Shown one piece after another: positions 1 to 64,000 of a stretch of 64,000 bases of DNA (position 1 is the first letter of the stretch; the number at the start of each line of letters is the position of its first letter). The position numbers and the translations under genes are program-made. The stretch is from Cliona cf. orientalis. Lineage: Eukaryota > Porifera > Demospongiae > Clionaida > Clionaidae. Below the pieces are notes generated by a model, which did not search any database, was not told the DNA's origin, and saw only the letters and a list, made by a program, of their open reading frames with translations. The DNA lies in NCBI GenBank assembly GCA_963930775.1, contig OZ005689.1:19677775-19741774 (forward strand). The letters run 5' to 3'.

Positions 1-83
1 CTAATACTACGTATGGAAAAAAATAATTTCAATTTGAAAAAAAACGCGATTTTCTGGTAAAGGTCGTCAACCGCTCCATATAT

Positions 84-741
84 GTGACCGTATCTGGGAA
101 AACCCGGCATATAGCGAATTTTATAATTTTTTAGTTAGCTACATATTTGATAAGCTCTACCATAGGGCTAACCCACGTTCAAGTTTCAGAGCGACTGTGC
201 GCTTCGTTGTGGAGATACAGCGCTTTGTTTGCGATCGCGCCACACCCCCAATAATCGAGAAATTACAGTCTAAAGGCGTTGCTATGCACGCGTATGGCGT
301 TTCCGCATACTACGCGTGACCCGGAAATCAATTAAATAGACCTGGGCGGAGCCGTTCGAAATGAACGTAAAGATCGAGCAAGAGTTGAATTTCGTTGTTG
401 ATAACGACAGACGATAGATGCCCAAGAAGCTAAAAAGGTGAGTGAACATACAGTAGTTTGATGAATCTAGCTGTATCTAGGTAGAGAATTCTAATTAGCG
501 CCCATAGCAACGGGCTCCGTGTACGGCTACCGTACAGACTAGGTAGGTCAAAATGAAGGCTTATTTCGCCTTGGTAACTTACGTTTACCCTCCATAGGTG
601 GTGGCAAAGGTTAGTAGAAAGGTTCTTTGATATGAATATGACAAAAACTCGACTGACATTTTCTGACCTGAGGTACTAAACGTGCGCATTGCGCTGCTTG
701 CGCGTTCTCGCGATATGCCGGGTTTTCCCAGATCCGGTCAC
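84..741 (+). mobile_element. MITE family 1, copy a (non-autonomous TIR element)
   Basis: A 658 bp element starts GTGACCGTATCTGGGAAAAC and ends with the matching inverted sequence near 713-741 (CCCAGATCCGGTCAC). It is flanked on both sides by ATAT(AT). The interior has no convincing coding sequence. Four more copies in the window (1949-2615, 2738-3138, 3849-4502, 33252-33902) share the same termini and interior, so this is a real repeat family. The 4-bp AT-rich target duplication is best supported by copy d (TAAT) and copy b (empty site). The superfamily was not recognised. Confidence 0.85.
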
Positions 742-1325
742 ATATATAATAATATTATGTTAGGAGAATTCGTAAAATGCTAATTTCTTATGTTACATTG
801 GATCATACGTTGTATTCGATTAACTACGGTATTATTATATATAATACACTATAATATTATTACAACTATATTATACACTGCATGTGTGACGAGTAACTTT
901 CAATTGCATCAATATACACTGAGGTGAAGTTGATTGGACATCTATCGCTAAGTCCGCCTGCGTAAAAACAATATCATGCATATAATATACCAATTTAAAG
1001 CATGATCCTATACAAGACCAGATAATTCATTTTGGGCATACATGATGATTAATTCAAACACCCTCTAAGTATACAACACCTTTATTTCAATATAGACCTT
1101 AATAATTAAGTGTATAATATTATAACATTTTGCCACTGATGATCATTGTACTACACATTTATAATTCCTTGCTTGAAAACTAAATAATTAATGGTAAAGG
1201 TATTAGTTGTGCATGTTGTAATTCTTTTATCTTATGGTGTGGTTAAGCTTGAAAAAAAAAAGAATTTAATGTAATTAAATAATGTTTGAGACTCTGGGAA
1301 GCCATTCACGACATACTATTGATAT
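742..1325. other. AT-rich spacer, no feature seen
   Basis: AT-rich DNA between MITE copy a and the duplicated unit. No open frame, repeat or RNA gene could be supported. Confidence 0.5.
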
Positions 1326-1650
1326 GAGCACGCAGAATGGATCACACCTGGACATTTCTTGGAAGCGGAATTTTGATTCACACCTTAGAATTAAAGATAT
1401 CACACTTCAAGTGTTTCCCCATATGTTTGTATAGGGAAGCCATGCGTTTGCAATGTTTTCCGCCCACGCGCTACGTGAGGGGCGGGGACACGCGCGCACA
1501 TAAACGTGACGACCTTTACCCAATTTCATCAAAATTGAAGTATAGGCTGCCTGCTTGCATTGTATGGCTCTACTATGCATGCTTCCAGCTCGACTATATG
1601 GAGGTTTCCGGACATTTTTTTTTCCTGCTTAGTGTGGTCCCCTTGAAAAT
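1326..1650 (+). repeat. Tandem duplicated unit, copy 1
   Basis: About 325 bp beginning near CACGCAGAATGG and ending near CCTTGAAAA. It is repeated directly downstream at 1737-1948 plus 2616-2722. It contains a GC-rich stretch (CTACGTGAGGGGCGGGG). The open frame across it (1337-1726) has no family features and the second copy does not preserve it, so I read it as non-coding repeat. Confidence 0.7.
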
Positions 1651-1736
1651 TAAACACCAAGTAGAAAAAAAAAAGACTTCCTGCGCGAAAAAAGATTGGG
1701 GTAATTGGGAACACTTGGGGAGATAATTTTTATACC

Positions 1737-2722
1737 GGCACACAGAATGGGTCGAAACACGAGATTTGACATGAGAAAATTTTGATTCACGCCTTAGAAT
1801 TAGTTACAGCCCTTTGAAGTTTCCCCATATGTTTGTATAGGAAGCCATGCATTTGCAATGTTTTCCGCCCACGTGCTACGTGAGGGGCGGGGCCACGCGC
1901 GCACAGAGATGTGACGACCTTTACCCAATTTGGTCAAAATTGTAATATGTGACCGGATTTGGGAAAATCCTCCGTATGGGATCCGCGCGCGATTCGCGCA
2001 ATGCGCGTTTTTAGTAGCTCAGGTCTAAATTTGTCGAAGTCCAGGTTTTGTCATATACATGTCAAACAACCCTTCTTCTAACTGTTGCCATCTTCTACGG
2101 AGGCTAGTCGTGCTATACGAAGGCGAAATAAGCCTTCATTTTGACCCACCTAGTCGGCACAGCCACCGTACACGGAGCCCGTTGCTATGGGCGGTAATTA
2201 GAATTCTCTACCTAGATACAGCTAGATTCATCGATCTACTGTACGTTCGCTTACCTTTTTAGCTTCTTGGGCATCTAAGAACAATCGCCTGTCCTTGTCA
2301 ACAACGAAATTCAACTCTTGCTCGATCTTTACGTTCATTTCGAACGGCTCCGCCCAGGTCCATTTAATTGATTTCCGGGTCACGCGTAGTATGCGGAAAC
2401 GCCATACGCGTGCATAGCAACGCCTTTAGACCGTAATTTCTCAATTATTGGGGGTGTGGCGCGATCACAAACAAAGCGCTGTATCTCCACAACGAAGCGC
2501 GCGATCGGCCTAAGACTTGAACGCGGGTTAGCTCTATGGTAGAGCTTATAAACCATGCATCAAACTCAATTTTCTGAAAAAATCCCATACGGAGGGTTTT
2601 CCCAAATCCGGTCACATATAAGCTGTCTGCTTGCATTGTATGGCTCAACTAAGCGTCCAGCTTGACTATGTGACTGTTTCTGGACAATTTTTTTTCTGCT
2701 TTAGCGTTCTGGTCTCCTTGAA
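1737..2722 (+). repeat. Tandem duplicated unit, copy 2, interrupted by a MITE
   Basis: The second copy of the 1326-1650 unit is split in two. The 5' part is 1737-1948 and the 3' part 2616-2722, with MITE copy b exactly between them. Copy 1 therefore serves as the unoccupied site: ATTGAAGTATAGGCTG in copy 1 against ATTGTAATAT / ATATAAGCTG around the insertion. A run of A follows at the end. Confidence 0.75.
1949..2615 (-). mobile_element. MITE family 1, copy b
   Basis: A 667 bp copy in the opposite orientation to copy a, with termini GTGACCGGATTTGGGAAAAT and CCCAAATCCGGTCAC. It is flanked by ATAT on both sides and inserted inside the second duplicated unit. The open frames at 2059-2262 and 2445-2648 are chance frames in the repeat. 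Confidence 0.85.
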
Positions 2723-2737
2723 AAAAAAAAAAAAAAA

Positions 2738-3138
2738 GATACAGCTAGATTCATCTATCTACTGTACGTTCGCTCACCTTTTAAGCTTCTTGGGCATCTA
2801 AGAACAATCGGCTGTCGTTGTCAACAACGAAATTCAACTCTTGCTCGATCTTTACGTTCATTTCGAACGGCTCCGCCCAGGTCCATTTAATTGATTTCCG
2901 GGTCACGTGTACTATGCGGAAACGCCATACGCGTGCATAGCAACGCCTTTAGACCGTAATTTCTCGATTATTGAGGGTGTGGCGCAATCGCAAACAAAGC
3001 GCTGTATCTCCATAACAGAGCGCGCCATCGGTCTAGGACTTGAACGCGAGTTAGCTCTATGGTAGAGCTTATCATAGATGCATCAAACTCAATTTTCACA
3101 AAAAATCCCATATGGCGGGTTTTCCCATAGACGGTCAC
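2738..3138 (-). mobile_element. MITE family 1, copy c (truncated)
   Basis: About 400 bp matching the last 60 percent of copy b, from the AGATACAGCTAG motif to the terminal ACGGTCAC. The other end is missing and replaced by a long A run. Confidence 0.75.
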
Positions 3139-3848
3139 ATATGACTACTTACACTAGCGATTACAGACCTCCAAGGGCCTGCAGTAGATCGTAAATATCT
3201 CGGCTCTGGCTAGGAATACTCTCATAAAACAAATCGCAGTAGATAGCTCAATGAAAAAGCTATCTACTGAGGCCTTAACCTTGTATATCGGTCCTGCGGA
3301 ATCGCCGCTAGCTTCATTTTTGCCTGTATTAAATTTCTATGGAGAAAGTTTAGGGGGCATGGCTTCGTAACGGTTTTACCTACGATCGCGTCACAAGCGC
3401 CATTGGATAGAGCTTGTGGAGAGCTACCTTCTGAAACTCAAATATTGATATTCCACTGGGAGAACTTCCGCGGAAAAACTGGTGAAATTTATTTGGAGGT
3501 CTGTAATGACTACTTATACATTGCTAACTTGGGGGCCATGGAGATCCATAGTAAACACTTGAGGGGGTTCAAAACACAATTAAGAAATAAAGATACAGCA
3601 GAATACGTGAAACAGAGCCAGCAGTTAGAGAAACCAACACCTGCTCAAGCCCGCCAAAAATGCGCTGATGAATTGCATATTGACAGGGGCCAACCCGTAC
3701 CCCTGAATGTTACCTCTACCCATCACATACTTTCTATTTAGTGCACACCAACCTGTAAATACACCAGTGCAGCTACATAGTGAACCAAAAATAACTGGCC
3801 TGACGGTTAGTGGCGGATACTTGACAAGTAAGTAATGTATGCTATAAT
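3139..3848 (+). other. Unassigned stretch with a 112-codon open frame (3403-3741)
   Basis: This non-repeat stretch lies between MITE copies c and d. The frame at 3403-3741 encodes a hydrophilic polypeptide (starts MDRACGELPSETQ) that I do not recognise. Upstream there is another open stretch in a different frame. It could be one exon of a lost gene or chance. No splice sites were convincing. Confidence 0.25.
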
Positions 3849-4502
3849 GTGACAGGATCTGAGAAAACCCGCCATATTCATCAATCCATGAAATTTTAGT
3901 GCTGTATATTTGGATAGCTGTATTATAGGGCCAAGTCTGAGACACATCGTGCACTTAGCTGTGGAGCTAGAGCGCTTTGTTTGCGATCGCGCCACACCCT
4001 CAATAATCGAGAAATTACGGTTTAAAGGCGTTGCTATGCACGCGTATAGCATATCCATATACTACGCGTCACCCGGAAATCAATTAAATGGCCATGGGCG
4101 GAGCCATTCGAAATGAACGTAAAGATTGAGCAAGGGTCGGATTTCGATGTTGACAACGGTGGCTGATTGTTCTTAGATGCCCAAGAAGCTAAAAAGGTGA
4201 GCGAACATACAGTAGGTCGATGAATCTAGCTGTATCTAGGTAGAGAATTCTAATTAGCGCCCATAGCAACGGGCTCCGTGTACGGCAGCCGTACTAACTA
4301 GGTAGGTCAAAATGAAGGCTTATTTCACCTTGGTAACTTACATTTACCCTCCGTAGGTGGTGGCAAGAGTTAGTAGAAAGGTTCTTTGCCATAAATATGA
4401 CAAAAACTGGACTTTGATATTTTTCGACTGTTGATACTAAAAATGCGCATTGCGCCATATGCGCGTTTTGACAATATGCCAGGTTTTCTCAGATCCGGTC
4501 AC
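3849..4502 (+). mobile_element. MITE family 1, copy d
   Basis: A 654 bp copy with termini GTGACAGGATCTGAGAAAAC and CTCAGATCCGGTCAC. It is flanked by TAAT on each side, a non-palindromic 4-bp target duplication and the clearest one for this family. Confidence 0.85.
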
Positions 4503-4786
4503 TAATATCTAGCTATGCACCCCCCTCCGATTTCTAGTCTCACGAGACTAGCGACGTAAGTAACCTCATATGAGGCTACTATCTAAGCAATGTAAACCAC
4601 TGTACTAGACATAATTTCACTGAACTATTACATGTAGCTGGACATTGTAGGTAGCTAGTGATAATTTGATACTCTTTATTATAGTATTCATGATGAAACA
4701 GTCACTACCTACTAGTCGAAGATACTCTGCATCTAAAAGGGTCTAGTGCCCTCATTGCAACATGCAAGTTCAGCAGAGAACATATA

Positions 4787-5202
4787 TGAGCGAATTTGAG
4801 AAAAGGGGTAACTTCGCGCATTTCCCGAATTTTGGTTTTAAAACGCTTATAACTTTGGAACCATAGCAGCTATGAACTTCAAACCTGGCATAAATATTCT
4901 TCCATCATCCTGCTACACTCGCTGCAAATCGCGAGCCCCGCCCACTTCCGGTATGGGCGGGGCGTACGCGCGCGTCGATCGCGTTCGAAAAACGCCGTTT
5001 TATGGCCCTCTTTGGCGGCTCACTGCTCGGGACAGGAGGCTTGCTCTAGCTTCTAACGTTGGATCTGTGAAGTAGAAGGTCCAAACTGCTTGCAAACCAA
5101 GTCTGAAGCCTAGGGCTCTTACTGGCTTGAAATGGTGGTAGGCTGAAAAGTGACAAAAAATCGCGTTTTGCGCGAAGTTACCCCTTTTCTCAAATTCGCT
5201 CA
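4787..5202. mobile_element. MITE family 2 (416 bp, ~32 bp TIRs)
   Basis: The left end TGAGCGAATTTGAGAAAAGG has its reverse complement at the right end near 5171-5202 (CCTTTTCTCAAATTCGCTCA). Arms of about 32 bp match almost perfectly. The interior is GC-richer than its surroundings and has no supported gene. A target duplication is not obvious. The element sits directly 5' of the surviving Transposase_21 coding sequence. Confidence 0.75.
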
Positions 5203-5801
5203 CAATTATTATGATGAACACAGACGCAGTTTCTATGATGAAGTACCAAAAACATGGAAGCATATAGATGATCAGAGTGATTCAGAATCTAATGTTTCCT
5301 CCCAATGCTCTGAACCCAATTCTGATGTAGGTAGAGATATCAGCTCGCTAGATGAACAAATCAGTTCACCAGACGAACAAATCAGCTCACCAGAAATCTT
5401 GGATATGCACATAGATCATGCAACCCTTGTTGACACAGACAGGGATGAAAATACAGTGCAGACACATGCACAAGATAGTTCAGATGAAGAGCATTTGTCC
5501 GACACCATTCCTTTATGCCGTGATTAGCCTTCTCTACCGTGTTCATTATATCTAGCGTGGAAGCTTCTATATCTTCATGATGATAATTTCATTCGTTATG
5601 TTGCCTGTCCTAAGTGTGAGAGTATGAATACCACAAGTGTATCAACCGTGTCGGAAACAAACTTGAGAGTAAGCAGTGTACATATATTGCTCAGTTCAAG
5701 AACCATCCGTTCATGCACTATTGAAACCCATGTAATGCAGTGCTGCTTCTCTCAAACATGGAAAGACAAAACTTGTTCCAAAAAAGGAATACCCTTATAG
5801 A
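5203..5801 (+). pseudogene. Transposase_21/DUF4218 (CACTA-like) transposase, 5' part
   Basis: Upstream half of a CACTA-like transposase gene. An acidic, serine-rich N-terminal stretch (about 5205-5527) is followed by YVACPKC near 5598-5620. Shifting one frame gives the segment leading to LKHGKTKLVPKKEYPYR at 5751-5801, which fits the region before the catalytic core in this family. In-frame stops and at least two frameshifts make it a pseudogene. It stops exactly at the left edge of element A and resumes in phase at 31456. The open frame beginning at 5150 borrows its first codons from the MITE. Confidence 0.7.
5794..5801. repeat. Target site duplication of element A, left copy
   Basis: CTTATAGA, identical to 31448-31455. 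It is also coding sequence of the target gene (Pro-Tyr-Arg codons). Confidence 0.85.
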
Positions 5802-5898
5802 GGCTATACCTTGATATAAGAATCACAACGTATGAATATCATTAAGTATTATTATAACAGTAACTCTATGTCTCTTTAAGTTTCTATGGTCGCTGGCT
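5802..5898 (+). repeat. Left terminal inverted repeat of element A
   Basis: About 95 bp whose reverse complement lies at 31358-31447. The match includes GTATGAATATCATTAAGTAT and TCTATGTCTCTTTAAGTT, with one short indel near base 17. It runs into the minisatellite at CTATGGTCGCTGGCTGTCTC. Confidence 0.88.
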
Positions 5899-8111
5899 GT
5901 CTCTCCCAGTCCCAGAGAGTTGCTGCATGTCTCTCACTGTCTCTCACTGTTGCTGGCTGTCTCTAACTGTCTCTCCCAGTCCTAGGTAGTTGCTGCATGT
6001 CTTTCACTGTCTCCCATGGTTGCTGGCTGTCTCTCCAAGTCCCAGAGAGTTGCTGCATGTCTCTCACTGTTTCTCACCGTTGCTGGCTGTCACTCACTGT
6101 CTCTCCCAGTCATAGGGAGTTGCTGCATGCATGCATGTCTCTCAGTGTTGCTGGCTGTCTCTCACTGTCTCTCCCAGTCCCAGGGAGTTGCTGCATGTCT
6201 CTCACAGTCTCTCCTGGTCCCAAAGAGTTACTGCATGTCTCTCACTGTCTCCCATGGTTGCTGGCTCTCTCTCACTGTCTCTCCCAGTCCCAGGAAGTTG
6301 CTGCATGTCTCTCACTGTCTCCCATTGTTGCTGGCTGTCTCTTACTGTCACCGAGTCCCGGTCCCAGCGAGTTGCTGTATGTCTCTCACTGTCTCCCATG
6401 GTTGCTGGCTGTCTCTTACTATCTCTTCCAGTCCTAGGTAGTTGCTGCATGTCTCTCACTGTCTCTCACTGTCTCTTCCAGTCCCAGGCAGTTGCTGCAT
6501 GCATGTCTCTCACTGTCTCCCATGGTTGCCTGCTGTCTCTCCCAGTCCCAGAGAGTTGCTGCATGTCTCTCATTGTTGCTGGCTGTCTCTAACTGTCTCT
6601 CCCAATCCCAGGGAGTTGCTGCATGTCTCTGACTGTCTCCCATTGTTGCTGGCTGTCTCTCACTGTCTCTCCTGGTCCCAGGGAATTGCTGTATATCTCT
6701 CACTGTCTCCCATTGTTGCTGGCTGTCTCTTACTGTCACCCAGTCCCGGTCCCAGCGAGTTGCTGTATGTCTCTCACTGTCTCCCATGGTTGCTGGCTGT
6801 CTCTTACTATCTCTTCCAGTCCTAGGTAGTTGCTGCATGTCTCTCACTGTCTCTTCCAGTCCCAGGCAGTTGCTGCATGCATGTCTCTCACTGTCTCCCA
6901 TGGTTGCCTGCTGTCTCTCCCAGTCCCAGAGAGTTGCTGCATGTCTCTCACTGTTGCTGGCTGTCTCTAACTGTCTCTCCCAATCCCAGGGAGTTGCTGC
7001 ATGTCTCTGACTGTCTCCCATTGTTGCTGGCTGTCTCTCACTGTCTCTCCTGGTCCCAGGGGAATTGCTGTATATCTCTCACTGTCTCCCATGGTTGCTG
7101 GCTGTCTCTCCCAGTCCCAGAGACTTGCTGCATGTCTCTCACTGTTGCTGACTGTCTCTCCCAGTCCCAGGGAGTTGCTGCATGTCTCTCACAGTCTCTC
7201 CTGGTCCCAGAGAGTTGCTGCATGTCTCTCACGGTCTCCCATGGTTGCTGGCTCTCTCTCACTGTCTCTCCCAGTCCCAGGAAGTTGCTGCATGTCTCTC
7301 ACTGTCTCCCATGGTTGCTGGCTGTCTCTCCCAGTCCCAGAGACTTGCTGCATGTCTCTCACTGTTGCTGACTGTCTCTCCCAGTCCCAGGGAGTTGCTG
7401 CATGTCTCTCACAGTCTCTCCTGGTCCCAGAGAGTTGCTGCATGTCTCTCACGGTCTCCCATGGTTGCTGGCTCTCTCTCACTGTCTCTCCCAGTCCCAG
7501 GAAGTTGCTGCATGTCTCTCACTGTCTCCCATTGTTGCTGGCTGTCTCTTACTGTCACCGAGTCCCGGTCCCAGCGAGTTGCTGTATGTCTCTCACTGTC
7601 TCCCATGGTTGCTGGCTGTCTCTTACTATCTCTTCCAGTCCTAGGTAGTTGCTGCATGTCTCTCACTGTCTCTTCCAGTCCCAGGCAGTTGCTGCATGTC
7701 TCTCACTGTCTCCCATGGTTGCCAGCTGTCTCTCCCAGTCCCAGAGAGTTGCTGCATGTCTCTCACTGTTGCTGGCTGTCTCTAATTGTCTCTTCCAATC
7801 CCAGGGAGTTGCTGCATGTCTCTGACTGTCTCCCATTGTTGCTGGCTGTCTCTCACTGTCTCTCCCGGTCCCAGGGAATTGCTGTATATCTCTCACTGTC
7901 TCCCATGGTTGCTGGCTGTCTCTCCCAGTCCCAGAGAGTTGCTGCATGTCTCTCTCTGTTGCTGACTGTCTCTCACTGTCTCTCCCAGTCCCAGGGAGTT
8001 GCTGCATGTCTCTCACTGTCTCCCATGGTTGCTGGCTGTCGCTCAGTCCCAGTCCCAGGGAGTGGCTGCATGTCTCTCACCGCCTCCCATTGTTGCTGGC
8101 TGTCTCTCCCA
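5886..8111 (+). repeat. Subterminal minisatellite array, left arm of element A
   Basis: About 2.2 kb of degenerate tandem repeats built from GTTGCTGCATGTCTCTCACT, GTTGCTGGCTGTCTCTC and CCAGTCCCAGGGA modules. Higher-order copies are visible, for example a 220 bp period between AGACTTGCTGCATG at 7121 and 7341, and a 380 bp period between 6348 and 6728. Because modules rarely create stops, long open frames appear in several frames and on both strands (up to 321 codons at 7182-8147). They have no start context or non-repeat sequence and are artefacts. Confidence 0.95.
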
Positions 8112-8616
8112 GATGAAGACCGTATTGATGAGAGATCTATCAACTGACAGCTTCTAAGCAAGAATATGAGACATATTTAGGCTTTACTGTAGTTACTGGT
8201 CGCTGATACCGACCGATTTAAATGGTGGGTGTGGCCTAATCGTCCGTTATGCGAGGTTGTTCACAATTGCGCATGCATGCTTGAACGGGACCAAAATAAT
8301 TGTCCGTGGATGTCTCCCACATTCGAAGTAGGCAGTAAATGCTCATGCATGCGACATACATGGGACATGCCTGTATAGTACCGCGCGCTTTAGCTTATCT
8401 TTTGGCGCCCGCGGGATCATTTAGCGGGATAATTTTCACTCAAACTGTACTTTAGTCTTGATCATCTTTCAAAGCTTCCAAGTTCGTCAGATCGAGGTCC
8501 AGCAATTTATCGGCCGCTGACACAGCTATAGCTCGTCGATCGATCATCGCGCGAGTGTTACTATAGCGCGCGAACTGCACCAATCATCACTTCGATTGAA
8601 CTACTTCATCACAATC
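8112..8616. promoter_or_regulatory. Probable 5' region of the element A transposase gene
   Basis: About 500 bp between the array and the first ATG. It contains GC-rich segments (GGCGCCCGCGGGATC near 8404) and many CG dinucleotides around 8540-8580. No clear TATA box. The assignment as promoter rests only on position. Confidence 0.35.
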
Positions 8617-10532
8617 ATGTTCTCCCTAGCCCTCACAGTGGCTCTGAGTTTGCTAGTGATCAACGCTCTTCCAGCCATCCAATTCGCTAACAGTGTGCCA
8701 ATTTCAGATAAGCACTTCAAGTATGTGAAGCATCTAATTGACACATTCACTCAGAACAAAGGTTAGCCATCAGAAAATTTATTGCTAAGCACCTACTAAA
8801 TGTACACATCTTAGAGTAGTTTTTCTTAAGCAGTATGCAAGTTAAATTATTATTATTATTTCCTGTTGCATATACCTGAATGTATAGGTCAGATTCTTAA
8901 CGGTGTCATTCATCCACCCATAACCGTTGCTCATCCATGTGACCCTGAAGACGCTAGTGTTATCTTATGGAACCCATTACTAACATATAGTTCTGTATTT
9001 TCAACGACCGGACTACAGTGTACAACATGTGCCAAGGTATGTCAATTAGCCTCCTGGAATGATGGAGGCTCTCCGTATGCTCAACCCAGGTTAATCCACG
9101 ATATTGAAAACTTTGTGTATCTTGTTAGTGCTGTGTACGTGTGTGAACTAGGCCACAGAATTCTGGCTCATGATCAAAGAATTTTGGATATGCTCCCCTG
9201 CAAAGACATGGTTCCATTCGTCCTTGTACACAAAAGTGGATTCACTAGCAACTTTGTCTGTTTATGTGCATCATTGTGTCAGAATGGCATGAATTTTCAC
9301 TCCCTAGAAGGTGTTATACATCATAGACACTGGGAATTCTTTGAATCAAGACGGAGTATATACCAAACTTTGCATAGTACCTCTACCCATGAAAAACATC
9401 ATAGTTACCCTACATTATGTTTTCCCACATTCAAAGAGTTTGGAGAGAAGTATCTACCTAGTGATGATATCATCCGAAAATGTTTTCTAGCAAAATTCCT
9501 AGAAGAAAAGGTAGCATACATAAATGACATACAATCCGTGTGTCCAGGTGAGACACTGAGTTTTGACCACACATTTAAATTTGCGTCCAACATTGGCTGT
9601 ATACGTCCAGATAAGAAATGAGCATGTCAATATGACAGTGTGTTTCTGGTATTCAGGTCAGATTGTATCCTGGCAGTTTGAGAAATCTGCTTCACAATAT
9701 CAAAAAAAGAAACCAAGAAATGAATAGCGAAGTCAAGACTATTTTTGTCGATAATTATTGCCAGTGGCGACAGAAAATCAAGGAGGTCTTTGGTCCAGAT
9801 GTAACAGTACTGTTAGATATCTTTCATGCTGTACAGCGAGTCACATGAAAAATGCCAAAAAAACACCCTTTTTACAGCATTTGCGTACAAGATTTCAGAC
9901 TTGTGTTTCGGCTGCCAGGTGATTATGGACCTATAAGAACAAAGGCAACTCCCCAGTCTCCTCAGGTACTAGAAAATATAAATTCTTTTGTACAGAGATG
10001 GAAAGACATTGTACACAATGATCGGTATGTGCTTACAAAAGATAGCATAGAAGAAATTGAGAAACTGAAAGTGCACATCCTCAAAGGTTGTTTGAGTGGA
10101 ATCACTGTTGGGGGTGGAACTAATAAGAATGAAGGATTTCATAGGTATGTGAGAACATTCTTACACAAAAGTAGGATAGGCATATTGTTAGCCTATGCGC
10201 TAATGACAACAATCATCAGTAATTTCAATAACAATGACAAGCGAAGTCGAAAGAATAGGTTAAGACCCATACGACTGACATTACAAACCCATGAGGTGGG
10301 CAAACCATTAGAAAGGATGGGAATAATGGATAACAAAGATGAAGATCTCACATGGATACAAGAACAAGATGAAGATAATGACATAGACACAATATTAATA
10401 GATAATATTCTCCGTGTGTCATTATCTCAGTTTGCCATTTGCAAGGCAATGAAGAAACAAACCAAAAAAATCTACACAGATATGGAAGTACATACCATAC
10501 ATACAAATTCTTCCGAATCAACTTCCTTGTGA
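8617..10532 (+). pseudogene. DDE-type transposase of element A, decayed
   Basis: Exon 1 (8617-8761) starts MFSLALTVALSLL and joins in phase to exon 2 at 8888 (intron GT...AG), giving a glycine codon at the join. Landmarks in order: a CTTC motif near 9025; SFDHTFKFASNIG near 9560-9600 (candidate first Asp); TIFVDNYCQWR near 9740-9770 (second Asp); LLDIFHAVQRV near 9810; KKHPFYSICVQDFRLVFR after 9855; and GTNKNEGFHR near 10120-10145 (candidate Glu). TGA stops interrupt conserved sequence at 9619-9621 and 9846-9848, and there are frameshifts near 9690 and 10520. I recognise the family from cnidarian and sponge genomes but cannot name its superfamily. It probably continues into the OTU segment. 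The hydrophobic N-terminus resembles a signal peptide but probably is not one. Confidence 0.65.
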
Positions 10533-10542
10533 GGAACATGAA

Positions 10543-10996
10543 GTGGAGGCTCGTAAAGAAAGGTTAAGAAGTAATGCATCAGCTTGGAGCTTCAGTATTG
10601 TCCCTGTGCCAGCTGATGGCAATTGTTTCTTCACTGCTGTTGCTTTGGCCTTGGTACAAGATATTGCCACCAGTAAACCCATACTAAATCGCATTGCAGG
10701 AGTTGATACTAATGGATCTATTGTAGCACTAGCAGCAAGGCTAAGAGAGTTGGTGGTTACAGAATGGCTTGGGCCAAACCGTTTAGAATACGAAAATTTT
10801 TTAACTAACCTCGACACAGAATACGAGAATGAAGCATCTGATTTCTTGGAAGATGGTCACTATGATAGTAACCTTGGAAATACAATGCCTTTAGCAATGT
10901 CAAATGCACTTGGTGTATCACTTGTCATATTAACATCACTACCATCCACACCTTGCTTTTACATCACTCCTCGCAGTGAACCACCAACACAGTTAG
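10543..10996 (+). pseudogene. OTU-like cysteine protease domain, N-terminal half
   Basis: Encodes VPADGNCFFTAVA near 10597-10635, the OTU signature with its nucleophilic cysteine, then an alpha-rich stretch and a YITPRSEPPTQ segment where OTU domains approach their histidine strand. The sequence is cut by element B at 10996/10997. The histidine half lies at 24753 onward. OTU domains cleave ubiquitin-type isopeptide bonds, but their role in transposons is unknown. It is probably the C-terminal part of the same polypeptide as 8617-10532, separated by one frameshift near 10520. Confidence 0.72.
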
Positions 10997-11474
10997 GGGT
11001 AAATCCAGGCCAAATCAACACAAAAAAATGACAACCCGCTTAGATTTCCATGAAACTTGGTACATTCATACCCCTAACAAAGTTACTAATCTACAATGAA
11101 TTTCAGTGTCATACATTGTATGGCTTCTGCATTATAGCCACATAAAAATCGGCCTTTTTGTCAAATTTTAGTGTACCCGTCACTACATAATTGATCATAA
11201 GTATTGTCTTAATCATAATTACGTTGTATAATTTATACCACTAATACCTTATTAGATGCTCTTTCAAACGATCCGCTAAACGTGAAAATCTAATTATTTT
11301 TGGGTCAAAGGTCATCGCCTGTGTTTGACCTTTGCCCTCTTCAAAAACGAATTCTTTAAATTTTTTTATTTTTTTTCCAAGTGTTCCTTAGTTCATCCTG
11401 TAGATATGGTATAATTTTGGTTTTGGGACTGCCATGGGATTAAGAGATATACAAGGTAGAGTAGCAGTTGGTAA
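10997..11474 (+). repeat. Left terminal inverted repeat of element B
   Basis: About 478 bp, the inverse of 24275-24752. An internal palindrome places GGGTCAAAGGTCAT against TTTGACCTTTGCCC near 11305-11340. No open frame. Confidence 0.9.
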
Positions 11475-11587
11475 TGTGTTTCTTATGCATCTGCAGTTGT
11501 CCTTGCACTAACAATATTATGCTCCAACATGTTATAGTTTAAATGTACAAATGATCTGGGTAAACATACTACTCTGGAATATGTGTG

Positions 11588-13518
11588 TTAAAAAATATCA
11601 GTTTTGGCTGTGAGTTTTGCCGTGGCAGCTTTATTTTCTCTCTGTGTTAAGGTATAAACACGGCCAGTTGTAGTCCTGGGATTGACTTTAGTGAGGAGGT
11701 CTGTTGTTGATACAACCAAGATATCAGGGACAGAAGGATACTTGAATGATCGGGAAGGTCCATGGGGATGGAGAAAAGTCACTTTTACTTCACCATTTTC
11801 TGCATCAACCTCAAGTACACATGCTAACCACCACTCTCCATCATAGATACATGTCACAAATCCAGAAATTTCATCGATTTCGAGCTCACTGTCTTGTTTG
11901 GCTACCTTTTCTTCCTTTGAGGCTGTTGAAAAAGAATATGCTCGGACTTTCAGAGCATCTCTGGAGAAGGGAACAAATGAATGTAATTTACGTGTTCCTG
12001 GGATTGTGCGAGAGTTCTCAAATCGTTTCTCTAAGTGATGTTTAACTTTCTGGTACTCTTCTGTGCTGCAATACTGGAATACAATACCTGGTATGTTTTC
12101 AGAAGCCCATTCATATAGCTGAAGAGGAGTCATGATTTGCTGTTCATACGGTCTCTGAAGGCTGGCTCTTGCAGCAAGGCACTTCACTGTGCCACCTACT
12201 CCGTCACTAGCACCCTTACCGTGAGAAGTAGCAGAAAAATGCCACTCTGCTTGGATCCCGAAGTCAGCTTCATGATTGCACAAGTTGATAAAATTTTTAC
12301 GGTTCTTATACTGTGAAGCTGCTCCGTCTGAGAAATACACAATTTTCTTTGGAGAGGAAGGAAGCACTCTTTTCAAAAAGGTGATCAAGCTTTTCTGGAA
12401 AAGGTATACAGCAACAGTGTCATGGTGTAAACAGTCAGATGTGACAACGTAGCTGAGATGACGTTCTTCTCCAGAGTGCCTGTAATAGATGACAAATGGA
12501 TGAACCATTGCTTGAGCATTATTCCAGTGAAATCCCTGGGCTGCATCCTGGAGAATAAATGAATAATTCTCTGAGAAGTCAGCAACAACCAATAGCTCTC
12601 CTGGTTTCAGACTAGATTTTCGTTCACTGAAGAAGGAAGCTTGTTGTGTTGCAATGAAAGAGTGAGGAATCAATACTCTCAACTTCTCACAAAATGCTTC
12701 AACAAATTCATCAGATCTCTTGGTTACTATCTCGAGTGAGGATCTATCAACAGCTTCCCACTGCCTGTAGGTAACATTGTCAATCATGTTGTCTTCTAGA
12801 AGAGCCACAAGGGATGTCTTCAGTGTATCAATACCAGGGCAAGCTTTACGGGTACCTAAATAGCATGTTGGCAAAGCAGGATTGCAAATGACTTGTGCTA
12901 TGCAGTGATGGTATGTTTTCAGGGTACATGTATCATCCAATTCCACTAAGTCAGTGAGTTTCACGCCAAGCATCATTAGCTTCACGTTTTGATGAAATGT
13001 GCATACACAAACAGAGTGAGTGCCACTGGCACCAGCCAAGATACAGTGTTTGGGGCGAAGCTCAGCAAACTTGGAGAACCCTATTGATTCGTTAGGGTAT
13101 TTATCTTTGAACATACGATAGAGCTCCCTCAAATTGCAAAGAACTAACCTTTTTTGCACATGCACTCGTCCTTCCTCTTTCCTTACCGAAACAAAGTCTT
13201 TCTTTCCTGGCATTATTCTACTTGTCTCATCACTTACATAAAAATCACTAACCAAATCCACTGTTCCTTGAGGTAGGGTACGGCCAGGTTTAGGATCAGG
13301 TGTTGACAGAATTCCTTTCTCCCTGACTAGCTGTTTTGCTTTCCTTGCCATGAAGTTTGATGCACCAAACTCATCTTCAACCCTTCTAATAGACCAGCTC
13401 TTTGGTAAAACTGTCAGAATCTGGATCTTCTCACTTCTTTCGGCAGTGGAGTATTTTTCTTTCAATTGGGTAATAATCTCAACCTCATCATTTGTTTGCT
13501 CTGAATGCACATCACCTG
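11588..13518 (-). pseudogene. Putative transposase of element B, C-terminal part (~640 aa), separated from its N-terminus by element C
   Basis: A long clean frame reading leftward. Landmarks: ARKAKQLVREKGILSTPDPK (about residues 51-70), MPGKKDFVSV, GFSKFAELRPKHCILAGASG, SVCVCTFHQNVKLM, VVADFSENYSFILQDAAQG (candidate first Asp), IVYFSDGAASQYKNRKNF (candidate second Asp), GKGASDGVGGTVK, and a C-terminal beta-rich module (GFVTCIYDGEWWLACVL) resembling a Tudor/SH3-like fold. I know near-identical proteins from cnidarian and arthropod genomes, usually unannotated. The spacing and D motifs suggest an RNase H-like DDE enzyme, but this is inference. The ATG at 13508-13510 is not the true start, because the frame runs upstream to the C insertion at 13519. 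The N-terminal part lies at 23570-23954. Confidence 0.72.
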
Positions 13519-13526
13519 TGATAGCC
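13519..13526. repeat. Target site duplication of element C, left copy
   Basis: TGATAGCC, identical to 23562-23569. Extending leftward gives CTGTGATAGCC against CTCTGATAGCC, so an 11-bp duplication with one change is also possible. Confidence 0.7.
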
Positions 13527-13739
13527 GTACAGTACCGCAGCTGTTATCAAAAAGTCCACACCATTGGTCGGCGTAATCACATGACTTACCTTGCGCGCGC
13601 CTCGTACATGGGCCGGCCATGGCGGGGCGGTTCTCAATTCAAAGGGGTGTGGCGCGAGTATGGTGGCCAAGTAGTCAAGAGTATAATATAGTAGTACCTG
13701 TAGTATCATGAGTATAGAGAAAAGACCAATGAAAGACTT

Positions 13740-15275
13740 AAGATCGAGGGACGTATGAGTGTCTTGGGTGTGCTACTAGGTTAAGGAAGAGTGGTAGAGA
13801 AAGAAGGGGGATCTCCTATAAACAACGGACATCATGATGGCCAAAGTTCAAACATGGCTTACCGACAAACCCTGGAGACTATTACTAGGTCAAGAAGAGA
13901 GGTAGAGAGGAGATTTAAGAACCGAGGGACGTGTGAGCGTATTGGGTGGGCTACTAGGTTAAGAAAGAGTGGTAGAAAAAGAAGACTAGAGGGAGCATTG
14001 AAGAGGGACTGTTGTGCGAGCGTATTGGGTGGGCTACTAGGTTAAGGAAGAGTGGTAGAAAAAGAAGACTAGAGGGAGCATTGAAGAGGGACTGTTGTGC
14101 GAGCGTATTGGGTGGGCTACTAGGTTAAGGAAGAGTGGTATACGTAGAAAAAGAAGACTGGAGGGAGCATTGAAGAGGGACTATCGTGGGAGCGTATTGG
14201 GTGGGCTACTAGGTTTAATAAGGAAGAGTGGTAGAAAAAGAAGACTGGAGGGAGCATTGAAGAGGGACTGTCGTGGGAGCGTATCAAGTTGGGTGGGCTA
14301 CTAGACTAGGTTAAGGAAGAGTGGTAGAAAAAGAAGACTGGAGGGAGCATTGAAGAGGGACTGTCGTGGGAGCGTATTGGGTGGGCTACTAGGTTAAGGA
14401 AGAGTGGTAGAAGAAGAAGACTGGAGGGAGCATCGAAGAGGGACTGTCGTGGGAGCGTATTGAGTGGGCTACTAGGTTAAGGAAGAGACTAGAGGGAGCA
14501 TCGAAGAGGGACTGTCGTGGGAGCGTATTGGGTGGGCCACTAGGTTAAGGAAGAGTGGTAGAAGAAGAAGACTGGAGGGAGCATCGAAGAGGGACTGTCG
14601 TGGGAGCGTATTGGGTGGGCCACTAGGTTAAGGAAGAGTGGTAGAAGAAGAAGACTGGAGGGAGCATCGAAGAGGGACTGTCGTGGGAGCGTATTGGGTG
14701 GGCTACTAGGTTAAGGAAGAGTGGTAGAAGAAGAAGACTGGAGGGAGCATCGAAGAGGGACTGTCGTGGGAGCGTATTGGGTGGGCCACTAGGTTAAGGA
14801 AGAGTGGTAGAAGAAGAAGACTGGAGGGAGCATCGAAGAGGGACTGTCGTGGGAGCGTATTGGGTGGGCTACTAGGTTAAGGAAGAGTGGTAGAAGAAGA
14901 AGACTAGAGGGAGCATCGAAGAGGGACTGTCGTGGGAGCGTATTGGGTGGGCTACTAGGTTAAGGAAGAGTGGTAGAAAAAGAAGACTGGGGGGAGCATC
15001 GAAGAGGGACTGTCGTGGGAGCGTATTGGGTGGGCTACTAGGTTAAGGAAGAGACTAGAGGGAGCATCGAAGAGGGACTGTCGTGGGAGCGTATTGGGTG
15101 GGCTACTAGGTTAAGGAAGAGTGGTAGAAAAAGAAGACTAGAGGGATGTGTGAATGTTTTTGGGTGGGCTACTAGGTTAAGGATGAGTGGCAAGAAAAGA
15201 TTAGAGCATGTAAGGATGTATTGGGTGGGCTACTAGGTTAAGGAAGAGCGATAGAAAATAAAAGATTTAAGATCC
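13740..15275 (+). repeat. Subterminal minisatellite, left side of element C
   Basis: Tandem repeats with an 83 bp unit containing GAGGGAGCATCGAAGAGGGA, GGTGGGCTACTAGGTTAAGG and GTGGTAGAAGAAGA. A 68 bp variant lacks the last block (for example 14424 to 14492). About 17-18 copies, most alike in the centre and degenerate at both edges. No gene. Confidence 0.95.
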
Positions 15276-15453
15276 GAGGGATGTGTTATATAGCTATAAA
15301 GCTGAGAGAGGGTTAATGATGCTAGATCTTATGGTGGAACATGAGAGATTTTCAATTCACAGGAATAACTAGCTTATGGTATAAAATGTAAGGAACATTA
15401 TTATGGTGAAGTTCAAGAAGAACAAGCGATGAAAGTATGATACAATTGAGTGT

Positions 15454-18400
15454 TTATGACTTGGTATACACAAAACGATGAAGGTAGTCTCTAGTAACAG
15501 TCTCTCCTGGCTGAGCTATTGCTTGCATGGTGTGATATTGTTTCTTAATGATACTTGTATTATGGAAATAGTCCATGAGTCGATTGTAAATAAAGTAGTG
15601 CAGAATATTTTGTTGGTTACTGCTTTGCAGCCTTGTAGATTTAATCTTAGAGTTAATGACTTCGGAAGTCACAGACTTGTATGTAGTTAGCTGTGGGCAC
15701 AAGTTCATATTATGATACTTGCATGTATCTTTCTTATGCCCTGAAGTTCTGGGACCATCGTGAAACCGGTCACCAACCACATACCTATATTAATTTGGAA
15801 TCCAATAAGGTAATAAATTTAATAATAAATCAATTTACCTATCAAATGTACGGGTTATTGGATGTTCTAGTGAGCGAGTATACATATGTTCCTGTCTAAA
15901 TGCACTGTAGGATAGTGTGGCCACAACACTTTGGTTCATGGGATTTAATTCTGGAACATCTTTAATCTGCTTGTATCAATAACGATAATTATTGTTGGTG
16001 TTAATACTTCAGCTCACCTTAGGGTCCTTGGTTTTCTCAGGTCTCTCGAAGCATCCACGTCTATCTCCCCATATTACCTTCGCTAATTTGGGCACTCTCA
16101 CCTCCACATGGGCAACAACATCACATGCCATGTCAACAGCATATACCAGTGGCCAATATTTTGATGACAGCAGCAAATCTGTGTGATCCCGTGTACTCTC
16201 CTTTCGTAATATAAATTTTGATGCTGAAATGACCTATGATAATGATTAATTTTTACTTTTTGTTCTCTTATGATATTTACATTTTAATACCTGATGATGG
16301 CAGTTCTTAAAAACCTTTCCTCCGGAACAACTGGGCACTGCTTCAAATATGTGACATTCACTGTGACCTTGTATGACATACGAGTGTAGATTTTCCAAAT
16401 GCTTGACCATTTGTGGCTGTTAATGTTACTGTATGTCACATTGAGTATTGATATTGGTTTATGTTCTACATACCTTTGTTGTAGCTAGTGCTTTTGGGAT
16501 GTTGACCATTTCACAAATTTCTCTCAACTGTGCGATTGACATGCCTCCCAGATTGAGTGGATCATAAATTCCATCACAAATTAAGGTGGCAAGTATCTTG
16601 GGACAACCAGCTGGTATTGGAGGGCTGTGGTGATTCCGTGCGTTGCTTTTTAGGTGCTCTGTATTGACTACACAACCCCTGCAAGCTGGGGGGATCCATG
16701 GTGCTATACAAGAAGCAATCACTTTCTCTTCTTTAATATCCTTAAAGGCAATCCCTTCCAGGATCTTCCCCTCAAGGAAATTCCACCAGCTATCTACGTC
16801 TACTTCTTCTGATAATGTTTCAATTTCCTCTTCACTTGGCCACTGAATCTATCACACACAAATCTGTGAAGTGCTGCACTGAGTAATAATAATAAAATTT
16901 AATATTACCATTTCACCAACAAGGGGAGTACAGTTCTTTGCATTCCCATCACCACTTTCGAAGATAGGGCACACTCCACATATCCCACAAATTGCAGAAT
17001 CCCAATCTCTCTTTGTGAGGACTTCAAATGCAAAATAGCCATCATACAGTTTGCCTGTGAGGTATCTCGTCTCCTCTGGGGTCAATACTGGTGCAGATGG
17101 CAGGTCTAACAGTGCCACTATGACAGCACTTGCTGTATTTCCTGGCGGTTCGCCTCTTCTAATGTGCTCTCGCATCTCAAGCAACAACTCAAGTGATACA
17201 AGTAGCTTGTTGCTGATGTTTAGTAACCCTATATGCATTCATACAAGATTATGGTAATGCATCAATAAGGAGTGTTCTTGTGAATCATTGTTGAAGTTTT
17301 GGTGACTTAATGAGCCGCATAGTACTATGTCTATGTTAGCTACTCATTCGATAATAATAGTTATGTATAGGCCCTTATAATAGTGGCTGCCTCTGCATGC
17401 CTGAAGCAATACCACATCGATTCAGATTAATGAATAGGAACAATCTGCATTTCTAAAATTAATAATACCTGATTTCCAGTCATGAAAGCTGTGTCTTGCT
17501 TGGCAGTATTTGTTTCTGCATGACTTTATGAAAACAGTTACTTCTTGGAATCCCTTTCTGCTTATCAACCATGTTCTACCACGGCTACCAGGCAATCTCA
17601 TTTTGTCAGATAACTGCTGGTTGCATGCCTTGCATAGCGTCTCACCAGGGGAATACTCTGATGCCCATATCTGTTATTATTAATAATCACTGTAACATAT
17701 CTGTTATTATTAATAATCACTGTAACAGTGCATGTAGTCGCTAGTATTGACTGACCATTGCATCACTGCATTGCTCAGAACTTTGTTGATTCAATAGAAC
17801 TGTATTTGCATCTTTGAACTGAATACAACGCAGGACTTCCTTTAAAGCAGGATCTTCTGGACTCTCTGGGATAAGTTATGCTTCTTGAATGATCCTTGTT
17901 GATGTAACTCGGGAAGGTGCATGCTCAGAGGTTTTAGCAGCTACAGTATTAAATTTAATATTCATCAGAATCATTGTAATTACGTTAATTCGTTTTACCT
18001 TGCATTTGTTCACCTTGAGAACTTGGTTCTTCTTGACACTTATTCCCTAATAATTAACTATTAATTGACATTAGTTCTATTTTTTGAGTTTGGCTTACTT
18101 TCAACAGTTTTTTCTCGCCCTGTTGGTTCATCACTTCCTACTGCAGCTGTCTCCGTTATTGCTATTTTATTAGGTACCAAAATATTAACTCTTATGATGA
18201 TCATGCATGACTGATTACCATTTTCACCAAGAGAGAATTCCTTCCTAAGAGATTCATGTGATAGACCAGCCCACAGAAACAAATAGAAGTGAATACACCG
18301 CTTAGAGAGTTTTGGAGCAGTTGTTGCACTTGCCAAGCTCGTTGACGATCTCCTGTACTTATTACAGGTGCACTGGAAACTATTACCAGAGCTGATGCGT

Positions 18401-19059
18401 ATATGAAGCAACCCCAAGGGAGATTCTGATGTTGGAGATGTAGCTACTACAAAGCTCTTGCTAGAAACACGCTGAATGAGTGTAGTGCAGCCATTAATCA
18501 AGTGTGCTTCAAATTCTGCTCGCACTGCTGGAGGGAATGGACCACTGCAGAGTACAGAGCTGCATAGCTGGTAGTGCACACCCTGTTCACAACTACACAG
18601 TGTTTTTTGTGCCTCTTTCACGTGTTGACAGGTGCTGCAATTTGTATCTAAACCAGACCTGCTTCTTCCTTCAGCTGCAACTGCACATTCACTAAAGTGA
18701 CACTTCCACCGTCCACATACACAACTCACAAAGCACCTTCAGGTTAACAAAGCAAATTACAATGGTATTTTACACTCTATAATAATATTATTATATAGTT
18801 TTCACTCATACCTATAGTCAGGGCCCTGACTCCTAACTCTCACAGAAAAGACACGACTACCTGCTGGTAGAACTCCACTGGTCAGTAGCGAAGAAACATC
18901 ATTATTGAAATCTTTAGGTTCACATTGAATTTCAGCTATGGGCTTTGCTTTCTTTGGTAAAGGACATTGACATTCCTTACACTTAAACGCTCTATTGCCG
19001 TTACTATAGCCACACGTTTGGCATAATGAGGAGCCTCTCTTAACCAGCGCAATAGCCAT
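15454..19059 (-). pseudogene. HMGXB3-like SWIM/KDZ-type transposase gene of element C
   Basis: Multi-exon gene read leftward. Exon 1 (19059-18803) has a zinc ribbon CQTCGYSNGNRAFKCKEC. The next exon (18729 to about 18095) has a cysteine-rich segment and a SWIM motif, CTC...RCIH, near 18370-18290. Then come small exons near 18049-18002 and 17942-17758, an exon with CKACNQQL (17671-17470), one at 17232-16910 with CGICGVCP, one at 16848-16475 with CIAPWIPPACRGC, and later exons with VYAVDMACDVVAH (near 16110), WGDRRGCFE, VVGDRFHDGPRTSGHK (near 15770) and SEVINSKIKSTRLQSSNQQN (near 15640). The D...FHD...E/N spacing fits KDZ transposases. Vertebrate HMGXB3 carries a related domain set. An in-frame TAA interrupts the 17.9 kb exon. 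Exon borders are approximate. Confidence 0.7.
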
Positions 19060-19407
19060 TCCTGGATCCAGTACAGTGGACGTGGCCCGCTAGCGCTATG
19101 GAAACGGTTGCGCACGCGCAATGCCCGTCACGATCTGCGCATGCGTGAAGCTCTGTTTCCAAGGCTACTGTTTCAGTGCTCGGTGAATCTATGGTTGTGC
19201 AACAGTCGACAGCAAAGGCTATCAGTATCGCGCGTTACGCTTGAGCAAAGAAGGACAGCTGATTTACATTTCAAGGTATAGTTTATCTACACTGCGTTAA
19301 ATATTATTTATAGCGCTTTATTTAATCCGCATGGCCCCAGGTAGGACGGTCTAATGGCGTCAAAGTTTTTTATGCCGTTCGATTCTTAAAATTAATTTTT
19401 CGTATAG
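19060..19407. promoter_or_regulatory. Divergent promoter region of element C
   Basis: About 350 bp between two start codons pointing away from each other (19059 minus, 19408 plus). It holds GCATGCGTGAAG, CGCACGCGCAATG and other CG-rich words. A shared promoter is inferred from geometry only. Confidence 0.5.
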
Positions 19408-22317
19408 ATGCCTACTACAATTGAAGCGGACTCTAATCGGCTCTATCGCGTTAAGGGGGATGGAAATCATAGGGAACCAGTCTCAAACTTCTCACTTCAG
19501 ATCCAGGGACTAGTGAATGTTGCACCAGATGCTGGAGGTTCTGGACTCTTATTGTTAGTGAAAAGATACCCTGACGACTCTGAAAAATATGTGCGTTCAA
19601 ATTAAGCTTTTAGATAAGCTGTGCCTATAATTAATAGTATTTCTATGCAAGTCCGTCACACTGAACATTCTAGACATAGCCAGCAGAATGACTGATAGCT
19701 ACTAAGTCAGTCATAATCATTATTATTTCAGGGTGGTGTTCTGTCCCATGTCGGAGGTTTCTGGTGCAGTGAAACAGTTCACAATCAGCATCAACCAGCA
19801 GTTCCCTGGCGGTACACTCTTCTTGCTATTGACGGATCAAGAATTCAAGAAATTTTTGATGGAGATGTCAAATGAGATGCTGGAGGAAAACTCACCTAGT
19901 TGTCGGAAGCATGCAGCTCGTATAGTTGGTAGAAACCAACTGGAAGGAGGAGAGCCATTTTGGATCTTTTCTGAAGCCGTTCAAATAGCAGGAAGTGGCA
20001 CACTGATTGAAAATGATGACGAATCACCCTTCCTTTGGCTTCAGCGTCTTGTTAATGGAAGCAATATTCTTTTGCAAGAGTCACTGAGGTGTGCTATCTC
20101 CACTCCTCTTGACCACGGTCAAGGTATTACCGATCTGTGTTTGGCCGTTAGAGCTTTCATGCCGGAAAATTTCATTGCTGCGATGGCTACAATGAGCGCT
20201 GTAGTTATGGGATCAAACTACTCCAGCATTCTGAAGATGTTTGGATGTTGTGGTGTTCCAATGCTTACTGGACCTCCAGGATCATGTAAATCAGAGGCAA
20301 CCAAATGTGCTCTTTCACCCTTTGGCGCACACGAATCTCACACTTGCAACAACCAGACAACTCCTTATCTTTTCAAGGCAGCGAGCAAAACAACAGTCCC
20401 AATATATGTTGATGATGTTAGTGAGAAGTCAGCTGATGCATGGGAGGAGCTCTTCATTGACGCATATAATGGCTCTGGAAGAGGCACTCGCTTACATGGC
20501 ATAGAAACCTTTCAGACCCTGCCAATTGTTTCAGCAAACTGGTGCATTGGAACTGACCGACAAAGGGCGCACACTCGTTCCATCCACATTGCCTTTCAGC
20601 ACCATGAAGATGAGCCTGAGGCCAATCTGCTTTGGTTCAAAAGCGAGCAGTTGCTTCTAAATCAGTTGGAGAGCTCATCAAACTGAGCAAGAGATTTGAG
20701 GGGGCTGATACGAAGGATATCATCAACCGCGACATCTGTCCTTCTGTGATCCGTATCCTTAGTCAGTTCAATGCCCCAGCACGTTTCACGACAACAATGT
20801 CAATCTTTATGCATTTCTTCCTTGAGGTTAGTATATTCCTTAGCTTCATAATGCTTGTTGTTCCTAAAATGGTTACACATTTTCCTCTTCCCATGGCAAA
20901 CTTTGAATATGGTGGAATTCTAGCTATATTCCATGACATGATAGATAAATTTAATGCTGTCATGCACATAATATTATAGCATTGCATTGATGTAACCATA
21001 ATCATGATATTGTGTACACAGTTTTCAAAATTGGCTGGAGATGTTTTGCTCCCATCCGGTCTATCAAAGCCCCTGTTGACTCAGGAGGAATGTTGGGAGT
21101 TTTTTGCTGAGAATATGGCTCCTTTTACTTCACCGTCATCTTCAGCTTTAACAAGGAGTGATTCCTATGGTGGAATCATGCAGGCAAAGCAGGCCAGAGG
21201 AGTGATTGCACATTTTTTTACTTCTCTAGCTATGTCCCTTGTTCATGTTGAGACACACAAGGTCGGTATACAATATTATAGACATAAGTTAGGAATAATA
21301 TATTAGGAGTGTTTTGAAGAGAAAATGTCGTGATCATCATTACATGCAATGTCATACATTACTATTAATAGGCACTGCAAATTGTGGCTGTAGATGTGGC
21401 TACTGCTTGTCATTTGGGAATCTGTGTAGCTGTGCGAGCAGCAGAAGCAGTTCCCTTGCTTAACAGCAGTGAGGATGGAGCTCCATTTAGCTGCTCACAA
21501 CTAGAATCAGCATTACGCATTTCTGGCTTGGGAAAACGTTCCAAGCAGCGTTTTCTCAAGTCGTCATGCACTGATAGCATCATCAAGCGATCAAGGAGGG
21601 GAGCTGGTGGTAATACGGTTGCCTATCACTGTTTTATAATACAGCAGAGTGCAATTGATCCAGAGACAGTTGAAGAACTCCGAGAAGGTACAATATTATT
21701 ATAATAATGTATACCAGTATGAAATAGTGATAATTGTATACAGCACTCAAAGCTAGTCATACTGATCATCAGCCATTACTGCAGCAAAGCTCTGAAATTC
21801 AAGGTCGCATTGAGCAAGAATACATGCATTGTATGATTGTCTTGTACTGATTGATCATACGATTTCAGGTGGTGGTACTGATGCTGGTTCACTGACTGAA
21901 CAGGCAACTGTAGGTAAGACACAATGTCATGCATATGCCCTATATGTGTTTCTTAAATTGCTTGCTAACTATTAGCTACTATAATAATTATTATAGGCTC
22001 TGAGAGTGCTCTAACAGCAATAGATGCTGGTGGTAAGACTGCTGCAACTCCATTTAATAATGTTGAAGGTAGCTAGCTATAATATGCACTTAATAAAATT
22101 GATCTTTCAGTTGTGTATTGGTCTATTAGACTCAGTAATTACTGATGATGAAATTGGACTCGGTTCACAAATATCCACTGACCCCATTACCCTCTCAACT
22201 CCAACAGATGAAGGTATTACTATAGATCTGTAGCTAATTATACTTGGCTATAATCATTTATTATTATTTTTTATAGATCTACAAACTCCAGCAAAAAGAG
22301 GACGATTAAGTCAATGA
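19408..22317 (+). pseudogene. SF3-like P-loop ATPase gene of element C
   Basis: Exon 1 (from 19408) encodes a short beta-rich module (PVSNFSLQIQGLVNV). Exon 2 (about 19733-20830) contains VSGAVKQFTISINQQFPGG, LAVRAFMPENFIAAMATMSA, Walker A GPPGSCKS (20270-20293), Walker B-like YVDDVSEK (about 20406) and a sensor-like LPIVSANW. This resembles DUF927/D5-type superfamily-3 helicases. A frameshift near 20625-20640 moves the frame to LVQKRAVASKSVGELIK. Further exons at 21024-21261 and 21372-21690 are followed by microexons to DLQTPAKRGRLSQ and a stop at 22315-22317. That tail could be a nuclear localisation signal. The exon 1 splice phase is unresolved. Homologous in layout to the ATPase at 25769-30278. 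Probable role: DNA unwinding during transposition; this is inference. Confidence 0.68.
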
Positions 22318-22539
22318 CATGGCATGTGCATATATGATGCACATCATGCATGCATGCATGATCAGCCAGGTTGACACTGCTGAAACTATGCCATAAAGGA
22401 ACTGATATCATATTATGCACCTCTCAGTCATTATTATCGTGTCTCACCTTCATCTTAAACTTCTTCTGTAGCTAGTATACATGTATGATTTTATTGCAAC
22501 TATAGTATGCAAAATTAATAATAATAAATGCTGCTTGTT

Positions 22540-23435
22540 CTAAGTATTGTGTTGCCCGTGTTGCCATAATAGCTGTGTGGTGTTGCTCTGCATTGCAATA
22601 TCTACGTATTGCATGCCATAATAGATGTGTGGTGTTGCCTGTGTTCCCATACAGATGTATTGCATTGCCTGTACTTGTGTTGCCCTAGTTAATTATTGTG
22701 TTGCTCCGTGTTGCCATATAGAAGTATTGTGTTGCCCGTGTTGCCCTAGCTAAGTATTGTGTTGCTCTGTGTTGCCCCGTGTTGTCATATAGAAGTATTG
22801 TGTTGCCCCGTGTTGCCATATAGAAGTATTGTGTTGCCCCGTGTTGCCATATATAGAAGTATTGTGTTGCCCGTGTTGCCCTAGCTAAGTATTGTGTTGC
22901 TCTGTGTTGCCCCGTGTTGTCATATAGAAGTATTGTGTTGCCCCGTGTTGCCCCGTGTTGCCATATAGAAGTATTGTGTTGCCCGTGTTGCCCTAGCTAA
23001 GTATTGTGTTGCTCTGTGTTGCCCCGTGTTGTCATATAGAAGTATTGTGTTGCCCCGTGTTGCCATATAGAAGTATTGTGTTGCCCGTGTTGCCCTAGCT
23101 AAGTATTGTGTTGCTCTGTGTTGCCCCGTGTTGTCATATAGAAGTATTGTGTTGCCCGTGTTGCCCTAGCTAATTATTGCGTTGCCCCATGTTGCCATAT
23201 AGAAGTATTGTGTTGCCCTAGCTAATTATTGTGTTGCCATATAGAAGTATTGTGTTTCCCGTGTTGCCCTAGCTAATTATTGTGTTGCCCCGTGTTGCCA
23301 TATAGAAGTATTGTGTTGCCCGTGTTGCCCAAGCTAAGTATTGTGTTGCTCTGTGTTGCCATGCAGAAGTATTGTGTTGCTCATATTGCCATAGAGAAGT
23401 ATTGCGTTGCCCATGTTGTCATAGCTAAGTCTGGT
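22540..23435 (+). repeat. Subterminal minisatellite, right side of element C
   Basis: About 30-31 bp units alternating TATTGTGTTGCCCGTGTTG + CCCTAGCTAAG with TATTGTGTTGCCCCGTGTTG + CCATATAGAAG. Roughly 25-30 copies. Not related in sequence to the array at the other end of C. Stops about 125 bp before the element end. Confidence 0.95.
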
Positions 23436-23569
23436 TTTGCCTAGATATTTGTCACGTGACCTGACCAATCAGATCCTTACTTTGATAGGTAGTCATATGA
23501 CCCTATTTTGGGGCTGTTGACCAATAGCGTTGACTCTTTGATAGGAGCTGCGGGATACCTCTGATAGCC

Positions 23570-23954
23570 TTTTGCATCATTGAGGTAATACTTTCTGTTT
23601 TGAATACTTTTTACTCTGTAGTTTCCGCTTCGTAATAGGTGTCTCTCCAACAGTATCCAAATATTGGTTGACCAAGCGTAGTGACTCACAGGTGTCAACT
23701 TGTAGCATTTCGATAGGAGGTGATGCAGTTCTGTCAGATTCTGAATTGCTATCTGATGGTGGTTGTGGAGGTGAATATTTGGCCACCTTTTTCCTGCAGT
23801 CATCACAGATCTTATCTCCTGGCATTATTGATGGAAATAGCTCACACATCTTCTTTGTAACTTGCCTGAGCTGGCTTTTCTTTCTAATGAAATGGCTGGG
23901 TCTGTTGAAGGGATTGCAGCAAATATTTTTCCACCGAGGTGGAGAATGAGCCAT
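23570..23954 (-). pseudogene. Putative transposase of element B, N-terminal part
   Basis: Starts MAHSPPRWKNICCNPFN at 23954 (an ATG at 24059 is also in frame). It encodes a CC...CDDCRKKVAKY cysteine pattern, probably zinc-binding, then a serine-rich linker and GETPITKRKLQSKKYSKQK. I know this module as the N-terminus of proteins whose C-terminus matches 11588-13518. The frame ends in TGA shortly before the C insertion. Reading across the removed insertion needs one single-base frameshift near 23590 to enter the frame used downstream. DNA or protein binding is likely but unproven. Confidence 0.65.
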
Positions 23955-24274
23955 GGTTGACCTTGCTAATAAGAAATCACTAGTAGTAGATCGAGACTCT
24001 CCTGATATCTTTGGTCTTGCAATAAGCTTAAAACTGATAGCTATAGTAGCTACTGTCAAGTTGAGAAGATGATAACAAATAGTGCTGTGAAGGTCCCATG
24101 GAACCCAATCAGGTTAAAATGACAGACTAATCAAATTTGTACAAGTACTACATGCACCTGCTTCCAGGAAAAGTACCACACTCTTACTGAATGTATTTAA
24201 CTACAATATGTTGAAAGAGTACATGTATTTATAGCAACTGCTCAGGCAAGGACAGGTATAGATATGAAAAATCC

Positions 24275-24752
24275 ACTACCAGCTGCTACTCTGCCTTGTA
24301 TATCTCTTAATCCCATGGCAGTCCCAAAACCAAAATTATACCATATCTACAGGATGAACTAAGGAACACTTGGAAAAAAAATTAAAAATTTAAAGAATCC
24401 GTTTTTTAAGAGGGCAAAGGTCAAACTCAGACAATGACCTTTGACCCAAACATAATTAGATTTTCACGTTTAGCGGATCGTTTGAAAGAGCATCTAATAA
24501 GGTGTTAGTGGTATAAATTATATAATGTAATTATGATCAAGACAATACTTATGATCAATTATGTAGTGATGGGTACATTAAAATTTGACAAAAAGGCAGA
24601 TTTTTATGTGGCTGTAATGCAGAAGCCATACAATGTATGACACTGAAATTCATTGTAGATTAGTAACTTAGTTAGGGGTATGAATGTACCAAGTTTCGTG
24701 GAAATCTAAAGGGGTCGTCATTTTTTTGTGTTGATTTGTCCTGGATTTACCC
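24275..24752 (-). repeat. Right terminal inverted repeat of element B
   Basis: Inverse partner of 10997-11474, ending CTGGATTTACCC, followed by TTAG. The open frame starting at 24728 borrows its first codons from this repeat. Confidence 0.9.
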
Positions 24753-25191
24753 TTAGTGCTCTCTACCTTGCATACACATCCATTGGACCAGGGCACTATG
24801 ATGGATTGGTCGTCAAAGAAAAAATAGGCAACAAAGTGTACCCTCTAATAAAATTAAATGCAGATGTGGAGTTAATTCACACGACAAGGAGAGCATGTGC
24901 TCATCAAGTGGGAAGGCATTCATCATGCCGATGTCTTTCGAATGGTCAACCTTGCTCTGCTCTGTGTGGCTGTAAAGGGTGCGACAATCCAAATGGAAAA
25001 CGACCAATTACAATGAAGGGAACCTCACAAGTGGCAACACGACAGATAAATATTCTGCAGATTTGAAGAGGGGAGTATGGTCTGAGTTTGAAAACATTGT
25101 GCTTAAAGAACGTATCGAGGGCAGAAAGGCCTACAGCGATGGCCAAGAAGCGACCAGAGAGCGTAATTCTCGTTCTCCAGCCTACTTCTAG
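24753..25191 (+). pseudogene. OTU protease C-terminal half plus CXC cysteine cluster (element A)
   Basis: Directly after element B the frame encodes LSALYLAYTSIGPGHYDGL; the GPGHYD motif carries the catalytic histidine expected downstream of the cysteine half at 10543-10996. It is followed by a cysteine cluster CRCLSNGQPCSALCGCKGC (about 24915-24975) with NPNGKR, similar to tesmin/TSO1-type CXC modules that bind DNA. A frame change near 25010-25060 leads to KRGVWSEFENIVLKERI, which ends by 25191. The phase relative to the left half is off by one base, so a small indel accompanies the break. Confidence 0.7.
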
Positions 25192-25768
25192 TCTTCTTTC
25201 TGGGATCGTGTAACCGATCGCTCGTCATTCAGATGGTTTGCTGGGCATATGCGCCTAAACAAAGAGCGGTAAAGCTCGCACGAAACTATATGCTTAATAA
25301 AAAGTATGCGCTTAACAGCGAGCAGCGCTTAACAACCAGTTTCTACGGTACGTCATGACAAAGGTGAAAATGTGCAGTAACGAACCAAACTGAGATGTGG
25401 TCTCAGAAGCCACCAGAAGCAGTCTCAGAGGCTATAAAAAAAAAATTTTCTTGGGGGGGGGGGGCATGCCCCCAGACCCCTTGTCTGGGCATGCTGCACA
25501 CACCGTGATAGTATTACCATCGATTGTATTCCCCCCCTGGGAAAAAATCCTGTATAAAACCCTGGGTGTGTTATACCCTGTTATGCACACATGCACAAGG
25601 GGAAAGTAATCGAGCGATAAGTATCACTGTAAGCACACTATACCTCAATATCTAGGCACCTGCATGCATAAAATTTTAGCCATGCACACTAACGTTTCTG
25701 GTATATACAAATCTCAGTGCAGGTTGTGCAATGTGTGCTGTATATGGAGCTCTAGTCCATTCTTGTTC
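25192..25768. other. Non-coding stretch with a G-run and GGGGGCATGCCCCC repeat remnant
   Basis: Between the OTU-CXC end and the ATPase end. About 25433-25560 holds an A-run, a G-run (about 25446-25457) and GGGCATGCCCCCAGACCCC, typical of a widespread invertebrate repeat tail. No gene supported. Confidence 0.45.
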
Positions 25769-28700
25769 TTATAATATACCTTTCTCAATGCTGGCCAAGA
25801 GTTCAGGTGGGATGAATGATGTCCATATCACCACACTCCTGGAGCTGATTGAATTTACACCCCTCTTCACAAAACGGTCTGCCTTAGTTGGCAACAAAAA
25901 ATCTTTATTCACGTAACGCCCAATCTTGGCGACCTTGATGTGTTTGGTAATGATACCCTCTTCAAAATAGAATTATTGGGCCAATGCAGAGAGACGAAGA
26001 GCAATACATGGTTCACTTTTGTACTTTATTCCAGAACGAACAGATCTTAAAAGCTATATGTATAAAGGCATTGCACATGAAGAGCAGATATAAAGCACAG
26101 CAGTAAGGCTAAATAGATACCTCAAACTTTTCTTTTTTCTTCATCCATTGCACAAGATTGTGTAAAAATTCTATGATGACTTGTGGCATCTCAGGTTGTG
26201 CATCTGATTCAGACTGGGCATTACTACTGCTCCCGGCAGACAAGATAGAAGGGATGGTGTTCCCAAGAAATTCAACAACATCATCAACATCAATTTCAAT
26301 ATCATCTTCACTCACATAAGATCTGGCCTCTTTAATCAACTGCAAATATGGAATGTTCAATAATAATGAAGTAACTATAAAAACATTGCATACTTGCACC
26401 AATTAGATTAAGAAGAGTATGTAACTCCTGTATGCTAGTATTGTGCCTACATATTGAAGTGGTTGCATCATAGTAGGTCTTTAGATGACCGGGAGGGGGG
26501 GGATAAGTGGAGCAGTTGGGAGGTATGAATCTCATAGTGGAAATCATCCCACCATGCAGCAATAATAATTAATGTATAGCATGAAATTTTCAGGGGAGAA
26601 AACCTTTAAGACACAAATTTACAACCACCCACAAATTAATATTATGTGAAATGCTCACTTCCTATCAATCTGCAAAAGTTTCCCATGCACTACATATACA
26701 GTACAGCCTGTACTGTGTGGTTAAACCATAAAAATTCTAGTAGACCAGCATGGAAAACGCTATGATCCAAAGTCCAGGCTTGGATCATCCACTCATAACA
26801 CATACCTCGTCCACAAAGTATAGAAGAATGGAATATCCTGTAATTATTCTTGGTTCAGCACCAACAAGTCTAGGATGGACCTTGGTCAACAGAACACCAT
26901 TAATTGCACCTACTCCAGTGGTTCTCAACTTGTCACCAATGGAAATGGCCCATCCAAGAGATGCAGAGGCTTTCTTTTTGAGCGCCGCAAGCTCCAAAAA
27001 CGACTCGCATTCAGCTGCAGACTTTGCTCCAATCTTAGGTACACTGAACGGTATAACTACCATTCTTGATAGATCTCTGATAAAACAAAGCATATAAATA
27101 CATGAAAAACAAACATACCGCACTCGCACTTATTATTCAAAAATTCTAACAGTCCAAACAGCAAGTTTAAGCATTTTGTTTCCTTCCTAATTCATTGTGC
27201 ATCCTGAATTTGAAACTTTTCATCCAACCGAATGGCCACACAGTATGCTACATGACAGGAGCTCGAGACAATTCATAGTTCAACTTCAATAATTATAATG
27301 GCTTCCAAATTCATCGACGAGCATGGCTACCACACCTTGGAGAAAATCTAAGAGGGAAAGGTGAATCAAAGCCCTGACAATCATTTTTCGATTGCTGTCA
27401 CAGAGAGAGAGCCTACTGACACTAAAGCTGATAATGGTAAACCTAGGCTATACTGTAGTGTCCCAGGTAAGCACCCATTGGCGCTTAAATTTAACTCGTA
27501 ATTTTGGCCTGCATGGGTGCTTACCCGGGATCAAACTTCCATACGTTTGTATACAAACTGCTACAGTGGCCCCATGAAATGCAGTACATGCAGTCTATAG
27601 TTTGGCTTTGGAAAAATTCTGAAGGCTGCTCTGCCACGCACGTTTACAATTAGCAATGTACCCTCTACACTACAGCTGCTAATATTACTACTAGGGCTGC
27701 AATAACTTACTTATCATTGGCTGGCAGAGCATTTGCTGTAATGATGCAAGTACTTCTCGGCCAGATCGCTCCCGTCTGTAAATTAGCAACAATTCCACCT
27801 TTATAAATATCATTGCAAAGATCAAGCAGTTCAGCTGGTACTGTAGCATTTTCCTTCTTATCTTTTAGATCACGAGGGTCATCTATACCAAATGGCATGG
27901 ATGAAAGGGAACATCTATCAAGAAACCACTTTTGGGAGGTATTCTTTTTGTAGAAACCTTTCTTGTGCATGCCCACAAGTGCCAGTGCTGCCTTACATGC
28001 TTGAGACTTCCCGGTTTGACTGGAGCCATATAAGAATGGGACTGGGCATCCTTCATAGAACTCCAATATGGATTCATAGTGCAAGCACATAACAGATGAA
28101 GCTAGTGACATCACAGCTGGTATAAAGTTATGCTTGAAGCATTTTTTAATCAAAAGCAGCAGAGGCTTGACATACATGGTTTAGAGTGGGAAATGGATGT
28201 GAGGAGACAGTGAGGCACAGTTAATGTCAGATGAATTTCCAGCATTTTGCATTGCTATATGGGAGAGCCACACATATTTTGATACACTCTTTTGCAGTAA
28301 AGCACCGACGCTGTTGAGGTACATGGTTGGTGACAATATCCAAGTCTGCTTGTCTTCCTGTAATCCAATGGTTGATGAGCCTACTTTTCTATTGTTTTCG
28401 TCTTCAAATTCGAATTTGTTTTTCAAATAGTGATAGAATTCGGTTACTTCATTATCATGGAGAGATAGTGTTAGCCCCCCACCAGAGCTTCTATTTATCT
28501 GTTCTATGAAATCTGCCTTTTTATGGACTGAACTTGTAGTAAAATAGCATTCCCTGAATAAAAAATAGAAGTGGTTATTATTTGCAAAGAGGTATACGAA
28601 CTAAAATTATAATAATATATTATATAATTGTAACAGCTGGTCATGGTCTGTACATTTATCAACCTTAATGCTCATTTTTGCGTTTAGCCCAGAGGGACGT

Positions 28701-30278
28701 GCCCCCCCCCCCCCCCCAATTTTTGGGCCAGATAAAATCCTGAGTCATTATGTCAGAACAGCTACAGGACTAAAACAAATGCAACAGCATGAGTTACATG
28801 TATAGTACAGGATGGGTTCCTACACTGTACGTATAGAGCCCATCCTTGTAGAGTATATTAACCACCAACATTTCACGTTTGACTATGAATGGAGAGTAAT
28901 TTTGAAAAAAAAATACAGTCCCTGCAGTTAAAATATACAGTCGATTGTTACATTTAAAATATGTGCTTGCTAATCTTTCCTGGTAACTCCATATTCTAGT
29001 GCACCATATAGCTTACTGTAGCTACTCCCCACAAGTCCCCAGGTCCTCTCTCCCAGCTGTTTAATATGCGGCACACAAAAACTGAGTGGTATGCAACAGG
29101 AAATTGGCGTTGACATCCTCTAAGGAACTGTTATAATAGCTAACCCTGGTGCTGGTGTATTTAGCTTGTCACTAGACTAGACACTGCTCCTACTAGGATA
29201 TTCTGCACCATGCACATAAGGCTGTATTATAATGCCTCCTCCAGGTTAATGTGGTGTTGAAATAACATTCCACAACCAGACAGACAATTTCTGCTTAAAT
29301 ATAGTTCAAAAATTGCTTGGCCCAGACATAGTGGCAGCATAAACAGGAGTATAAGCTTAGTGGTGGCAGCTTGCACAGGCAATATAGCACTGGGTGCTAT
29401 TGGTGTGGTCACAGTTTGTAGAGTAAACCTGTTTAGTGGTAATTAATTAGCACCACCCAAGCCACAAAACCACTGGGTAATCTTAAAAATCCCTTAGCTG
29501 CCTTTGCAGCTTGTTGTGTGCTGCTTTTCTTTAAAAATGAATTATTCTACACCACATTTTGTGGTCAGCATAGACAGTATAGAGTATGTGTATGCGTGCT
29601 CTGTGTCAGTAGCTACCAGGGAATACTGGTATACCCATCTCTTAGGTAACATACTACAACCCTACAACCAGGATTACAGCTGCATATCTACTTTCTTGAT
29701 TCAATCTATTCATGGTTGCTATAGTATAAATATCAAGGAAAGTATGAGGATTACAGTATGCTTCATTCCCAGTATGTTGGGAGCTTTGGCCCAGAATTGT
29801 ATAGCTGGTTTAGACTTAACCTTGTACCCAGAGCCTTGACTCTAAGGGCCTGAGCCTAAACAAGGCTAGTTTGGACTTACTACTACTGTTAGACCACATG
29901 CAGACATTCTTCTCGGGCATCAGTGTAGCAATGCCAGTACTTCGCCTATACGTACTTGGTTTTCTCGGAGAGATGTGTTGACGTTATTTCAGCAACATAT
30001 CCAGTTTCTGCACCAGCCTCCACAAAATACTTTAGCTTTATAGAAAAGTTGCTCCTTGAAACAAATTTTCCACCCTTCAGGAGCCCAATTTCGTTCGAGG
30101 TCACGTGAAAACGATCATGTTCCTGGAAAACAAGATATCATACACATTTTGTAGCTAAATTCGGTTCGTATTTTACGGATTCGGCTACCATTACAGATTC
30201 ATTTTCCTCGGTTTGCGACTTGATCACAGACGTGTCTCGACTAGCACTCTGTTCATGAGACTCAAATTCGGCCATCAT
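25769..30278 (-). pseudogene. SF3-like P-loop ATPase gene of element A, decayed
   Basis: Read leftward. The start near 30278 is MMAEFESHEQSASRD. The second exon (about 30130-29966) encodes GGKFVSRSNFSIKLKYFVEA, parallel to exon 1 of the element C ATPase. After an intron-like gap with no recognisable middle exon comes an exon from about 28551 to 27711, with NEVTEFYHYLKNKFEF, then Walker A GSSQTGKS (28027-28004), Walker B-like FGIDDPRD and CIITANALPANDK before a GTAAGT donor. Further exons: 27076-26816 (VVIPFSVPKIGAKS), 26339-26121, and about 25960-25769 ending ...LASIEKGIL. A TAA at 28181-28183 interrupts conserved sequence just before the ATPase core. The middle exon seen in the C copy (the IxINQQFPGG region) seems lost. 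Confidence 0.62.
28560..29960. other. Non-coding interior of element A
   Basis: About 1.4 kb with no supported exon on either strand. Contains a C-run (about 28700-28716) and scattered AT-rich DNA. If the ATPase gene were intact its second main exon should lie here. Confidence 0.4.
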
Positions 30279-30444
30279 TATTGGCACTGGTCAGTGTACA
30301 CACGTATACTGGCAAATATATAATATTTATATACGTGATAGAACACGTGGCAGATCTGGTGCGCACTAACTGGAAGATTTGGTGTGCACTAACTGGAAAC
30401 AATGGGTAGACGGCCAGAGACTGGGAGTACACTGGAGTACGGGG

Positions 30445-31374
30445 AGCCTGGTGACAGCCAGCAACCTTTGGAGACAAAGAGAGACATGCAGCAACTCCCT
30501 GGGACTGGGAGAGACTGAGGGACAGCCAGCAACAGTGAGAGACATGCAGCAACTCCGTGGGACTGGGAGAGACAGTGAGAGAGAGCCAGCAACCATGGGA
30601 GACAGTGAGAGACAGCCAGCAACAGTGAGAGACATGCAGCAACTCCCTGGAACTGGGAGAGACAGTGAGAGACAGCCAGCAACAGTGAGAGACATGCAGC
30701 AACTCCCTAGGACTGGGAGAGACAGTGAGAGAGCCAGCAACCATGGGAGACAGTGAGAGACATGCAGCAACTCCCTGGGACTGGGAGGGACAGTTAGAGA
30801 CAGCCAGCAACACTGAGAGACAGTGAGAGACGTGCAGCAACTCCCTGGGACTGGAAGAGATAGTGAGAGAGAGCCAGCAACCATGGGAGACAGTGAGAGA
30901 CATGCAGCAACTCCCTGGGACTGGGAGAGACAGTTAGAGACAGCCAGCAACACTGAGAGACAGTGAGAGACATGCAGCAACTCTCTGGGACTGGGAGAGA
31001 CAGTGAGAGAGCCAGCAACCATGGGAGACAGTGAGAGATATGCAGCAACTCCCTGGGACTGGGAGAGACAGTTAGAGACAGCCAGCAACACTGAGAGACA
31101 GTGAGAGACATGCAGCAACTCCATGGGACTGGGAGAGACAGCCAGCAACAGTGAGAGACATGCAGCAACTCCCTGGACTGTAAGAGACCGTGAGAGACAT
31201 GCAGCATCTCCCTGGGACTGGGAGAGACAGTTAGAGACAGCCAGCAACACTGAGAGACAGTGAGAGACATGCAGCAACTCTCTGGGACTGGGAGAGACAG
31301 TGGGAGACAACCAGCAACAGTGAGAGACATGCAGCAACTCCCTGGGACTGGGAGAGACAGCCAGCGACCATAGC
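30445..31374 (-). repeat. Subterminal minisatellite array, right arm of element A
   Basis: About 930 bp of the same modules as 5886-8111 in reverse complement (GAGAGACATGCAGCAACTCC, CTGGGACTGGGAGAGACAG, GCCAGCAACCATGGGAGAC). Long open frames on both strands are repeat artefacts. Confidence 0.95.
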
Positions 31375-31447
31375 AACTTAAAGAGACATAGAGTTACTGT
31401 TATAATAATACTTAATGATATTCATACATTGATATCAAGGTATAGCC
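31358..31447 (-). repeat. Right terminal inverted repeat of element A
   Basis: Inverse partner of 5802-5898, ending ATATCAAGGTATAGCC. Confidence 0.88.
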
Positions 31448-31455
31448 CTTATAGA
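31448..31455. repeat. Target site duplication of element A, right copy
   Basis: CTTATAGA, exact match to 5794-5801. Confidence 0.85.
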
Positions 31456-33220
31456 AGTGTGAACAAGTCATTGAAAACCCTCTTACAAAGGCCTAATGTC
31501 CTTCAAAAGCTTGATGCATGGAAAGAAAGATCTGTACCTGATGGAGTGTTGACTGATATATACAATGGCAAAATTTGGAAAGAATTCACTACAATCAATG
31601 ATGAACCAGTCCTTTCAGGTGAAACTACGTATGGACTGATGCTGAATATCGATTGGTTCAAGCCTTTCAAGCGGAACCAGTATAAAGTAGGGGTTTGGTT
31701 GTACTAACTTTCCCGAGATCAGAACGGTTTCTTCGTAAAAACCCTATCCTTGTTGGAATTATCCCCGGACCGATGAGCCTAAACATGTCATGAATACCTA
31801 CCTTGCCCCTATGATTAAGGACCTACAAGATCTTTGGAAAGGAGTAGACATTAAACTGCCAACTGGAAACAAGGTTGTACGTGTAGCGTTGCTCTGTACT
31901 GGATGTGACATACCTGCTAGCAAAAAATTATGTGGGTTTAGAGGATTTGGATCATCCAGAGGTTGTAATAGGTGTTTTAAACCATTTGAAGGAGCTGGCT
32001 TTTATAAGACTTACGCTGACTTTGATAGAAACTTGTGGCCAAAGCACACTAATCTTAAACACTGCCAAAGAGCTGAAGAGATTAAAAATGCTACTACTTT
32101 GGGTGAAAAAGAACGTCTAGAAGTTGAGTATGGCCTTAGGTACTCAGCATTTCTACAGCTGCCTTATTATGATGCAATCAGAATGTCCAGTGTCATTCAC
32201 CCACTTCATAATTTCTATCTAGGAACCACAAAGCACATATTCGAAGATGTGTGGTTAGGAACGGAACTAATTAGCTATCGGATCCTTGAATCTGTGGAGT
32301 CAAGAATAGCAAGTATTGTGTGCCCAGAAGATGCAGGACGAATACCATCAAACATCAAACATCACATCCAATTTCGGTGGATTCACAGGGAAGCAGTGGA
32401 AAAATTGGACTGAACTTTTCTCACTGATTGTGCTGTGAGATAAAACTACTGGAGCCCACCTTGAGTGTTGGAGGCATTTTGTTCTAGCTTCGAGACTTCT
32501 CTCAAAGCCAGTCTATCCACCACCGAGCTATTACTAGCTGATGCACTACTGCTGCAGTTTTGTCGAAGATGTGTGAACTTATACGGAGAAGTGGGGTCTC
32601 CAAACATGCATCTCCATGCACACATTCGTGAAATGTGTTGAAGACTATGGGCCAACACCAGGGTTTTGGTTGTTTGCCTTTGAGCGATATAACGGAATAC
32701 TTGGAAAACAACCATAGTCCCAAGGTCCAAATCATGCGCTGCTTCTCTCAAGAAAGCAGCCTTTATCATACCCAGCCATCTGCCGAATTCCATGAGCCGT
32801 TTTCCAGGCCGTATCCTTTATCATATTATGTTCAGAGCAGTGGTTCACAAACCATTTCGACCATGCACTGGGCCCAAATGACTTCATCCGATTTGACCGT
32901 AGTGAAATGGTCCATTGACCTTACATATTTTAAGCTACCAACAAACTCTCGTCGATACATCTTGAGCAGTGATGAACAACGCTACTTGAAACAAATGTAC
33001 TGTCATATATATCATATATCCACAGTTATGTGAAAGCGAGTGCTCCATTCCTTTCTCAATCCGCAAATATTCTAATGTCACTGGGCTTCTTTTTAGGTAC
33101 GACTCCAGTGTGAAAGGCTCAAATGTATTAGCTAATTGGGCTGATCAAGCGGATATTATTACTACTAATCAGGACCAAACACCTGGAAAAGTGCAATACT
33201 ATTTCACGCATTCTAATTGA
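31456..33220 (+). pseudogene. Transposase_21/DUF4218 (CACTA-like) transposase, 3' part
   Basis: Resumes in phase after element A with SVNKSLKTLLQRPNVLQKLD, then WKERSVPDGVLTDIYNGKIW, a GLMLNIDWFKPFKRNQYKVG core, a frameshift near 31705-31780, and MNTYLAPMIKDLQDLWKGV. Next come LLCTGCDIPASKKLCGFRG, CNRCFKPF and VIHPLHNFYLGTTKH. After a frameshift near 32413 the plus strand encodes the DUF4218-like end: HLECWRHFVLASRLLSK, QFCRRCVNLYGE, GFWLFAFERYNGILG, and finally ANWADQADII with VQYYFTHSN and a stop at 33218-33220. Several stops and frameshifts make it inactive. Minus-strand frames at 32446-32793 are shadows. Confidence 0.78.
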
Positions 33221-33251
33221 CTCAGTCCTGACACAACACTTGATCGCATAT

Positions 33252-33902
33252 GTGACTGGATTTGGGAAAACCCTCCATATGGGATTTTTTTAAAGTTTGA
33301 TGCATTGTTAAGCTCTAGCATAGAGCTAACCCGCATTCAAGTGTTAGGCCGATCGCGCGCTTCGTTTTGGAAATACAGCGCTTGGTTTGCGATCACGCAA
33401 CACCCCCAATAATCAAGAAATTATGGTCTAAAGGCGTTGCTATGCACGCGTATGGCGTTTCCGCATACTACGCGTGACCCGGAAATCAATTAAATGGACC
33501 TGGGCGGAGCCGTTTGAAATGAACGTAAAGATCAAGCAAGAGTTGAACTTCGTTGTTGACGACAGACGATTGTTCATAGATGCCCAAGAAGCTAAAAAGG
33601 TGAGTGAACGTACAGTAGTTCGATGAATCTAGCTGTGTCTAGGTAGAGAAATCTAATTAGCGCCCATAGCAATGGGCTCCGTGTACGGTGGCTATGCCGA
33701 CTACGTGGGTCAAAATGAAGGCTAATTTCACCTTCGTATAGCACGACTAGCCTCCATAGAAGACGGCAACAGTTAGAAGGGTTGTTCGACATGTTCATGA
33801 TAAAATCTGGACTTTGACAAATTTCGACCTGAGCTACTAAAAACGCGCATTGCGCGAATCACGCGCAGATCCCATACAGAGGGTTGTCCCAAATCCGGTC
33901 AC
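33252..33902 (+). mobile_element. MITE family 1, copy e
   Basis: A 651 bp copy with termini GTGACTGGATTTGGGAAAAC and CCCAAATCCGGTCAC, flanked by ATAT. Sits 31 bp after the Transposase_21 stop codon. Confidence 0.85.
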
Positions 33903-33994
33903 ATATGTTATGTGGTATGAGCCTCACCCAAACAGAAATATACTAGGAAAGCCTGTAGAAGTTTGATGTGTACCAGACAAGGGGTATGTCAAGC

Positions 33995-34186
33995 TACCGT
34001 AAATCTGGAAATTTTCGTTGTAGAAAATATTTTCGTAGTCGATGGCGGCTACGAAAATAAATTTTACGACAATTAGAATGCACTATTAATGCTAATGCGG
34101 TAAGGGATTGTTCCTACGAAAATTTTTTTACATGAAAATTTATCATACGAAAGTTTCTTTACACAAAAATTTCCAGATCTACAGTA
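33995..34186. mobile_element. MITE family 3 (192 bp, TA-flanked)
   Basis: The left end TACCGTAAATCTGGAAATTT and inverted right end AAATTTCCAGATCTACAGTA match over about 28 bp. The interior is rich in TACGAAAAT/ATTTTCGTA words. TA at each end fits a Tc1/mariner-type target. Confidence 0.7.
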
Positions 34187-34430
34187 TATACCCATTCAGC
34201 GTATTTCAAATAAGTTCATTTTTAGTGTTCCTGAAGACTCGAATGAAATGATTGTGTGTGCTCTGGTACCTAAGTATTACTTTTGAATATCATTATGGTC
34301 TTTATGTCTTTCAAATTCAAATGAAAGATTTTATTTATTAAACTAAAGTTTGAGAATGGTTTATAAACTTCGTAACCAGTACTAAACTAATCGTACAATG
34401 AATTTTGCTTGAGTTCAATACATCCTAAAC

Positions 34431-34652
34431 TACCGTATAGCCGGAAATATTGGCGGGCATTAAATTTGGCGGTTGAGCCCAAAATCGCTATTGAAAGAAT
34501 ATTGGCGGATTTAAATTTGGCGGTTTGGTACGGGATCGCCATACGTATATATGCGAGTAGGAAATTTTGGCGGATTTTAATTTGGCAGTTGTAATAATAG
34601 ACCGCCAAACCGCCAAATTTAATTCCCCGCCAAATTTTCCGGCTATACGGTA
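34431..34652. mobile_element. MITE family 4 (222 bp, TA-flanked, long TIRs)
   Basis: The ends TACCGTATAGCCGGAAATAT and its inverse TTTTCCGGCTATACGGTA continue into GGCGGG...TTAAATTTGGCGGT on both sides, about 45 bp per arm. A diverged partial copy lies near 42990-43045. Confidence 0.75.
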
Positions 34653-35321
34653 ATATTGAATTTAAAGTTTGTTCAAAGTTTAAGATCAACAGTATCTTAT
34701 CAAACCCGTATCTTAGTTTGATTGGGTTTAATAGGGTAAGAATATTAGTTTAAACATGGTTGGTAGTTTAGTATAGGCATTATGAGCTAATTAACTGATT
34801 ATACGCCAATTGGCGTCACGCGTGTGAACCGCCGTTGACGCCAATTGGTGGCAGCTGGAACGCGCCTTACTTTATTTGCGATTACTTCCGAGAGGAGCTG
34901 CTGCGTTCCTGAGCTCGACAGCGTCTCGAATACTCGCCAAGGTAAGCGTAGAGTACTTTACTGTAGGTACTTACTATTAAATAATTTTTCATAATAAACG
35001 CTTGAAAGTTGGCATGTATTATACTATTATTCAACAAGATACAAGTACAATAATATTATCATAAAGCTATGAAACATTGCATGAACGTGAGGCAGCACTC
35101 TGTATTAGCTGTCTACACTATAAATGAAGGCTGGCAGAGGTAGCACAGGCCTCTGGAGGTGTGAATTTCACTTGCATGCATTATGGCTAGCTAGATACTA
35201 GCTCCAGAAGCCTGCCTGAGGCAATAAATAATCTAAGATAATACACAATAGCTAGCTAGGTACTACACAAGGCTGAATAAGGCTACAATAAATATCTGGC
35301 TATCTAAAAACAGCTATAAGC

Positions 35322-37625
35322 ATGACTAAGAGGCTGCACTTCACTTTGGAGCAGGTGTTGGAAGATGTGCTCTCTGATGATGAAGAAGACCTTGATGACG
35401 ATGAACCAATGATGGAGGGCAGTGATGATGAGTTCTCGGATCTGGACGTGGACGAGAATGAGGATGACATTGATAGTGTAACGGATGCCATTGGGGCTCA
35501 AGGTTTGTTTGGTTGAAAGTATAGATACTCCCTTGTCATACACAATATCCCCTTGAACAAATAGGCCACAGAACTACTGACACCGCTCTCCTTCTCAACA
35601 TACGAGAGTAGACCCTCCCACTTCTCCCAGCCACTCAAGTCCAGACCCTCCCATTTCTCCCGGGCACTCTCTCTCCCAGCACTCAAGTCCGGACCCTCCC
35701 AGTTCTCCCGGGCACTCTCTCTCCCAGCACTCAAGACCTGATCCTCCCACTTCTCCCTCCTCTCCATCTGCTCTCAGCTCTCTCCCTGGTAATCAACAAA
35801 CTCCAACCCCCCCCCCCCCCCCCCACAAACTCCAGGTAAACGTCAACACGCAATAAACATGCATGACAACACACTTATCTTTTTTCTCCCCAATGATAGC
35901 TCCACTTCCACAGTCATGGTCGGAACAGCTTGCTCCAGTAACAATCCATCCGTTCACATCTCACGTTGGACCAACTGTAGCCATTCCGGACTCCCCATTG
36001 GAGGTGTTCGAGCTTTTCTTCATGGCTGACTTGCAGCAAAAGATAGTACATGAGACAAACCGCTACGCCAAGCAGGTAATGGGAGATGTCCGATACAGCT
36101 CGTGGACGAAGATTACCAGGGAGGAGCTGAAAGCCTTCATTGATTTTTCAATCTTGATGGGGATAAACCGCCTACCATCAGTGGACGACTACTGGAGTAG
36201 GGATCCTCTCCTGCACTACACTCCCATCTCCAACAAGATCCCTCGCTGGCGCTTCCGGGAAATCTCCCGGTACCTGCACTTTGTCAACAACGAAGACCTC
36301 GCACCTCGAGGAGACCCCATGCATGATAGGCTAGGCAAAGTACACCCCTTGATCGATCATCTAAGCAGCAAGTATAGCTCGCTCTATGATCCATCTAAGG
36401 ATATTGCAGTGGACGAAGCTATGATCAAGTTTCAAGGGCATTCTGCTTTGAAGCAGTACACACCAATGAAGCCAATCAAGCGTGGGATCAAAGTGTGGGT
36501 ACTGGGGGATAGTACCAACGGCTACTTCAGCCGTTTTCAAGTCTACACGGGCAGACAGGAGAACCTAGAAGTAGGGCTGGGCGCACACGTGGTGAAGAGT
36601 CTCACAAGTGATTTGAAGCACAAGTACCATCATGTGTACTTCGATAACTTTTTCACCAGTGTGCAGCTGCTGGAGCAACTAGAGGAGGATGGGATCTACG
36701 GTTGAGGTACAGCACGGAAAGAAATTCCACCAGCCCTAAAAGCTCATGGATTGAGAGAGAGGTAAGATACTTCTAGGACCACATACAATCCCCCTACCTA
36801 CTGCTCCACCTTTTCTCCCGACATCATACTACTCTCACTCTGGTTTTGCACACATCCAGAACAAATTGGATACACAGAAATATTTGCACTCCTAATAGAA
36901 TATTTCCCTCAATACTCTTGCCACAAGTGCAAATTTTATGTGTACCCAACATGATCTTATACACTAATACACTGTACCTTTCAACAGAGGGGAGTCGAAG
37001 ACAGTCCAGAAGGGGAAAGTGGCGGCCCACGCTTGGATGGACAACAAGGTGGTGACCTTCATGAGTACCAACTCCCAACCATCAGCTATGGGGACTGTGC
37101 TGAGACGAAAGAAGGATGGCTCTAGAGTCCCGGTTCCCTGCCCAGAGAGTGCTGTACAACAGGTGGATGGGTGCAGTGGATTATGGTGATCAGTTGCGAG
37201 GCTACTATACCTGCTGCACCAAGAGTAGGAAATTTTACAAGTACATTTACCATTTTCTTATCGACGTGACTATCACCAACTCCTTCATCCTTTACAAGCA
37301 CTTTCATCCCAACCCCCAGTACAAGACGATCAGGGAGTTCCGTTTACAGCTGGCGAGAGAGCTCATTGGGGATTATTGTAGTCGGTGGCGACCAGGTTGT
37401 CGTGGTGGTGCGATTGCCCCATTACAGCTGCAACACTTCCCTACCACAGTTGTAAGCGAGTCAGGTCCACGCAAGAATAAGAGGGGGCGTTGTACTCATT
37501 GTTCGCAGAACCACAAGCGTACAGACTCCCAGTGTTTCTGTCAAGAGTGTGGCGTGTGGCTGTGTCACAATGGCGACACCACAAGTGACTGCTTCTACCT
37601 ATGGCACAAGAATAGGGAACATTAG
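35322..37625 (+). pseudogene. piggyBac transposase (DDE_Tnp_1_7), element 1
   Basis: First coding exon 35322-35513 (MTKRLHFTLEQVLED, acidic N-terminus). An intron follows that contains a small minisatellite and a C-run, then the main exon from about 35895. Core motifs: AVDEAMIKFQG (first catalytic Asp, near 36408), GIKVWVLGDS, VYFDNFFTS (second Asp, near 36640), and VDYGDQLRGYY (third Asp, near 37177). The C-terminal cysteine-rich finger is CTHCSQNHK...CFCQECGVWLC (about 37490-37570). A TGA at 36703-36705 replaces a conserved residue and a one-base frameshift lies near 37150, so it is probably inactive. A GT...AG intron between about 36765 and 37000 is likely. Confidence 0.82.
35575..35825. 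repeat. Short minisatellite and poly-C inside the piggyBac 1 intron
   Basis: Tandem units near CACTCTCTCTCCCAGCACTC / AAGTCCGGACCCTCCCA with a ~54 bp period (35630-35760), then a run of about 20 C (35804-35824). Confidence 0.8.
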
Positions 37626-38412
37626 TTATAATTATTTGAGTGTACATGTAATACTGTATATAAAAATCACAACCATTGCAGCTGCAGGTGGAGATACCTG
37701 CAACAACAGCCCAATTATATGTCCATTACTTGGAACAAATACTTTCTGTGACAGGTGGTTCACTCAGAAAGTGTGTGTACGTGTGTGTACACGTGCATGT
37801 AACAAGCTTTTTCTCCCAAGGATGTACAAAAGTATACAGCTACACAGTATTCATCTATCATACACATGCATGAGCATCATACTACCTGCTAGTACTCACA
37901 GAGGTGCCAGGCTTATGCATAACATGCCTGGTGCTCATCAAATAGAGTTCTCTCAATTACGTGCATGTACATGTACATGTACTTCGCAAACACTAATATT
38001 CATTATTGATTTACCAGCCCAAAGTTTATACTGCACTAACGCTCAGCTATATCACTTGCCTAAACCAACCAAGCGATGGTTTTATATAGAATATCTATCT
38101 TTAGTATAGGCTGGATTCAGAGTGAAAACCCATCGCTTTATGACACAAACCTAACTAATTGTATTTAGAACTTACCGTTAGAATAGTTGCTGGTGTATCT
38201 TCAATTCTGGTAGCGTGATCGTGATCTTTTTTGTCCCATTGTATACTTCTGGCATCGCCCTTTGTCTTGGAAACAACTTGCCTGTAGCAAACTTTCACCG
38301 TTGGGCAGCTATAACCAGTTTTAGTCACGCGGTCCCATTTGAGGGCGTTACTGTTCAATTAATTCGGCTTCCCGGGGTCACGCGCGCGCATTGCGTCTTG
38401 GCACATAATCGG
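37626..38412. other. 3' non-coding part of piggyBac 1
   Basis: No supported gene. Contains GTACATGTACATGTAC and a GC-rich subterminal stretch (GTCACGCGCGCGCATTGCG) next to the right end. Confidence 0.4.
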
Positions 38413-38427
38413 TTAAACTACAATAAA

Positions 38428-39575
38428 CTACATCACTTCTTCCTGTGTCAGTTCTTCCGGAAAACCCCGACGATCCTTCCTTACTGTCCCACATGCATAG
38501 ACTCCATCCTTCTCCAAGTCCATTAACGATTCTGTGCTCGTAAAGAAGTTGTCAAAGTAGATGTGGTGAAACTTCCCTTTCAGTGGCTCAGTGAGGGTCT
38601 CCATGACACGAGCTCCCAAACTTTTCTCCGGTGATGTTCCCTTGCCACAGTAGACATCGAATCTGGAGAAGTACCCCGTCTGGCTGTCTCCTAGCACCCA
38701 CACCTTTATGCCACGTTTGACAGGCTTCTTTGACATAATATATTGCTTCAATGATGACCTGCCCTGAAACTTGATCATCGCCTCATCAACTGCAACTTCT
38801 TTGTGTTGATTGTAAGTCTCCGCAAACTTGTGGTCAATGACAGGGCAAATTTTACCAAGGCGATCGTGTCCTTGAGAGCCATGTGGTTGGAATGTGCTAT
38901 TATCCACAAAATGGATATATCTTGAGATCTCCAACAAGCGGTCTCGTGGTATCCGATCTGCAATGAGACTATAGTGGAGGTACTCCCTCTTCTTCCATTA
39001 GTCCTTGATTGCTGGGAGCTGGGTTATACCCATGAGAATGGAGAACCCCAGAAAGGCCTTCATCTCTTCTACAGTGATTTTCGTCCACTTTGCGTACTTC
39101 TCACTTCCCATGATGTCCTCGGCATACCTATTACTCTTGGTCACCATCAGTGTCATCAACTCATCCGTGAAGAAGATCTCGAAGACCTCTCTGGGATGGC
39201 TGTTGTTGGACCTACTGGTGAGTTGAATGATTTCACCTCTACTGGTTTCAGTTCAGTGTTGTAGTCCACACTGCAGGTTGCGATGAAGAACCAGGTGGTG
39301 ATGATTGTGGCGAGCTTTCGGGTGAGGATTGAGGCAATGGAGAGAGTGGAGGCGGCAGCGGCAATGAAGCTACTGACGGTGTAAGGGGGGGAGTTTGGTG
39401 GTGCTTGGTCAAGGTCCGCATCCTCTTCATCAAGCTCCAAATCTGAGAACTTGTCATCAGAGTCTTCCATGACTGGTTCATCAGGGTCATCATAGTCCTG
39501 GTCATCATCCACATCCTCCAACACATCCTCCAACACAGCTTTCAGCACCTCAGCAGTGTACATCCTCTTGATCAT
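38428..39575 (-). pseudogene. piggyBac transposase, element 2, C-terminus missing
   Basis: Acidic N-terminus (MIKRMYTAEVLKAVLEDVLE, from 39575), frameshifts near 39156, then IMGSEKYAKWTKITVEEMKA and SILMGITQLP. A stop near 38998 is followed by ISRYIHFVDN, AVDEAMIKFQG (first Asp), VKRGIKVWVLGDSQTGYFSR and IYFDNFFTS (second Asp), then YACGTVRKDRRGFPEE before a stop at 38428. The third catalytic Asp and the cysteine finger are absent from the window. Close in sequence to piggyBac 1 but a separate lineage. Loss of the 3' end coincides with the TTAA of piggyBac 1, consistent with insertion there followed by deletion. Confidence 0.78.
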
Positions 39576-39865
39576 CGTTTTAACGCTTCTAGAGTTAGTT
39601 TATAGGTAGGTAGTTTTTGCATGGTAGTATGTAGTGTACATAGCGTAGTATTGTTACTTTTAATACAAATTTGTGGAATAATCTTCCATGAATAGTACTA
39701 GTTTACTACAGTAATACTTACCGTGTTTTGCAGGTCGCTTGCGAAAAAAAGAATTAAATCGGCGATATGTTTGAATTGGACTGACCAATCAGATTTGACC
39801 TGTGCGCGGAGCGCGCACTATCTGCACGTGCACACGTAACATTTAAATTTGAATAATCGGGCATC

Positions 39866-40818
39866 ATGCCGCTTCCATACTCAGACGATTTGTGGTGGCG
39901 CATTGTTTGGATGCATACCTTCAACCACATGCCAGCTGAAGATGTTGCTGAATTGATCTGTGTCAGTGTCAGCTCAGTTTATCGGTATTTTCAAACAACA
40001 GGGGATGTCAGACCATTGTTCAAGAGAAATGGACCGGTGGGAGAGCTTTGTGAGCATGAGAAATTGTTACTGCTAGACTTAGAATTGGCAAGATCTGGCA
40101 TTTATCTACGAGAGCTACAGCAAGAACTATACAGTAGGACGTTGCACTGGATTGATACATCAATAATTTGCCGAACCATGCATCGCATTGGAATGACCCA
40201 CCAGGTAATTAGGCACATTGCTTTGCAACGCTTGGAGCTTTAAACGAGCTGAATATTGGTATATCACCATGTTCAATACCTCAATGTTCTTATGGATCGA
40301 TGAAACTGGTTGTGACTTGCGAAATGCCCTCCGAAAATATGGCTATGGTATTTGAGGTCTACCACCGCAAGATTACTCCCTAAAGCTCAGAGGAAAGCGC
40401 TATTCTGCCATTGGAATCTTGCCTACAGAAGGGATTAAGGATGTGTACATAGCTGAAGGAAGTGTCAATGGGGAAACCTTTCTGGATTTCATCAGGTATC
40501 TCATACCTGTGTTAGTTCCATTTGATGGAGTAAGTCCAAACTCCATAGTTGTCATGGACAACACCTCTATCCACCATGTAGAGATTCTGTAGTTGATACT
40601 ATTCTGAGCGTTGGAGCACTTGTTCGATTTCTGCCTCCCTATTCTCCTGATATGAATCCCATTGAAGAAGTGTTTCGGGAAGTCAAACATTATCTACAGG
40701 CCAATGACACTCGTTTCCAGGCAACATCATCACCAAGGGCAGTAATTTTAACAGCATTTAATTCAGTCACAACAAAAAATTGTTATTCGTATATTAGACA
40801 TTCAGGGTATGTATAATG
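39866..40818 (+). pseudogene. IS630/Tc1-type DDE transposase (element E)
   Basis: Starts MPLPYSDDLWWRIVWM. A helix-turn-helix region DVAELICVSVSSVYRYF and DLELARSGIYLRELQQEL precede a frame break near 40240. The catalytic domain follows: FLWIDETGCDLRN (first Asp, near 40290), GLPPQDYSLKLRGKRYSAIG, VVMDNTSIHHVE (second Asp, near 40555), then after a shift LVRFLPPYSPDMNPIEEVF (Glu, near 40660) and REVKHYL. The spacing between the last two residues is near 34, as in Tc1/mariner relatives. A stop near 40351 and the shift near 40590 make it inactive. The first break could be an intron (GGTAATTAG near 40203). Confidence 0.78.
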
Positions 40819-40858
40819 TAATGTTACTGTAAATATCAAAGTTGTTTTCACATAAATG

Positions 40859-42605
40859 TTATGAAGCAGACAATTTCTTTAAGTGCTCAAGAATTGGAAG
40901 CTTTTGCTCGCATTCTGTGATTGCTCCATTTTCAAACAATGAATGGAGATCTCGTATTTGTTGGAGATAATTCGAACGCAGATCGGCTACTTTCCCAGGT
41001 GATATACCAGCAGTAGTGGTAGGACCAGTAGGAAGTGTGCTAGCAGTAGCACTAGTCATTGATGCACTAGAACCACTAGACGTCATAGCCCTTGCGATCT
41101 CAGTGACAGCTGTAGTCAATGCTTGAACTTGGTTTGGCGTCTTGTCACGACCTGTCTTAAATGCTGGATGGTCTGGTCTGGTGGATCATCAAGGGATCTA
41201 CATGACATGTATGATTGTGGTAAAGTGATGTATACATAGTAACAATTAATGTTATGGTTGCAGTGGTGATTACTTGATATGATTCCTACTTCCGCTCCAC
41301 CCCTGTGACCCACAAGTAAGTATATCTGGAGCACAGCACATTCATCATACACACATCCAGTAATTGTACATACCGTGCACACACATAAAAGATCAAGCAG
41401 TAGTACTAGTTGAAATTCACATAGGTCAAGCCTAGTATAAAAAAAATTGGAGGGTTCTCTCCCCTTCCAAAATATTCTACAGCCCACATACTGCTTCCTA
41501 TATATGCACATACACACATAATGTACTATAACAATGTGCATGCACAAGACACAGTAGTAATATTTCTAATAAGAGCACAGGTACACACATAGTACTTAAT
41601 TGGGGTGCATGAGAGGCTGGTGAGTGCACCCCAAATAATGTGATGCAACTGATGTGTTGGTAGTTGATCTGATCATCACTGGCCATAACCCACCCCCTTC
41701 AGTTACTAACCAACTACCAACACACACACACACACACACACACACCAGGAGTGCATACATGTACATGTAATCTATCATGGACTCATGATAATCTTGTATT
41801 TTCAAACTCACTCGTGGCTTCCTACATCTGTAACCTCCGCCCATATGCGATACTGAATGGTATTATATCGACTCCCATGCTTTTGCCTCAGCTTAGTAAC
41901 GAGCTCTTCAACTCAATTTGTTTTCTCTTCAAATGCGGACTTCCTTTTCTTCTCACGCCTTTTCTTGTACTTGAAGGAATTGTCACTATCACTATCAGTT
42001 TCACTGCTGAAATCCTTTGGACGTTTGGCTTTAGGAGCACTTACGGAAACACCATGGCACCACAGAGACACCGATTCATTACTGCGAATGAACATCTTGG
42101 ACATCAGTTGCCGTCCTTATCCAGACTTTATTCCCTCCCTTTGTGTAGCCCACAGGAAAATCAAGATCATCTGGCACCAATTCAGGACCAAATTGCTTCA
42201 AAATTTCTTCCCTCCGTTGGGGTGGAGTTGAAACTGCACCACTTATCTTTCTAAGCACGAAGGTTTGACTTCCGCTATTCTTGTCGGGGTTAATAACCTT
42301 AATATTCAAGTTTATTGGCTTACTAGCTGAAGAGGGTGGAATTGACGAGGTCGAGACTCGAGATCCCTGCTGCTTGGGTAGCAAAGGGGCTGAATTTGCT
42401 TGCTGAGCTTTGGCCAAGACTTGGAGAGCTGTATTGAGTGTTACCGGCTGAGATGTGCGCGGATCTCGAACCAATGATGTTATCAAGGGTGATACAGTGA
42501 CCGATCGAGGTTTTTGCTGATGCTGAGGCAAAGAGCGGGTGATGGTCTGAATAGGTTTATTACCAGATTGCGCTACTGACTGCCCAATTGCAACATTTGA
42601 CAGCT
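40859..42605 (-). pseudogene. Accessory protein of element E with SHOCT-like C-terminus
   Basis: Read leftward. Exon from about 42531 (MPQHQQKPRSVTVSPLITSL) with a low-complexity Gln/Ser/Pro region. It continues with FVLRKISGA, EILKQFGPELVPDDLDFPVG and GYTKGGNKVWIRTATD (about 42135-42090), then a basic/acidic exon (41913-42104; AKRPKDFSSETDSDSD, KYKKRREKKRK). The last exon (41119-40859) ends LRSNYLQQIRDLH, LFENGAITECE and ILEHLKKL, which looks like the short SHOCT helical module. Function unknown; perhaps a second DNA-binding or regulatory protein of the transposon. Splice borders are approximate, and 41120-41910 appears intronic. Confidence 0.5.
41718..41746. repeat. (CA)n microsatellite
   Basis: About 13 CA dinucleotides in the intron of the element E accessory gene. 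Confidence 0.95.
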
Positions 42606-42989
42606 AGAGCCGGCTGATTGTGCTCTTCGAAGCCATCACGACCTGATCCAGACAATAACAGTTTTACCGAGGTCATCAAAGCCCGCGCGCGCTCAAGCTG
42701 CAAAGTGCGGGTTTTTGTCAAGGCCGGCCGGCTGCATGCACGCACAAATCGTGATCTGATTGGTCAATTAGTTGAATCAAACTCCAGCGTCATTTCGCAA
42801 GCGACCTGCAAAACATTGTACCTCTACTATCGTGGTTTGACGTCGGTAGAAACATTGTCGCTGCCCAGTCCTCGTTAGCGAGATATCCAGATACTATAGC
42901 GCTATGCAGCTGACGCATTTTTGCGTCTCCCACCCTTAATGGAATTCACGCACATGACGCAATAATGCGTCTCTCGGCACTAGTCGGTT

Positions 42990-43048
42990 AAAGTAGGTGG
43001 TTCGGTACGGTATCACCATACGTACGTATGTGATGGGCAGCAGGTTTG
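42990..43048. repeat. Diverged half-copy of MITE family 4
   Basis: GGTGGTTCGGTACGGTATCA / CCATACGTACGTATGTGATG resembles the interior of the 34431-34652 element (GGCGGTTTGGTACGGGATCG). Confidence 0.45.
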
Positions 43049-43268
43049 TGAGGCCTTGGAATGGATGTAAAATAGTAGTTAATGCAAACTGTTCCCTTTT
43101 ATCAGATCTATCACATTTTATGCAGTGAAAGATATTTATAGTACACAATACTGCCGTGACCTTTCCAATGTCTACTATCTTCAATAGAGAGGTTTTCTTT
43201 TGATGTTGTCTGGAATTCATTTTCAAAAGTTGATTGTTACATAACGACAGCACATCCTATCAAACAAA

Positions 43269-45480
43269 TTAAGTTAACTCTATCAAAAGGAACAAAAACT
43301 GATACTCAAATATTATTCCCTTCTTGCCTATGTAGTATGGCTTCCCACGACTTGTTGTTTTGAACCAAAACTCCATAAGCATTTTTACGACTCCTAATAG
43401 CACACAGTGGCGGTAGTCCACAACACCTTTCACCAGGTGGAAAGGAGAATGCAGCGCAAGAATGGGGAAACCTTTATAACTCAAAGTCTAAGGATCAAAA
43501 AGGTAATACCATTAAAGTTTGTAGGTATATACATGAAAATTACTTACAGCAATGCCACTTGTTGATGCTTCCTTAAATGCTCTATGTACACCTTCAAGTG
43601 TTCTGATCTCACAACTGGAGTTAAAAGGCCAGTATCGATACATAAGGCTCGCTCCAACAGTGATATCAACCCTATCCAAACATGTAGGACACGAGTGGGC
43701 ACCATTAAAACCTTTTATGTTGCACACTAAAGCTCATGCAATAATATCCACCGAGCAAATTAGCATCATTCCTCTACAGATATGGATGCCATCTGGAGTG
43801 GAAACTTTAAGCATGCATTGTACACCTAACACTAACATGAGTATATGTGCATGTACTCAAGCTAATAGGATTAGATATGCACCTGTTCTGTAGAGCTGGT
43901 TTAGAGCATCCACTAATGGCCTAAGGTACGTATGCATACTTGGTTTGTCTTCACAGTAACAAATACTACATTCTTAATGGAGTACCTAGGCAATAGATCA
44001 GGCATTACTATCGATCTTATGAAAATAATTAAGTAAAGCAGTTACCTTGCAGTTGGTGGCAACTCACTGACCAAAAATATTGGCCGTATACTAGTTTGAG
44101 AGAATGAAAGAGAGCTACACTATCGGTGTTGAGAGAGAATGAAATATTTGTAGGATTTGTTTGACGACACAGGAAACCACCTGACTGACACAGTTGAGAA
44201 TATTCATCGATATCTGAGATTACATCAGTTGACGATTCAGGTCTCTTCTGTAACCGACTCCAAAATGATGCTCATGCTAACCTTTAAATCTCTTCTAGCC
44301 GAGCTTCAAGATCTATAGAGACTAAATGAGAGGAACTTTTCTTCACGACAGTTGCAAGCTGGGTCAGAGATGGACATGTTGCAATAGGAGCAGTACAGAT
44401 GGCGGTTGACATGAATATTTGGTGTCAGTGTAGTCATCAGCTTTAGACTACAAAATTTTGAGGCAGTGATGAGGCTGAGGTAGCAGAGTGCAAATCAACT
44501 TCAAAAGGTCATACAATGCCTTGTTAGTCAAACTGTACCTGAGTGTTATTATAAAAAAGATATTGCCAGTGCTCTCTCATAATATAGAATCTCAGTCTCA
44601 AGGGTAGTTTCGTCCCAAGAACCCACTCCAAAAAGAAAGGGAAAGGGTCTGGGGACTGGCAAGCGTTTTCTTGATTGGACATCAGCATCAGTTTTATTGT
44701 CAGCTAAACTAATCAGATCACAGCTTTTCACATGACTTATTGCTCACAGGAATATGACAGCAAGGTCTACTAATCAATCAGATCTGAGGTTTGTGAGCTC
44801 TGGCAGTGTCGGTATGCGCACACAAAACCAGCCAAACCAAGCAAACACTCGCCTGTCTTGGGACAAGACTATCACAAGGGTTGCAAGCATGGGTAACCCA
44901 AACTTCTGATGAGGGAAAATCTAACCTGATACAAGCTTGTACATGGACACCCACACACACACACACATATGCACTGGGCATCTCACTGAGTAAAAACTCA
45001 CTTTAAGGGAAATTGAAATATTAGTACCATAGCTTCAATAATTATGGTATTCGATCCATTACAAACCAGTTGAAAGTGGGTTTCTTTCGACAGAGACGCG
45101 AAATCTCCAGGGCTGGGGATATCCTCGTCCTCTTCATCACTGACAGGACCTCTGTCCAAGTCTGAATCTCCTGCAACATCCAAGTTAAAAGCTTCATCTG
45201 AATCCTGCACGTCAGTACTACGTTGATATAGATATTACACTACTGTCAGTTGATCCGATAACATCCATCTCTTTGTTTATACACTCGCTTAGCGCCTCCG
45301 CTGATGAGGAGAAACGAGATCCACGGCTAACAGAGTTTGTTCGTTGATCACTGCTTGTAGCACTGGTATTGGATTCATCACAGCCACTGCCACCAGTTAT
45401 ATACGCAGACTGTCCAACCGTCCAGCTTTGAGCGAAACAGTCCCACTTTCAGAAAAGTTGTCCCGTGTCCCGCACTGACC
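43269..45480 (-). pseudogene. Second Transposase_21 (CACTA-like) gene remnant
   Basis: Scattered exons on the minus strand. Near 45450-45240 and 45210-45060 lie serine-rich and acidic segments (EAFNLDVAGDSDLDRG, DEEDEDIPSPGDFASLS) typical of N-termini in this family. An exon at 43727-43560 encodes IKGFNGAHSCPTCLDRVDI...YWPFN...IRTLEG, and one at 43484-43330 encodes GFPILALHSPFHLVKGVVDY and VLLGVVKMLMEFWF...GKPYYIG, the conserved core. Most of the catalytic region is missing or too decayed to see. Distinct from the copy at 5.2/31.5 kb. Confidence 0.5.
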
Positions 45481-46748
45481 TTGCTCAGGACAGTTTGTCC
45501 CGCTTTAGGTACAGCTACATGTGATTCATATGGTGCCCTCGATCAAACGAGAAAGATACTGAAGGGTGTGTCTTGCAAGACTACGCTAGCGCTCACACTC
45601 AGGAGGCAGGGCAAACCGTGTTGTACAAGGAGGTGGCTACCCTGTGCCGACGTGAGCCTTCCATGTGACTATAGTTCATAGCAGGAGTCTAAACATTCTG
45701 CCACAATATCAGAGCAGCCTTTTGCGAGGAAATCCAAGCGAATGTGTTCGTTTTCTTCTGCATGGTTCATACAGCAGTGCCTCCAAGTATACCAATTTAT
45801 CAGTATTTTTATTGAATTCTGATTGGGCTATCATTGAAAATACTGATAGAATTTCAAAATTACTAAAAATTGTAGAATTTAGTACATACATACATGCATA
45901 CACATCATACATCACATATGGAGCTCTTTATAAACTACTAAAAAAATACTGAAAATGCATGCAAAATACTGAAAAATATTTATACTGAAAGATAGAACAG
46001 CTTGCATGGAGGCACTCGTACAGCAATGCTTGAATCAGATGATATATAAATTATTAGTGCAAGATATGCATACCACTTCACACGACATTTATTATCTTTT
46101 GAAAACAGGATTTCTAGAAGAGGGGTTGTAATACAGTCTTGCGCACGAAATTTTAGAAACCACGCCCACTTTAGGGCAAAACCACACCCATTTCCATCGT
46201 TTTTGAGACAAACTACCAGCCCTACTTGTCCAATCGATCTGTTTTCAAACAAATTTTCTTCTAAAGCATTCTAAGGTGAGCCATAGCAGCAGTTTCTTAG
46301 TTCTTATAGCCAGAAAGGGGGGTTCCTATCATCAGTGCTTCTTAGTGTTAGATGCAGCCCAAAGGGGGGTACACTTGCACCCCCCTTACCCCTCCCTGGA
46401 TCCGCCACTGAAAACGTGTCCCACTTTGACATGCTGAGTAGGTTGTACTGTCTGTATACATCCGAGTCGTCGCTGGGCATGGGTACCTTAGCCATTGTAG
46501 ATCCTTCAACATGCGTAGTATCATGTACTAGGGAGTATAGAGACTGTACTTGTACATACGTATGTACGTATATATACATACGTATGCACGTATATATATA
46601 TACGTATGTCAATTTTTGTTTACGTGTTACGTAGCACGTGTCAGTATATGTCACTTAGCACCGGCACCTCACAATCACATGCATATCGCATAATTATTAA
46701 TCATAATATATATACATAATTATTATTAGTACATGCACGTGCACATGC
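45481..46748. other. Non-coding stretch with a GGATCCGCCACTG repeat end
   Basis: No gene supported. Near 46310-46412 a C-rich segment ends CCCTCCCTGGATCCGCCACTG, the reverse of the CAGTGGCGGATCCAGGG terminus common to non-autonomous elements in many invertebrates; the other end was not found. Around 46555-46610 there are ACGTATGTACGTATATATAC alternations. Confidence 0.4.
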
Positions 46749-46792
46749 ATATTATACATACATACATACATACATACATACATACATACATT
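46749..46792. repeat. (CATA)n microsatellite
   Basis: About ten CATA units. Confidence 0.95.
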
Positions 46793-46978
46793 GGATATGC
46801 ATTCTGATTAATGACATATTATTAGTAATTAACGTGGCATAATAGAAAAAAGTGTGGGCATTGGGTGCATGGTGCATGTATCACAGCCACTGAGCTGAAT
46901 AGAAAGGATCATCTCTGTGATTGGTAGACGCCTGATCAGGCTTTGATCTGGTACTAGCGCAAATGTACCACTGTGGAC

Positions 46979-47061
46979 ATGGTGAATGAGTCGAGTCCGC
47001 GTAGAAAAAGAGCAAGGAGGGCTGTTGGTTCAGTCAGCAGTGCTGTAAAGCACCTAGCTGG
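46979..47061 (+). CDS. Candidate first exon (basic N-terminus), gene not identified
   Basis: ATG at 46979 opens MVNESSPRRKRARRAVGSVS and SAVKHLAG, followed by a good donor (GGTAAGG). The cluster PRRKRARR could be a nuclear localisation signal. No following exon was recognised; later segments such as 47195-47315 do not resemble a known family. It may be an isolated remnant. Confidence 0.3.
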
Positions 47062-47823
47062 TAAGGTCAACTTTCGTGTCGTAAAATATTTACCTGTCAT
47101 CTGTGTGCATACACAACAGTTGAAAATATAGTGATATTTAAGTTCGTAGAGGGTGGATCGGTTCATTCACTTCCATGGACAAGAGCTGCTAACCATGGAT
47201 GAAACTCCATTTGTGTCGATAGTGGTGTAACAGAAGGTATGAATGTGATGGCTTCGTGGTATGATGATGACGGCATAATTAATCCAACATGCACAAGCTG
47301 TTATAGTTGGCCAAGGTGAGTATGTCCCACTGCCCTCCATGCATGTACAGTGTAGTCCACTTAAGGCATACCAAAGTGCGTGGGTGGGTGTATCACCAAA
47401 TTGCCTCTAAAACGCTTAAATAATTCTACTTTAGGCGCTTACCCTTCGCTGAGCATTTTTAGCGTTCTAGGCGGTCAGTTTCATATCTCCAGCAGGGTGC
47501 CAGTTTAAGGTCAAAGATCATAGCTTCAGCCCCACCCCTGCCAAATGCGCATGCGTATTACTATCCAGCCCCTCCCCTGTCCATCTGTGCATGCGCATAG
47601 CATTGGTTTTTCCACATGAACGAGGTCAAAGTTGAAAGCTACAGATCAAGTAAGTTGTGTGTGTATACGTATGTGGAGAATAGACACTGAGCTCAAGGTA
47701 GGGCTTTGCACGCGGCTATGCGTGCCTTTATAGCATGTATTATGTAAACTTAATTTCAGCATTTGATTTGAGCAGAATAATTTTCCCATATTATAGCCTC
47801 TTGTAATGACCTAGAGCTCAAGA
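47062..47823. other. Non-coding stretch
   Basis: No supported gene or repeat. Contains CG-rich words such as GCGCATGCGTATTAC near 47550. Confidence 0.4.
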
Positions 47824-47882
47824 TAGTCTCGTGCCCAGCCCCCTTCATGCACGCGCGAAAAAGGGGGCTGGGCACGAGACTA
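47824..47882. mobile_element. 59-bp palindromic miniature element of the F family
   Basis: TAGTCTCGTGCCCAGCCCCC, a short loop, and its reverse complement GGGGGCTGGGCACGAGACTA. The exact 9-bp repeat AGCTCAAGA lies on both sides (47815-47823 and 47883-47891). Termini and duplication length match element F. Confidence 0.88.
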
Positions 47883-48141
47883 AGCTCAAGATGAGTTTGG
47901 GAGGGTAAGGATTTGATATATAAACTGCAGGCTGTCACTAGCACTAGCCTCGTCTTTTATCAGAAGGTCTTTAGGCTGGTCTGTCATGATCGCATGCATG
48001 TGGTTGGTGCTACGTTTATACCGGAAGTTTACCCGGAAATGTATGATTACATGGGTAGTCATCACTGGCTTCATGTGGCTTCTACTTGCATGCACCTGCG
48101 ATCATAAGATGAAAATTTGCCTTGATTGTGTGATTCTTTCC

Positions 48142-48225
48142 TAGTCTCGCGCGCCAGCCCCTCCTACCCACAAAGGGAGAAAGGGTCTGGTCAAATGCCT
48201 ATAGGGCCCGTGTCCCCGCGCACTG
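48142..48225 (+). repeat. Left terminal inverted repeat of element F
   Basis: About 80 bp, inverse of 55636-55716. Likely carries the promoter of the RecQ gene, whose ATG is 122 bp inside the element. Confidence 0.9.
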
Positions 48226-48263
48226 TATCGTGCGCGCCAATCAGATTCAAGTAAGCTAGTCAC

Positions 48264-49739
48264 ATGATAATGGAAGCATGCAATTACACTAAAAATACGT
48301 GCGATCGCGATATTAAATTCGTGAACGAGGGGCTGGCACGCGAGAGCGAGTTCGAGTGTACGTGTGAATGTGCAATGGATGTTGAGGCGGCTCTGAAAGT
48401 AGCAGTGGCTAGATTAGGTGTTGCAGAATTGAGGGACAAACAGAGAGAGGCTATAGAGTCATTTGTGAGTGGCAAGGACGTCTTCGTCGCCCTACCTACG
48501 GGGTATGGAAAATCTTTGTGCTACCAGATCTTGCCTATTCTATTTGACGCCCTTCGTGGCCATCCAACACAGACTTCGATTGTAGTAGTAGTGACTCCCC
48601 TCACTTCTATCATGAAGGATCAAATATCGAGCTTGGAGAACATGCAACTATCAGCTGTACATGTGACTTCTGCAGTGTACGAGAGTGAGGAAGATGCTAT
48701 ATTGGAAGGAAAGTATGGAGTAGTATACTTTAGCCCTGAGCAGTTACTACGCCAAAGCAAGTGGAGAGAAATGTTGCAATCTGATGTGTACCAGAAGAAC
48801 CTGGTTGCCTTTGTAGTAGATGAGGCTCACTGTATGAAACAGTGGTAAGTTTTTGTGTTATTCAGGAGTCAATGATTTGAGTGTTGAAAACTTTCATCTC
48901 CTTGTTCGTGCAGGGGTGATGAGTTTCGGAGAGAATTTTCACACCTAGGAGAAGTGAGAAGTCTTATCCCTGGCCTTGTTAATGTGATGGCACTGACAGC
49001 TACAGCCACAAGGATGCTTCGCTTGGACGTGTGCAAGGTTCTTGGTGTGGGAGATCCTCATGTTGTGACTGTGTCTCCAGACAAATCCAATATTCTTCTA
49101 GCCGTATCAACGTTTGAGTCACTTGAGGTTACATTCATGCCCATCATGGAAAAACTCCGTACTGAGCGAATCAAAATGGGGCGTACTATCATTTTTTGCC
49201 AACAACAAGAGACTTGCGCAAGATTGTATTTGCTTTTTCGGCTCTTTTTGAAGACTGACTTCACTAACCCTCGAGGATATCCTGACTTACCTCAATTTAG
49301 ACTTGTGGACATGTATACAAGTGGGACGCACCCAGCAGTAAAAGAGTCAATCATCTCCTCCTTTGCTGACAGTAATTCTGTGCTCCGAGTCCTGATTGCG
49401 ACAATAGCTTTTGGTATGGGGGTGAACCCCCCAAATGTCCGCTATGTGCTTCACTGTGGCCCTCCACATGATGTTGAATCATATGTGCAGGAGATTGGAC
49501 GGGGTGGAAGAAGAGATGGTGGCATTACATATGCAACTATTTTTTATTCACATGCTCACAAACGTTTTGTTAACAAGAGCATGGTAGCCTATTGCGAGCA
49601 AAATAGTTATTGCAGACGTGACACACTTTTTAGTGACTTTGACATGTATCAACATGCCGATTGTAATGTTGGATGTATGTGCTATGATGTATGCAAGCAG
49701 ACATGTAATTGTGATAAATGTATGCAAGCAGACATGTAA
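48264..49739 (+). CDS. RecQ-family DNA helicase encoded by element F
   Basis: Exon 1 (48264 to about 48845) and exon 2 (from about 48914, after a ~68 bp GT...AG intron) give about 470 residues without a visible break. Motifs in order: ELRDKQREAIESFVSGKDVF (motif 0), LPTGYGKSLCYQ (Walker A, near 48490), VVTPLTSIMKDQ (Ia), FSPEQLL, DEAHC (48819-48833), VMALTATAT (III), TIIFCQQQ (IV), LIATIAFGMGVNPPNVRYV (V) and YVQEIGRGGRRDG (VI). The usual RecQ motif VI reads GRAGRDG. A cysteine-rich tail (CRRDTLFSDFD...CNVGCMCYDVC) matches the RecQ zinc module. No HRDC or winged-helix domain is seen. A 3'-5' helicase acting in transposition or repair of the excision site is the likely role. The start could also be the Met at 48375. 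Confidence 0.85.
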
Positions 49740-51226
49740 TTGTGATGATTGTATCTTTATTATAATGAAACGTTTTAATGATTTTTTGTGGTTCTGAAGA
49801 ATAATTATTAGCAACCAACATAATTATACCTCATGTATAATATACAATGCTGTAACTTTAGAGTACACCAGCCAATAGGCTGCTCCATTTCTCCTTCATC
49901 CATGAATGAAACTTGGCTGAGTCTATTGTCTTCACAAGTATAAAAACAATTGAATAAAATTGAAGGATGAAGTAGGGATGGCAGGATCAAAAAGTACACA
50001 AACAAGATTTGTAAGGGATAATCGCATCTACTATACATCCCTACGCTTGCTTTTCTTTATCATTACGCACTTATTAATGTCAACATACTTGTCGAGTGAA
50101 GTATGTGGAAGACATTCAGGTTATTCCTAATTGTCACGATGGTGGGATGGTCAGTTTGATTCAATCACATGCATTATTACTGGTTATTTTTGCATCCCTC
50201 AACTTGAAAGCAAGCGTAGGGATGTATAGTAGATGCGATTATCCCTTACAAATCTTGTTTGTGTACTTTTTGATCCTGCCATCCCTACTTCATCCTTCAA
50301 TTTTATTCAATTGTTTTTATACTTGTTCCTGTTCTTTTTTATTGCACATGGTGCATTTTATCAATGCCATCTTACATGGCTTGCTCACAACTTCTGATTA
50401 AGTGGACGATGGGAGGTGCCGAAGTTTCGTAGCCACGCCTCTCGTTAACTTGCGTTCATATTCCTATGTGATGAAGCAGGCTGATAAAGAAGGCTGTTTT
50501 AGGCGGCCCTAGTAGTGATGAGACTCTTCCGTTTAGGGAGAAAATCAAGTTCTAAATTTTATTGTTAGCAGCAGCTACTCGGCATAATTCTCTGATCTGT
50601 ACGTTACCCGGCGCTCCTCGAGCCTTGCGCCCTGTTCAAGAGTCGCCGCGCCGCCATTATGATATCCGTATGATCTTTCCAGCGGAGCATTAGCGCTGCA
50701 CGCGCTAGCGAGTAGCTCGCCTATGCCTAGCCTAGCGCCTTACCTTACCGCTCCCCGAGCCTTGCGCCTTCGATCCAGCTAGGCTAGCTCGCCTCGGCCT
50801 CAGCTCGAGGAGCACCCAAGCTCGCCTGGGGGAGGGGGCGCTGTCACATGACTTCACCATGGCAACACATTCCGAGCATGCGCATTATATTACAAAATGG
50901 CGTATCAGACACACTCAATTATCAATGCGCCGTACACACCCACTATTATGTAACTCAGGTCGAGATAATGCCGAACTTGCGTGCCACTGCACTGCGCGCT
51001 ACAAAATGGAGTGGATTTATACTCAAACTAAGACGAGCGATTAAGGCAGTCTTGAGCTAGCCCTGATAATGAAAAAGAAAGAAAGAAAGAAAGATTGAGA
51101 AATGGCCATTTTTTTGAACATCTGGTTCTGGCATATACAATTGAGTTGATGAATGATCTTGGTCTTGTTAGATAGATAATTTGCTGGAGATTCTGATTTT
51201 CACACTTATAAATTTCACAAAATTAC
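49740..51226. other. Spacer between the convergent genes of element F
   Basis: Contains the 118-bp inverted repeat described separately. A CG-rich block at 50580-50840 has repeated CTCGAGCCTTGCGCC / GAGCCTTGCGCCTTCG and GCTCGCCT words. An (AAAG)n tract lies near 51070-51093. No gene supported. Confidence 0.5.
49934..50326. repeat. Perfect 118-bp inverted repeat (arms 49934-50051 and 50209-50326)
   Basis: By eye the two arms are exact reverse complements, from ACAAGTATAAAAACAATTGA to CATCCCTACGCTTGCT, with a 157 bp spacer. Located about 200 bp after the RecQ stop. Confidence 0.9.
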
Positions 51227-52637
51227 TTATTTTGAGATATTTGGATATTTGCAATGTATTACATATAATAGCATATCCGGGCCATCCCTACTTATAGAGT
51301 CTACCGACTCTATGATAATAGGCTTTTTTATCTTGATATGTTTGTGACTTCTACCTTCAGAAAATGAGAATGGTTGTACATTTTGTGTAAGCTCACTAAC
51401 AACCAGTGTTACGTCCTTTTCGAGTGACGCTATGGTATGAAAGTCAGCACTGTGGTGTACCTCGAATGACTCATCAAAATTGGTGAGGATGTGATCAAAA
51501 GAACTGATGCACTTTCCAAGTCTTGTGATTGCTTTCTCGGTTTTGTTGGCTCCTAGACCCTTGATACCATCCTTCAGAACTCTATTTAAATGTTCCATAT
51601 GTAAATCGCATGGTATGTTGTTCCCCTTGCCACCACGTGTGTTAATGAAACGTGACCACTTCAGTTGTTGGGACAAATGAGGCGACAATATAAAATTCAT
51701 CTGAGCTAATAAAGCAAACGCTTCACAGGAGTAGTTCTTCCATTGAGCAGCTTTGAAAATCAACATTAGAAACTTCCAACACCTTGGTACCCTTTTTCCA
51801 TCTCCTGCACGAATGCCGTCTGCAAACTCAGCATATAATAATCCCAACGTCATCACTTCTTTTGCATATGCTTGTACATTATCTTCCTGGATAGAACCAC
51901 CTTCATCGCAATTTGTAGAATTGTCTGAATCTTCACCTTTTCCGTCTTCGTCCTCATCTTCATCATCATCATCATCATTTCCATCATCATCTTCTGCAAC
52001 CTCTTCTTCACCCTGTCTGGTATCTTTCTCACTTTCTTTGCAACTATTGTCACTTTTGCTGTAATATGTTGAAACTGGATCGTGCATTCGTACTTCCACA
52101 CTATGACGAAGATCAACATATGAGTGGACAATCACATGACAAATGTGGTCAAGAATCGCACGTCTATCGGATTTTGGTAGTGTGAGCACATCTTCGGGGA
52201 CCAATAGCTCACATGGAGTGTCATCAAGGTTATCCATACCCAAAACTTCCATCGCAGCAGCTAATATGTGCGAAGTAGTAACAAGATTAAAGAAGCTATC
52301 ATGAGCGTTGAAGTCCTTTTTTGGTTTTTTCCCAACATTCCTTCTTTGAATTAGATTTCTTATTTGATATAGAGTTCCATGATCGGAGGCAGATGAGGTC
52401 TTGTACAAGAGTTTCCAAATAACCTGAATTAAGGATAACAATTATGCTAGAAATGTGATATTCAGTGGTCGTTCACCCCTTGCTGAGTGTTTGCCCTTTA
52501 AGAGCTAAGACTATTTGTATAAAATTAATATTAGTAGCTAATAGCTATCTACCATTTTTGGCTCCTGAATTACGCTCTGATATCTGATAGCTATTATTTC
52601 TAACTACAGTATCAGGATGTCAAAAGATTTCCCATGG

Positions 52638-52722
52638 GACGACCCCCCCCCCCCCAAGAATATAGTGGAATCATATAGCTGTACAGTTGGGCCCCCCCCC
52701 CCCCCCCCCCCCCCCACCCCCC
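52638..52722. repeat. Poly-C tracts in an intron of the DUF6589 gene
   Basis: Two C-runs (about 52640-52653 and 52690-52722) separated by a short unique stretch; the longer one is interrupted by A. Lengths may be unreliable in assembly. Confidence 0.85.
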
Positions 52723-54344
52723 ACCCAGCATAAATACACCACTGACGTTAAATTTTCCACTCACTTCTAAAAAACATAGCTTTGTATGCCAGTCTTCGGC
52801 TGTTGGCACCAAACCATTGATTTGGTCACTCGAAGTGATTGAACTTGATCTTATCATCTGACTCCCTCTAGCCCGCTTTGCAGTCAACTGATCTCCACCA
52901 AATACGACAGTGTGAAAACTTGTTTTTGTCATTTCTAGATGGTCACCAGTACTCGGAAGATCTATGTTAACTGTTTCTGTCTTTGTTGGCACATAGTTGT
53001 GTAAATGCTCCATTATTCCGATCATATCATCATATTTCATCTCATTTTTCTTCAGGACACCCAGTGGAACCTATATACAAGGACCTCATAGTTATGTTGT
53101 GTAAATGAAACTCATAACTATTACTTACCACTTCTGAAACTTTCTCCATTTCACTTTCATGATCATGAGGAATGTGACGCACGACAACATCAGAAAAGTG
53201 CCTTTTAAAGAATGGCATGTACTGGATCAGGTTACGAGAAACAAGAATGCCGAAGTTGGACATCATTGCCTCCACATCACTGTCAGATGGGAGTAGATCA
53301 CTTAACATAGGATTGGGGTTGATAGATGGTGGCTCGTTGGAAGCATCAGACAAGTCCACACGATCCCTAGTGGCATACAGATGAAAGTAATGCAAGTCTG
53401 TTGCCTGCCGATCAGATCGCATGTGACGAGGTTTAATCTTTGAATCCACGTTATCGCCAACAAACTTGAAGCCATACCATTGTGACGAAACATCTTTCTG
53501 TACACCTGCTGGGTATACATGAAGTATAATAATTTAATTACTAATAGCAAATATCTGGGTGAGGTTTGGGTGAGATGTTGCTTAGCATTTACCATAATTA
53601 ATTTATCACAAGGCATCATGAACACTTGAAGTTCAAACCCTATAGATAGGAGGATCTATGGGGATAGAGTAGCTATAAATCCACTGACATTGGCTAGATT
53701 CTGAGTTGGTTGTTGAATCTTTATTCACATTCCTATCGTCGACCTCCAGTGTAGACTGCTCTGATTGAATAGAGAAAGAGTCAACGGAAGGTTCGTCAAC
53801 CAACTGGAAAGGTGGTGGAAGTGGTGAGACTAGCAATGCTTCAGACTGATTTGTTCCTTGCTGAGTGGCAGATTTCTTTGGTGTAGAGGTCAATGGGTCA
53901 TCATCGGCAAGGAATGAATGAGAAGAATCTAAGTCTTCAAAGTTGCTGATGTCAGTCATAAAGGAAGTAGAAACCAAGTTACTCCTACTGAGTACATCCA
54001 CGTTCTATGTCAATAAACAAAATATAATAATATTCACGATTAATAATTATTAACACACTACATTCATTGTTCATACACAACCTCACCTGGATGTGTGAGC
54101 TATCTGATGTATTGTCTAACAGGGTTGAGCTCCATTCCTTCACTGGGCTGTCAAAATTTTCACCCAACTTGTCGAGAGTGTTGAGTGCTGTTTGTTGTGT
54201 AGTACACAATCCAAGCTTATGCAGCGATGAAAAAACCTGTTAATTATAATAACTACATTATAGCTAGTTTACACTCCTTGTCTCACCATACCACCCAATG
54301 CTACACACAGTACTGTATAGCTCGAGTGACACTAGAATTAATTT

Positions 54345-54376
54345 TAGTCTCGCGCGCCAGCCCCTCCTACCCAAAA
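54345..54376 (+). mobile_element. 32-bp single-ended insertion of the element F terminus
   Basis: TAGTCTCGCGCGCCAGCCCC plus TCCTACCCAAAA, identical to one end of the F family, bounded on both sides by AATTAATTT (54336-54344 and 54377-54385). It lies in an intron of F's own DUF6589 gene. Confidence 0.65.
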
Positions 54377-55635
54377 AATTAATTTTTGTAAAATAAGTGT
54401 TACATGCAGCTCAGTATGAATGTATAATTAATTTGTACCTGCTTTGATGATCGGCCAGCCTGCATAATTAGTGCAATGAGCTTCTGTAGTAAGCACATGT
54501 TGTTTCTACGATTTTTGCACAGAATAGCTGTACACATGGCTATTACAGCATTGCGATCAGAAGGAGTTGCTACTCATCTTCTACTCTTATTACTCTCACG
54601 ATGTTTTGCCTTCAGTGGCCTAGTGCATTCTCTTAGAATCGATAATAAGGTAGGTGAACATTCCTCCATTTCATTGATGATCATCTCACACTTAAAAGTA
54701 CGTAGGTTTTGTACATTGGAACTCTTTAGAACAGAATCATGCCTATCAGAGCACATCACACGAATTTCCTCACGTACTAACTTTCCCACCTTAGCAATGA
54801 TAGCGGCTTTGACATCCTTATGATTCAAGCATTCTTCCGCAATAGCCACCTTGCTGCCACGAGCAATAAGTTTGCCAAATTTCTTTCGTGTAGGTGTCAA
54901 AACAATAGATTTCGGTTTTGCATACCCAAGAGAAACCTGCATTAAAGTCCAATGTTACAACATAACGAGTATTGTCCATGCAGGGGGTGTGGCACGTGAG
55001 ACTATAACACCCGAGATTCACGTAAAGTAGCAAGATAAAGAAATACTTAAGGAACACACTTACACACTTACCACTACTGGAGGAGATGATGATGATGATG
55101 GTGCTGCTGAAAAGCTTAGATGTCGTCTAGCATGTGCTTGTGTTAGCCTTGCTACTTTCACACGATTTGTTGAGTCATCATCAATCTCTGCAGAGGATCT
55201 CTTGGAACCAACAAGTTCATGCTGACCTGGCTGGGAGGATAGAACTGATTCGATATTGGCAAGGAGTAATACTTTGGTTTTTTCATAGCGTTCAAACAAT
55301 GTGAAACACCAAAAGCCTGAATTGAATTAACATGTGTTTGCACGTGTGCAGCAACAGTTTCGAGACTCCTGTCAGCTTCAACTTTCAATGCAATGATGTC
55401 CTTCCACTCAGATAGCGCTAACTTCGAGTTAGGACCCAAGGGTAGCCTCCTGTCGTGAGCGTCTGTAGTGCTATTACAGCCTAAACACGCAGCGGTAGAC
55501 ATCACCCGAACAGCTGATCGTGGTGGACCGCAACACGCAGCATGCAGTGCAATTAGGTCACGGAAATATTCGCGATAAACCCAAGGTATGTAATTAACTA
55601 CGTATTATTCTTATTAACGCACGCCGGAAGAACAT

Positions 55636-55716
55636 TCCGCGGGGACACGGGCCCTATAGGCATTTGACCAGACCCTTTCTCCCTTTTTGGGTAGGAGGGG
55701 CTGGCGCGCGAGACTA
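55636..55716 (-). repeat. Right terminal inverted repeat of element F
   Basis: Inverse partner of 48142-48225. Confidence 0.9.
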
Positions 55717-55725
55717 ATTCTTTCC

Positions 55726-56104
55726 TTGAAGGCACTTGATCAAAGAGCCTTGATCCATGTAGCAAATGGATTAGTATATAATTTGCACGCATCCCTTTTC
55801 CGTTGTACGTACAGTATAGTGGGATTGAGATTGCCATCAGAGATTGAAGTACAGGGCATATGGTAGTGACTACCCCTTGTTTAGAACATGATTTACCCAG
55901 TGGGATATGGATAAGTTCACGTATTGATGTTTGTTGGGCCACTCCAAATGAGAATATAGTTTCCCGTCTGCCGCCCCTCTGATGCTACTGCTTTATTTGA
56001 ATATTATGTCCATTATGTAGCTAGCTAGGAGCAGTACTGCATCATGAATAATGTTCTTTGAAGCTAGCTAGTCACGGTGATGTGTGTTCTTACCTGTACT
56101 GTAC
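55726..56104. other. Spacer, no feature seen
   Basis: AT-rich DNA right of element F. The open frame at 55598-55942 spans the TIR edge and is not supported. Confidence 0.4.
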
Positions 56105-56589
56105 TAGTCTCGCGCGCCAGCCCCTCCTACGCGAAAAGGGAGAAAGGGTCTGGTAAATAACGTACCATCCATCCGCTTGTCCCCGTGGAGTGCACATGAC
56201 ATCATAGAATATGACATCATTAACTGCAAACATCACGACCAGACAAGAACGAAGTGATAACTTCTAGCTATTTCTCCTTCAATGACATATAGCCTAACTC
56301 AGCGCTTGCTGTCTTCACTGCATCCTCGAGCTTCTCCATCGTTCCTGCCAAGATAGCACGTGACTAGTCTCGCAGGCCAGCCTCTCTTATGAGTGACCAC
56401 GAACTTTATTGTATACGCATACAATTTAAGCAGCTACTTTGCGCATTGCGTACGCCCCGGATGGTCATGTGACTAGATACTGCCATTTCATTGGTAGTTC
56501 ATATAGCCTACACGGGGACAAGCGGATGGTATGTTATTTACCAGACCCTTTCTCCCTTTTTGCGCAGGAGGGGCTGGCGCGCGAGACTA
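56105..56589. mobile_element. 485-bp non-autonomous relative of element F
   Basis: The ends TAGTCTCGCGCGCCAGCCCC and inverse match for about 80 bp per arm, including GGGAGAAAGGGTCTGGTAAA and CCATCCGCTTGTCCCCGTG. The outer ~48 bp resembles F; the inner part differs. GTAC lies on both sides, but an exact 9-bp duplication is not clear. A third partial terminus (CTAGTCTCGCAGGCCAGCC) is inside near 56364. Confidence 0.85.
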
Positions 56590-56898
56590 GTACATACTGT
56601 ACCTAGCTTTCATGACAATAATGCCGCTTCTTGCCAAGGTGCTGCTTTCAGCGTGCACTAGCTAGCCCCTTCGAAGCATGGTAGGTGTTAATTTTTATTT
56701 CACAACTTTCAGAAAGTGTTAGATTTTAACCCGAGGCGTGCATGTGCGAGGGTTACGGTAGTCGTTCTGTGTGTATGTCTGCATAATGCGCCAAGGGTTT
56801 TGCACTGAAGTGCCTTCATTTTTTAGTAATGCAGTATCCACTATGCAGTATGGCTTTTCATACTGGTTCTACTAAAATCCTTGTTTTCTTTATACAGA
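56590..56898. other. Upstream region of the SAMD3-like gene
   Basis: No recognised first exon. A polypyrimidine/AG acceptor (TTTATACAG) ends at 56898. Confidence 0.35.
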
Positions 56899-58510
56899 AT
56901 GCTGAGTTGAACAAGTCCTCAAAATGGCACCTATCATTCATGATCCCCGACAAGTGCACTTATTCAGGCAGTGTTCAGAAGGCCATTGAAACTGGAGTGG
57001 TAACTTCCAAGGCTAGAAGGGACATGGTCACAGTTCTTAGGACGCTAATGTTGCAGCACACCACTATACCTGATGGCATCCACTACAATGCAGTTTGCGA
57101 AGCACTTGTTACAAAGTTCCCTAATCTAGCCGATGAAGAGGATGACAGTGGCTATGTAAGTACTTATTTCATAGTAAACCTATTTTTGTTTACGACAAAT
57201 ATTCTGATTTTAATTTTGTAGGGTGATTGGAAGTTGTCATTAAGAAATTCCTTCAAGAATTTTCGCAGACAAGAACGAAAATTCGGAGAATGGACCGTCC
57301 AAACGAAAGGCACCAGCGACTCGTAAGCCACCATCAAAGAGGATGAAGTGCACACCTAGTGAAGACGACGACGACCTGGATGATGAAGAATTTGAGGAGT
57401 TCGTTGGGGACCTAGCTGAAGAATGGAGAAAGGATAAGAAAGAAAGAAGTATGGCAACTGTCAAGAGCCTGTTTGACCAAACCGCTAACCGGAGAAGGCA
57501 GTGTATCATTAATGACCGGCCACTTCTTTCAGAAGTATATGATGCATTTCCGTGCTATTCCTCATCCAGATTGGTAAGTTTTCATGGTACTTACTGTTAA
57601 CTACAAGTCATTGATAGGTGTTCATTAAATAGAATAATATGCCTGCTTAAGGTTTGATCAGTTATTTTTCTCCCACGCAGATTCGAAGAGACTTCAAAGC
57701 CCAGTACGAAAGTGAGAACCATATTCAGACGTTTAAAGATGGGTGGGAGAGCTATGTGGAGAAGGTGATAAAGCTAGCCACAATGGAGTCATCTTCACGA
57801 CCTGTGGTTCGAAAGCTCTTGGAACAACTTGCTGAAGAGGAGGCTAAACTTACACAAGGTTGGTTGAGTTTGAGCGTCGTATTAAAGCTATACAGGTAGC
57901 AAAATTTTGCTTGTATGTAAACATGGAGCAATATTGAATGGTTTGTGTTACAAGTATTATGCTCTCCATGCACTTGCAGATCATGAAGCTGTGCTCATAT
58001 TTGAAATCATAATGAAATTGCTCTATCCAAGAGGCCATGCAAATAGGAGTGAAATCTTTATGAAGAGATTTGAGGTATGTTTATTGTAACGCTTGGATAC
58101 TTTCTTCGTTTATATAGGTTTACAATATTATACATGTATTAGTATGCCGAACCATCTACAGTGTGTATAATGTAATTCTATCTTACTGTTTTCAGACTTG
58201 CGATGTAAACTTAAATCAAGAAGTAGAGAAGATTTCACACAACTCACCGTACATCGTCATTACAGGAAAGCCGGGAAATGAAAATGCACAGTATTTTGTT
58301 TGTGGGGAGAAAATGGTCCTCATAGAATCAAAGAGCTTCCTTGACTGTGTCATTGACCTGTTTTGTTGTTATTTTGTTTTTGATATGGTTTACCCCGAAA
58401 GCCTTACTGGAATTTTTTGGTTTATTCAGAAGTCTCTGTTTAGGGTCATTGATGACCAGGTGTCACCGTCATTCCTTGCAAAACTCACCAAAAATCTTTC
58501 AGCTGTTTGA
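56899..58510 (+). CDS. SAMD3-like multi-exon gene, partial 5' end
   Basis: Exons with good GT/AG borders: 56899-57155 (KWHLSFMIPDKCTYSGSVQ, TTIPDGIHYNAVCEALVTKF), 57222-57573 (GDWKLSLRNSFKNFRRQ, then basic and acidic stretches and NDRPLLSEVYDAFPC), 57681-57858 (IRRDFKAQYES), 57980-58074 and 58196-58510 (NSPYIVITGKPGNENAQYFV, LDCVIDLFCCYFVFDMVYPE, stop at 58508-58510). The layout recalls the large animal family labelled sterile alpha motif domain-containing protein 3-like; no SAM domain is visible in these exons. The second exon needs a one-base shift near 57275 to join its two halves, so it may be a pseudogene or contain an unrecognised splice. The family often occurs in many copies, so a mobile origin is possible. 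Confidence 0.5.
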
Positions 58511-59985
58511 CCAATATCACATTCTCAGGCTTACATTTTTTAACATGCTGCTATACTGTGATACATCCACTTACCACATGTTGCTCATAATATCATACTT
58601 ACAGTTTTGTCCTATCATGCTATTACTGTACTTTTGCACTCTTTGAATTCATTATTAAAATTTTGACTTACAATGTACTTTCAGCCAAACAAGATGATGC
58701 ATGGTTGTACCTAACAGTAAGAATAGCACATGAATGCATATGCATGTAATCCCTCTGAACCTATGTATGCACTCCTAGTAGGGTGAAACATAACACTTTT
58801 TGGGGTGTTAAGCAGGATATTATGGGTGTTAAACAGGATTTACTGGGGTGTTAAACAAACCTCCTAGGGTGTTGTGCTACTCCCCGCAAGGAGCTCTAGC
58901 ATAATGGCAGGTAGAACTCCCCAAAAGGTATGCACATTACACCCCACTTTTAACAGTGCTGGCCCTGGCTTACTTCAGAGTGATCAACAGCTGTGTGGTG
59001 TCTTCTGCCAGATGGAGGCTGATCTAACGTTAGCCAGCAGCACACGTTCACCATTCAAGATAGCAAAATCAAACATAATCTTTGCACATGCGCAATATAA
59101 ATATAGATTACATAACAAGGATAATTGAGGTTCAATTCGGATAATCGAGGACATATACACTATTAATGTCTGAATACTCCAAATTCCAATACTAAGTTGG
59201 GTTACCTCGATTGCAAGAGGAAATATTCGTGACAGTTAACTATATTATAGTTGGCAAAGCTAATTTATATTAACATCCTCCTCTGCAGCACTCCAACACA
59301 TATTCTGTGCCTACCAAGTAATTTGATATCCTTAAGGGAAATACTCCTCCATGGTATATTATAACCTTATGTACCCAGTAACTGTAATAGATGACTCTAC
59401 ATATACCTCCTCTCCACTAAGGAATTTGAGATAGTATTGCTTGTTACTCTAGTCAGCTATAATAACCGTTATGATACATGTATTCATAGTGGTCATGAGA
59501 CATGGTTATTTTTGCAACTGAGGTAACCCTATAAGTGCAGGGTTGAAATAACCTTGCATTTTTTGCAATAATTATAGTAATATATTACAAGTATATTTGA
59601 TGTCACAATCATGGGATAATGTGACTGAACACTACTAACAGCATGGTATAGTACAATCGAGTGCCAGTTAGTATAGCGCGCATGCGCAGATGAAGACCAC
59701 ACCCCTCACTGTAGGCCAAGAGTAGCTGATCAAACTCACCGTGTAATGGCGATGTTCTCACTCCGCTCGAACGTCGAATATACAACCAGACCATGACAAA
59801 GAGCAGATATCGCCTCTCGCTTCGCTCGAGGCTCAGTGGCCTGCCAAGCAGGCCTGTCGAAACGCGCGGTGCTTGCACCGCGGCTCGCTCGAGTTCGAGA
59901 ATGCATCTCTATAGCCCCTAGGCCCTGGCAACCTCATTTGTGCACACGGCACAACAATTCTGACCAATCGTGAATCTTCTGAACT
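58511..59985. other. Non-coding stretch with a short tandem repeat
   Basis: Around 58795-58870 the unit GGGGTGTTAAACAGGAT recurs three or four times in degenerate form. A CG-rich block at 59755-59900 (CGCCTCTCGCTTCGCTCGAG) may be a CpG-dense remnant. No gene supported. Confidence 0.45.
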
Positions 59986-60105
59986 TGTAGGAGAGCGCAT
60001 CTTTTATGCCCTCCAGGTTAGGACACGAACTATATAAGAAAATTGTCGCTCTGAAAAATATTTTTCGTTGTATATATATAATAATGATATAATAACAACA
60101 CTACA
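59986..60105 (-). repeat. Probable 3' LTR of the Gypsy element (120 bp)
   Basis: On the minus strand it begins TGTAGTGTTGTTATT and ends GCGCTCTCCTACA, giving TGTAG...CTACA terminal inversions. It lies directly after a purine-rich tract. Contains a TATATAG-like box. The 5' LTR is outside the window, so this cannot be confirmed by a second copy. Confidence 0.55.
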
Positions 60106-60118
60106 CTTCCTTCCCCTT
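60106..60118 (-). promoter_or_regulatory. Polypurine tract of the Gypsy element
   Basis: AAGGGGAAGGAAG on the minus strand, immediately upstream of the LTR; expected plus-strand primer site for reverse transcription. Confidence 0.6.
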
Positions 60119-60271
60119 AAGAAAGGACACACAAAAGAAAAACCACAACACAAAAATTAATGTAACAAATGGAATGCATAACAAATTAAAGAGTACTCTA
60201 TATAATTTTAAGTAAAAATGTGGACAGTCCAATAATGCTAGCATGAGAATGAATAAATGTGCACAAAACAA

Positions 60272-63200
60272 TCAATGATCATGGTACCAGTCAGGTTGCT
60301 TACGCTGTCTCTTGGGGTAAGTCTTAGGTGCTCTAGAGCTGCCCTTAGCATTCTTAGCAATGGCATCACCAGCAGTAGTTCCAGGTGAACTTTCTGGAGT
60401 AGGTCCATTAGGACCGGGAGTACCTGGATCAGTAGTGGACTCCTGTGTATTTCTGGTGGTTAAGCCACCTTGTCCAGTGCTTTCTGTTGCAGGAGTGTTC
60501 AGTTCAACCGCAAATAAGTCAATAAGAATCTCTGAAATGTCATCTGGCTCGACAAGGTTCTCAATATCACTTTCCGTAACTCGGCGTCTTAAGTGGTCCT
60601 GGTGACGTCTGATTAAACAACCGTCTTCGAGCTTCACCAGGAAAGAGACAGGTCCTGTGACATCTTGAACAATGGCAGGCATCCATTTCTGTCCTGTACC
60701 AAACTTTTGAGCATACACCGTCTCTCCCTTGGAGAAGTACATTCTACGAGCTATACTGTCGTGAGACAACTTCTGCTTCAGTTGACTCTGCTCTACTCTT
60801 TCTGTTACATTCGGCTTGAGCAGATCCAAACGTGTACGGATTCTTCCACCTTGCAATAACTCGGAAGGTGATACCCCAGTCGTGCTCTGGGGAGTGGTGC
60901 GATACACCATCAACACTTTAGCAAGTCTACTTGCCATAATTCCTCCATTCTCCTTTTTGAGACCTTTCTTCACGATTTGCATAGCCCGTTCTGCCAGCCC
61001 ATTTGTGGCCGGATGAAATGGAGCAGACGTCACATGTTTGATGATAGGAATGTTTCGAATTCCTCACTCACAAAACATGAGCCATTGTCGGTTACCAGGA
61101 CTTCCAGTAGTCCAAACTGAGCAAACAGGGTGCGCGATAATTCGATTACTTTGCTTGATGTTGAAGAATCGGTGGGATAAGCTTCGATCCATTTTGAATG
61201 AGAATCGACAACAATAAGAATCATCTTGCCTTGGAATGGACCAGCAAAGTCCCATGTGGAGCCTCACCCACGGTCGCGACGGCCACTTCCACGGTTGGAG
61301 TGGGGCCACAGGCGGAGCTGACTGCTGCTGTTGGCAGAGATAACATTTCTGTACAGACAGCTCAATATCTTTGTCGATAAGAGGCCACCAAACGTACATT
61401 CTGGCCAATGCCTTCATTTTCGTCATACCAGGATGCCCCTTGTGAAGCTCTTGCAGTACGGTGGATCGTCCTTTGGGTGGGATGATTACTCTCGAACCCC
61501 ACATAATACAGCCTTGAAACACTGACAGCTCACTTCTCTTAGCGCTATAAGTTGAGAGTGATTTGTCACAAGTAGACGGCCATCCCCGTTCAATATACTG
61601 CAAAACTTGCGACATGTCGGTGTCTCGTCTGGTCCAATTACGGATATGTCGAGCTGTCACGGGTGATTCATCCAAGTGATCCATCAAAAGGACAAGTTCG
61701 GGTGGAGTTTTCGATTCAGGCTGTGTCTGCGGCAGGGGGAGCCGACACAAAGCGTCTGCATTCTGGTGCTCTTGTATTCTCCGGAAGGTGATCTTGTACT
61801 CATAATATTATGCCGACAGAGGTAGTGACTAACGTCTGATGCGAGCAGAGGCTTGTGCTGAAGTGGAACGGTGCTGATGTAAGAGAGCTAGCAGTGGCTG
61901 ATGGTCTGTGATCAACTCGAAATGATGTCCAAACAAATACGAGTGAAATCGCTGAACACCAAAAACTAGAGCGAGCGCTTCTCTCTCCAGTTGAGAGTAG
62001 TTGCGTTGGGCTGCAGACAATGATCGTGACGCGTATCCTATCGGACGTTCTGTGCCATCAGGCATGCGATGAGCAAGTACAGTGCCGATTCCATATGAGG
62101 AAGCATCACAAATTAGGACTAGCTCGAGGTCAGGATTGAAGTGTACAAGCAGCGAGTCAGATGTCAGTAGATCTTTAGAAGCTTGAAAAGCTTTCTGCTC
62201 AATATCAGTCCACTTTCAGTGTACATCTTTGCAAAGGAGTTTGTAAAGCGGAGCCAACACGTCTGCCATATTCGGTAAGAACTTGCTATAGTACGTCAAA
62301 AGGCCAAGGTAAGATTTCAATTCCGATACTATCTTTGGGGAAGGTGCTTCTTTTACAGCTTTAACCTTCTCCTGCAGTGGGTGGAGTCCCACCTGATCAA
62401 TCAAGTGACCCAAGTACGACACGGAAGGCACCATGAACCTGCATTTCGATTTTCAAGCTCGGAATCCAGCCTTCTCCAAGCGATCAAGCACAATGGACAG
62501 CGTTTTAAGATGATCCTGGTCATTGACACCCGTGACGAGAATATCGTCGATGTACACCATTACGTTTGGAATCACACGCAACACGTTCTCCATTAGGCGC
62601 TGGAAAATTCCGGGTGCTGAGGACACTCCATACGGGAGTCTAGTATAGCGAAAAAGGCCCTTCGGTGTGTTCACCACTAGTAGCTTCTTAGTCACGTCGT
62701 CTATTGGCACCTGAAGATATGCCTGGCTCAAATCCAGCTTAGTGTACTGCTTGCCCTTGGATAATTTGGCAAATAAGTCCTCTACCTTCGGGATAGGGTA
62801 TCTGTCCAGCTTCGAGACTGGATTTATGGTCTGTTTAAAGTCTCCACAGATGCATACATTTTTCTTATCTGGTTTCAAAACTGCAACTATCGGGGAAGCC
62901 CACTCTGAATATTCGACTGGTTCTAACGTCCCTTCCTCCACTAGTCTATCCAATTCTTTCTCGACTTTTTCCTGATAAAAGTAGGGGACAGACCGCGCTT
63001 TACAATACATACTTTGGAGTAGCTCCTGGGTCAAGGAGAATCTTCCCTTCGTACCCCGTCACTTTGCCCAGGCCAGGCTCAAAGACAGCTTTGTATTTGT
63101 CAAGTACTGCTTTCAGGGATGCATTATGGAGCCAAAAGATTTCATGCCAGTCTAGCTTCAATGCTCCCAGCCAATTCCTGCCCAAAAGGCTTGGCCCCTC

Positions 63201-64000
63201 CCCCTTTACAACTAGCAGGGGTAGTGTGGCTGTTTCACCACTATACTCGACAATTACATCCATGGTACCTAACCTAACACAGGTATTGACTCACCAGAAT
63301 ATGAGTGGAGCGTAATTCGGCTGGGCGACAGCTTCAAATCTGGCCAAGAATCACAGAGGGTGCATTCGGACACGAGTGTTAATGAAGCTCCAGTATCGAT
63401 CTCCATCTTTGTTGACTTCTTGTTGATCGTAATATCGACTCGGTACGGTTTTTGCTTGGATGAAGATGTAATCGAGTACAAGGCGTAGTCCTCACTAGCG
63501 CTATCTGATGACGACTCCTCGCCACTTTCTTTGAGATGGTGGACAGGCTTCCTTTCAGCTGGCTTCGACTTACGTTTAGCACCTGGCTTGCTTCTACAGA
63601 CTTTCTGGATATGACCAGTCTTGCCACACCCACGGCAAATCGCATCTTTCAAGCGACAGTTTTCGCGCTTATGGCCCACTCTGCCACAACAAAAACAAGT
63701 GCCCTTGAACTTTGACTTAGTGCTACCAGTGTCTTTTCCTCGTGTGGAAGGCGTCACTCGGAGCACACTCTCACCATTGTCTTGTTGGGCCATCTCTTTA
63801 GCATTCTTTGCTGCAGTTTCCATGCCTTGAGTTGTTTCGATGGCTGAAGTGAGAGTCAGCTTCTTTTCCGCCAGCAACTTCTGTTGGATCTTGCTATTGT
63901 TGATACCACAGATCAGCCTGTCACGTAACATGTCATCCAGTACAGCCCCAAAGTTGCAGAATTCAGATAAGGAAGGCAGCTCAGCTACGAAGGTAGCTAC
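60272..64000 (-). pseudogene. Ty3/Gypsy retrotransposon gag-pol, 5' part beyond the window
   Basis: Domains in order on the minus strand: two CCHC zinc knuckles near 63690-63600 (CFCCGRVGHKRENC and CRGCGKTGHIQKVC); aspartic protease DTGAS near 63395; reverse transcriptase from about 63000, with YIDDILVTG near 62540; RNase H near 62065-61830 (ALVFGVQRF, ITDHQPLLALLHQ); integrase with a zinc module (HKGHPGMTKMKALA, CYLCQQQ) near 61450-61330, the core aspartates near 61215-61070 and a glutamate in HPATNGLAERAM near 61000. The 3' end is basic, with a stop at 60272. Breaks: frameshifts near 63265 and 63010, a stop at 62451-62453, a TGA at 62216-62218, further disruptions near 61830-61750 and near 61064. 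The copy is inactive. Motif order (integrase after RNase H) is that of Ty3/Gypsy elements. No envelope gene seen. Confidence 0.85.

Follow-up and report, generated by a model that had tools for sequence, protein, structure and literature searches.

We consider it likely that element A, found in a 64,000-nt stretch of the sponge Cliona cf. orientalis (GCA_963930775.1, OZ005689.1:19,677,775-19,741,774, forward strand; the whole stretch is called the window, and positions in it are in window numbering), represents a decayed member of a TIR DNA transposon family, probably one of animals, that combines 8-bp target duplications, satellites, a transposase-OTU-CXC protein and an ATPase. Element A spans 5802-31447 (25,646 bp). 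Its termini, GGCTATACCTTGATAT on the left and ATATCAAGGTATAGCC on the right, match exactly in inverted orientation, and the left TIR (5802-5920, plus strand) aligns with the right TIR (31337-31447, minus strand), 119 bp against 111 bp, the two differing by one 8-bp gap and 3 mismatches. An exactly matching 8-bp target-site duplication, CTTATAGA, flanks the element at 5794-5801 and 31448-31455, so both the inverted ends and the direct repeat named in a preliminary description of this DNA are exact in the sequence. Within A lies a second transposon, B (10997-24752, 13,756 bp), with the TIR GGGTAAATCCAGG and 4-bp TTAG repeats. Subtracting B and one TTAG leaves 11,886 bp, in agreement with the ~11.9 kb proposed for A without its passengers. 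The same description had called A a bona fide giant DNA transposon; the word transposon is borne out by family copies elsewhere, while 'giant' applies only through the nested B.

These copies confirm that A belongs to a genuine DNA transposon family with further members in the same genome. In 216.8 Mb the exact 16-mer of the ends of A has three occurrences, of which A itself accounts for two. The first 107 bases of A have 16 genomic matches, comprising the two ends of A, 11 ends of short elements and 3 single ends; a twelfth short-element end (on C17), outside these 16 matches, was located by pattern. Altogether, six short elements at other loci carry two inverted A-type ends each and an exact 8-bp repeat of their own, and tandem repeats make up 85-94% of their length. 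A search had been suggested for further loci at which such ends are flanked by other 8-bp repeats; six exist. For the single A-type ends at C3, C2:2.29M and C13, no partner was found within the stretch read. Three related families also have inverted ends with an 8-bp repeat, exact in two and matching at 7/8 positions in one. The evidence comes from a single sequence assembly rather than from reads, and the matching ends of A might in principle reflect chance or an assembly join; the six short elements with their own exact repeats lead us to reject this explanation, whose probability we regard as negligible.

Uninterrupted paralogs of the target gene speak against a chance match or an assembly join as well. 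When the flanks are joined with a single copy of CTTATAGA, a Transposase_21 reading frame is restored (..GKTKLVPKKEYPYRSVNKSLK..), and the gene (tnp2) resumes at 31456-32410 on the plus strand, where 31739-32410 matches PF02992 with E 5.1e-5, short of the curated cut-off. The joined peptide has 44 matches in the genome, two of which are A's own flanks; 38 of the remaining 42 span the junction without a large insertion, at 31-44% identity and with stops inside some. The claim that removal of A makes the target frame continuous therefore holds, the joined flanks being in phase and the paralogs uninterrupted, although the open part to the left of A comprises just 22 codons bounded by a stop, which indicates that the target gene itself has decayed.

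The transposase region of A lies on the plus strand. It starts with an inferred first transposase exon encoding a hydrophobic leader (8617-8761; alignment with P0040 from 8638, exon borders inferred), followed by an N-terminal Cys/His region and a DDE transposase domain with in-frame stops and frameshifts (8887-10532). An OTU-like domain follows, its first part at 10540-10996 (PF10275, E 2.3e-4, below the curated cut-off) being cut by element B; the OTU remainder (GPGHYD) and a CXC domain lie on the far side of B at 24753-25104 (TCR, E 0.0052; MSL2-CXC, E 0.006; both below the cut-off), together with a C-terminal remnant in a different frame after the CXC domain. All domains of A score below the Pfam cut-offs. 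In relatives, transposase, OTU and CXC form a single fused protein; the domains previously proposed for A (a transposase and an OTU protease with CXC) are thus present, but not as separate genes.

A's own transposase copy is broken, and the fold is predicted from a relative. The predicted structure of the relative P0001 has an RNase H-type fold with a helical insertion and matches the IS256 transposase ISCth4 (Foldseek E 1.2e-7), followed by Mos1 (1.3e-3), the P element (2.8e-2) and Hermes (4.5e-2); among the matches that VIA lists for the transposase there is none from hAT or P, an absence that carries no weight. The residues D269, D341 and E469 are conserved, and a DxxH motif is present.

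The ATPase gene of A is on the minus strand at 25772-30137, where conserved blocks lie at 29949-30137, 28184-28600, 27710-28180, 26788-27129 and 25772-25972, with inferred exon borders. The Walker A motif, GSSQTGKS, falls in block 27710-28180, and an in-frame stop occurs at 28181-28183. Because its genes carry stops and frameshifts, the A copy itself is probably dead and non-autonomous. A's own ATPase piece has a weak PF00910 match and a DUF927 match at just 0.034; its relative P0107 barely clears the Pfam cut-off for DUF927 (22.9 versus 22.6 bits), and 28 of 49 ATPase members match DUF927 (E up to 0.05). Foldseek places Cch/Rep helicases as the best fold matches of a modelled relative, with vaccinia D5 next after Cch; the model covers ~290 residues in five varying versions (pLDDT 59-77), with residues 1-14 unreliable. 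The ATPase is thus best matched by a helicase-like AAA+ protein of the DUF927/Cch-Rep class, as judged from profile matches and prediction. The earlier label 'SF3-like ATPase' is right as to ATPase and not baseless as to SF3, given the weak PF00910 match and vaccinia D5, but DUF927/Cch-Rep describes the class better. According to excerpts of the literature, the DUF927 protein of a Staphylococcus island is a bona fide helicase and SaPI Rep is a self-loading initiator (PMC5862659, PMC7581432). In fold and in its DUF927 matches, the A-family ATPase resembles SCCmec Cch and SaPI Rep; unlike them, it comes from a eukaryotic host and a DDE transposon, has about 15% identity to them and is known here from sequence and a model.

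An ATPase of this kind lies near the transposase at seven loci against 0.11 pairs expected, a count into which C12 and C18, which belong to one family, enter as two loci. The six paired transposases other than A's are 35-46% identical to it. In four of the seven paired loci, both genes are enclosed by the same pair of inverted ends, flanked by an 8-bp repeat. Both observations argue against the reading that the ATPase rides along as a passenger or belongs to an independent element, with the transposase/OTU/CXC protein and the ends alone defining the transposon. We regard that reading as unlikely, even though most ATPase loci (28 of 35, counting B's own) are unpaired with such a transposase, B carries a related ATPase beside a different transposase-like gene, and the gene order varies: the two genes converge in A and C1:27M, lie in tandem in C12, and stand with the ATPase first in C1:34M. 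Conversely, for 10 of the 17 transposase loci the match listing shows no ATPase closer than 20 kb; reading beyond this listing covered very few of the unpaired loci of either kind, and some of the listed matches are weak or short. The reading for ends left out C11. C18 has no matching repeat beyond its ends, and the 7/8 pair found by scanning, GTAGCTAC/GTACCTAC, sits in sequence common to C12 and was therefore taken as part of the C18 TIR. An exact-repeat scan of C1:34M gave matches inside arrays and one weak pair, the pair chosen by eye not being among them, and at C2:11.75M neither ends nor arrays were found within the stretch read.

The TIRs of A continue inward as satellite arrays that are inverted relative to each other, one at 5886-8112 (plus strand; periods of about 30, 60, 70, 130 and 190 bp) and the other at 30479-31371 (minus strand). 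No hexamer is enriched in all four satellite arrays compared. The family may provide a new case in which satellite arrays serve as working transposon ends and give rise to dispersed satellite DNA. In the mechanism we propose, the transposase would pair both ends, with the arrays as repeated binding platforms, excise the element and insert it into target DNA cut with an 8-bp stagger. The CXC domain could aid DNA binding, and the OTU domain might deubiquitinate the transposase or host factors that act in repair or silencing. We infer that the ATPase may replicate or remodel the element: as a ring helicase it could unwind or replicate the DNA once excised, or remodel the transpososome. B would have inserted later into the OTU part of A; stops and frameshifts are present in A today. 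A bolder and rather doubtful version is a self-replicating animal DDE transposon, in which the excised element, its satellite arrays serving as iterons, is opened by a Cch/Rep-type initiator helicase of its own and copied ahead of reinsertion or in the course of it. A transposase of the cut-and-paste type and a replication initiator like those of bacterial mobile islands would then form one system in animals.

The usual picture of DNA transposons in animals is of cut-and-paste elements with one or two genes, for which the host carries out DNA synthesis. A recurrent partnership of an IS256/MuDR-like OTU transposase with a helicase-like ATPase, of the class that initiates replication in bacterial mobile islands, would, if true, give a transposon a motor of its own for replication or remodelling. 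No description of the transposase-OTU-CXC and ATPase combination was found among the best-ranked literature matches, a scope outside which Repbase and subscription papers lie; one match on 'OTU' meant operational taxonomic unit and is unrelated to the domain.

In our reading the family is a divergent branch of the IS256/MuDR group, foldback-like and equipped with a helicase-like ATPase of its own. Whether it instead falls within a named superfamily (MuDR/MULE or Rehavkus), which the combination would merely extend, is a close question, to which we give slightly less than an even chance. IS256 is the prokaryotic relative of MuDR (PMC10045372, in part) and MULE TSDs measure 8-11 bp (PMC6446971, in part). 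The predicted catalytic fold with its helical insertion, the DxxH motif and the 8-bp TSD have counterparts there; the A family differs in its OTU+CXC tail, its separate helicase-like ATPase and the want of a clear Pfam MULE match, Transposase_mut being matched by one of 42 transposase members (E 0.04). Rehavkus, as described in excerpts of two papers (PMC6446971, PMC10218199), is MuDR-related and has satellite repeats at its termini, inverted in Rehavkus-1_TC, a likeness that favours inclusion; its 9-bp TSD, PHD finger, single ORF and distribution in Arthropoda and Annelida contrast with the 8-bp TSD of A and its copies, the OTU and CXC domains, the second gene, and the sponge and coral relatives. 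No PHD finger is among the 14 Pfam families matched by the 42 members (E up to 0.05).

Other systems share single traits. Galileo and Foldback of Drosophila likewise have long, internally repetitive inverted ends, and the short A-type copies consist mainly of repeats; Galileo is not known to have OTU, CXC or a helicase. It belongs to the P superfamily and has a THAP domain. Its long ends are reported to hold multiple binding sites for its transposase (PMC3688188). AcademH and KolobokH, from partial accounts, are also DDE transposons with an accessory helicase, RecQ in KolobokH, and AcademH TSDs are 9-10 bp (PMC10045372, PMC9587614), whereas the ATPase of A is of the DUF927/Cch-Rep AAA+ class. 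The CXC domain of the A family is of the MSL2/TCR type. KDZ/Zisupton elements have cysteine-cluster domains and an 8-bp TSD; this identity was rejected, as no KDZ transposase domain is among the same 14 Pfam families.

A virus-derived or Polinton-like self-synthesising element, suggested by the element's length and by a replication-type ATPase such as viruses and mobile islands carry, is very improbable and was rejected. No capsid, polymerase B or integrase is among the Pfam matches of 15 scanned ORFs inside A, nor any protein-primed polymerase B, packaging ATPase or retroviral-type integrase among those of all 20 scanned ORFs. Two peptide patterns gave three matches in viral contigs, with no confirmed transposase relative, and the Polinton TSD is 6 bp (PMC10045372, in part) versus 8 bp in A.

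The nested element B encodes a 651-aa protein with relatives, and both of its ends recur at C16:4159891-4163583. B may be a Sola-type element.

Element A occupies 5802-31447 of the window, on contig C1 of the genome searched (216.8 Mb, 149 contigs), and is bounded by oppositely oriented TIRs (GGCTATACCTTGATAT) with an exact 8-bp CTTATAGA on either side (5794-5801 and 31448-31455). Taking out A and one repeat copy restores the frame of a Transposase_21 gene. The joined 105-aa peptide matched 44 genome places, two of them A's own flanks; of the remaining 42, 38 run across the junction at 31-44% identity, and a few of these have internal stops. Apparent introns were seen, and named relatives occur in the sponge Dysidea avara and the corals Oculina patagonica and Desmophyllum pertusum; the host is on these grounds probably an animal and may be a sponge. 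Since just 22 open codons are left of A, this target gene is decayed.

A test set beforehand in the preliminary description called for further copies with A's ends and different 8-bp repeats; six were found, each exact. A's first 107 bases match 16 genome places: A's two ends, 11 in six short elements (1,160-2,733 bp; C11, C9, C4, C1, C14 and C17) and three single ends on C3, C2 and C13, whose partner was not found within the stretch read. All six short elements carry inverted GGCTATA[C/T]CTTC at both termini and repeats of their own (GATAGCTA, AATATAAC, CATGTTTT, TACTGGTT, GAAGTTCC and CAAAATTT). Tandem repeat makes up 85-94% of each, and in the two looked at closely (C14 and C17) arrays of a ~70-bp unit are inverted between the two sides.

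The OTU region of A is interrupted by element B (10997-24752; 13,756 bp; TIR GGGTAAATCCAGG), which has TTAG at both sides and both of whose ends recur at C16:4159891-4163583. Subtracting B and one TTAG leaves 11,886 bp, in agreement with the ~11.9 kb first estimated for A without passengers. B encodes a transposase-like ORF unlike A's (11588-13543; 1301 homologs among candidates scored), a CxC4-like piece (16855-17238; PF18717, 1.7e-4, below cut-off) and an ATPase related to A's (19706-20683); two unlike transposons of one genome thus carry the same ATPase class. Tandem arrays inside B (13930-15146 and 22677-23441) have periods of 83 bp and about 30/71/102 bp.

At least 17 transposase and at least 35 ATPase loci were listed, some matches being weak or short. 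With B's ATPase left out, an ATPase of A's class lies within 20 kb of a transposase at seven loci (A, C1:27.09M, C1:34.09M, C2:11.76M, C18, C11 and C12), against 0.11 such pairs expected by chance, although C12 and C18 are one family and the seven are therefore not all independent. Counting against linkage, however, 10 of the 17 transposase loci have no listed ATPase nearby, and 28 of the 35 ATPase loci, including B's, are unpaired with an A-type transposase. Three ATPase copies (C6:7170801-7171703, C1:22206303-22207205 and C6:58206-59048) are 99-100% identical over 281-301 aa, with no listed A-type transposase match near them; they may belong to some different type of element that has been mobile recently.

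Four linked loci are delimited elements: A, C1:27089064-27107544 (exact 8-bp CGTCTGTT), C12:3213590-3228989 (exact 8-bp GCCATATC) and C1:34077142-34103990 (ACCAAGCT/ACCAAGCC, 7/8 identical). The last pair was read by eye from the flanks, and the exact-repeat scan there did not return it. At C18 both ends and arrays are present, but the sequences flanking the ends share no repeat; at C2:11.76M ends were not found in the stretch read. Inverted satellite arrays are present in all five linked loci with ends. The units are unlike one another across four families, and a search for a hexamer enriched in all four arrays found none. Altogether, A is quite probably a degraded copy of a TIR transposon family with 8-bp TSDs, a transposase/OTU/CXC gene and a co-located ATPase, a reading made slightly less secure by the inexact repeat, read by eye, that bounds one of the four elements.

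In such a family, the transposase would most likely bind sites that recur within the arrays and TIRs, pair the ends and, judging from the IS256/MuDR class, make staggered 8-bp target cuts. Galileo reportedly has multiple transposase binding sites in repetitive ends (PMC3688188). The OTU domain may keep the transposase from being degraded, or its targets may be ubiquitin signals of the host. For the putative ATPase, possible roles are unwinding or replicating the element once excised, or remodelling the complex. According to excerpts of the respective papers, Rehavkus resembles the A family in its terminal satellite repeats and MuDR affinity (PMC6446971, PMC10218199), but differs in its 9-bp TSDs, PHD finger and single ORF (PMC6446971); MULE TSDs range from 8 to 11 bp (PMC6446971); KolobokH and AcademH carry helicases, that of KolobokH being RecQ (PMC10045372, PMC9587614); and Helentrons have OTU proteases (PMC6431247). 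None of the literature matches listed showed an element that combines an OTU/CXC transposase with a DUF927 ATPase. The novelty of this combination is provisional, since the search covered the literature in part, with Repbase and subscription papers outside its scope.

Many transposase proteins (window 8617-8761; the related proteins P0001-P0069) have a hydrophobic, signal-peptide-like start, which is odd in a nuclear enzyme. Of the 43 proteins scored, all of at least 830 aa and with an initial M, 17 lie above 1.9 near the start in a 13-residue Kyte-Doolittle window, as do 11/17 of those of at least 980 aa, compared with 0-17% for interior stretches. Pieces of a piggyBac-type transposase (DDE_Tnp_1_7; 7.5e-64 and 2.9e-6) lie at 35857-37622 of the window.
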